This document shows positions 1-53,989 of a stretch of DNA of 53,989 nucleotides, piece by piece. Positions within the stretch are counted from its first letter, which is position 1, and each line of letters opens with the position of its first letter. The DNA comes from Halocafeteria seosinensis. Taxonomy: Eukaryota; Sar; Bigyra; Bicosoecida. The position numbers and the translations under genes were made by a program. Location of the stretch: the NCBI GenBank assembly GCA_001687465.1, contig LVLI01000363.1, positions 1 to 53,989 of the forward strand, given 5' to 3'. The notes under the pieces were generated by a model, which was given only the letters and a program-made list of their open reading frames with translations, did no database searches and was not told the DNA's origin.

Positions 1-116
1 AAATTCCAACTTCGACCTTATGTACCTGGGTGTTAGGAACAAGGTTGGTCGCATTGAATTGAAGACCTTCTTTAGTCAATGGCGTATCTGGAAATTTTGG
101 AGTGCTTCCGTAGNTT

Positions 117-254
117 TTTTTTGCGTCGCATTATATCCATACGGGAACATTTGAGGGTGGAAGAGTTACGTTGAAACCGGGTTTGAAGAATCTATTTCTA
201 TTGGGAGACATATGTTTTCCCGATTTACCGGCAATGTCACATACCCTATGGTAG
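117..254 (+). pseudogene. Possible C-terminal scrap of an FAD-dependent oxidoreductase
   Basis: An open stretch of about 45 codons ends at a TAG at 252–254. It contains the string PGLKNLFLLGDICFP, which resembles the C-terminal FAD-contact motif of carotenoid isomerase/desaturase-type flavoproteins (typically GLY-x-x-GDS-x-FPG). The glycines that normally follow are missing, and the upstream sequence is cut by an ambiguous base at 114 and the window edge. I infer a decayed or frameshifted 3' end. No other part of such a gene is visible, so the assignment is weak. Confidence 0.2.
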
Positions 255-392
255 CCTACTAGCCTCACAAGTGCTTTGAGAATTTCTCTGGACAAAGTAC
301 GAGTCATTGAGAGTGACCATACTCTTGGCAAACCATACTGGTAAATTGTCTACGTAACTGCGTAACTGTGCACTGTTTAGGCGGAAAGTAGT

Positions 393-2702
393 CTACTTGA
401 CGTCCACTCTAACGTCACTGCCGTTCACGTCGGAAGCTTCTTGATCTTCTTGTTCCTCCTGCTGTTGGCTCCTTTCCATAGCCTTGACAAAGTCTTGGCG
501 TTCGATCCGCAAGATCGACACGTTTTTGGATTCGACGGTGACTGAGAAGTCCGTTTCATAGTTGTCTTCCATCAACGCACCTTGGCCAACGCAATCGAAA
601 GGCTTCTTTATACTCTCTACATCATCCTTGCCTGAAGTGACTTTAATACTGCCTTCAAGAACAACAATTGCACCTGTTAATTTCTCGCCTTTCGACACGA
701 TGACCCCGCCGTTCTGCCAGACTCTTCTTGCTTCCAACAGATTGGATGGAACCGCTGCAGAATATTCTTCTTTGGAATACTGTTGATCTGTATCCTCTGG
801 GACTGACTCCCCTTTTTCTGGTTTTGACAAATACAGCGTTCTCGAGGACTGGAGCAAACTTGACAGTTCGTCAATAGAAAGGTGTTGATGCTTGTATTGC
901 TTTTGCTGAAACACTTTGGCGGTCTCCAAGAGAGTGTAAGCAATTGCTCGAGCCAAGGAGGCACTCAAGCCCTCTCTCATTCCCGATAGGGTTAAAAGGT
1001 TCAATCGGTTAGTATTAGCGATTTTATCTCCTTTTGTCCGTTCTTCAGCTGCACGAAGCAAGAGTTCGGAAGATTCATGGTAATGTTTGGGGAACCTTTG
1101 AAGTTTCTACTTACCCCCCTCAGGCAAGTCGTGTTCATCTTGGACGTCCATTTGAAGAATCTGCTCCAAAATATCTTCCATCGAAATGCAACCTTCCAAA
1201 ACGTAAATCGGATCGCGGTCTTCAACGGAGTCATCAACTTTTCGGACCGCAGCGAAATGAATACGTTCAGAGTGCATTTGCAGGAGTACCTCTCGGAGAC
1301 TATCAGTGGAGTCCACAACTGGAACACGCTCTCTGTGAAACAGCGAGACTACCGCCATAACTGGCAGCTCTTCTCTAGGAGATACGAGTATCAAGTCCTT
1401 GGCGTATAGCAGCCCGATTATCCAAGTTCCGTCGTTGTTCCAAACTGGGATGCGGCTGAATCCATGTTGGAAAATTTGCGACATCGTGTCAAACGTTAGG
1501 CGATCCGATGAAGTCAATGAAAACAGTTGATGCCTGGGAGTCATTATATCACCGGCAGTAATGTCTCCGAACTTAATTGCACCCTTCATAATCTGCCGCT
1601 TGTCGCTGGAGAAGACCTCACTATGAGTGTCAATGAGTTGATGGAACTGCGCGCAGGCCGAACGACACCAGCATCAAAGCAAGGTGTTCAACAGATCAGT
1701 GAGGAGACATACCTCTTCTTTGGAGTAGAAGCGACCGAGTTCTTCACCAAAGGTCCAGTCAATAATAAGAGCCATGGGCTTTGCAACGGGATATAGAAGT
1801 ACCAAAAAAACTTTCATCATTGGGACTGATGCAGAACCCAGCACTGAGCGGAACCGAACACAATGGATTCTAAGTGCACAGTCCCAGTATCCACAATTCT
1901 GATAAAGCACTTACACAAAGCGTACCGATTGCAAAAGATAGTGGGGACGACCTCACCGAAGATCGCGATCAGCGCGGTGGAGATTAAGAAGCCTTGAGTA
2001 CCTGCATTGTTTCTCAATCAAAGCGTACGGAAAGTTTGAACGTGAGTCCCCGAGCAACACAAACAATTGCGTCACGCGAATCGTACCTGTAGTAAGGTCG
2101 GCCGACACAATAGCAATCAAGGAGTTGACAGCGACGTTGCCAACGAGTAACGTGCACAACAGAAGGTTGCTGTGCTTGCGAATTTCCCAGATCTTGGAAG
2201 CGTACACCTTCTCTTTCTCACTTCCGACTTCTTTCAAAATCTGTAGCCGGAACGCATTGCAAAGTATTTAATGAATGATCTCGAGAGTTATACTGCGAGC
2301 GGCATGTACCTGGAGCTGATTCTTCTCGGGTCCCATGAGTCCCAGCAACAGTCCGGCGAAGGATCCTGAGAAAAACGTCAAAACAGCAACCGCAGTTCCT
2401 CGTACAGCTTTCTCCCACGCCGGCATGGACTCTAAATGACGTCCAGGAGGAAGAGGTTCCATAGAAAACTGGCCTCCCAGAATGCCCCCTGGAAGTCCAC
2501 TCCCGGGACTCGGAGTCGTCCACACAGCTTCCGCTCCAGGTTCCACAAGCGGAACGACGACCATGGGCAAGACCACACAGAGGGTCGTCAAAATACCCAC
2601 GACGGTGGCTATTCGTTTGGCGGGATCGAACCCATCGCGGCTGAGAAAACCGCGTTCGGAGGTGGTGGTCACCTTGAAAGGGGGGCGGCCGGGGGGCTGC
2701 AT
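393..2702 (-). CDS. CNNM/ACDP-type magnesium transport protein, paralogue A
   Basis: Six exons (2702–2310, 2240–2087, 2001–1915, 1843–1713, 1646–1115, 1048–393) join to 650 residues. Order of domains: a hydrophobic N-terminal segment (about residues 31–53); a DUF21 membrane domain starting with FSGSFAGLLLGLMGPEKNQL and including LLLCTLLVGNVAVNSL and IFGEVVPTIFC; a CBS pair (GDIMTPRHQLF, GFSRIPVWN, MEDILEQILQMD); and a C-terminal cyclic-nucleotide-binding-like domain (about 500–620) followed by a Gln/Glu-rich tail. CNNM proteins are membrane regulators or transporters of Mg2+, and their CBS pair binds Mg-ATP. This is the full animal-type architecture; plant DUF21 proteins normally lack the last domain. 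It is the downstream member of three head-to-tail copies. The start is the first Met of the exon-1 frame. Confidence 0.93.
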
Positions 2703-3188
2703 TGCTCGCTATGAGAAAGTGGTGCCGTCGAAGCTTCGTGGATGATGATTCGTCGACTTTTTTTTTTTCTACTTGGCTAAATAACAACATACGCAGTTTT
2801 CACTTAAAAAGTGCGGACGGTCGTAAAACAATTCGAACCTGCAACTTATGCTGTCTTCTGGCGGCACCGTCGAACACCTCAGGTCCTCAGCCCTTGAACT
2901 CAGAGGCTTGAAGTTCCTGACCAAAGCTGCGGAGGCCAGCCGTAGTAAGTTGGTACTACTACTAACTCCGGTCGAAGAGTCGACAATGACACACTTGAAC
3001 GGAGTCTGACGAACAAGAAGAGGGATATATAAAACGAAGGAGCGACGTAGGTAGACAGGGGGTTGTGGGTGCAAGTGTCGTGGGATTCCCGTATCAGCCT
3101 ACTTGTGTGACCCCCTCCCGTGTGCAGTCCAAGCAAGACTTGCATTCTATTTCATTCAGAAGCACAAACATGCACTGTACAGCCAACT
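2703..3188. other. Intergenic spacer between CNNM copies A and B
   Basis: No coding exon or RNA gene is visible. It holds the upstream region of copy A and the 3' flank of copy B. A pyrimidine run (2761–2768) lies just upstream of the copy A start. Confidence 0.5.
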
Positions 3189-5442
3189 TTAGGTGATATC
3201 TATTGCGATCTCATCAACACTCGCATCCCGGCCAGGAGGCGTTAGACGCTCGCCTTTGAGTGCCTTCACGTAGTTCTCGCGGTCAATACGGATAACTGTT
3301 ACCTCCGGTGAGCCCAAAGTAACACGAAAGTCGGTGACATAGTCGCCTTTCAGTAGTGAACCCTCTCCAATACATTCGAAAGGCTTTATCACCGTCTTAA
3401 TGTTGTCCTGGCCACACTCCACATCGAGTTTACCCTGAAGCACTATAATTGGACCAGACAGGGTTGAGGTTTTCTTGACGAGAACTCCACCTTGCTTCCA
3501 CACCTTCTGAGCCTCCGCGATGCTTGATAACGCCGACTCGCTGGAAGTGAGAGGTTCTTCCTCACTGACAGGTTCATTGCCGTTGGGCTTTGACAAGTAC
3601 AGTATTCTCGCATTTTGCAACAGATGAACAAGTGTATCCAAGTTGCCCCATTTACCTGGAATCGCTTCCTCAGAAAAGGCAGGAACAGTCTCCAGGAGAG
3701 TGTGGGCTATAGCCCGAGACAAGGATGGAGGTAGACCCTCCTTCATCCCAGATAAGCTAAGCAAATTGAGACGGTGCATTTGTGCGAGTTCTCTTGCTTG
3801 AGTATCCGCAGCATCTGTAAAACGTCAAGCGGGTAATTTCATCGTGATTAGAAGTTGCAAACTGCAGGCGCTTACCATTAGAAGCATCATGCTCATCCTC
3901 CACATCCATCTGCAGTATCTGTTCCAGGATATCCTCCATAGTAATGCATCCTGCAAGAGCGTATATGGGGTCGCGGTCTGGGACAGAGTCGTCTACTTTA
4001 CGGACCGCCGCAAAGTGGACTCTCTCGGCATGCATTTGCATTAGAACTTCGTTTAAGTTGTCGTCAATATTCACGATAGGCACTTTTTCTCTATGGAAGA
4101 GAGTAACAACAGCCATGACTGGCAATTCTTCTTGTGGAGAAACGAGAATCAAGTCTTTTGAATAGAGAAGACCAATGATCCACGTTCTTCTAGCGTTCCA
4201 AACCGGGATACGGCTATAACCAGTTCGAAAAATCTCTGACATTACATCGTAATCCAGTCTATCCTTGGAAGATAGTGAAAACACTTTGTCGGAAGGAGTC
4301 ATTATATCTCCTGCAGTAGCATCACTGAACTTTAAAGCTCCTTGCATGATCTGCCGCTTATCGCTTGTAAAGATCTCGCTATGAGTGTCAATCAACTTCG
4401 TAAACTGCGATTGCAGCACAACTAGATGCTTACATATTGGATGCAAAATAAAATACATTTGCTGTATTACATACTTCCTCCTTGGAGTAATAGCGACCAA
4501 GCTCTTCCCCGAATGTGCAGTCTATTATTAGAGCCATGGGTTTTGCCACAAGGTAGAACACAACCATTGCCACCTTCATCATTGGAACGGATTTTGCTCC
4601 AAGTACTGCAGACATCACTAGACACTCCATCGATGAGAGATATCCTCCAGAATCGAACGGTGAAGCGGCGACATACGTAGTGCATAACGAGAACAGAAGA
4701 TAGTGGGAACCACTTCTCCGAAGATTGAAATCAGCGCGGTTGAGATGATGAAACCAATGACCCCTGTGTAGACACTTGAACAGAACAGACGCTTCAAACT
4801 GCTACCATCGAGTTTTGAATATCTCAGAATTTTACCTGTGGTTAGTTCAGCTGAGATAATCGAGATGAGGGAATTGACAGCCACGTTGCCAACAAGCAAG
4901 GTACACAAGAGCAAGTTGCTTTGCTTGCGGATTTCCCAAATCTTTTGCGCGTACACTTTCTCCTCTCCTGTCCCGGCTTCTTTGAGAATCTGCGGCAACC
5001 CACGCATAGACGAAAATCGTCACCAGAAAAGAGGAGGAATTCGAAAAAAAAGTGTCCGGTGAAAACATACCGCAAGTAAATTTTTTTCCGGTCCCATTAA
5101 CCCCAGGAGCAATCCGGCGAACGATGCCGAAAAAAAGACCAGCACTCCAACCGCAGCGCTCCGTACAGCGACCTCCCATGTGGGCATGCCATCGGTCAAC
5201 TGCCGTCTATGCACTTCGGGAACAGCGTTTTCGCCGTTGAAAAGTCCGATTCCTGGAAACGAGTCACTTGAAGTTGCGACAGGATCCCCCTGAAACAAGC
5301 TCCAGCCATCATTGGGGACGACGGTGAAGAGTGAAACCAACAGAATGGAGCCTAAAACAGCCAGCAGCTTGACGTTGGGACGAACATGAAGCGTGGAAAA
5401 GCTCATACAAGACCAAAATGAGCTCACGGAATTTGGTCGCAT
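3189..5442 (-). CDS. CNNM/ACDP-type magnesium transport protein, paralogue B
   Basis: Six exons (5442–5071, 4989–4836, 4763–4677, 4605–4475, 4404–3876, 3814–3189) give 632 residues. Introns lie at exactly the same places and phases as in copies A and C. An N-terminal hydrophobic segment (LLAVLGSILLVSLFTVV) precedes the DUF21 domain (FAGLLLGLMGPEKNLL, CTLLVGNVAVNSLISII, ISIFGEVVPTIFCSRYAL, SVPMMKVAMVVFYLVAKPMA). The CBS pair (GDIMTPSDKVF, GYSRIPVWN, MEDILEQILQMDVEDEHD) and the cyclic-nucleotide-binding-like domain (about 480–600) follow. Its tail is short. It probably acts in Mg2+ handling at a membrane, inferred from the family. The Met at the start of exon 1 and the one twelve residues later (MSFSTLH) are both possible starts. 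Confidence 0.93.
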
Positions 5443-5777
5443 CAGTCAGAAAAGGGATTCGTTGCTCACAAATCAACCAAGCAAGGATCCAGGGATTTGA
5501 AAGCAGCAAATGCAGCAACAAAATTAGTCGATCTGTGGAGGATGGTTGTCTAACTAACAAACGCAATGCCATACAGGCTTCTCAACATCCGGCTTTTCGG
5601 ACCGGATTTCGGGTCACTCGGACCGAAACTCGTGGAATTCAAAAGCATATATATACAACATATACGGTAAATGATGAAAGCAAATCAAAATATAATTTGG
5701 TATTTGGTAAGTAACAATTGTTCCATAAAACAGAAGAAAATGTTGAAATGCTAGTGCTCTCTCCCATACGGTATACC
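5443..5777. other. Intergenic spacer between CNNM copies B and C
   Basis: A 335-base spacer, AT-rich around 5640–5710. No exon is visible. It should hold the promoter of copy B and the 3' untranslated region of copy C. Confidence 0.5.
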
Positions 5778-8212
5778 TCACGAATCCAGGAGTCCTTTCC
5801 GCTCGGAATCTTGCTGTCGGTTATTTATGTCAGGATCAGCGTGCACAACAGTACCAGTGGTAGAAGGTACCTCTTTCGTTTCGCTATTCACGGAGCTTGC
5901 AGGGGTTGGGACCTTTGGCTTCCGCTCCCTTTCTTTGCCAGCAGTGTCTCCTCTCGCCGCCTTTTTCGAGCCTTTCCGCTTGTTGGATTGCATCTGTCGA
6001 TTCGTAACATGACCGTGCTCCAGGGCTTCTAGATATTCTTTACGATCCAACATAAGTATAGTTGCATACTGAGACTGCATTGTCAGTCGAAAATCAGCAC
6101 GATAGTCCTCTTGCACAAGTGCTCGCTGGGCAACACATTCGAACCGCTTCCTTGAGTACACCATTTCATCTTGACCAGAAGTCACTTCTAGGGTGCCTTC
6201 AAGGATGATTATAGCACCTGAGAGTGACTGCCCACTTTCAACCACGACTCCACCACTCTCCCAGATTTTGTTTGCTTCGACGATGTTCGCAGGAACCTCC
6301 GTCGATTCCGCCGAGTGCAGCGGGGTTTGGTTCGGTTTCGAGCCTTCGGGCTTCGCCAAGTAGAGGGTCCGGGAAGTTTGTACCAGTAAGCCAGTTAGGA
6401 GATCTACACTGGGGAACCTCCCTGGAAGAACTTCTTCGCGAAATACAGGTACAGTTTCGAGAAGCGTGTAGGCGATGGCTCGAGCCATAGATTCCGAAAG
6501 CTCCTCAGTCATTCCCGCCAGACTCAGTAAATTCATTCGATGCATTTCTGCCACTTCCTCCTTTCGTGCGGATACAACACCTGGAACAAAGTACATATTA
6601 TGTGGGACGCAAGCTAAGATTTATTAAACGCCTATTTACATACTCTCATCTGAAGGGTGATCATATTCGTCTTCGACTTCCATTTGCAATATTTGCTCTA
6701 TAATGGCCTCCATAGTAACGCAGCCACTGAGAACATAGATGGGATCCCTGTCGGCAACGGAATCGTCTATCGTCCGTACGGCAGCAAAATGCACCTTTTC
6801 AGAGTGCATTCTATAAAGAACCTCACCAAGTGAGTCTTCAGCGTCCACAATGGGAAGTACTTCCCTATGGAAAAGGCTAATCACAGACATTACGGGCAGC
6901 TCCTCTTCAGGAGACACCAATACCAAATCTTTGGCATATAGAAGTCCAATCATCCAAGTTCCTTCTGCATTCCACACTGGGATGCGACTGAAGCCACGAC
7001 GGAATATCTCTGACATTGTGTCAAAATCCAAACGATTGGTCGAGCTCAGAGAGTAGATCTTATCCCGAGGGGTCATCACATCTCCGGCTGTTGCATCGCC
7101 AAAGGTTAAGGCGCCTTGCATGATACGTCGCTGATCCTTCGAAAATACGTCCTTATGGGAGGCAATCAATTGCGTAAACTGCAGCAGTCAAATTGCTTAC
7201 GTTTTGTTCGTGGCTTACAATGGATTTTTTGGGGGGCGGTGTGTGCCTAACTTACCTCCTCCTTCGAATAAAAGCGACCGATTTCTTCTCCAAAGGTCCA
7301 ATCGATGATGAGCGCCATGGGTTTGGCCACTGGGTAGAAAATCACCATAGCTACCTTCATCATTGGAACAGACTTCGCTCCCAACACTGAAAACAGCAAA
7401 CTAAGATGCTTGATTATCTTCATGAGAATACGGCATGAAGTATCATGCTTACATAAAGCGTAGCGAGAGCAAAAAATAGTAGGCACCACTTCTCCAAAAA
7501 TGGAAATAAGAGCGGTAGAGATGATGAACCCGATGGTTCCTGTAAAGATGAGAGAGAATAAAACAAGCAAACTAAAGCAGGGGAACGAAATCATGTCATA
7601 GCAAGGAGAATTAATTACCTGTGGTAAGTCCAGCCGAAATGATGGAGATCAGGGAGTTGACAGCCACGTTGCCGATCAATAGTGTGCACAACAGTAAGTT
7701 GCTGTGCTTGCGAATATCCCAAATCTTTTGAGAGTACTCCTTTTCATCGGGACTTCCAGCTTCCTTGAGAATCTGTGTACCATCCGAGACGAGTTACGGC
7801 GGTAAGAGAACTCTTTGACATGGTTCCTGCATACCCTAAGTTGGTTCTTCTCGGGCCCCATTAAGCCCAGCAGCAATCCCGCGAAGGCGCCTGAGAAAAA
7901 TACCAGGACGGCCACCGCTACACTCCGTATGATCTGCTCCCACACCGGCATATCCTCGGCCAGGTGGCGTGCCAGCGGGGGTCCACCACTGTTTGAGTCA
8001 TACCGGCCTTCTAATAGTCCCGTTCCAGGATGGTGATCCGCCGATACCTCTCCATATATTGACTCCCCACGAGGCTGAGTCAGGACGAACGTGGTCACGA
8101 TGATACCAGTAAGTATCGCTACACGCGAAGCATTCTGAAAGGCATAACAGGGGGTTGCATTCAAGCCTTGGAAAAACCCTGTTCCTGCCTTTCCCCGAGG
8201 CCCCCAAGGCAT
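5778..8212 (-). CDS. CNNM/ACDP-type magnesium transport protein, paralogue C with basic tail
   Basis: Six exons (8212–7835, 7772–7619, 7539–7453, 7386–7256, 7178–6644, 6580–5778) give 695 residues, the longest of the trio. Domain order is as in A and B: N-terminal hydrophobic segment, DUF21 (FAGLLLGLMGPEKNQL, IGFIISTALISIFGEVVP), CBS pair (GDVMTPRDKIY, GFSRIPVWN, MEAIIEQILQMEVEDEYD) and cyclic-nucleotide-binding-like domain. It differs by a C-terminal extension of about 80 residues rich in Lys/Arg and then Ser/Thr/Pro (SNKRKGSKKAARGD, KERERKPKVPTPAS). This tail is absent from the other copies and may be a cytoplasmic interaction or membrane-binding segment, which is inference. It is the most upstream copy on the minus strand. 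Confidence 0.93.
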
Positions 8213-8468
8213 TCCTCGATATTACCAAGATATAAAATTGTGTTTATGAGGAATACACGACAACAACACAGAGGATGTCGTCCTTGTTTTGTCCAGGAAA
8301 CTATCATACTTCAAGCACATGTGCTGTTGTTGTTCGACACTTGTCGCTCTGGCCCAAGCTCCGATGATGGTATCACATGATACTGTCAACAAACACACAT
8401 GTAAGTCAGTTCTATTATGTTTCTTCTTCAAGTTAACATCAAGCAATATTCTCTATATATGCCTGTGT

Positions 8469-10950
8469 CTACACGGTGTCTAGATATTCCTCCGCACGAG
8501 CGACAAGTTCAGCCTTCTTGCCGCTCACGGGTTTCCCCGCGGACTTGAGCAATTCCTTCAGCTGAGGCATGGTCTTCTTACTTAGAGTACCATTTGTTTT
8601 AGCTTCTTTCCATTTCTGCATGTCTTCGGCATCGAGTTTCGGAGCAGGAGCGCGAGCACGCTTCTTGCCAGCAGTGGCTGTTGGTGCGGACCTATCGACC
8701 CCCGCCGGTGTTATCGACTTGTCAAACTGCTCCAGATCCTCCTTGAAATTCATAAATCCCTCCATGTCGGGCTTAAGAGTGTCATCGTTTTCCTCTTTCC
8801 AGTCCACATCGTCTTCTCCCAGAGCAAGAGCTTGAGCAGCGGCGTAGAACTTTTGGATAACCGGATTGGTGAAGTCGCGAGAAGAAAACGTAGGGATATC
8901 AAGCTTATTCACAACGTCCTTTGCCTTAGATACTGCTTCCTCGGGTGGATCTTCTTGCTTATCTGACTGTTGAAGGCAACGAATATCATCAGCGTACGGA
9001 AGAGCAATGCCATACATGCCGGGAGGGCTTGTTTGGGTACCGTCCTCGTCCAGCTCTTCTTCAACTGGAAGAAGAGCAACAAATTTGGGAAGGGCATTTG
9101 CGCGCGGAATTAATCTTACGATGGCCACTTTATCTTTTGCTATCATCTGCTGATGGAGGGCGCGAAAAGCTTTTGTCGACCCTTTCATGGCTGATTCGTT
9201 CGGATACACAAAGTAGGGTGGGCGCATGTTGTGATAGTCTTTCACATAGCTCCTTGGCTTGAATCCCATTAAGGTGATGCCTGATGGGCCGAAGTACTTC
9301 AATTTACGCACGTCGGATTTCGAAAAATATATTGTCTTCCCACCAAATTTATGGTAGTGCTTGATTTCCTTGGGCTCTAAGGCTTTCCCGCTGTCTTTGC
9401 AAATCCACTGAGTCACAGGAACCACAGGCTTCATATTCGTTGCTTCTACTTTCTTTGCCGTGGGTTTCTTGGCTGGGTATATATTCATAAAGAGCCCAAC
9501 AGCCAAATTAATATCCTCCGCGATCTTAAAGTTCAGCTTTGCATACTGCGAATAGAAATTTCTATATCAAGATGCGCTTCTCAGAGCGAACGGCGGTCTT
9601 GGACTTACACTTCGCTTTTTATGAGTGCGAGAACGAACTCGTTCGAGAAACATGTCAAAAGGTTGATCATGACGTAGAGCTACAGTGGTGTATCCGTCTT
9701 CGTCTAAATCCTCCTCCTCTGTTTCATATTTCGTCGCAATCTGTCACAACATTTCAATCGAAGACACCTAGTATAAATGGCATTGTACGCTGATACTGCG
9801 CTGATACTGCGCTTGACTTACATTGCTCCAAAACTTATCAAACTGAAATTGATTATCAGTTGCAGGAGTAGCAATGCCATACACAGCAATAATGTGCTCC
9901 AGTTCAGCCAGATCGTTTGCCCGTTGTTTACTCTGCTTTGTAATCTCTTCGTCTCCGGCAACGGGGTTGTCGTCGCACGTGAATACGAAGATTCTCTTAT
10001 ATTCTGGATTCTTGCTTCTGCAGTTTCAATGAGATTAAGTGTCCCTCCCACAAACAGTAAAGTTAATATATCGTATTCAAGACGTACTTCTTCACAGGGG
10101 AAAACTCTGAGGAGCATGCCCATAAAGCTTTGTCGATCGGGAGTGGCTTTCCTTCACCAAGGTGCCCCAATTTGGTATGAGGATCGTCGTTGTCGGATAC
10201 AGGCAGCAATCCCTGTGGACGAGAGATAGAGACCGTACGGGAGACACATACATATAACAATCCTTTGCTTCGGTCTGCGAAGGGAATACCAGTTGGATAG
10301 TAGCATCTAAAACTTACTTCCAGATCCTGCACAGTTTCAATGCCCGGTTGCATCAGGTGGGAGAGCACATAGACGCCTTCAAAGTTATCTCGCGTGTTTT
10401 GCTCTTTCTGCGGTATTAATGAGAGAAAAGTACACCCTGCTTAACCTTGAAAACCGCATAGATCTGAGGCATATACATACAGTTCCCATGAGAATGACGC
10501 CAACTTTATCATCAGCCCCCGCGATGATTTTGGCTTTCACAAAGTCCAATGTGGCTCGAACACAGTTCTCAAAGACGGTCTGCGATGAGGACGTATTGAA
10601 CATCATAAAGCACACCTTATGCATCGGCGAAATCGATATAAATGATGCCTTAAATGACTGAAAATGGGTCATGTCGACCCATCTGTGAAGGTCAGTGACG
10701 AAGTTTCTTACCTTTCCCTCGTCGTTTTTGTGTTTAAACATGCCTTCTCGTGAGTCTATGAGAAACATTATGTTATCCCGCATTGCTGGGGTATCCTGCA
10801 CGTGGTCAACAGGTACGTAAACAGTGAATATCCTGCTGGAAGAGGTTTGTGAATTCAAAAAGTGGATCTTACGCCCTGGACGTCATCGTCTCCTCCAAAG
10901 AGCCCACCGCTTTCCACCCAATCCGGAGGGTCATTGCCTGATGCACTCAT
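8469..10950 (-). CDS. XRCC6: Ku70, DNA-end-binding subunit of non-homologous end joining
   Basis: Eight exons (10950–10873, 10795–10712, 10657–10481, 10407–10318, 10212–10088, 10017–9822, 9740–9609, 9545–8469) give 652 residues (human Ku70 has 609). An acidic N-terminus leads into the von Willebrand A-like domain (RDNIMFLIDSREGMF, GVILMGTKEQN, NFEGVYVLSHLMQPG, KRIFVFTCDDNP). The Ku core ring follows (FVYPNESAMKGS, FVALLPVEEELDEDGTQTSP, YGIALPYADDIR). The protein ends in a SAP DNA-binding domain (MPQLKELLKSAGKPVSGKK). Ku70 pairs with Ku80 to thread onto broken DNA ends in the nucleus; no Ku80 gene is in the window. The acceptor for exon 2 was chosen among three because it alone keeps the frame. 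The final exon is long and intronless. Confidence 0.95.
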
Positions 10951-11304
10951 TTTACCTCTTACTGCTGGTATGGAAGTACCGAAAAGGAAAGCAAACAAGC
11001 CTTAATGAACCGAAAAATCTTCGCTCGGTCTCATCTGAAAGAAATGATTGCCACCTCCATATTGTCTGAACGAAATAATTGACGGGTGGCAACCTGGCAA
11101 GTTAACGACGTAACTTTAACGTGTGATGTTACGTGTCAGTGTCACTGAGTGACACGGTGTCCCGAATCGAGGCAGCAGGTCAGGAGGTCCCTCCGGATGG
11201 TGAGTGTATAAGATGCAAACACGTCATTGATTTGATTGATTACGTTTCGTTTATAGCCGCATTCATGGATCGGCAACTGGTAGCATCATAGTGTGCACTT
11301 GCGT

Positions 11305-11545
11305 GTGGCAGACAACTTAGACGATATTCGTGGTCAACTGTATCATTATGAAGGGATACAACAATGGGGCAATGAAATCTGGGCTCCCAATGGAAGCAAA
11401 AGTCTACCCATTTGCGCTTCCAGCTCCGCCCCGTCAGCAAGCCCGCAAGCGTTGAGTACGAAAAGAACGCTACCGGCACAGCGTCCCCGAAGGTCCACGA
11501 AGAGAAGACAGAAACTGAAACTGGTGCAAGTACTGATTCTGCTTG
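11305..11545 (+). pseudogene. Relic of the 3' end of a GLUG-repeat protein
   Basis: The reading DNLDDIRGQLYHYEGIQQWG closely matches the segment just after the GLUG repeats in the intact gene at 16803–18554 (DNIDDIRGQPYRHDGIQQWD). It continues as NEIWAPNGSKSLPI. At about 11410 one base is missing relative to the expected LPILRFQL; after shifting frame the reading resumes as RFQLRPVS and a Ser/Thr/Glu-rich tail to the TGA at 11543–11545. The repeats and the N-terminus are absent. This is a truncated, frameshifted copy. Confidence 0.75.
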
Positions 11546-11755
11546 AAAGAAGTACTGAAAGGGTGTCCCCAGTACAACTAAGAGTATCCAATAATACAGT
11601 ACTTGTATCCTTCAAACAGAAAGTCTCTTCCAAAATCCCCGGTCTTGTCCAAGAATATCACATATAAACACTCAAATGTTGGCGCAGGCTTAGGGCCCAG
11701 CATTTCAATCAATGAGATACTTCATGAGGCGCAATTTTCAAAGTGCATTCTCAGG

Positions 11756-11800
11756 TACACACACATATGCGACAGATAGCCCACCGGCTGCGGAGTTGAC
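11756..11800 (+). repeat. Dispersed short repeat, copy 1
   Basis: ACACATATGCGACAGATAGC followed by a C/G-rich stretch and TTGACC. It shares the core TGTGACAGATAGCCC (one mismatch here) with copies near 21361, 29180 and 34059. Confidence 0.6.
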
Positions 11801-12256
11801 CCCATATTCTGGTGCGGACTTCCCCGGAACTCTCCCACCACTCATACAGTATCGTAGAGTGTAGAGTGTATGCAGCGTGGGATCCCTCGGCTCGGATGCA
11901 CAGGTAAACAATCTGCATAGACCAGTATTTCCTATTGCGTCAAACCAGTACGAAACAACGATTACTCATTGATTGTGACATGGTATACATTGTACTTCCA
12001 TACTACTGTATCATACAAGCCAGAGACTACTCAAAACAGACAATCATTTCTCCCGGCTTATTATATTAAGAGCGCCTGGCACTGCTGGCAGAGGCTCAGA
12101 GCCTATTACTCGGACCATTATGTCACAGAGTTGCCTTGCATTGAATAGCGTTGTTCGCACCAGAGGTTGTTGCTTGCACATGGCTTCATTTCTCTGGAGA
12201 GAGGGTCCTAGGTTGTTGTAGCCAGTACGAATTAAGCACGTAAACAAGGAGATGAA

Positions 12257-13543
12257 ATGGGTGCTCATAGAGTAAAGCTTTCTGTTGTGGGATGTACCGG
12301 AGTCGTCATTTTACTGAGCGCACTAATCCAAGTCTTCCAAGCTTGGCAGCAAATTGCGCTGGAATTCCTTGATCTTACAACAACGGGACAGACTCCGGCG
12401 GAACGACTGCACGTGCGATGTATGTGGAATGATTGGAACCTGGTATCCAATACGACTCGAGTTCGTCAGACAGAACTGCAGGCAGGGAAGTGGGAGACGA
12501 AAAGCAGAATTCTTCGTCAGCGATTCGGCGTTACATCTCCTATTTGGATCAAAACGTTGAAAAAGAGGCGAGTTCTAGCTTACAAGGAGCAGGATTCTTC
12601 CTACCCTTTTGCACTGATAAAATTAGCATGCCGACCATTTGTTCGAAATCAAGCGGAATACGCCGAAATTCTCGCTTCCGCAATAAGCTCTCAACTTTTC
12701 AACTATAGTGAGCCGGAAGGTCGGGGAATTCTCATAAGGGATATTGATCATGAGTTTGCTAATCCGGGGTTTTTCCGAACCTGCTTCCCAGCTTGCTTAT
12801 GGAATCTCCTAGATGGAACACAGGATGCTGTTACGGGAGTAATTGTCCCGTTTCATCGAGGTACCAAAATGCTCCAGAGTAAGCTAAACTTTCACCCATG
12901 TCAGGTCCAACAACAGTTCCCGACACCAACGAGGGTCCAGTGGATACTGGACAACGTTTTGTCCAATAATGACCGAACATGTCAATTAAATGCCTTCTAT
13001 GACGGCACAAAAAATCGCCAAGTTCTTTTGGACTTTGACTCTATGCACACAAAACAATGGTTTTGCAGGGCTGACGACTTTCCACAAGTGGCACGTCCCG
13101 CATTTCTAAACCCTGCACCCTACCTCCGACCATATACCGACCGCCCATTTGTTACTAAGGCAAATGCTACCAAGTTTTATTGCGATATTTTGGCGCAAGC
13201 CCGCCAAACACTGCATGTTGTTCGCGAGGACACACCTGCTAGGAAGCTAAACCAGTATCTACAGCATGATGAACGGTTAGGAGACTTTTTGTCCGCATAT
13301 TCTCATCACGAGAAATGCATTGCACAGAAGGGTTGGAGCATGCAGCATTCTTGCATCGTTGAGGAGGATTTGTACGTGGGAATGGTTGCAACCGCCTGTT
13401 TAGAAACGAAGTGCAAAGACCTGCCCTTTGATCAGCCACACTTGCTCACGGTCTGCCACGTCGCGCACATGCTGGAAAAAAGACTCTTTGGCCTACATCG
13501 AGAGATGGAAGCTGCCTATACAGAGCTATGTTCTCCCGCTTGA
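12257..13543 (+). CDS. Unrecognised intronless membrane-anchored protein, 428 residues
   Basis: A single open frame of 428 codons stands out in a window where most genes have several introns. Residues about 6–30 form one hydrophobic segment (VVGCTGVVILLSALIQVF) preceded by basic residues, as in a signal anchor, so the rest probably faces the secretory lumen or outside. That part is Cys-rich and has several N-glycosylation sequons (NTT, NYS, NAT). I recognise no family or catalytic motif. A Golgi-type enzyme is conceivable from topology alone, but nothing shows it. Its stop codon lies 20 bases from the stop of DGAT1 on the other strand, so the two transcripts must converge or overlap. Confidence 0.75.
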   Translation: MGAHRVKLSVVGCTGVVILLSALIQVFQAWQQIALEFLDLTTTGQTPAERLHVRCMWNDWNLVSNTTRVRQTELQAGKWETKSRILRQRFGVTSPIWIKTLKKRRVLAYKEQDSSYPFALIKLACRPFVRNQAEYAEILASAISSQLFNYSEPEGRGILIRDIDHEFANPGFFRTCFPACLWNLLDGTQDAVTGVIVPFHRGTKMLQSKLNFHPCQVQQQFPTPTRVQWILDNVLSNNDRTCQLNAFYDGTKNRQVLLDFDSMHTKQWFCRADDFPQVARPAFLNPAPYLRPYTDRPFVTKANATKFYCDILAQARQTLHVVREDTPARKLNQYLQHDERLGDFLSAYSHHEKCIAQKGWSMQHSCIVEEDLYVGMVATACLETKCKDLPFDQPHLLTVCHVAHMLEKRLFGLHREMEAAYTELCSPA

Positions 13544-13563
13544 GAGGGTTGGAGTTTTAGTTC

Positions 13564-15649
13564 CTACGCACATTGTTCCGAATATCGGATGCAATATTCT
13601 CGCGAATACAGCAACGTAACCAACGGGATTCCCATAATTAGCCCACTCCAAAACACAAGATTTCCCAGTGCTTTGCCTTTGAATATACTTATTCGCATTA
13701 GGAGCATCAATGGAAACTGGAAAAGGGAGAAGATCAGGAGCCATGGAGAGATAAAGTAGAACAGTCCTGCACACTTCAATATCAACAACTGTTGAGTGGG
13801 CGGATAAAAGACTTTGAAAGACATAGAACGATCGACATACCGAACAACAAGACCTCATGTGCGACTATAGAAATGCCAAACGTAATGAGTAGCGAAGCAC
13901 CAGTAGATCGACCGGCCTCCTGAGATCTTAGATAGACATGTCGAAACAACCACTCATGGACCGGTAAGTTCCACTGCAGGAGTTCGGAGAAATAAACCAC
14001 AATGAAACGCTTCATCCTCTTGTCGAGCACAACAAACCTTTCTGGAAAATTCAGTGAAGGTCGTACAGTTCCACCAGTCGTCGTAGAAGCGTCTGTCTCC
14101 CAGCCTAGTTAATTCTGTGATAGACGAATCAATGATTCGCTCCACTCATTCATTCGGGAAAGAGATGAGTGCTTACCTGCGAAGAAGTTGGAGATACACT
14201 CAAAGATGAGTACAAATACCAGGATCCAGAACGCCGTAAAGGGAAGCATCAATCTCGCTATCGCTGTGTATGGATCCATTCGATGGACGGTAGCAAGCAC
14301 TGGAGCTACATGATTCGACACTATTATTATCTGCAAAGCAAACTTTTGTAACTACAAGGCAACGACTTCAACAGGTAACATAGAAATATTAACGCACAGC
14401 AAGGGCTAAAGTAAACGCCCCCAAGACAGCTTTTTCGAGCAAATACAGGAACCGGACCCGACTGGTTCTTGGATAGGCAGGCTCGTAAACCAATACAGGC
14501 ATAAACGAGAAAATCACATAATCGTACAAAGTACAGTTATTCGGATATACATCAACAGGGTCGTCCTCTTCATCTTTTGTCTTTGTATCGGCCACGACCG
14601 ATTGGTCACGGAAAGTGTAGGCTGTGCGAACGCACACCGTTCCATGAGCCGTTGTTCCAATAGTCGTTGAGCAATTGCCGTCGTCAACGTACTCCCGGTC
14701 GGAGCTCGTTTTGAAATTTGTTTCATCCCCATTTGTCGTTCGTTTGTTGGGCGTCCGCGAGATTCGTCTTCTCCGAAGCCTGGGGCTGGCTCTCGTTTCA
14801 TCACCGTCCGTTGCAGGAGTATCTGAGCTCGTTGATTCACTTCGCTTGGGAACGCTTTTAGGCCTTTCTTTATGCTGTTTTAGCAGGCGAAGCCTTCGAT
14901 TAGAGCTCACATAGCTATGCATTTTCATCACTAGTACTGCGCACTCCATTACCACCCCAGCCTTATGGCTGAAAGGCCAGCTAGCAACAGCGGTGTAAGC
15001 CTGCGTGTAGACAACGGTTCCAACAAAGATGGCCACTTCGAGCACGTGCTGAATCACCTTTTCTGAAGTATTTGAAATCCACCCACGGTTCGCAATCTGA
15101 ACCAGTAAGAATCCCGACAGGAAGAGTATATACAGCAAGGTTATTGGCAGGGCCAAATCCAGCAGTCCAGTTCCCACGTAAGAGAAAAACTGGTCCTGAG
15201 TTTCCGAGGTGATTCTTCCGAACTGTTGATAATTGACGACAAATTCCATGACTGCACAAAAAATAGCCCAAAATGAGGAATGAACAGCATCGCTCTTGGT
15301 GTACATTTTACTTACCGATTTGGAACATCCCCATGAGCACCAGTAAATTAACCCATCCCCGTAGGGAAGCTCCTCCGCGCGATTCAGTTCCCAGTTCAGT
15401 GGATGTGCTCGAGATGCTTTCGACGCTCCAAGGCTTGAAAACGCTCCCATCGCTTTCCAATAACGTCGTCCTCCCCGCTACGAAGGGGTTCTTGGAAGTC
15501 CTTCGTCGAGGCGGTTGGGATGTTTTCTTCCCTCCCATGATCCAGTTGTAAATTCCATAGATCAATGTCAGCACGACCAGCGCGCCGAATGCCGGCGCAA
15601 GGAGCACTGCAAAGTCTTTCATGGTTGTCGTTTCGGTGGAAGTGGACAT
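13564..15649 (-). CDS. DGAT1: Diacylglycerol O-acyltransferase 1 (MBOAT family)
   Basis: Six exons (15649–15316, 15251–14398, 14330–14177, 14114–14038, 13973–13841, 13766–13564) give 584 residues. It makes triacylglycerol from diacylglycerol and acyl-CoA in the endoplasmic reticulum. Family marks in order: RGWVNLLVLMGMFQ at the first core helix, MPVLVYEPAYPRTSRVRFLY, the FYDDWWN acyl-CoA motif, WNLPVHEWLFRHVY, and the histidine in SIVAHEVLLFG, the presumed catalytic residue. Two features are unusual: an extra hydrophobic segment right at the N-terminus (about 13–36), and a charged loop of about 110 residues (Arg/Ser/Thr/Asp-rich) before the YPRT motif. The donor of intron 2 (GTGCGT) is weak, but the frame is kept. 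Sterol acyltransferases are the nearest alternative; the YPR and FYDDWWN context favours DGAT1. Confidence 0.93.
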
Positions 15650-16802
15650 CTTGGTAGTGTATAATGTGTGGAGGAATAGTCAGGGAACGTTGTACTTCCA
15701 CCTCTTTTTTTTTCCCTGTTTTGGCCAGACAAACACAGTGAAAATCCAATATGAACGAAGTTATTATCAATAGACCATCTCCATGCACTACTAGACTAGT
15801 GGTATCGAACCCAACTTGATTCACCTCGGCGCTGTATAGAGCACGAAGTTGAAGTTGGGCGCCCAACACGTCATCCCCGACTCGGCTCGAGTCATGATGC
15901 TTTCATCACTTCGCTACACATCTTAAGTGACTATTCATTTCGCGTAGTACATCCTCAAATTACTGGGGAAATGATCCCATGGGGACCGTAGGAACACTTT
16001 GGCAGCGGATTAGCCCGGCTGGTACCCAACGCGAAGAGGAGTCGCCAAGTTCTGAATCGAATTCCTCAAGGAAAGAACAACACTAGCTTCTTCATGTACC
16101 AGATAGGTCGACTACGAAATTATGGTCGTTTCATTGTGCTGTCTCTATGTATCTGAAGCACTACTGCTGGATAAGATGAATCTCGGTTCCAACGGACCGT
16201 GGACCCTGGCGCCAGATACCATGGTACCACTGCAGAGAAGTTAGCAGTTGGCCGTATAACGGAAATTATTCAAAGAAACAAAAGACCATGAAAGGACAGT
16301 ACGCCTTGGTTCAGGGCAAAGTCAGCAGGGAGGTTCTTAGTGTACAATCCTTCTATATAGGCGCTGTGACTTCGGCCAAGTTCGCACGCAGTCGGATACG
16401 GTAGATAGTCGTTGTTCGAGTGTATTGTAACCTCTAACTTTTGAGATTAAGCGTGTCCATAATGAAACAGGGTAGCACCCTCTCTCTTTTTTGGCTTAAG
16501 CCGTCCTATGAACGAGGGAGAGGGTAGCTACAGCACTAGCCACTCAATGGACAACGCGGGCAGTGGTTTGGCGGCGTCACGTTGTTTTGTCTTAAACCTA
16601 TTTAGCCTATCAGCAGCATTGAGTATACATCTCCCCATTATCATACGTAGTGAAACGGAAATCAGGAAAGGATTCAAGCAGTGATCATAATCATGCCGGA
16701 ACCTGGTGACGAAGAGCATCCGAGACAAGCTCTGTGCGCAGGAAAGCAATAAATTCATGGTGAGCGTGCGCCTGTTGAGACTGCTTGCCCGCTGCACCAT
16801 AC
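15650..16802. other. Spacer between DGAT1 and GLUG gene 1
   Basis: No convincing exon. A small hairpin-like inverted repeat is present at about 16472–16531. Confidence 0.45.
16472..16531. repeat. Short imperfect inverted repeat
   Basis: The left arm GTAGCACCCTCTCTC and the right arm GAGGGAGAGGGTAGCTAC can pair imperfectly around a loop of about 27 bases. It lies in the spacer about 270 bases beyond the stop codon of GLUG gene 1. Its function is unknown; it could be a relic of a small mobile element or an RNA hairpin. Confidence 0.4.
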
Positions 16803-18554
16803 CTAATCCGTTCTTTGGCATCGGGCTTTCGTAACAGGAACGTTGATACTTCGGCCGCCGTGTCGAAGTCGCCGTATTGACGGCAATTGTAACAGCGATT
16901 CATCTGAGAGTGATGAATTCTTCGAGCTAACCGGGACCTGTGATATTCGCGAGGCTGCACCCGTTGGGGAAGAGGAAGAAACTCCGTTCGGGTTAGAAGT
17001 AGAGCCTGTACTTGGTGATGTTGGTAGCAAGGGTGTAAGTGAGAAAACAGCGCCCGTAGTCGAAGGCGAAGTGGTTACTGATTCTGTTGGTGTAGGTGTC
17101 CGTGAGTTAGTGGCAGTTCTCGGGGGTGTGAACGAGGGACTGGCAGTTGGACTTGGTGTTGGACATGGTAGCTGAAATCGTAAAATTGGCAAATGGTCGC
17201 TTCCGCATAGAGCCCATGTTGCACTATCCCATTGTTGAATCCCATCGTGACGATACGGCTGACCTCGTATATCATCGATATTGTCTGAAGAGCCATTCGT
17301 TTGCAAAACGCTCTTCCCAGAGTCAACAGACTCGTCAACTCCTACGATATTGGCATCACTCTTGCCATTGTACACCGAATGGTGAACACCAATAACTGCA
17401 CTTGCTTGACCGGCTATATGTCCAATTATCCCGCCCGCATCTTGATGAAGGACAATACCGGATGCATATGTGTTAGTAATATGTAGAGCGCCACGTCCTG
17501 TATTAGCCCCTGTAATTCCTCCTGAACGCTCGCCATCAATATCTCCCCGAGTGTAGCAATCTGTGATATGTACTTCACCTTCATCAAACGCTGCATGATC
17601 TCCAGTGATACCACCACTGGTGGCACTTATAATATTGCCTGTGGAATATGATTGCGTGATATACACATGACCTCCAGAAGCACCAGCGCTCCACCCACAG
17701 ATACCACCTTCCTGTCCCTCCACCAAGCCTCCTCCAATACTCCCACTGGAATAGCATTGAGTGATATTAACAGTGCCACCATTGTCGCCGACCAGAGCTC
17801 CCGTGATACCACCTGCACCGCTTGCCTCTATTTTCCCTGTTGAATAGGAATTCGATATTTTAATATGGCCCTCGTTTCGGCCACAAGAGGGCCCACATAT
17901 ACCACCACTACGAAAGCTTCCACTGATATCTCCTGTTGAGCTACACGATTCCACGGTAAAAAATCTCTGGCTTTCTCGAACAACATATCCACCAAAATCG
18001 GCAGTTTTCCCATTCTTGAGATGGACGTTCCGAATCAATGGAGCTTCACCCAAGGATTCAATGTCATTTCCATCTTCCCTAATGGTGAGCAATCCATGGA
18101 AGTCCCAGATATTCTGCAAGTCAATGATATTCCCTTCAAGGCCACCACCATCGAAGAGTTCCCAAGAATCAAGGGAAATATGAGTATCTCCATCGTACCC
18201 ATGATCTTCCCAACCGAGCACCGTACAGTTCATTCGAAATATGTTCTGGTCGGGAAAATACTGAAAACAAGACTCGTTGCCAGCCTGAATACTCTCTCGT
18301 AAATCGGGATTCGCTGGCCCAGCTTCACTGGGGACCACCATAAGAGTGAATACACTGAGATATAGCAAGAGTAGTACTATACGAGGGCGGATTACAGGTG
18401 ACAATTTGCTCTCCCATAACCACAAGACTCGATGAAGTTCCCCATTTCCCCTGTTCGAGGAGTAAAGCGCCATTGAGCCTACGCTCAGGACCAGGAAACC
18501 CTCGAGATCCCTTCCCTCCATCCATTTGCTGGCCTCTATCGTAGGCATATCCAC
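16803..18554 (-). CDS. Secreted or membrane-anchored GLUG-repeat protein 1
   Basis: A single open frame of 583 codons. A hydrophobic segment (IVLLLLYLSVFTLMVV, about 59–74) looks like a signal peptide or anchor; the true start may be a later Met than the first. After a conserved N-terminal domain (CFQYFPDQNIFRMNC, GNIIDLQNIWDF, LIRNVHLKNG) come about seven GLUG-type repeats of roughly 30 residues. Each runs as YSTG-x-I followed by GGI-x-G, for example SYSTGKIEASGAGGITGALV. These predict a right-handed beta-helix. A Ser/Thr/Pro-rich tail of about 90 residues (PTPSPTASPSFTPP) follows, probably a glycosylated stalk, with a basic C-terminus. It is likely a cell-surface or wall protein. The intact sister is at 30328–31983 and relics are listed elsewhere. 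Confidence 0.85.
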   Translation of the reverse strand: MDMPTIEASKWMEGRDLEGFLVLSVGSMALYSSNRGNGELHRVLWLWESKLSPVIRPRIVLLLLYLSVFTLMVVPSEAGPANPDLRESIQAGNESCFQYFPDQNIFRMNCTVLGWEDHGYDGDTHISLDSWELFDGGGLEGNIIDLQNIWDFHGLLTIREDGNDIESLGEAPLIRNVHLKNGKTADFGGYVVRESQRFFTVESCSSTGDISGSFRSGGICGPSCGRNEGHIKISNSYSTGKIEASGAGGITGALVGDNGGTVNITQCYSSGSIGGGLVEGQEGGICGWSAGASGGHVYITQSYSTGNIISATSGGITGDHAAFDEGEVHITDCYTRGDIDGERSGGITGANTGRGALHITNTYASGIVLHQDAGGIIGHIAGQASAVIGVHHSVYNGKSDANIVGVDESVDSGKSVLQTNGSSDNIDDIRGQPYRHDGIQQWDSATWALCGSDHLPILRFQLPCPTPSPTASPSFTPPRTATNSRTPTPTESVTTSPSTTGAVFSLTPLLPTSPSTGSTSNPNGVSSSSPTGAASRISQVPVSSKNSSLSDESLLQLPSIRRLRHGGRSINVPVTKARCQRTD

Positions 18555-18690
18555 CGTTTTGTTTCCTCTCCCGGTACTCTCGTTTCTGCTCTCTGTGAGC
18601 GAGCGGCTCCCTCCCTCCCATGTACCTACGGTACTTGTCCAATTATTGTGTGCTTTTCCGCTGTAGTCGGAAGTTCCAAGCTACCAGTGA

Positions 18691-18761
18691 GGCCGATGCT
18701 TACGGTTCAACAAAAACGAAAACGAAACTGGATTTTTTTTTTGTTTTTTGTTGAAACAGGC
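18691..18761 (+). repeat. Left terminal inverted repeat of the transposon
   Basis: 71 bases identical to the reverse complement of 20971–21041. It has a G/C-containing outer 15 bases, then A/T-rich tracts (AACAAAAACGAAAACG and a ten-T run). It directly follows TGA. Confidence 0.9.
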
Positions 18762-19904
18762 GTCTTACGGCGCACTTTTTTGTTACAAAACATTTATATT
18801 TTTCGTTTTTTTTGCGAAAATCGGCATTTTCCACAAAACAGATTTGAATTTTGTTGAAATCAGGAAAAAAACGAAAATGGTTAGTACGCCATCAATACAT
18901 CATACCAAGAGCTATTTTGGTGTCTATGCATACATAAGAGATGTTTCTATCCATACATGTATATGTTCCCGTACAATTTCGATTTGAAGTCAATGAACCA
19001 GGTGCCTACAGACGGGTGACTCGAAAGGCGGTGTGAAGGTGTACAGTAGTGAGTCTCGCTCTTGCTATATTAAGAGGTGTATACGCATGTATAGTTGCAT
19101 AGTTGGTAGGACCGACCTGATGGTAGGGGTCTACACACCAATAAAGTGCAACTATACAAAGAGTACATTAACGCCTTGCTCCACAAAGAGCTGCAGCGAA
19201 CAGCCTTCCTACGATGACCAGAACGTGGGCGTGTTAGGCTTGTCTTTTAGGACGGCAGTTCGTCCCTTGTTACCACCTTCGTTCCCAGATTGGTTGTTAG
19301 TGATGCTCTCAAAATCGCAGAATCCTTTCGATACACATGCACGGACACAGATGTGACGGATATGTCCCAACAGACAAAGTGCTAAGAGCCAAGAGCCAAG
19401 AGCCAGCCGAAGAGTGCTCTCACCAGACTTGTACTTTGCTCCGATCTACTGTCAATGGTACAGCGAGAATTGATGGACGAAATCTACATACAAAGGCAAC
19501 GGATGCCCTCGGTTGCAAGAAAGCACTTGCGCATGCATCAGCTTTCTTAAACGCGAATAGGACCTTGCCCAATAGAGGACTTCGATGACTACATTTTGAA
19601 GAAAATGCGTGCTGATGTGGGCAATACTAGTACTCAGGAAGCATGTCCAGGCAATTGGAGTTTCAATGGTTGCTTATCGTTTAAATTGTGGGGTCCAGTG
19701 TCCAGGAATCCACTGTGTCCTGCCGATTATTCTCGCTCGGTCGCTACAGTCCTCACAGCACAGGGAGTGGGTATTAGTGTTGCTCCTACCGGAAGACGCA
19801 ATCCCGAACAAGCGACGCAGCTTTGCGTAAAAAGGTAAACCATGGGCACGAAGCACCAGAGTTCCAACTTGGAGGCTCCGTTCAGGCTCGCTTTTGCGCA
19901 GCCG

Positions 19905-20294
19905 ACCTGGCACAGCGAAGAGCCGAAGTTGAGCCCGTCAGGAACAGCAAGATATGCTCATTCTGCAAACTCAGATCGACGCGCAGCAGAGTCAAGTCGA
20001 CCATCTCTTCACGATGGCGGAGCAATTCGGTGCAAATGATGAAAATCATCGTACATGAAAGGCTGTTTCCGATGCTGAAGAAACGCTGGATCAGCTTCGT
20101 CAAACTCTGAACGCCAAAAGGAGGGTCAGGATACTACGACTGTTTCCCAGTTTCTTGGATCATCTCTCTCATTAGGCTATCCAGAGATTTCTGAATCGAA
20201 AGTTGCTGGCGATGAGTTTCGTGCAGGAGAGGATCTGGACCGTGAGAAGAAGTCTCCGTGCTCCACATCGTCGTCTCCAACAGCATCAGGTTGA
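19905..20294 (+). pseudogene. Decayed coiled-coil protein fragment inside the transposon
   Basis: Reading across frames gives a coherent protein-like text: LAQRRAEVE, then after a frameshift RQEQQDMLILQTQIDAQQSQ and DHLFTMAEQFGANDENHRT. A TGA stop follows, then KAVSDAEETLDQLRQ. After another frameshift comes SERQKEGQDTTTVSQFLGSS, then a polar, acidic tail ending at a TGA at 20292–20294. Heptad-like Leu/Gln/Glu spacing suggests a coiled coil. At least two frameshifts and one internal stop mark it as dead. It may be an element-encoded accessory protein or a captured host fragment. Confidence 0.55.
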
Positions 20295-20970
20295 AAGCCA
20301 AGTGTATTGAATTGCGTCAGTAAAGACTCAAGATAAGCTCTCAGATCTCGTGAATGTGTGCGTCGTGCTGCAGCTACCTTCAAAAATAGCGAAAGTCAGT
20401 GGGACACTATATATACGGTGCTACCCGACGGAGGACCTTGTGTCACACGCTGTTGAAAACAAGCAGGACACTGTCGGCTCTCACAATAAACGAGTGCAAT
20501 GTAGATAAATTGACGAATGGCCAAACAAAGTAGTATGGTTTGGTAACGAGTGAGGTGGTTTTGGCTGCCATTATTGTGAGGAATGTTAAGGGCAAAATTG
20601 ATGGCGCCGTCGTCGCAAATCAACTACTGCAATCTGCGGATAGTTATCGAGATGGCGACCTGTTTCTTTTGGAAACAAATATATCGAATGCTGAACAAGC
20701 TTTTTTCCCCATTTATACGTTTGTTGTCACACTGACAGATGGAAGTCGGCCTCTCGTCACTTCTGCTCGAAGGCAAACGGCTACTAGTGCTTCCCATAGT
20801 CTCTCAGTGCATTGTACCTTCGTGATATTATGTTGTTGAGCAGCGCTCCTTTGACTGTATGGTTGTGCAGCGCTCTATGTCGACAAAGATGCCGTATACT
20901 CCAATTGGAATTCCAAACGGAACTACTTCAACTAATTTGAAAAGTTGCCGAACCGTAAGACGTAGTGAAG

Positions 20971-21041
20971 CCTGTTTCAACAAAAAACAAAAAAAAAAAT
21001 CCAGTTTCGTTTTCGTTTTTGTTGAACCGTAAGCATCGGCC
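20971..21041 (-). repeat. Right terminal inverted repeat of the transposon
   Basis: Exact reverse complement of 18691–18761, ending AAGCATCGGCC and followed by the TGA target duplication. Confidence 0.9.
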
Positions 21042-21044
21042 TGA

Positions 21045-22535
21045 CTACAGTAACAGCTTCTCTATGCTCGTACCTGTACCTGGCGATATGTATCTATTGA
21101 TGTCCCTGTATTTATGTCGAGATGTGTTTGCTATTTCCCAAGAAGCAGGCACTCGGATAAGGATCAAGACTCGCACTACCGCAACCATAGCGAATCTCGT
21201 GGAATCATGTCCCGTTTTCCAGCGCTTCACAGTCACAAGACTCCATTCCACTGTGTCAGTAGAGCGCAGTGTTTTATATTTTACCCAATTCACGACCCTT
21301 TCTACAAAATTTGTGCAGACATATAATGCGACAAGACCCGTTTCGTAACAGAGTCTTCAAACACACACACATACAGTATGTGACAGATAGCCCACCCGCC
21401 GGGTCTTCAAAACGACAAGGGTTGTAGGTTTCACGGTCAACTTTTGTGTTTCGTCAAACTTAATAAGAATAAAACAATACAAATGTAGAAAACAGTAGAG
21501 CTAAACTCAGCCTATTTTTCGGACACCTTACAATAAATATGAAGGCACCGATTTCTCCCTAAAAATCTATCGACTACATTGTACAGTAGTTTCATTGTGT
21601 AATTTAGCGACGTGTTCTGCTGTTTCAGCTAGCACTTAGCAGTTGGAAATTCCTTACATATGCAGTGGCAAGCTATTTTGGTAACCATTACCATGAGCTA
21701 CATGCCGACACCCACAAGCCAATTATCGCTCTTTGCTGGAAATCGGACTGGGGCCATCCCGATGGATGATGAGTCATTAAGGACTCGTCAGCGCTTCTCC
21801 TGTAGCATCCTGGGTAACCGCATAGAGAGTTCGTTGGATCTACTTAATGACTCGATTACTGCAATGAGGAGTGCCAATCAGTTATAATAATATGTATGCA
21901 TTCTCTTACCGGCATCCCGGGATGAAAAGTTGACTCACGCACCTTGTCTTGAGAACAACTGCGTGTCGTACAACAGCATGAAACACATGAAGCTCATTTC
22001 ACGGCATTGAGATTGAAGACCACCATTCCACTTTACGCGCCAGTGAGCCAGCAGTGCTATCTGAAACAGCAGGTACCGTCACAGCCGCCAGTAAGTACTG
22101 CTTGTACCCCAGAAGTTTGAACGCGGGAACGTGTGGGGGAGGTTTTTTTTCTTGCATTGTCGCGCGCAGCTTGTATCACCCTATGCGTGGGCAGGAAAAG
22201 GGTGTACGCATGACGCAAGCACGCTTTTTCCGGGTAGGACGTCGGAGGAGTTAACTTGCATTGTACGCACCGATGGGCTAAAACTCGCCCTGGTACGGTA
22301 CGCCTAGTGTTCCGAGACAAAGATTCTGCTTTGCATGGAAAACTCATGGATGGCGCCTGTTCTCTTTATTACTCCGTTATAGCGAATGTATATGTAGTGA
22401 AATACGTGTCAGGGGCTCTACGTTATTTTTTGGTCTCCCAGGGGCTGTAGAACTCTTACAACGTGGAAGGGAACCGAATCTCCAAACGGTTCTATTCTAT
22501 AACAAACGAGTAATCTCAGTCTAACAGAAGATAAT
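21045..22535. other. Spacer between the transposon and finger-family gene 1
   Basis: Holds dispersed-repeat copy 2 near 21361. I see no exon or RNA gene in the rest. Confidence 0.4.
21361..21405 (+). repeat. Dispersed short repeat, copy 2
   Basis: An (AC)n stretch, then TATGTGACAGATAGCCCAC and a C/G-rich tail. It shares the core TGTGACAGATAGCCC with the other copies. Confidence 0.65.
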
Positions 22536-24633
22536 ATGGAAGATTCTGAAGAGATACCCAAGTTGCTTTCGATTAATCCCGAAGTTACGGAGATGCTTGA
22601 TGACCCACCGAAAACTTTACCTTCATTCGTGGTTGAAAACAACGGGGAGTGGATGTGCCGAAAGTAAGCAGTTTGCATGGAGTCGGCGGGTGACGAATAC
22701 TTTGAATCCGTTCGATTATATTCAGATGCAAGGGACGAAAGATCTACGAAGGTCATAACCACAGAGTATTCTACTACGACGGGAAATGGCGAAGGTATAC
22801 CAATTCTGACTTACTTTGCGGGTAACATGTTTATTGAGCCTAAGAATTTTGACCGACGCAGGAGATGTGCTTCGTGCGCTGGCAAAGTGCGCAAGCGGCA
22901 ACGCCAGGGAAAACGTAGCCGGGTAAGAAACAGACTTGCACGTATTCGTCTGGCGATCTGCTGCATCGCTCCTTCGTGTGCCATCCGGCAGAGCTCTTTT
23001 GGGCATTTGAAGAGCAGTGTCCCAAACCAAGCAGCAAAGGAGCATGTACCAATTTGTAAGTCAATTTCTCAAATATATTGAATATTGCGTAATAACGTTT
23101 TACCTCCGGGTGCAGATAAATTCGGAAATGATCCGCATGATCGATTAGTTCCTTTGAAGTCTGCCCCCTCACAACAGCTACAGCCAGACCAAAGGGCACA
23201 GGTTCGGCATGGTGTGATACATGTTCCAACAAGAGACATTGTCGCCTCGCCTGATTCTTACGAAATTCGGGAACATCACAAGAAACATATCCGTTTCTAC
23301 AGCCCGTTGCAGTCTGTATGCTACACGGCTGCAAAAAAAACTGTTGGAGGTGTAATCTACGACGTCTATCCTCTTATAGATATTGAACTAGCACCGTTGA
23401 CGGCCTTCAAATTTTTGGTGCGATTGAGCACGGTGTGTGACGAAAGAACCGCTGAGTCCGAGATAACACAAAGGATTGGACACTGCGCTCAACGGGGAGA
23501 CTCTTTAACTACTACGTTTATGCTTCGCTGGGACAAAGATCGCGTACAGGTATGGCAGATGCGATCGTCACATTGCTATATCACCTTGATAATTTTTTGT
23601 CACCAACGGTGTTATGGTTAACTGTTTCCAGCTTTGGCATGAGGATCGGCCTTTGCTCTCTACTCCAATAAATAGAGGCAGCGTGCCTTTGCAATCCGCA
23701 GGCTACTGTACCACCGCTAGAACCAATATTCGGGATTTGCAGCTTGTTGTCATCGGTAAGTCTCCACCCGCTATAGACCGCAGAGAAAATGAAACTACCC
23801 GGCTTCTTCCTCTAAATACAGAGAATCAATCCTTTCCAGAACCGGTTATTCATAGGGCGACATGCGCACAGGCGCTATTTAATCGGAGTGTCAAACATGA
23901 ACTGAGCAATAGGCCAGTTCTCATCGAAGGTTCTGAGCTAGGCAGTATCGAAGGAAACTCGACATGCCAAGGAGATGAATGGGCGGCGCATGCCCTGAAG
24001 GAGCTTCATAGACTATCCAAAGCATTTTCCCCAGAAGCGCATCTCACTCGCAGAGTTCCTCATGCAAGGTGTGGATCAGTGGCAATATCAGTGCGTAGTA
24101 ACTCACCAGCCGGCCTCATTTGTCGCCCTCCCCGGAATTGTTCGCCGTTTATCAGTGTCTGGGTGCCTCGAACAGTGACAAAAGATGGTTTCCAGCATGA
24201 GGTTACTCCATTCATTCAGTTCGTCAGTAGCACAGTTAACATTAACATGCAGCAGGCGAAGGAGCTCCTTGGTCCCCTGAAAGATTGGACAGTGAGCAAC
24301 TTTGTTGATTGGGAAGCACATAGGGAATCCTGGGATGCAGCCGAAACACAAAATGCAAAATGCGTTGAAAGTAATAATCTAAGCACAAGTCTTTTGCATG
24401 TGGCAAAACCAAACCACGCTGATAAGACTGAATCTTCCGGCACGACGGGCGGAACTGACGTTGCTATCCACTCCAAGACGAGTTCTCAATTTCTGGCGAT
24501 ACCAGCTGGCGCAACAGGGTGTTGCTTGAAATATCCTCCCGCGCAATTTCCAAAGCTATGCCCTCATGCCAATCAACTTGTGAAACAGACCAAGGCTACC
24601 ACCCTGAACTTTAGAGTTCTCCCTCAGCAATAA
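22536..24633 (+). CDS. C4-finger family protein 1 (unrecognised, putative nuclear)
   Basis: Seven exons (22536–22663, 22726–22794, 22862–22922, 22992–23055, 23116–23549, 23632–23755, 23822–24633) give 563 residues. The conserved PPKTLPSFVVENNGEWMCRK leads into a finger with Cys41-x2-Cys44-x23-Cys68-x2-Cys71 and a basic tail (KVRKRQRQGKRSR), which looks like a metal site plus nuclear signal. A conserved central domain follows (DPHDRLVPLKS, ASPDSYEIREH, KKTVGGVIYDVYPLIDIELA, FMLRWDKDRVQ). The C-terminal half has an IPT/TIG-like stretch (ARCGSVAISVRSNSPAGLIC, FISVWVPRTVTKDGFQHEV) and the signature AKELLGPLKDWTVSNF. I know no family with this layout. A DNA-binding or regulatory role is inferred only from the finger and basic region. 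Confidence 0.85.
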
Positions 24634-26749
24634 AAGAAGCCAGCGGGACCAGTAGGGGAACTCGGATTAATAATACAGTATCGCTATCAACGAGGATACA
24701 TTTCTGTATCATTGAAGCAATTATACCCGTGAATTTAACATTAGTTGTTAAGAACCTACGCAACTAGCCAGGGAGTTCCCGCAACGAATGCGTATGACTC
24801 ACGACTAAACTGTCTAGAATGTGAAACCAGAGTAGAAAACAACGAAAGAGGGAGAAAAGAGCGTAAGATCATCACTACTTACGCTTATCATTAAGTGCAG
24901 CCGTCGTCATTTTGGGTCTTTGTTTCAATACACATACGTTAGTGCGGGCACCCGCTGCAAGTTGCAAGCTGCTAGGACTAATTCTCAACTCTTGAACCAC
25001 TTAAGTACTGAATACGGGTACTGCTCTGCTCGGATGCTATGTGTTGGTATCTGTAAAGTGCTCTTCGAATCCTCAGGCACACTAGTAAAAATGTCACTGT
25101 GCGACAGGAGAATGGAGAATCGCCGCTTCATGTAATTACCCGATGGAGCGGGGTAGAGGGACTGGGCTAGAGGGACTGGAAAGAAAATCGTATAAACTGA
25201 CGGCTACCGCTGTGCACAAAGTAAACCGCTCTGGTTAAGATAGCGGATCTGGTCTCATTGGATGGTGTTCTACCACAACCAGGAGGAGGTGGGTGACGCA
25301 CCATCTACCGGAGATCCTGAGGCCTCCGCAATTGGCCGCAAAAGTTGCGGCAAAACTCCATACTGATCAGGTGTGAAGAAGAAAAATGACCGGACACTAG
25401 CGCTGGGGGAATGGTGCAGCTGCCACCTGTTTCCAGTAGCTCCGGGTTAATGTAGAATACGACCGCCAATTCATGTACGGTGCCTGTGAGTGGGGAACGG
25501 CTCTCCACGGTCTATGCTGCTGTCTTTACAATTGTACGTACTGTAGGTGTTCAGGTTCGCCCACAGGAGGAATCGCTTTGCCGTACCGTATACTGCTTCC
25601 CCCGGCGCGTTGACGCTAACATTGCTGCTGGGAGGTTCGCACACGCTTATTGGAAGAGCACAGTAGCTCCTTCCACTTGTCACCGCTCGAGATTGCCCGA
25701 ATATACTTGTGTCTGAATATGTACGCGTATCGACGGATAAACCCATCTTCCGCCACGGTTTGGACGAACACGTTGCGCGCTTTTCTTGCCTGGAATTCCA
25801 AGCTGTTCCATTCGAACTGTTCCAATAACTGCCTTTTCAAGCCCCAAGCGAGAAGGCGGGTCCCGAGGCTATCCACAAGTTCGCAAAGTAATCAAAGGAA
25901 ATCAGGGAGATTTAAACCTCTCCAGTAATCATCTCAGCGAGACATCGCGAGATGCACAAATGCCTCTGAGCTACACTGTACTGGCGGGAACACCTCTGTG
26001 CGGGCAGTACGAGAGATGCGATACCCTATGTTTCAGGAGGAGCACTGACCGAGAAAGCAAGTTCAAGACGGGAACATGCGGCCTTCCTTTAAGAGGGCAA
26101 GATTTGTGAAAAACTGCGTTTCTTGAGCGGCGTGTTCAAGTGTCGCTGGCTGTAACTAAAGGTTCTGACAGAGAGAGTATTGATCAGGCACGGTTCTTTG
26201 CAGCACTCAATGCATTATCTGATCGCGTCACGGTTTTTCAACAAAGATAAGGAGACCTCGTACTGATACAATAATTTGCTTTGAATGTAAGTACTTATCC
26301 GGTAGCAAGTCCTACTGGAAAGGACATGGACTTACACGCACGAGACTCGGCAAGCTGAAGCTTTTAAAATACATACCGAGGACAGAGAGGTTTACTGCTT
26401 GCTTGCTTTAACTTCCTGTAGGGTTAGGGTAAGGGTGAAGTTTGGTCCGCGGAGGTTGTCCCCGCGCCGTAGAACACTCAGTGCGCTCAAGTACGAGGCG
26501 AAGCGTGTATCACGACTTCTTAAGCAAAACTTAATTATTCGACACCCCGCTTTCTGAAAGTTCCTGTTTCTGATCCCGAGGGCAGACTCTATGTTTTGTT
26601 GTACCTAGTGTGATTCTGTGGTCCGGCTCTCGGATAACGGGATACTCACGTTTCTTTTGTTGCTTGGGACTTGTTAACTTCTGTGCAGTGTAAACGATAT
26701 AGTTTCAAATCCGTTCCGGTATCCCAGACAGCATCATCACGAAGTAAGG
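24634..26749. other. 2.1-kb spacer between finger-family genes 1 and 2
   Basis: No convincing coding exon, RNA gene or mobile element. A short telomere-like string (AGGGTTAGGGTAAGGG) occurs near 26420, too short to mean a telomere. Confidence 0.4.
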
Positions 26750-28887
26750 ATGGATCCTGACGGGAATGCCTTCAGACAGCACTTTCCACTCGACGACGAG
26801 GAGAATGTACCTAAGCTCTTGTCGATTGGAACTGACGTTCGTCAACTACTTGACGATCCTCCTGATACCCTACCTTCCTTTGTTGTAGAAAATAATGGCG
26901 AATGGATGTGTCGAAAGTAAGTCCTTAGTGACGAAGCAAGATCTTACCTGGATAAAAACCAAAGACCCTCTTCTCAGGTGCAAGGGAAGAAAATTTTACG
27001 AAGCACATAACCACCGGATTTTCTACTACGATGGGAAATGGCGAAGGTTGGCTAGCTCGTCCTGCCCTTTGTGGTTCCCTGGAACGGGTTGAATTCTTCC
27101 CTCTTGTACTGGGTTGCAGACGTTGCGCTTCTTGTGCTGGTAAAGTGCGTCAGCGGCAGCGGCAAGGAAAACGGAAACGCGTAAGTGGGCATCGTTTCTT
27201 CTCTGCTTACGTTTGGGACGTTGAGTGGTAGCGTTCGCCTTGTGCGCAGGACTATCTGGGGGCCGCCTCAGGGAGCAACACTGAGAAGAAACACATTCCT
27301 ATTCGTAAGTTTTGTAAGAGTTAGGCTATCGAAACTGTGTAGTATCGAAACAAGAATCATAACTACAGATCAGTTCGCGAGCGATCCTCATGACCGAGTG
27401 ATTCCTCTCAAGTCGGCTCCTTCTCAACGGAAGGAGGCGAATGACAACGTTCAGATTAGGCACAGTGTGATACACGTCCCTACCAAAGACATTGTGGCAT
27501 CTCCCGGGTCCTATGAAATTCGTGAAAATCAGAAGAAGCACATTCTGCTTTACGGCCCCATTCAACCACTTTGTTACCAAACGGCGGAAAAGACAGTTGG
27601 CGGCGTCATCTATGATGTCCTTCCTTTGATAAGAGTAGAGTTGGCTCCTCTCACATCTGCCAAGTTTTCAATTCGGTTGAGCTCCGTTCATGCCGAAAAA
27701 GAAACCGAATCTGAGATCTCTGACTCCCCCGACGAATTCACGATGTTTCTTCTCCGCTGGGACAAAGACAACGTGCAGGTAGGTTTTCTTCTGTATGTCC
27801 GTCAGACTCCTTGGCTCAGAAGAAAAAACCGATGTTTTATATGCGATTCAGCTCTGGCAAGGCTATGAACCAATGCTCTCCACCCCATTGAGAGAGAACA
27901 AAACGCCTCTGGAGTGTGCCGGCCCTTGTACGACCGTGAGGTCAAATATCCCCAACCTCCGTTTGGCGATTACTGGTAAGTTGGCGACATATATGATGCA
28001 CGATGAGATGTCTTCTAACGACTACGACAACTTCAGAGAATCATTCTTTTGAGGAGCCCATCATTGAAAGAGTACATGAAAAGCATTCTCCAGCTCCTGA
28101 AAACTGTCGAGGCAGCACAAGCGTTCTGGTGTTGGAGGGATCCGGGTTAGGAAGCGCAGGAGAAGCTGGAACTGGCACTTCCACAGATCAATGGGCGGCG
28201 AAAGCTTTGAAGGCAATGCAAGGAACACCGCATGGGGCTTCGCCTCACGGCGGGGAGAACAGTTTATGGGTATCATCGGTCAAATGTGGAACCGACACGT
28301 TGTCGGTCCTCAGCAGCTGTCCAACTAGGTTCATGTGCGAACGTCCTCGAGGCACCTCTGCCTTCTTCAGCGTTTGGGTACCTCGCAGAGTTACCAGGGA
28401 TGGTTTTCAACATGAGGTGACTCCTCACATCCAGGTGCTGAATACCAACGAGAAGATCAAAATGAGAGATGCGAAGGAGCTCCTGGGACCGTTGAAAGAC
28501 TGGACTGTCAGTAACTTTGCGACAATTCTCCCAGGAAACGTCTCGAACGGCCCAAGCCTCATACCGGACGGAGTTTGCGAAAGTGTTAGACATGGTGCAC
28601 AAAATGCTATGCATTTAGAGCTAGCAGCGAACAAGTTCTCACAACCTATTGTACCGGGATGTGGCCCGCTTTTCATTACCGGGAAGAACGCCAGTTTAAA
28701 AGACAAAGGAACAACAGCAATAATGTCAACAACAGCAAATGGCCTGAAATTCCCATCCAAGGATTCGCTTGACTATCCAGCTGCGGTATTCCCGAAGGTG
28801 TCTCCATCTGCATGCCAGGTGATGGGAGCTAACACTATACCACTCGACTTTCAAGTCATTCCGAAAAACTTTAAGGAAATGTACTAG
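26750..28887 (+). CDS. C4-finger family protein 2 (unrecognised, putative nuclear)
   Basis: Seven exons (26750–26916, 26978–27046, 27120–27180, 27250–27304, 27369–27778, 27852–27975, 28037–28887) give 578 residues with the same intron positions as member 1. Finger: Cys54-x2-Cys57-x23-Cys81-x2-Cys84, enclosing KFYEAHNHRIFYYDGKWRRR; basic tail KVRQRQRQGKRKR. Central domain about 118–295 (DPHDRVIPLKSAPSQ, IHVPTKDIVASPGSYEIREN, KTVGGVIYDVLPLIRVEL, FLLRWDKDNVQ, CTTVRSNIPNLRLAI). An IPT/TIG-like part at about 300–430 has the expected order: VLVLEGSGLGS, VKCGTDTLSVLSSCPTRFMC, then FFSVWVPRRVTRDGFQHEV. The signature AKELLGPLKDWTVSNF lies at about 441–456, followed by a variable tail. The donor of intron 2 (GTTGGC) is non-consensus. 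Confidence 0.87.
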
Positions 28888-30327
28888 AGAGCACGACATT
28901 GTTTGGTATTATCGAGTAGCACATTTTATCTCATTTAGCAGAGCGTTGATAACTGTTCACTCTTTCTAGCTATCAGTTTACAATGAGCAAATCGTTTTTG
29001 TCGCTGGTGCTAGATCACCAATCTTGTAAACCTGCGAAAGTGGTGCAATCGAGTGAGGAGCCAGTAGCCCCGGCTCTAGGCCCGGATCTGAAAATACTTG
29101 ACCCTCATTGCGAAACTTCGCTTTTTACTCTTTGGTGGTTAAAGACTCTAGACTTGCGTTTCCACAGCAGTTCAGTGTCTACACACATGTGACGGATAAC
29201 CCGCCGGCCAGAAACTTGACCGCATCCTCTTAACGGGGAGCGGTATGCGCCCGTGTTAAGCAGTGACGGGCCCACTGTTCCTCCAGCCTCGCTGACATGC
29301 GCCGTGGGGGAACGCAATACTGGTTTTGCTCACCAGAGGAGCTATCGAGGCTGTTTTCCTTAGGAATTCCCGGAAGTGGCCGTCGAACCGGCTATTCCTT
29401 TCAAAATCCTCCCGATTTACGTTACGATATTGAAAACAAGAGAGACAACCTACCATCAGCTCCTGTCGCCGCACAGACAGTGCTTTCAAAGACTCTTCGT
29501 GTCCTAGCGGGTTGAGCACTTCCCGACGGAGGCGGCTAAATCAATAGAACCGACGTGGACGGAAATCCCTTCGTCTTCACTATTATATTCGAAATAAATG
29601 TGTTTGTTGACGCGGTATTACTTGACAGTCTTGTATAGAGTCTATAGAACTCGGAGAGAGAGCGTTGTCTATGTTATTTGGGACCGAAAGACGGGAAATT
29701 TGATCTCCGAGGAGGTAAAAAACTCCGTTTAACGACTTCATTCACCTCATTTCTCGTCATATTTCGGCCAATTCTACCCTGTATAATGATGGGTGTTCCG
29801 GTATTCATGCTTGCTGGAAATCTGGAGCGAATTAGCCCAGTGGAAGTGGTGAACACTTGGAAAAACTACGGCGGGNAAGTCGGAAATCTAATGCGTTTGG
29901 TCTATTTTTGGCTATTAGTCACTCTTCATGCCCTGTATGTGGTCACAGGAGACCAGATGGTCAATCTGCAAGGATATTGTATCCATCCAAGCTTGAGTGC
30001 ATGCAAAAGGAGTCTACAATAGAGAGGGGAGCTCAGGTTCATGTCCCGGAGCATCCCCTTCGGCAACCGATTTCTGGCCAAAGTGGAGGATATGGAGCCT
30101 TTTACACCTTTCCGGAATCAAAATTCTTGGCGAACATGGCCATGCTGATACTGACAACCGTGTGGAGCTACTATGTGCGTGGGCATCCCTTGCGGAACAA
30201 GGGTTTTACGGTCCTTAAGACGAACTTGAGGAAGTCCGACAACTGTCAGCCCGAATGCCAGAAAAGCTGCCATAATGGAAAGCTGCGAGTATCGCAGGCT
30301 TTGATTCAAAAAAGACAGTTGTGTCCA
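28888..30327. other. Spacer before GLUG gene 2
   Basis: Holds dispersed-repeat copy 3 (about 29180). An open frame runs in phase with the GLUG gene from about 29857 and includes an ambiguous base near 29875. It shows no similarity to the sister gene, so I treat it as upstream sequence. Confidence 0.4.
29180..29225 (+). repeat. Dispersed short repeat, copy 3
   Basis: ACACACATGTGACGGATAAC, then CCGCCGGC and TTGACCGCATCC. It is a diverged version of the TGTGACAGATAGCCC core. The trailing TTGACC-x-CAT matches copy 1. Confidence 0.55.
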
Positions 30328-31983
30328 ATGTGGAGAAGCATAGGTGCATTTTTAACTGTGAGCATTCTGCTGCCTCCATATCACTCTGTTTCAGCGTCAA
30401 ATTTAAGAGACAAGATTATAGAGGGAACGGAAAAATGCTTCAATTATGTGTCTGAAGAAAAGCTGTTCCAGCTAAACTGTAGCGTAATTTGGACAGACGC
30501 CCCATGGACATATACGAGTCAACACTATATTTTTCTAAAGAATGGTGAAACGTTCGATGGAGGTACTGGCAACATCATTGATTTGAGTAACGTAACCGAC
30601 TTTCTTGGTTTGTTTGCAGTTGATAATGTAAATCCGTTTTCAGGGGCTCCACGTATTCGAAATGTCCACGTCAGGAACGGAACCCTAGCAGAAGGCGGTG
30701 GATTCATTGTTCGGCAACACAGCGCATTGGTAGTAATAGACTCCTGTAGTTCCTCGGGAATGATTACAAACTTTGGTGGTGGGATAAGTGGACAATTGGG
30801 GGGCCACAGAGGCAAAATGGAAGTTTCGAATTCCTACTCCACCGGGAAGATAGCGGGGATAGGGGCAGGTGGAATAGGAGGACAGCAAACAGCTTTTGAT
30901 GGCGGGGTGGTGCATATAACCAACTGCTTCTCCACGGGAGACATTGACAAAAGAGAAGGAGGTGGCATTGTGGGGGCACATGCCGGCGGAAGCCATGGTC
31001 GAGTTTATATAACGCGCTCGTATTCAACCGGGCAGCTTTCTGGTCCTGATAAGAATGGTGGAATCGTTGGTGCACAAGCTGCAAAAAATGGTTTTGTGCA
31101 TGTCAAGGAATGCTATAGTTTGGGAGCCATATCCGGAAAATGGTGTGGCGGCATTGTAGCTGATGATATAGCAGGCGAAGGGGGGACCCTGCATGTTATA
31201 GATTGTTACAGTCGTGGCATTATTAGTGGTACCGAAGCGGGAGGTATCTGTGGCGGGCACACAGGAGGCAGAAGNTTAGCAACGGGAGACGTACGTGTTG
31301 TAAACAGCTACGCTGCTGGTTCTGTAACAGGTGCACAAGCCGGTGGTATCCTTGGCAGTATACACGACGAGGCCACTGGTGCAGTGCAAGTGACTTATTC
31401 AGTATACCAAGATAACGCACCGTTCAACGGGGTACTGGTCGGGATTGGAAGTCATAAGCTTTCTAACGGAACCGAAGGTAACTCTGGAGACCTTCAAACT
31501 ATCAACGGAACTCTATATCATATCAACGGGACACAAGTCTGGTCAGACAAAGTTTGGGCTCTTCATACCAACGCGAGTAGCAACGGTCTGCCAATTTTGC
31601 GATTCCAGATGCCCGAGAATTCTCCCTCTCCTAGCAGTTCTCCAAGAAGCACAGCCAGTCCATCACCATCAGTCACCGGTATACCATCAGGTTCTACGCC
31701 ACGCTCATTCCACACGGAGACAAGCTCCCCAAGTCCTACCCCAAGTACCAGTGGAATTGCCACCAGTTCTAGCACTGCCAGCTTATCCGCCACCTTTACT
31801 CCCTCTGTTTCGGGATCTGAGTCTCAAGTATTTCGCGCATCGCCTTCCAACTCTCCCACTGAGGTTGCTTCAACACCCAGAAATTCTTCTGGTACTCAAA
31901 GAGAACACTGGAGTAGCCCTGGTAATCGTGCCACGAAGTTGGTACAGTCTCTTCCGCTGGTGGGATGCGACAAACACTCATGA
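30328..31983 (+). CDS. Secreted GLUG-repeat protein 2
   Basis: A single exon of 551 codons from the Met that begins a clean signal peptide (MWRSIGAFLTVSILLPPYHS). Mature N-terminus: a domain shared with GLUG protein 1 (CFNYVSEEKLFQLNC, GNIIDLSNVTDFLGLF, IRNVHVRNGTL). It is followed by about seven GLUG-type repeats (SYSTGKIAGIGAGGIGG, CFSTGDIDKREGGGIVGAHA, CYSLGAISGKWCGGIV). A closing segment (YHINGTQVWSDKVWALHTN, GLPILRFQMPE) leads to a Ser/Thr/Pro-rich stalk. One ambiguous base at 31275 leaves one residue unknown without breaking the frame. It is likely a glycosylated surface or extracellular beta-helix protein. Confidence 0.86.
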   Translation: MWRSIGAFLTVSILLPPYHSVSASNLRDKIIEGTEKCFNYVSEEKLFQLNCSVIWTDAPWTYTSQHYIFLKNGETFDGGTGNIIDLSNVTDFLGLFAVDNVNPFSGAPRIRNVHVRNGTLAEGGGFIVRQHSALVVIDSCSSSGMITNFGGGISGQLGGHRGKMEVSNSYSTGKIAGIGAGGIGGQQTAFDGGVVHITNCFSTGDIDKREGGGIVGAHAGGSHGRVYITRSYSTGQLSGPDKNGGIVGAQAAKNGFVHVKECYSLGAISGKWCGGIVADDIAGEGGTLHVIDCYSRGIISGTEAGGICGGHTGGRXLATGDVRVVNSYAAGSVTGAQAGGILGSIHDEATGAVQVTYSVYQDNAPFNGVLVGIGSHKLSNGTEGNSGDLQTINGTLYHINGTQVWSDKVWALHTNASSNGLPILRFQMPENSPSPSSSPRSTASPSPSVTGIPSGSTPRSFHTETSSPSPTPSTSGIATSSSTASLSATFTPSVSGSESQVFRASPSNSPTEVASTPRNSSGTQREHWSSPGNRATKLVQSLPLVGCDKHS

Positions 31984-32629
31984 ATGGACTGTAATTTGCT
32001 GGAATATCAGTTATTTTTGACGACATGCTGACCAGAGAAACATACGAATCACCGCCATAAGTGTACCCGAATTACACCAAGAGCTGGGAGACACTTTGCA
32101 AATAGGTCCGCGGCATACGTCGACAATTCCAATTCCTTCAGTATTGAAGGGGATGAAAGGAACAACAAGAGTACGGTCCTGAAGGCCAGTCTCTTCCCAG
32201 GCTGAGAGCTTAACGCGAAGCCACCGGGGAACTCTCTGTTGTGCCTGTCGGGCTGTTCACTCATGTGGGGAAGTTTGTTCGACTGCAGTGCAGATCCTTG
32301 CGCGCTAGCGCCACGGGCGAGCCAATGCAACTTCCATAGAGCTTTAGTGCAAACAGGGGCGCTTTATGATGGTTCTTGTTCCCAGTGGAAGTAAAGGAGT
32401 CCTAGTGTTCATTCATGAGCTAGCAGAAGCCCGGACCTTCACCGGACTTGCCGGTTTTGATATCGCAGAAACTACCTCTATCTTCCATATTTGTTACGGG
32501 CCTAAAACGTTCTGCTGCAATGGAATCATCTCGCCTCTGTTCATGGATTGCGGGACTGTTACTGTAGTGTACTCTCCTTACAGCGACCCGACCACTCACG
32601 CATGCTAGCGAACTGGAAGTTATCAAGCG

Positions 32630-33330
32630 CCACTTTGCCCCCAAGAAGAACGGTGACATGGTTCCTAACAAGCCAGTATGCGCATTAGATATGGCGATAA
32701 AATGCAAATCGATCCAATTGCTACCGCTGAGCGAGACAGGTGAACCTAGGGAGGCTCGAACGGACAAATTCTGGTTTGTGAGTACTACAAGGCATCCACT
32801 CGTTGACCTAACCCTATTTGTGAACGGGACATTGTCTGAGATTGGAATCGCAGAAGACCAAATTACTGATAGTGATGCCAAAAGTCCGACTGATGCTTAC
32901 GTGCTCACACGACGTTGAAGCATATCCAGTTAAGTAACAACAGGATAAATGATAGCCGTCTCAGATGCTTGACCGAGGCGCTCGCTGCCGATAGGAGACT
33001 TGCTTGGAGTTCTGGGAACTTCTGGGGTTTAGGGAATAACCAAGTTCGGAAATCCTGCAGCTGAGTTGTTGGCGGATACTTTGCGTGATAACACGTCACT
33101 TCATGCGCTCTTTTTGTGTGGAAAATTCATCGATGATCCTGGTACGCAAAGTTTGGCCGCTGCTCTAGCTGTCAATAAGAGATTGGCTAGCCTACGTTTA
33201 GACGACAAGTGCATCACCGATGTCTCGGGTCGCCATTCGGCCTCTTCCATGTGCGTCAATTGGACGTTAGGCAATCTGAGCTTAGGGGAAATAGCATACC
33301 TACGTGGCTCGGACGCCGAATTCGCCACTT
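32630..33330 (+). pseudogene. Leucine-rich-repeat protein relic
   Basis: Reading across frames gives LKHIQLSNNRINDSRLRCLT and EALAADRRLAWSSG. After a frameshift near 33060 comes AELLADTLRDNTSLHALFLC, then GTQSLAAALAVNKRLASLRL. Spacing of about 28 residues and the motif L-x-x-L-x-L-x-x-N-x-I resemble ribonuclease-inhibitor/NLR-type leucine-rich repeats. Frameshifts and stops separate the pieces, and no intact start is visible, so this looks like a dead fragment. A protein-like open stretch at 32657–32918 just upstream may be its N-terminal remnant. Confidence 0.55.
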
Positions 33331-34058
33331 AACAAACAGGAACAGGACCAAATATGCTGCTCTCTCGCGGGTTCGCTGTAGTTGAGCAGACGAAGAGTGG
33401 ACGACATCCGAGCTTTCACCCTGGATGCCCATGAATTACGTGATATAACCCTTTAAAGGCTCCGTTTCAGTTTTGACAGTGACTCACGCGTGTCTCAGTG
33501 TCTGCAAGTCAGAAGAAACACTTTGGAGACTTCGGTGTTCTCAGCAGACCACTCTGTAGGTCTGAAACGATGACTTCTCAATAATGTTGCCAGATTGGGG
33601 TAAGACGAGGGCGATGCACAGTTTTGGAGCTGCGATGGGCTCGATGATCGCCCAAACAGGGTGCGATGTGTGCGGAACGCACTTGCCCTTGTACCGCACT
33701 TGTACCTTGTGGTACAAAGCATGTACATGTTCACGCGGCACCTATCAATCGAGGAAACAGAGAAAATAGGCATTGTATACAAACATATGTGTGCACAACG
33801 TACTTGAAATATCCTCCCTAGATGTCAACACTCTATGGCTACCCATTCTCTGTTCGATGGAGGGGGTCGCTGCCCACATGGAGGTACTTTTGACTCCCGG
33901 AATTGCAGATAACAGCTGCCTAGAAGTACCAGAGTGGTATCCTTTCAATCAGAAGTGTGAATCAACGACTACTTAGTTACTTCTTCAGACTTGCTCCACT
34001 CTACGCCCACATGTCTGCTCATATTTCACCATTATTATTGGGGACGGAGTCCGACGGA

Positions 34059-34100
34059 CACACACACATATGTGACAGATAGCCCGACGGAAGGGTCGCT
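34059..34100 (+). repeat. Dispersed short repeat, copy 4
   Basis: An (AC)n stretch, then ACATATGTGACAGATAGCCC and GACGG. It includes the palindrome CACATATGTG. Confidence 0.65.
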
Positions 34101-34358
34101 CACCTTTTACCTCAGAAGCGCCTCCTGCCTGTAGCGTACGACTGCTTGCACGTTACCAAGACCCTATCACTCGGCCAAATACACTTCCCCATTACCCTAG
34201 CCAGACTACATGAGTATGTACCACTACTAGTTTCTCCCTTCCACTACTTGTACAACCGGAGTACTCGGGTTGAAGTTGCGGTCGCAGGATCGCGACTCGC
34301 AGGAATTCGAAAGATATACCCACTTTACAAGGTTTGATACAACATACTTGCTAGACCG

Positions 34359-35483
34359 ATGCAAAGGTTTCTTCCACAATTGGAGGAGATTCTCCTCCGG
34401 GATCCGGGATCCCGTGGGATCGCGGCTCTGGCGTGTCCTGGGCATTTATATCGTGCGGCGCATTCGTTCTGGAATTCTCCTTCGGTGCTGGTTCTCACCG
34501 GATTCCCCTGCTGCATGGAACACATCCCTCCGACAGAAAATGACGGCATTTCGGGTGCCTTCGCTATCGCACGCGCTGCTTCTTTATTGGGGAAGAAAGT
34601 GACAATTATCACGGATCAATGCAATGAAAGCGTTCTTCGAGCGTGTTTGGCCGAGAACTCATTTTTTCAACGGCATCCGAGTCAACCGGAAGATCAAGCA
34701 CTGCCACATGCACGTTCTCTGGTGGATGAACCTTCCGACATTGAATTGAAAGCGTTCCCGGCCGCTTCATCGTGGACGAAAACGGAGGATCGAGAGCTCC
34801 GGGAACTCGCATCCATACACGAATGCTACATTGCCATCGAACGTGCCGGGCGTGCTCGAGATGGAAGTTGGTATACCGTAAGTGACCAGTCTCCTATGCA
34901 TGTCGATTTGCTCTGAGTTCATCTGTCCACTGTGGCATCGCAGATGAGTGCCAAAAAGATGGATCGATTCATCGCTCCAATGGACCCTCTCTTCGAGTCT
35001 CTAGCTGAGGAATATGGAGCCCATACAATTGGCATTGGAGATGGTGGAAATGAACTTGGGTATGTCTCCTCGTTCGATATATTGGGTAGTATGTGACTGA
35101 GTTGCTTATTTGACACTGGTGGCAGGATGGGTACAGTGGAAGACTCAGTTCGAGGGCACATTACACACGGCAAGACGATTGCATGTCGTGGCAAAGCTGA
35201 AGCTCTGATTGCGGCAGGTGTATCGAATTGGGGAGGATGGGGGCTTTTAGGTGCTGCTTGGCTATATGGAGCTGAAACTGAACACGCGAAAGAGAGCAAG
35301 GGTCTCTGTCCTTTACTGCCTTCTCTGCTCCAGGAGCAGGCTCTGATGTTGGCTCAAGTCGATGCTGGGGCCCGAGATGGTACAACAGGGCAAATAGGAG
35401 ATTCTGTGGATGGTCTGCCTCGAAAAATTCATGAGGATGTACTGCAATCGATACATTCTCTTTCGATGAAACAAGAAGCATGA
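34359..35483 (+). CDS. D-glutamate cyclase (DUF4392/DGLUCY domain)
   Basis: Three exons (34359–34877, 34944–35059, 35126–35483) give 330 residues. The vertebrate mitochondrial enzyme converts D-glutamate to 5-oxo-D-proline. Family marks are clear: VLVLTGFPC and GAFAIARAASLLGKKVTIIT near the N-terminus, then CYIAIERAGRARDGSWYT, MDRFIAPMDPLFE, HTIGIGDGGNELGMGTVEDS, HITHGKTIAC, and GVSNWGGWGLLGAAWLY. Vertebrate DGLUCY carries an extra N-terminal DUF1445 domain that is absent here, so this is the stand-alone form seen in many microbes. The start is the first Met in frame. I see no clear organelle-targeting peptide. Confidence 0.9.
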
Positions 35484-37813
35484 TGACTGAAATCCGCCTT
35501 CAGAGTTCCTGACCAACGCAAGCTGGGCTCTGAGCCTCCAAATTGTCTAAGTTCAGAAGGACTGTTGTGTCGTGATCCATATGGAGCTACACAGAGTGTT
35601 TGTTCCGCGTTGCTGGCAATCGAATAGCATCAATATTCGGCGAGTCAGGACTGATGGCACTGAGGTGAGACCCAGGAGCTACATCCCCAGTATGACGACC
35701 CTACTGGCTGGCTATATGTCTGCGTTGGCTAGCCTATGTCAAGTATCGGATTCAAAGAATTCTTTGGCATTGCACTTTGGAATTCCAGCCCGAACTGACT
35801 TCCCATTTCAATCCTCAGTGTGAAGTATCACCAAGAATGATTGGTCTCCTGTAATACTGCGAGACTACTACTCTGTTGCCCTGCTGCAACGGCAAGGAAA
35901 GAAACTGGAATCTGGAGACGACAGGCAATTTTCACAACGTTAAGTCGTTTTCTAAGTAGCTTCATTCTTCAAGACTGCAAAGCGGTAGCCAGAATACCCG
36001 GTCGCATTTGAATTAGCCCACTTGATGGCCTATGGAGATCCGGCAGAAAACGACCCGAAAAAAGCCAGTGCTGTTATACCAGAAATCACGAGTCTCGAGA
36101 GTGCTGGAATCGGTATGAGTCCAAGAGCCGCAATTTGCTTATTTTGTTGTGCCACGTCAGCCACCTAGCTGCCTGAGAATTGCCCCCAATGCTACGTCGA
36201 TTTACTGTAATAAGATGCACTTGACCATTTCACATAAAACACCATTTATTCAAGTTCCATGTTTGTTGTATTCCGAAGAGTTCTTACCTTCGATTCAGGT
36301 CACCAAATTTCTAGCGGCATGGGAAGCATCGGTTCCGAGCGGGCGGGGAAGGTACAGCTGTCCGTCTTCCGTGTAACTGGAGATACTTGCCACACTGTAC
36401 GCTATCCGGATGCTGTGCTTTGTGTTCGCATTTTCCAGAAAACTTCCTTTCATCGCATGCGTGAGCAGGGAATTGTAACTGCATTGACGTCAGACGTAGA
36501 AGTTACTGTAAACGCGCCTCATCTCCGTTCAAGTCGCGACTCATTTAATAGAACAGTCGGCACGATGCATCCTCATAACTTTATGCTACCTGAATATTGG
36601 ATAATGGATACTTGATGACGAGCTCTCAGAGTGTCCTATTCGATTTCTCTCCTAGAACATCGAATCTTTCAGCCGGGGACAACTTGAACCGCAGTGTTTT
36701 GAGAGGAAGGTTGACCGAGAAAGCCATCCCGAGACGGAGGACTACAGTCCACCTGCAAGAGAGCAGTAACCGCTTGCGACCTGCACGAGTTTCGAGAGAG
36801 AGGCCGCAGGGGGAAATTCTTTTCTACATTACTTACATTTTTTTGTGTTGATGGTCTGCCTAAATTCGTTGATCAACGTATCCCACCACCAACAGTAAGT
36901 ACTAGGTGCGCCTATGCACGGGTTTCCCCGAAAATGCATCTTAAGAAGGGTAGAAGCGTCAGCTCCCCTTGTTTTTCTCGGCCTTTCTGGTTCGGGCGAG
37001 AACACGCCGGCAGAGAGTCGAAGGGGGATCTCTCGCCAGAATCTCTTCTTCTCAGCCCGCTTTGACCCCAGTGGGGGGAGGTGGAGCTCCAGCGAAGGGA
37101 AGGCCACTGAACCTGCCTCCGAAGTACTGGGGAGGCTGACGTATTCCACCGTAATGTCCTTTCTGCCACCGTGGAACTTTGAGAGAAACCTCGCGAAGTC
37201 GCACAGACAGAGCGACATACTTTTTTCTCTATCAGAGAGCAGGGGACCGAGCCCCCTGGACATGCGTTTGCTGGAGAGCTATGTGTCTCGCTTGATAGCG
37301 CGCGATGGAAGGGAGGAACATCGTTCCTCGAGTGTGGGGTGGCTAAATATGCGGCAGGCTTCTTAATGTTTCCCTCGGGCCGACTGGCAAAGCCCGGCGA
37401 CAGGAGCGGCACGAGCGGCACGAGAATTCCCCCCCGATTCCTGCACCAGCCAAACGTTCCTTGACCACGTTTTCAGTAGTCCACGTTTTTAGGGGAGAAG
37501 GGAAGAGAATGCGTCACACCGTGGAGGAAGAAGTGCGATGGCTTACGCTGACTAACACTAGCCCGTCCCGCAGCCCGGGAAACTTTGTTCTGCATCTTGT
37601 CCTTTGTCGCATAATGTGGCCTTAAACGACCGCTCTTGGCTGGAACCTGTTATTCGACATTGTCCAGTTTTCCGTCCGTCATGCTCTTCCCGGTCTTTGA
37701 ACTGTGGCGTGTATGCGTGTATTAACTGCTTGTGGGTTGCAGAACACGGTGTCAGTCAATTCTCCACTTCCAGCGTGTGTGCGATTAAACCTTAAAAAAG
37801 TAATTCGAGAAGT
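35484..37813. other. Spacer before finger-family gene 3
   Basis: A plus-strand open stretch at 36259–36615 (about 118 codons) is unrecognised. A G/C-richer block at about 36900–37450 is open on both strands (150 codons plus strand, 144–169 minus strand), and I could not decide whether either is coding. I see no RNA gene. Confidence 0.35.
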
Positions 37814-40312
37814 ATGACGACAACTACCGAAGCGCCCGAAAGGCGTAACCATGAAGTCCATCGTGAGAGAAGGACCAAAACAATATCGGAGAAGGACAGG
37901 GAGGAGCCGATTCCCAAACTGTTTTCCGTCGGTCCCGCAGTGACTGGAATGCTCGATGATCCTCCTGATACATTGCCTTCCTTTGTCGTCGAAAACAGCG
38001 GGGCGTGGATGTGCCGAAAGTATGTGCAATAGACCAATTTAATTGTGGCATTGTTTGTATCCCTAGACAAGCACCGCTTTACTTACACCGTATTGCGGTT
38101 TCTCAATCACAGATGCAAGGGGCGGAAATTCTTTGAAGCCAATAATCATCGCGTGTTCTTCTACGACGGAAAATGGAGAAGGTAAGATTTTGTCGACAAA
38201 AGAGGATTAATTTGTTGGCTTGATTCTGTCTTGTTTCCTGACCTTCAGACGTTGTGCTCCTTGCGCATCCAAAGTGCGCCAGCGGCAACGGCAGTTGAAG
38301 CGGTCACGTGACTCTCAAGAGGCTCCTGGCGCTCCTGCCAGCGCTGAGAAATCTGACATTCCAATAAGTAAGTGCTTGACTTCTCTCCCCTTCATAAGTC
38401 GTTAAGAAAATTTCGGACGATCTGGATACTTCATCCCGCAGCTGAGTTCTCGACTGACCCGTATGATCGCGTGTTTCCTGTGAAATCCATGTTTTCGCAA
38501 AAGTCACACAGCCCGATGGCTCCTGTTCGGCATAGTGTGCTTCATATCCCAGTGAGCGACATCGTTGCAGCTCCTAATGCAGTTGAGATTCGCGAGAATG
38601 CTAAGAAGCATGTTAACTTCTACGGCCCACTCACCTCGTTGTGCTATAAGACCGCCGAAAAGACGGTGGGAGGGGCTATCTATGACGTATTCCCATACGC
38701 AAAACTGGAGATATCTCCTTTGACGACGAAAAAGTTTTCTGTCTGCCTTTCAACAATGTGCGATGCCCAGCAGACAGAGTCTTCGGTTACCTCTGCTGAG
38801 GAAGCAGGTTCTTCTGTAAGCGAAGAGCCGACAGCTTCATTTGTTCTTAGATGGGATCGAAGTACCATTCAAGTATGTCGGTTTAGTTTAGTGTGTTTCC
38901 TAACGCTTTTTATTCATCGGATTTATATTCTTCCGATTGCAGCTCTGGCATGATCAGCAACCGCTGGTGAGCGCCCAGTTAGCCGAAGTTAGCAGCAACA
39001 TCAGAGGTGCGCCTTTGTGTACAACAGTGAGATCAAATATTGAGAGTCTTCGCATGGCAATTGTTGGTATGTCCTGCTGCTCTCCCGATATACGGGGTCA
39101 CGTAAGCGCTGTATTTGTTTTTCTGTCGTTGGACTCGCAGAGAATCAGGCATCAGTAGAACCGTTCGTACATCGTGTTAATGTCACCGACGTAGCACCGC
39201 CCGAGTCCGGCAGAGTTAGTCAATGGAACACCAAAGCACTGTCGATCGAAGGAAGGGATCTAGATACCGCATCATCAGTCAAGGAAGACTATCACGAGGA
39301 CTACTGGGCAGTGTCAGCACTGAAGAACCTACAGAATTCGTCGTCTCCTTCCGACCAGCACCACCCTTCTTCGGCCTTAAAGCCTATTGTTCAAAGTGGT
39401 GATGAAAATCTTGCTCTTTTGAGTCGCTCGCCCTCTCAATTGCTGTGTACTTATCCCCATTCGTCTGAGTATCTCAGCGTTTGGGTGCCTCGCCGTACTG
39501 TGCGGGATGGATTTCAACACGAGGCCGTTCCGCATATTCAAGTGCTTGATACGTATGAGAAAGTTAATATGAGAGATGCTAAGGAACTACTTGGTCCTCT
39601 GAAAGATTGGACCGTGAGCAATTTTGTCAGGTGCCCTACTTCGGGTCCTCATGAACAAGCACCTGCCCCTGTTTCCATGAGCCAGCAGCAACCGGTTGGC
39701 CCACCGATGAGTGGGAGTGTCTCGCACAGTATGTACAGTAATGGGGCAGCGTCGTTGCCGATGCAGCATCAGACTCCGGTATCAGTCTCGGGCTACGCAT
39801 GGCAGAATGGTTATAACGCAAACCCTTCGGTCCCCATGCAGAGTCACTCAGCAGTTTCAGTTTGCGGCCGCATGGATCCTCCCAGTACCTCTAGAAATGT
39901 GCACTGGCAGAACGCTGATAGTGTTTACTACGCATCAGCTGCCCCATCTCCCAGTGGACAATACGAGACAAGTATGCCTTCCACAGGGACACCCAGTACC
40001 GTATACCAGTATCCTCAGCCTCAGTCCGTTCCCGCAGTACCGAAGGAGACTGCTCCAAGTCCAAGTGATAAGATGGACACTCATTTCGGACAGCCGATGG
40101 TCGTGTATGGTCAATATGCATCTCCTGCTGGGAATGGAGGACCATGTTACGTGTACATGGCAGCTCCTCCTGCCGGCTTGGTGTCACGCACTTACCCTCC
40201 CGCATATTTCCCGAAAGTTTCCCCTGCTACAAATGCGCCCGTCTCTCAAAACGGAGGTAGCACCTTTCAGATGCTGCATACGGGCATCGCTGCTGCACAC
40301 ACGAGTGCTTAA
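37814..40312 (+). CDS. C4-finger family protein 3, with long Ser/Pro/Gln-rich tail
   Basis: Six exons (37814–38019, 38113–38181, 38249–38367, 38442–38872, 38943–39066, 39141–40312) give 706 residues. The intron that separates exons 3 and 4 in the other members is missing; the two exons are fused in frame. Finger: Cys67-x2-Cys70-x23-Cys94-x2-Cys97 with KFFEANNHRVFFYDGKWRRR between; basic tail KVRQRQRQLKRSR. The central domain (DPYDRVFPVKS, VPASDIVAAP-like, KTVGGAIYDVFPYAKLEIS) and IPT/TIG-like part (YLSVWVPRRTVRDGFQHEA) are conserved, as is AKELLGPLKDWTVSNF. The last 200 residues or so are low-complexity Ser/Pro/Gln/Met/Tyr-rich, of the sort found in transcription activation domains or phase-separating tails (inference). 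Confidence 0.87.
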
Positions 40313-40383
40313 CGAGAGGTAGAATCCAAACAGCGAAACTAGTACTTTCAATTCACAACCGGAGAGGGAATCCGGCCAGATAT

Positions 40384-40412
40384 TGAATAGAATAGAATAT
40401 AATAGAATAGGT
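40384..40412. repeat. (GAATA)n microsatellite
   Basis: About six imperfect GAATA units just downstream of finger-family gene 3. Confidence 0.7.
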
Positions 40413-41229
40413 TAGATCAGAGTAGACAAACTAAGCTTATTGATGGCTAAGTAATGAATTCATACGCGGTACATATAGTACTGCCTTCTCAGAAAACGTG
40501 AATCAATTGTAGGTAGCATTGAGTGTATACGTCAGATTGTGGATTCCACCCAGTCTTTCCGCAGCGGGCACGCTGATTCTCACTAAATCGTTTACCATGT
40601 GCTTCCCATCACAGTCTTTCTGAAACTCTTTCAGAGCCACAAGATTGTATCAACTGCATTTCCAGCTGGAAAAACATTTCTTATTGCATGATAGACTGTG
40701 TGTCGTTGTGTAGCGGACGGCAACTGCGATTTTCGCATTTCCGAAGTCGCAACCTATCAACCTTCGGCCGTGTAGTAACTGTAAAACCTTATTCTGACGG
40801 ACCGCAATCGCTTCATCCACTCCACACAAGTTGGGAAGCACAGTCCATAAGCCATAAGAAGTAGCACCACTGAACAAATCGAACAATTTGAATAAGCTCG
40901 TTCCGAGAAGCTGTTGGTCGCTTCAACACCCCACCACCGGATCGGTGACAGCAGTCCTCTATAGTAATTCCAGGTTGCAAGTGTCATGTTCAAGGACAAT
41001 CGTTCAATAGTTTTGTTGCACTGGATTCTCGTCACGGGTACCACAGTGAGCCGATTCCGACATCGCAATTTATCGTATGTTCCGATAAATCATCCGTTAG
41101 CGAAAAGAACGTCACGTTGCGCGATACCTCAGTGGCTATTGCATGCTGAACACCCTTTGGCGAACCGTAAAGAGGAGAAAATGTTGCCGACACACTTGAC
41201 CTGAAGAACAATGGTGTCTCTTGAAAACT

Positions 41230-41975
41230 GAAACTCATTGACGGGGAGGCTGCTGGCGTCCGTCTGGCGCTTCCGGAAGAAGTGAATGGGGACGGAAGGG
41301 GAGCCGACGGTGTGGTTGAAAGTAGCTGAGGGGTAGCACTTCTTGAGGTCGTTCCGCTAGCGGATGGAAATGGGGATATGCTTCCTGAGTTGGACAGAGA
41401 TGCTGTTCAACAGCCGCTGTGGGTGAAGGACCCCCGGGTGTAAGAGCTGGTCACAGTCGCCGTAGACGAAGTTGTAGCAGTACGTATGGAATTCGAAAGC
41501 ACAGAACCGCTTCCTTTCGTGCTTCATATGACATTTTCTCACCTCTATATGCCGACAAGTACGTAGAGTTGGCCTCGTATTTCACGCAGCCTGCCCGTGC
41601 TACGAGTCGCATTTAACTTGTTCCGCTATCATTGCCTACTAGCGAGGCGGTGCGCCAATCAAGTCATCACGACCCTTATACAGTGAATACTTCACCTTGA
41701 TTCTACCACTTAATTCAGCCAATATGCTTCTAATGATTCCTCCTGCTTCTGAGTTCCGGACTACGATTTTGGAACCCTACGCAACATGCTTTAAGACTTT
41801 CCATCATAAGCATATAGCTTCCCGTAATATTTGTCAAGCTGTTCAAGTTGCCTATTGGCTTTACGTTGTTTCTTTTTTCGGTGCCCACCAAACTGTCTGA
41901 AGGTGCAAAAGCCCTATTGTAAACGGAGTAACCAACTTCAATACTACCTTCAGCATTTTGACTTTGCACAGCAAC
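41230..41975 (-). pseudogene. Relic of the 3' half of a GLUG-repeat protein
   Basis: On the minus strand the reading NAEGSIEVGYSVYN aligns with the post-repeat segment of GLUG protein 2 (ATGAVQVTYSVYQ). LTNITG is followed, after a frameshift, by GKLYAYDGKS, which aligns with GQPYRHDGIQQW of protein 1. Further downstream a Ser/Thr/Pro-rich stalk persists across frames (SGSISPFPSASGTTSRSATP, STTPSAPLPSPFTSSGSARR). Several stops and frameshifts interrupt it, and the repeats themselves are no longer recognisable. Confidence 0.65.
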
Positions 41976-42521
41976 AATAGAAAGAATAGTGCGGCCGTTT
42001 TTCGGGAGGAAGCTCCATCAGCATTGTTCGTGTGTTGGTGGCACTCGCTGCGTGCTAATAAATGGACGTGTTCTCTTACGCAACTTAACCCCAAAGTCGT
42101 CTGAGAAGGCAACGATGTTTCTTATACAATTTACTGGCACCGAGTCAAGAACACTGCACGACCGCATTTGTGTCTCGGTGCGGGGTGGCAGGCAAGTGAG
42201 GTGGCAGATGCGCTGACGTGGTTCTGGCCAGTATTTGTCTGTCACCGACATCCGCTGTGTAGCAATATTCCGATTCGGTTCTTTACATACGATGGATGAA
42301 TGATATACAAGTAATTTAGGCACCCTTCATTTTCATGGAGTCCGTTGCAACTTCCAGCGCCGTTCCAGAAGTGCGACCAACAGCCAGGAGTTGCGACGGA
42401 TCCAGTGTGATCGCATATACATCATAAATGCCAGCAGCTTGGAATGTAGTGACAAAAGGGAAGAGCGCATGCAGGTACATATTGACGCACACCCTGGAAC
42501 TGTTCATTCGCTCAAAAGACC

Positions 42522-43544
42522 ATGGTACACGGCAGAAGTGGAAGATGGCTCGGATGCTGCTGTTGTGGATTCTCAGAACGGGAATATGACGAACTTTTGG
42601 AGTATTTGGAGGATGACAGCGATTCACAGGGTGACATTGAGGGCGTTCGACAGATTTTAAAACCGTATCCGAAGGGCTTCTGCAATTCTATCAAATATCT
42701 GGTAAGTAAGGCGGTGGCTTCAAACAATGCGACCTCGGGCGTGGTTTCATGCACTGGATGTATGCATGCATATACAGAACGAGAGAACGCCTTTGCTCGT
42801 TGCGGCCACTGTAGGGAATACTGGAGCTGCACGCGTTCTTGTCTTGGAATTTGGGGCAAGTGTACGCGCGAAAGACTTTGTACGTCGGATGGACTCAACG
42901 GACATATTGCGGTGGCTAGAGTCTGGTACATCCATTACACTATGACTATGCAGAACGGATGCTTGGCATTACACAAAGCAGCGGAAAATGGGAAACTAGA
43001 AACGGTTAAAGCACTCGTCGAGGAACTCGGCTCTGAAAAAGATATTAACGCCGAAACACCAGTGAGTTCCTGTTTGCGCTATTCGATTCCTAGGTGCTGG
43101 GTCTTCGTCACCGGTATATATATATAACTTCCAGTTTCGCCAAACACCGCTCCATTTGGCAGCTCATCATGGGCATATAGAGGTTGTCCGACTCCTTGTC
43201 GAATCAGGTGCTGCTATTCATACCAAAGACAACGTAGGTTCTGTTGACATCACTCATGTAGATGTAGGCAATTGTTAAAGGACGTATCTGGACATTTGTT
43301 GCAGCGGAAAAGGACTGCTGAGGACTGTGCATCCAGGCAAGGCCACGAAGAGGTCGCCGAATACCTGAGAAACACTTTCGGGGAGGTATGAGTTACTCTA
43401 TTTCCATAGGGTTTGCTTAATATCTTGTCGAACCTTTTCCCTTTTATGCAGATTAGGACAATTGACAACCGAAATCATGACAACGCTTCATCTGGAACCG
43501 GTTTGCTCGCGAAGGCCAAGGACGAGTCCCATGAGAGTTCATAG
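42522..43544 (+). CDS. Ankyrin-repeat protein, small
   Basis: Six exons, all joined in phase 0 (42522–42701, 42778–42879, 42954–43061, 43135–43233, 43305–43385, 43452–43544), give 220 residues. After an acidic N-terminus (DELLEYLEDDSDSQGD), about one ankyrin repeat falls per exon: TPLLVAATVGNTGAARVLVL, LALHKAAENGKLETVKALVE, TPLHLAAHHGHIEVVRLLVE, TAEDCASRQGHEEVAEYLRN. A short polar tail follows. Ankyrin stacks bind other proteins; the partner here cannot be told. The N-terminal Met at 42522 is the first in frame. A further upstream exon cannot be excluded. Confidence 0.85.
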
Positions 43545-46500
43545 GTTTTCCAACGAGCTTCCGGGGCGTTCATTTTCTGGGTAGATGGTAGTGGGATCAT
43601 GCACAGGACAAGACTAGCGATATCGAATTGCAGATCGTTTAATTGGTTTTCTCGAAAACCTAGCGGGCACCGGAGAGTCTGGAACTATCTAGAAAAGTGC
43701 GATTTGATTGAAACGAGCTAAAGTCTTCTGTGAGAACCCCCGGATCGTCAGAAAAAGCAGGGTAAAGCATGGGAAGCAAGTAGTGCACGGTAGGATTTTT
43801 CGGTCATGGAGGACGCCCATCAGCGAAGCGCGGATGAACGGAACAGCGGAAAACTTGGCACAGCTGGCTACGAAGGACATGAAAAGCTCGAATTTGACGG
43901 TCCTCTAGTTCAAGACTGATACGTTTAGGCTCGTGTACTAAACCAGAAACATAGGAGCGCGTAGATGCTCTTGGTCCCATGCTTGAATCAACGTCCCACT
44001 TATGAACTTCATTGGAGGTGAATGGTGGCCCTCAATATCAGGAAGTACCTCGGATAAGTTCTCATGGATTCGTCGGCTTCAGCTTAGTGCTCTAAATAAA
44101 TTGCCCATCTCGCTGCTTAAGAGTTTTCGGGAATACTCTTTCTTAGCTAGCATATGCATACATGATTGTGAGGTGTTTAGATGGGTCTATCGATTGGCTT
44201 CAGTCTCTTTGCGTTTACGCCTTACCCGTCGACGGTGGTATTATCCATCATGGTTGATAGCGGCCGATGGACTGGTAGTATTCTCATCGTACTGAGAAAC
44301 CGAGAAGATTCAGATGGAGTGACAGTTGGTGTCAGTGAGGAAGAAGAACTTGAAGACGGTGTCGATGTACTGGTTTCAGTCCTTCCCGGTAACACTTGAT
44401 GAGGGAGATGGAGTCTTACTGACCGAAGATGGTGACGCTGTTTGAGAGGGTTCGAGATATTCGAACTCATTGGTTACCGGCACCCCAGCCCCACAATCGG
44501 CAAAGTTAATACCCGCAATTTCTGCGATATTTGCTCTACGATCAGCAACGCCCTCAGTTAAACTTGGTTGTTCCGGAACCACGCATTTGATGCGGACACG
44601 CGTGTGTACCCAGCTGGCATTGCTTTGCCCACAAGGCGGAATCTGCAAAAGAGTGCTGCGCTAACGATAAAATTGCTACCGATCACAGTGACCGTAGTTT
44701 GCTCATTTTTATAACCTTAAAGTGGATAATGGGCAGTCACATTAGGTGGTGCTGCAGAGATCAGTACTACGAGCTCCAGTACGGATACACCTTTTCCATC
44801 CCTTGCAACTATTCGCATCCGCTGAGTTTCGTCTTTGGATAGATCGTGAAGTCTAAGTAAAACGAACCTGTGTGGGGTTATTACAGGAGGAAAGTTTTTG
44901 CACGTGATTCCCTGGCGCTGTGAAGTCTTACATTATGACACGGTTCCTCGGTATCTTCGGCAGTCACTAGGAGCGTTGTGGGTCTTCCCGGAGGAAAACA
45001 TTGGGGGCATGTTGCTATTAATCCAAGGAGATGGAGACGTGAAAGTCGGAGGATGGACTTTCTCGCAAGAACACCCGCTTCCGCAGTCGCTGTTGCTAAA
45101 GCATGTTCTGCCACAAGTAGTATATGCAGTTTGCCCGTTGCAGAGCGCGGTGGGCAGTACAATGCACAAAAGGAAGTCGATACCGACTTTCGAATATCCG
45201 CCAGAGGCAACAACGTTTGTATACCACAGTTCGTTGTCACCACTGGCGATGCACGTCATTTCCCCAGCCGGACCCAACCATTTCCTTGCTGTTCGCTAGG
45301 CGCAATGTCAAAGGATCCATATCATCATCACCTGCATCGACAAAACCGTGATTTTCTCTCCTTCGATGATAGTTACGATAGGCATCATGGACGAAGCTGG
45401 AGGCGTATCCACCATACCGATATCATTGAGGTAAGGTCAACGTCAGCAAGATACGCCAACAGGAAGAGCCCCTGTATTGGATGGCACCAAGGCGGCAACG
45501 GTTTTCGAACCGCCACCGAAATGGACTTGCAGTGTTTGTTCGTGAAGGATATCTGTGTGTTACCTGAACTTGTCCCTCAAACTAATCCTCGCCTTCATTG
45601 ATGGAATCGATCGATAGCGCCGGAGAACTTTCATGCTCACCATCACCTAAATAAAAGCAGCAATAATCTCCATCTTTACCACATCTCGGTTCACCAAAAA
45701 ATGACCATCACCTGTTTGAAGCCAACACAATAGAAGATGAAACTACCATCTCCCAGGAAATGGGGCTTAACAGATACGATTGGAATTACTATGCAGTATG
45801 TAAGAACGTACCAGGCAATGCTACAGGTAAATCTCGCTGTGTGTGCGTCTGTCGACGACTCCCCGCCCGCTGTTCTGGGTTCTGTTCCTAAGGAGGTTCA
45901 AATTGAACGCTATTGTGACTGTGCTATTGATTTCCGAGCTTCGAAAATGAATTCCAACTGTAGGCATACCCGAATTCGAATATCACCCGACGTACTGTGT
46001 GCCCACCTTTCGCTGTCTTACACAAGCATGCATGAAAACCGGGAGGAAGAGAAAACTCTTCCTCACAGCACACTCTTGAACATTTTGAATAGGTCATGAA
46101 GAATGCTCAAGCAGCTCAACCAGACAACACTGACGTTATCGCAGACATTGTTGATTTGGATAGCTCTATCCATGGAAAGGACTCCAGGCTTGGTATTCTT
46201 TCGTTGTTGTTTCGTGCTGCATTCTCACCATAGAAGTCTACAGCTGTACATGTACATATGCTACTTCTATTCTCGAAGGAGCCCATTTGCTCCAGCTGAC
46301 TCAGTGTTGAGTTCTCTAACGCTTCTGATCACTCTTGCTTCTTCACTCCAGACATACAGGTACCGGTGGTTGAAATACATTCCAAGGACGTGTCTTCCGA
46401 CGGTCTACACTTGCTTTTCCGAGTTGGAATTTATAGGTATCTATGTGGTTACACGTGCTAGTAAAAAAAACTTGAGCCCCAAACAATTGAACTTCCTAGT

Positions 46501-47342
46501 GCATACCATTTACCCCTCCTGCTGGTTGCTCTGGGTGTCCGATTCAACTTTTGTCGCTCAACACGTGGATACTTCTTTTTTCTGCCAGCTATTCCCGGCT
46601 CTTTCTACCTGGTAGTTATTAGTTCGCGTAAATGAATGCGCTATCGTCATCCGAATAGTCCTTTATGCAATACCCTACGCTTCGTTATAACGTCATCGAT
46701 CTGAGCCTTCCACGCTGTCAACACGTGTCAGTCGGGATGAGTGTTTATCTAGATTACACCGACAATTGTAGGGTTCAAGAACCATATCAGCTACTACATG
46801 ACTTGACTACCAAAGGTTTGTCAGACACTGAGGTTAAACCTTTATCATTCTCGGTCGGAACTTGTCTGAAGTATACTGCACTGGGTCGGGTCAACTAACA
46901 GTGCTCAACTGCAACGAAGCGAACCATTTGGACCCCGGAACGGTAGTCCGGAGATTCAGATCTACTACTGTAGCATTTAGGCGCACACGTCATTTGCCAG
47001 CATTCAGGATCCAAACCGCTTCCACAAATATAATTAGTATCCAAAGGTGCATCAAAGTTGTAAGTGCCCTCTTTAATACCACAGGCAAACAAGAGTCGCT
47101 CGGGTGTGGGAGTGTAGGTGGGCTTGTTGGTGTTCTACGGGATGGTCTGCTGGAGGATACAGCTGTCTTACAACACCCCAGGATGTATCCATGACACTTA
47201 TGCAAGGACACATAAAGCAAATTGTTTATTTGTTGTCAAGCAAATAAGGCCTAGTAGTGGGAAAGGATCAATTCGTTACCTTCATTTTTCTTGTAAATTG
47301 TGTACCAGGTCCGGAGGGTAGAGAATCTGGAGATCCAGCATC
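43545..47342. other. Relic-rich spacer before finger-family gene 4
   Basis: Contains the IPT/TIG relic at about 44222–45560. Unassigned open stretches include 45737–46099 (plus, 120 codons), a possible exon near 46358–46430 (plus, reading VPVVEIHSKDVSSDGLHLLF) and 46895–47145 (minus, PTYTPTPERLL then a Cys-containing stretch). None is recognised. Confidence 0.35.
44222..45560 (-). pseudogene. Decayed extracellular IPT/TIG-domain protein
   Basis: On the minus strand several frames together read as IPT/TIG-type immunoglobulin-like domains: QVHFGGGSKTVAALVPSNTG, GITCKNFPPV, and APPNVTAHYPL followed by a TAA and then EQTTVTVIGSNFIVSAALFC. After a frameshift come RIKCVVPEQPSLTEGVADRR and INFADCGAGVPVTNEFEYLE. 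It ends in a Ser/Pro/Thr stalk (SQTASPSSVSKTPSPSSSVT, then STSTPSSSSSSSLTPTVTPS in another frame). The TVTV-x-G-x-NF and C-x-x-P hallmarks are typical of the family. The in-frame TAA near 44713 and at least two frameshifts suggest a dead gene, though some breaks could be unrecognised introns. Confidence 0.55.
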
Positions 47343-49608
47343 ATGGGGAAACCGATTAAGAGCCCCACCCGCCTCAAATTTGACGAGGGCAGTTGCTGCA
47401 CATCATGCTCTCCGAATTTATCCCAAAATTTCACTCAAAGCCCTCCAGTCCTAGGGGGCGTCCCACGCAAGCTAGCGAAAGCTTTGGAAGATCCGCCGGA
47501 GTCACTGCCGTCCTTTGTAGTCCAGCAAGGTGGAAAGTGGAACTGTCGGAAGTACGCCTTTGTTTCTCCCCCAATTACGGGACGTTCACCGCAACTTTTA
47601 GGCAACATATGTTGTCTTGATATTTCTACCTACAGGTGTAAAGGACGGAGATTTTCCACGTCACAAAACCACAGGTTGTATTACTACGATGGCCAGTGGA
47701 GAAGGTATGCTATTAGTACCTGTCCTTGTAGAAATTTGTTTTGGCCTAGTTCTCTTTTTTCTTCCTCTACACAGGCGATGTGCTGTATGTGCTTGCAAGG
47801 TTCGTACCCAGGTGAACACCGGAAAACGTGGCAGGGTAAGGCGCAATTGGCAATGTTGTATTGTCCAGTAGTAGTTAAGCTGACATGGCGTTGTTGCTCA
47901 AAGCAGGCTAGACAAGAAGAATTGGTTATAGGAAGCACATCGGAGACTCGTGAAAAGGACGACATAGATATGAGTGCGTGTAATATCACTACATTTCTGT
48001 TGCGTTGGCCACCCTCGTCTTGACCGTCTGTTCTATGTAACCACAGCCGAATATTCCAATGTCCCGCACGACCGGGTATATACGTTGAAAACGATACAGA
48101 ATGAAGGCCTGGATACAAATGCCGCTGTTGTGAGATACTCTCATATCGAGATGAACCCTGCGGACATACGAGATAGCAACGCAGAAACTGGTACATATGT
48201 GCATTTCTATAGTATGCCTGAATCCTTGGAAACCCAACTAGACGACAAAGTGGTGTACAATGTGTCTCCTTTCATAACCATAAGAGCGTCCATGGACGGC
48301 TCCTCGTACAAAATTACGGGACAAACTCAACGCGACGAGGCGGCAGCATTGCTTCCCCCTTCCGCAGTGTCTAAGATACGGCTAATGTTAAGATGGGACA
48401 ATACCAGCGTGGAGGTATGACGTCATCTGTTGCTGCCCTGTGTTTTCCATGGATTTACAGATGTCATTGGTGGCACTTTGACTACGTTTTCCGCAGCTCT
48501 GGAACCATGGCAACCGCCTGGTCGCTATGAAAATTGACGCAAGTTTTCAGGAAGACTCCCGCGCCCCTATATGCTATGTTGTTCGATCAAATATCCCTTC
48601 ACTGCGATATGAGCTGCAAGGTGGGCATTTCATTCGATGATATAACATGTTTCCAAGTGCCGACACATTGTTTGGAAATCCGGGTACAAATATGCAGAGA
48701 CTGACTTCAAAGAGGTCCCTTCTGTTACCAACGTGGAACCTTACACTGATGATGAAGCCAATGAGGAGAATAAAATTGTCATCGTAGGTCAAGGGTTTGG
48801 AAAAGCACCTAGTCGCCCATCGGGGAATTTGTCCGGACATCAACTTGCGGCAGAAGCGTTGAAGCAATTATCTTCTCCATCCTCCTGCAGCTCAACCACA
48901 CAAAGAAGTGATTGTACCGTGATTTGCGGGACAAGTTTGGGCGACGAAACATTGAAAGTTTACCATCGGACTCCGCAGAAAATTATATGCCGTTCTCCTA
49001 GAACTCCTGGTGGCCTAGCCGTGCGAATGCATCTCCCTTTATCCGTTCCCAAACTCAAAGTCCTCGATACTGATCAAACGGTGGCAGAAAAGTCTCAAAC
49101 CGGTGACACCGCCACAGGCCGACCTTACAAGCAACTTGACAGCAACTCTATATGGATTCAAGGATCTGAGTCGATTGAGCCATTAACACCGGTATCGGAA
49201 GAAACTAAGTCGCTCCAGAGTTCCGAGTGTCTGATATCGTTGGAAGACTCCTACCATCAGCAGATTGATGGTTGTTCATCCACAAATGATTCTCTTTCAG
49301 TAACTGGAAAACATTTGTCACCTTGCTGTGGCAACGAAGAAGAAGTAGAGCAAGCCAGATGTACTCTCTCTCTTACCCTTCCTTTTCTTTCGTGTCGGGC
49401 GTCCGGCCAGTTGCGTCTGACAAACATGGAGAGTTTCACCTTAAATTCAAAGCCCCATCCGCACCTCGAGAATGCTGACCAATTTGTAGGCACAAGCTTT
49501 TGCAAGGAAGCTACCATAGAGGCGCAACCTAAGAACAAGCCCCCATGGCGACCTGTAGAGTTGACAACCTCACTTAGGTGTCTAGGTAAACTTGCTTTGC
49601 TCTATTAG
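47343..49608 (+). CDS. C4-finger family protein 4, divergent member
   Basis: Seven exons (47343–47551, 47636–47704, 47775–47835, 47907–47973, 48047–48414, 48497–48620, 48698–49608) give 602 residues. Intron positions match members 1 and 2. Finger: Cys68-x2-Cys71-x23-Cys95-x2-Cys98 (RFSTSQNHRLYYYDGQWRRR between), preceded by DPPESLPSFVVQQGGKWNCR. The basic tail is weaker (KVRTQVNTGKRGR). The central domain is clearly related but diverged (VPHDRVYTLKT, DDKVVYNVSPFITI, LMLRWDNTSVE, CYVVRSNIPSLRYEL). The IPT/TIG-like part is only partly kept (VICGTSLGDETLKVYHRTPQ, KIICRSPR). The LLGPLKDWTVSNF signature is absent, and the last 200 residues match no other member. It may have a specialised role. Confidence 0.83.
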
Positions 49609-50060
49609 GCAGCGCCTAAAGTTGATAGGTGAGTGCATTTAACTGAAATAGACGTACCCTACAAAACAATTACACTGGATAACGCCCCATCATGAATATC
49701 AACTTATTGCTCATTGGTAGTTTCTGGAGTTTTGTTGTGTGGTATTCGGTAGACACGTAGTCGCAGGGGTTTTTGGTGGGTCGTTGGAGAGATTTAGCCA
49801 ATAGTGCTCGTAACGTCGCCTCATCAGAAACTCACACTGATCAAAGAGAGCTCCATACCAAGGCTTTAGTGACGTCGGTAGCGTCGCTTCACTGGGGGCC
49901 TCTGTTTACTAGGTAAGGAAACAGCTCTGATATTGTTGAGGGGCGATAGTGAGGAATTGCACAGTAAGTGGGAGACGACACGTGAGGGGCGACCGTTTGG
50001 ATTTGTCGGTAACTCGCTGGAAGGGAGCGACAGTTGTATGCTCTGAGTGACCGTCGGGGA

Positions 50061-50740
50061 TTACGTCCGCGTAGGAGACGGTGACTGAGTGACTTGAAAG
50101 CCGAGGCTTGGCAAGCTACTGCTCCCGCTTGTAGCCCATACTTCTGCATTCCACCTGTGAACGTTTTGGAATTCATAGAGTGTGTCACATATATCTGCCA
50201 GAGTTGCGGAGTTCCCTGTTGACTGCAGACTATCTCCATCGTCGCGACCAACCAGTGGGGCCGAGGTTACCGGATTACCCCATAAAAGCACATACGGAGC
50301 AGGTCTGATTGCCATTATAGACAGAACAGCTAGCTTGGATGCCACCCTTAACATCGTCGAAGATGCGCCCTTCCCCCAGTAATACCGCAAGCTTGGAAGC
50401 TGGTAGGTTGCCTCGAATCTGACGGAGATTCTGCCCCAGCAGGTAACCACAACGGTTTCCACATACTCCTCCCGACTTCTCCTGCTCAAGTTGTCAGGAA
50501 GAACTACATGGTTTCACGACCAGAAAAGCGTTGATCCTGGCGTACTATGAAATCACTACCCCAACCAGTTGCCCCATTTTTGACATTAATGTTTTTTATC
50601 ACTGGTACCTCGTCGAAGGAATCTACCCCCTCAATACTAACCAATCTCTTAAAGTTCACGACACCTTCTAAGTCGATATAGCTTCCAGATTGCCCTTTAA
50701 GGTTTCGTTCTCGTGAAGTGAATGTGGTAAAAAGGCTCTT
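50061..50740 (-). pseudogene. GLUG-protein relic that has lost its repeats
   Basis: Minus-strand reading: GSYIDLEGVVNFKRLVSIEG, then PVIKNINVKNGATGWGSDFI and VRQDQRFS. These match the N-terminal domain of GLUG protein 1 (GNIIDLQNIWDF, IRNVHLKNG, VVRESQRFF). Less than 300 bases further on, the post-repeat end appears (ADICDTLYEFQNVHRWNAEV, then WATSGSSSLPSLGFQ and SPSPTRT). The whole GLUG repeat region that should lie between is gone, and a frame break falls near 50500. This is a deleted, dead copy. Confidence 0.7.
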
Positions 50741-52129
50741 GTACCGGCTCAGTCTGGAAGGCTGAGCCTGCTGCAACCGGTGCTGGCGTCGCTGTGGAGG
50801 ATCAAGTGTTGGCCCTGTTGGCCCAGACGCAACAGTTGTGGCCAATGACAAGCCGCCACCTGACGCGAGAGGTGGCTACCCAGAGGTTCCGTCCACCTCA
50901 GTTTCGTCAACATAGCCCAGATTGTAGTACATCTCCTGCTCGAGATGCGGCTACCCAGATCCTTCTGAAGCCACGAAATCGAGTTCCCACGTCGTGCTGC
51001 CTCTGGTTAGCCCTTCCAGTGGTGGACGAGGATCTGCTTGTCGTGGAGCCTGAAGTCGATAAGCCTCTCGGCATCATCTACCGTGTGTGTAGCTCTAGGC
51101 GACCAGTCTGAGCATTGGGTTGTTTGACATGTACTCGCCGAAGAGCTTACCTGAGGCTGACCCTGCTCTCCTGTGTCGTTATCTGGGTAGTAGCTGCATC
51201 TGTTCCAGTGTGTAACACATCTAGATTGCCCATGTCTTCACAGTCGTCATCGTACTCATTTCTAAAGCTGCTGCCGCATCAACAGCCACTTTTTTGCTTC
51301 GAATGCTTCACAACGCCGAGAAATTCATGGAAATTGGGATTCGGAATTTCGGACTTTGACCAGGTAGTAAAGTTGTAAGGAATCCTCGAATACTAATGGA
51401 AAGAGTGTGGACATACTAATTAGAGCATATGTTCCTTTATGACAATATATCAATTAGATTTGTATTGGTATCACCCCTTCGGTATACGTATACAGTACAC
51501 CTTCCCCAGCGGCTCAGCCGCACCTCCATCCCCAGTGGACTCCCCACCATTGACGCATCGGATGATCCCCATCCAATCCCGCAGAGAGGTTTGGGGACGC
51601 ATCCCAAGTTGGATTCCCAACCAGGCTGAACCAGCCTAGTAGCTGGCTGAGCTGAGCCTACTTGGTCTCTCCTTTGAGACGTGCCTAGTGATGGGGTTCC
51701 CAAGAGGTGTCCGAACGACTTATACTCTTATTTCAACAAAAAATCTCAACACACAGTGCTATCAATCTCTAACAAGCATGTGTTGCCATAGGAATCGCTC
51801 CAAAGGGCACGTACACTGTACGCATTGCGCAAAGACCCTCCTGTCTCTCTGGGAGTATGATTTTACAGACCGCAGAAAAGTCTCCGTCGTTGTGCTCACA
51901 ACACCCTAAGATTCTATGCATGGCCTCCTTCCCTTTCGATAGTGATATGATGGAGGATTCGGAGGCACTGTTCTTGATTTCCAAGTCCAGGAAGACCCTA
52001 CCTTAGGATACGTAGCAAACCAAGTCTCATAGCATATCAGATAGTATCAGTGAATGATCTCACAACAGCATACCAATGACATTAGTTCACTACATCCTCA
52101 TACTGGGGAGAATGTCTTCCAGAATCTGG

Positions 52130-52262
52130 CCCAAGAGGTTCTCGCAGAACAGAGCCGGAACATGTTCTGCGTCCCCAAAGGAGCCCACCTTGCAGAGCAA
52201 AGCGGGAACATGTTCTACGTCCCCTAAGGATCCCGCCCCTAAGGATCCCGCTTCCTAAGGAT
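52130..52262. repeat. Small minisatellite
   Basis: Two copies of a unit of about 50 bases share GGAACATGTTCT and GTCCCC-(A/T)-AAGGA-x-CCC. They end in three short CCTAAGGATCCC units. The open frame across it repeats AGTCS-x-SPK-(D/E)-P, but there is no evidence that it is coding. Confidence 0.6.
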
Positions 52263-52423
52263 CCCCCTTTACAGTGCCTACAAGGCAGTCACTGGGCATT
52301 ATGCCGATTTGTGTAAGAGCTTTGTTCACTTCCCTCTATATTTCCTAACCGACAAGTTTCTTTTGCTTCGTCTCGCAATTGTGTCTCCCCATAAGCTGGC
52401 TTACCAAAGTGCAGCTTCCAAGG

Positions 52424-53989
52424 ATGATTTTACTCATCCCCACTGCACTGCTGCTGCTCAGCCTCAACGTCACCTTCTCAGCAGCCGAGAAAAACTTACT
52501 GTATGTCCTCGATTTCTCAGCTAGTTCTACCCGGTGACTAATTATATATTTGCAACCAAACACAGCACGCAATGGAAGGCGGATGGATTCCTTAGTGACA
52601 ATGAAGACTTCTGCTACTCCGTGGACGCCTCCGGTGGCGCTAATAGCCAAGGTCGGGCCTGTGCGGCTGACTCTACCGGAAGCGTTTGCGAGACCGTACA
52701 GATACAGTATGTTACAGGTGTTCCATTCAACCAAAGTGTGCAAAATACAAGCCTGGTACCCCAATGGTTCCCAGAATTGTTAAAGAGCTGCAAGAAGATT
52801 CTAGCTTCGGAGTTGTCGGGTTTACGAGCCCGAAAGACAGCAATGAACGCGTTTGTCTGGTGATCGGGTTTGATTCGTCCGACGTCCCCTCAGGAGATGG
52901 AGGACTTTATTTTGGTCCTGCCAGTGAAACCAATTGCGACGAGAGTCGTTCCGGAGCAATCGTCGTTGGTAAGTCGGAGATTAGATCTTAAGAGCAACAT
53001 TCATTCTCCCCGGATTACACTTGTACTACCTCTGACCTCCGGCTGCAGAAGGCAAGGAATGCATCCTGGATCTCAAGTAAGGAGTGAGACCACCTCTACA
53101 GCTTAAAACAATCAGTTTTACGTTCTCTCCTGAGATTGGTCATGATTACAGCAAGAAATGGAAGGTGGAAGGACTTGTGAACGATGAAGATTTTTGCTAT
53201 TCTGTGGATGCCACAGCCGGAGCGGGAGCTAATGGACGCGTCTGTGCCGCTGATGCATCTGGGAGTGTCTGCGATACAGTTCAGATCCAGTAAGATCTGA
53301 GTTGGACACGGCTTTAGTTTTGAAATGGTTTCCTCATTCTATCTACTTCGTAATCACAGAGCAACAGGAATGCTCAAAGAGGATCCTCGTTTCGGCTTTA
53401 TTCGCTACACTGATCCCATGGATGGCGAAAGTCAGTTTTGTTTCCTGATCCAATTTGATGCGTACAACGAGCCAACGGGGAATGGAGGGTTTTCTTCTGG
53501 TTCAAGTATTAGCTGTATTGACGAAGATCCCCAACAATGGGCAGGAGTGATCGGTAGGTGATAAAATTCCCTTGACATGTTTCTGCGACTATTTTATATT
53601 ACTTCGGGCAAGTACAGAAGGCAAAGAATGCATCCTGGATCTCAAGTAAGGAGTGAGACCACCTCTACAGCTTAAAACAATCAGTTTTACGTTCTCTCCT
53701 GAGATTGGTCATGATTACAGCAAGAAATGGAAGGTGGAAGGACTTGTGAACGATGAAGATTTTTGCTATTCTGTGGATGCCACAGCCGGAGCGGGAGCTA
53801 ATGGACGCGTCTGTGCCGCTGATGCATCTGGGAGTGTCTGCGATACAGTTCAGATCCAGTAAGATCTGAGTTGGACACGGCTTTAGTTTTGAAATGGTTT
53901 CCTCATTCTATCTACTTCGTAATCACAGAGCAACAGGAATGCTCAAAGAGGATCCTCGTTTCGGCTTTATTCGCTACACTGATCCCATG
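52424..53989 (+). CDS. Secreted repeat protein, partial at the window end
   Basis: Exons 52424–52500, 52566–52706, 52775–52968, 53049–53076, 53116–53289, 53360–53553, 53618–53645, 53685–53858 and 53929 to the edge. The first exon is a signal peptide (MILLIPTALLLLSLNVTFSA). The rest is a repeat of about 130 residues spread over three exons of about 174, 194 and 28 bases. The first part reads DEDFCYSVDA, GRVCAADASGSVCDTVQIQ; the second DPRFGFIRYTDP, CFLIQFDA; the linker EGKECILDL. There are two full units and the start of a third. Paired cysteines fit an extracellular fold. The unit is unknown to me. The gene continues beyond the window. Confidence 0.8.
53051..53989 (+). repeat. 569-bp tandem duplication covering coding and intron sequence
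   Basis: The sequence from about 53049 to 53420 recurs from 53618 to the window end at a spacing of 569 bases. I found one difference (GGCAAGGAATG versus GGCAAAGAATG). Introns inside the repeat are as identical as exons, so the copy is very recent or an assembly artefact at a contig edge. Confidence 0.85.

Follow-up and report, generated by a model that had tools for sequence, protein, structure and literature searches.

A family of C4-finger proteins in Halocafeteria seosinensis: candidate nuclear regulators with an IPT/TIG-like domain

Several families of gene regulators, among them Rel/NF-kB, NFAT, CSL (RBP-J) and EBF/COE, combine a beta DNA-binding domain with an IPT/TIG domain, which in Rel, EBF and CSL proteins serves for dimerisation or for partner binding. 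Other IPT-containing regulators are represented by CAMTA in plants and by Spt23/Mga2 in fungi; the best-known regulators with a beta DNA-binding domain and IPT come from animals, fungi and plants, and IPT domains occur outside the nucleus too. Among C4 fingers, those of the GATA type have the form C-x2-C-x17-20-C-x2-C and those of the Dof type C-x2-C-x21-C-x2-C; DnaJ proteins carry a J domain together with four CxxCxGxG repeats.

The genes described here (ZF1–ZF4) lie in a stretch of 53,989 nucleotides, hereafter the window, which is the whole of contig LVLI01000363.1 (C265) in the assembly of the bicosoecid H. seosinensis (30.6 Mb, 605 contigs). Their proteins resemble those of the Rel/NF-kB, NFAT, CSL and EBF/COE group in that a beta-rich domain appears to be followed directly by an IPT/TIG-like domain, and chains of RBPJ, EBF and NFAT are neighbours of a weak structural model of exon 7; they differ from that group in having an N-terminal C4 finger instead, in an insert of about 35 residues within the IPT-like domain, and in the lack of any sequence match to the DNA-binding domains of Rel/NFAT, EBF and CSL (none in the four whole proteins and five central domains at an E limit of 10, the HMMER filters dropping most matches above E ~0.1). 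Because these domains gave no match, the family is regarded as analogous to the Rel, EBF and CSL proteins, not as a member of their group. With CAMTA and Spt23/Mga2 the likeness would be one IPT domain in a protein presumed to be an intracellular regulator, the difference being that no CG-1, ankyrin or IQ match was found in ZF1–ZF4.

Gene models, members and selection

The four intron-rich models, spliced by hand at GT..AG sites, encode proteins of 563–706 residues on the plus strand, and the spliced frames are open throughout (Table 1); the cluster spans positions 22536–49608, exactly from the start of ZF1 to the stop of ZF4. Intron phases are 2,2,0,1,0,1 in ZF1, ZF2 and ZF4 and 2,2,1,0,1 in ZF3, so that the conserved intron positions described in the first-pass annotation hold with the exception of one phase-0 intron, missing from ZF3. 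Introns were chosen as GT..AG, hence all 23 are so by construction; the least certain join is at the donor of intron 4 of ZF4 (GTAATA), and retention of the intron would break the frame in 20 of the 23 cases. By BLASTP, ZF1–ZF3 are 47.9–52.0% identical to one another and 28.1–33.1% identical to ZF4, and every pair among the four gives E at most 5e-40, far past chance; a chance motif as the explanation is ruled out by these values.

A second copy of ZF1 is found on contig C382, 93.7% identical over 4.5 kb; of the aligned sites, 5.1% differ in exons and 8.4% in introns (from 1.2% to 12.1% in single introns). The frame of this copy is intact and free of internal stops, GT..AG is kept in all six introns, and three gap positions fall in exons (all in the last one, with the frame kept) and four in introns. 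dN/dS for the pair is 0.26 overall, with 0.09 over the first 292 codons, comprising the finger and the central domain, versus 0.47 over the remainder; purifying selection is strongest on the finger and the central domain in this, the one pair measurable. Retained introns or pseudogenes are ruled out by the frame breaks, the intact ZF1 copy and dN/dS, and the evidence supports a family that is real and under constraint. In pieces longer than 200 bp, C382 shares with the window just the 4.5 kb block, an adjoining 0.3 kb and 0.2 kb elsewhere, so that it may be either an allele or a duplicate.

When the genome was queried with ZF4, two weak places were retrieved, on C320 (E 0.02) and C457 (E 0.04), from which a fifth, divergent member was read without its exon 4 and gene ends. 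This member carries CTRC-x23-CAPC, with the finger spacing of ZF1–ZF4, and its first CxxC is likewise interrupted by a phase-2 intron; its central domain is related to theirs, it has an RSNV exon whose phases match, and its last exon, judged by eye, is unlike an IPT domain. The two contigs differ by 0–3.6% per exon or intron over this gene, and 15 gap positions separate them in its last exon. Since a search with the core of the fifth member gave C320, C457, C265 and C382 only, five distinct members are counted, two of which (ZF1 and the fifth) are present twice. The cluster and the recent ZF1 copy support the local expansion proposed at first pass, though a divergent member is located on other contigs.

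Table 1. Genes of the cluster and domains of their products (positions in the window)
Feature	Positions	Strand	Description	Basis
ZF1	22536..24633	+	563 aa; exons 22536-22663, 22726-22794, 22862-22922, 22992-23055, 23116-23549, 23632-23755, 23822-24633	spliced open frame; 93.7% identical copy on C382
ZF1 C4 finger and basic tail	22656..22922	+	exons 1-3; phase-2 intron splits first CxxC	
ZF1 central domain	23118..23755	+	exons 5-6; nothing convincing in Pfam or among PDB sequences	
ZF1 IPT/TIG-like domain with insert	23836..24225	+	not significant alone	alignment to paralogues
ZF2	26750..28887	+	578 aa; exons 26750-26916, 26978-27046, 27120-27180, 27250-27304, 27369-27778, 27852-27975, 28037-28887	spliced open frame
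ZF2 C4 finger and basic tail	26909..27180	+		spliced model, finger alignment
ZF2 central domain	27371..27975	+	exons 5-6; exon 5 modelled all-beta	
ZF2 IPT/TIG-like domain	28051..28440	+	~37-residue insert between second and third strand	Pfam TIG 17.8 bits, E 0.0034, insert removed; weak structural model, many of its neighbours IPT-bearing chains
ZF3	37814..40312	+	706 aa; exons 37814-38019, 38113-38181, 38249-38367, 38442-38872, 38943-39066, 39141-40312	spliced open frame
ZF3 C4 finger and basic tail	38012..38309	+		spliced model, finger alignment
ZF3 central domain	38444..39066	+		alignment of central domains
ZF3 IPT/TIG-like domain with insert	39155..39547	+		Pfam TIG 18.5 bits, E 0.002, insert removed
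ZF4	47343..49608	+	604 aa; exons 47343-47551, 47636-47704, 47775-47835, 47907-47979, 48047-48414, 48497-48620, 48698-49608	spliced open frame
ZF4 C4 finger and basic tail	47544..47835	+		spliced model, finger alignment
ZF4 central domain	48049..48620	+		alignment of central domains
ZF4 IPT/TIG-like domain with insert	48712..49065	+		Pfam TIG 19.5 bits, E 0.001, insert removed

The cluster is not a strict tandem array, as its genes are separated by other ORFs in which domains or repeats can be recognised. Large proteins with GGI/TG-type tandem repeats, which we take to be GLUG-like, and Ser/Thr/Pro-rich tails are encoded at 16803-18554 (-) and 29857-31983 (+), and fragments with such repeats at 11293-11667 (+) and 50061-50489 (-); neither of the large ORFs matches Pfam at E 0.01, and a similar frame on L036 adjoins an elongation-factor match. 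The ORF at 34359-34916 (+) matches the C-terminal domain of D-glutamate cyclase-like proteins (PF14336, E 7e-31). Upstream, three tandem CNNM/CorC-like gene copies can be read from the ORFs at 393-8212 (-), two ORFs of one copy matching CBS above the Pfam cut-off and the CNNM2 CNBH-type and cNMP-binding domains below it; they are followed at 8469-10858 (-) by a Ku70-like gene with Ku core, C-terminal arm and SAP above the cut-off, the Ku70-like N-terminal match falling below it in a neighbouring ORF. Elsewhere in the assembly, 18S starts on six contigs (C98, C106, C159, C205, C346 and C569), each time 0.1-0.6 kb from the contig end toward which it runs, as with dispersed or unassembled rDNA; a search of the assembly for the LHC family gave no match.

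The C4 finger and the central domain

The pattern C-x2-C-x23-C-x2-C, reported at first pass as common to the four plus-strand genes, stands in all four spliced open frames, a phase-2 intron splitting the first CxxC in each; the first pair, CRKC, is joined by CASC in ZF1 and ZF2, CAPC in ZF3 and CAVC in ZF4. The consensus over all five members is PP..LP.F.....G.W.C..CK.R......N.R...Y.G.WR.RCA.C..KV. Several of the sequences originally quoted were idealised: FYYDGKWRR within the finger reads FFYDGKWRR in ZF3 and YYYDGQWRR in ZF4, and, in the central domain, TVGGVIYDV reads TVGGAIYDV in ZF3 and ZF4 is without TVGG, LRWDxxxxQ becomes LRWDNTSVE in ZF4, and RSNI becomes RTNI in ZF1. Similarly, of the Arg/Lys/Gln-rich tail assigned to the family, the basic character is common to all, its Gln/Arg richness being weak in ZF4.

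Searched against a copy of Pfam with models up to 2025, the finger gave sub-threshold matches only, and a profile search against PDB reached a best E of 2. GATA and Dof fingers resemble it in the form C-x2-C-xn-C-x2-C and in the aromatic and basic residues between and after the cysteine pairs; they differ in spacing, which is x23 here in all five members, and none of the five fingers matches GATA, Dof or RanBP2-type models in Pfam. That the spacing exceeds that of a GATA finger is borne out.

The central domain comprises 162-184 residues, with 12 positions invariant across the five members. Against Pfam, nothing convincing was retrieved (one member matches an unrelated family weakly, E 0.13), and the best E against PDB sequences was 1.1. 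Exon 5 of ZF2, folded alone from four sequences, was modelled as all-beta (pLDDT 64.6, pTM 0.58); the model is incomplete, as an intron cuts the central domain, and no structural match to it stands out. A confident match of finger and central domain to a named family was looked for and did not occur, and with neither part matched in Pfam above the cut-off the layout remains, as first proposed, one that could not be matched to any named family.

The IPT/TIG-like domain of the last exon

The last exon carries an IPT/TIG-like domain, split by about 35 residues, that had been missed in the first-pass annotation. None of the four intact last exons matches TIG in Pfam (PF01833, cut-off 20.9 bits); when the insert of 34-37 residues, which includes a predicted helix, was removed by hand from the four genes, at a cut chosen with TIG in mind, TIG became the sole Pfam match in ZF2, ZF3 and ZF4, each below the cut-off, with none in ZF1. 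In hhalign comparisons with the genome's own TIG domains, the exon gives 86% probability with the insert removed (34% in global mode) and 16.6% when intact; the score of 33.4 compares with a shuffle maximum of 17.8, and none of 150 column shuffles scored as high in either mode.

Because the cut had been chosen with TIG in mind, a blind deletion scan was run, in which none of 100 shuffles reached the score of ZF3 or ZF4 (indeed, ZF4 attains 26.2 bits against the genome's own TIG profile, the best shuffle 8.2); ZF1 and ZF2 are not above shuffles, 38 and 22 of 100, respectively, reaching their scores. The weak exon-7 model has, among 50 structural neighbours, 28 chains from proteins with IPT/TIG domains (RBPJ/CSL, EBF, Met, plexin, NFAT and CGTase/amylase), many of these chains being repeats of one protein; the remaining 22 are kinases, racemases and others with similar Z. 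Taken together, these comparisons support the presence in the last exon of an IPT/TIG domain scoring below the Pfam cut-off.

In the genome at large, 150 scored TIG stretches were obtained from 219 candidates; the majority sit in open frames 1,000-10,000 codons long (e.g., on C4, C24, C161 and C279), which indicates a large family of giant TIG-repeat proteins.

Candidate function and alternative explanations

Genes, motifs and domain order are established: an N-terminal C4 finger with its Arg/Lys-rich tail, presumably zinc-binding, precedes a central domain predicted to be all-beta, the IPT/TIG-like domain and a variable low-complexity tail, long and Ser/Pro/Gln-rich in ZF3. Because several known gene regulators have a domain like the C-terminal one, the proteins are probably nuclear gene regulators, and a nuclear, DNA-binding role would be strengthened by its presence; for a small family of nuclear, zinc-binding and DNA-binding regulators, in which zinc, location, DNA binding and dimerisation are all inferred, a probability of about 0.55 is estimated. 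DNA contact would fall to the finger and its basic tail, to the central domain or to both; on the example of Rel, EBF and CSL proteins, the IPT domain would dimerise or dock partners, and cofactors may be recruited by the Ser/Pro/Gln-rich tail, which is most evident in ZF3. Counted in favour are the finger residues invariant in five of five members, the dN/dS of 0.09, the TIG match in three of four genes, the hhalign result, the blind scan for ZF3 and ZF4, the 28 IPT-bearing neighbours and the lack of a membrane-like segment (highest 19-residue hydropathy 1.37); against it are counted the finger and central domain unmatched to any DNA-binding family, the sub-threshold TIG scores and their dependence on removal of the insert by hand, the blind scan for ZF1 and ZF2, the 22 non-IPT neighbours, the fifth member without an IPT-like part, the occurrence of IPT outside the nucleus as well and the many TIG stretches in very long frames of this genome.

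The same absence of a DNA-binding match would suit nuclear or cytoplasmic adaptors, with a zinc-ribbon finger that binds protein or ubiquitin, beta and IPT domains that serve protein-protein contacts, and no direct contact with DNA; the G-x-W-x-C-x2-C start of the finger, invariant in all five members, recalls RanBP2/NZF fingers. Adaptors of this sort are nevertheless considered rather unlikely, given that no RanBP2-type match was obtained and that the basic tail and the order of beta domain and IPT suit DNA-binding regulators better. The zinc-ribbon-like cysteine pairs, together with the Arg/Gln-rich tail of ZF1–ZF3, could also belong to RNA-binding or RNA-processing factors with an arginine-rich, RNA-contacting tail, yet this is quite improbable: no RNA-binding family was matched in Pfam, and RNA-binding proteins are not known as typical carriers of IPT/TIG domains. 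The best Pfam match of the finger, to the cysteine-rich domain of DnaJ (E 0.0039 and 17.8 bits, in two of five fingers), and its CxxCxG-like knuckles suggest a cysteine-rich protein that is chaperone-like or related to DnaJ; membership of DnaJ is ruled out by the score, well under the 32.7-bit cut-off, by the presence of two CxxC pairs, half the number in DnaJ, and by the lack of a J domain match, and even a looser relationship is very improbable.

Compatible with the nuclear-regulator reading, and concerning only its novelty, is the case of a lineage-specific regulator family already described, to which we give a limited chance, well short of an even one: the comparison covered Pfam and PDB, and the divergence of the fifth member speaks for an old family, but no Pfam model covers finger or core above the cut-off, and nothing fitting was found in those parts of the literature on C4-finger or IPT families that were accessible. 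More tentatively than the regulator role itself, it can be proposed that finger and central domain constitute a new DNA-binding unit, unrelated to known families and joined to IPT independently of Rel, EBF, CSL and CAMTA, forming a lineage-specific class expanded in this eukaryote. If true, the IPT module would have been reused with another DNA-binding unit in an apparently non-photosynthetic eukaryote, and with its five proteins the family offers a defined set that can be tested.
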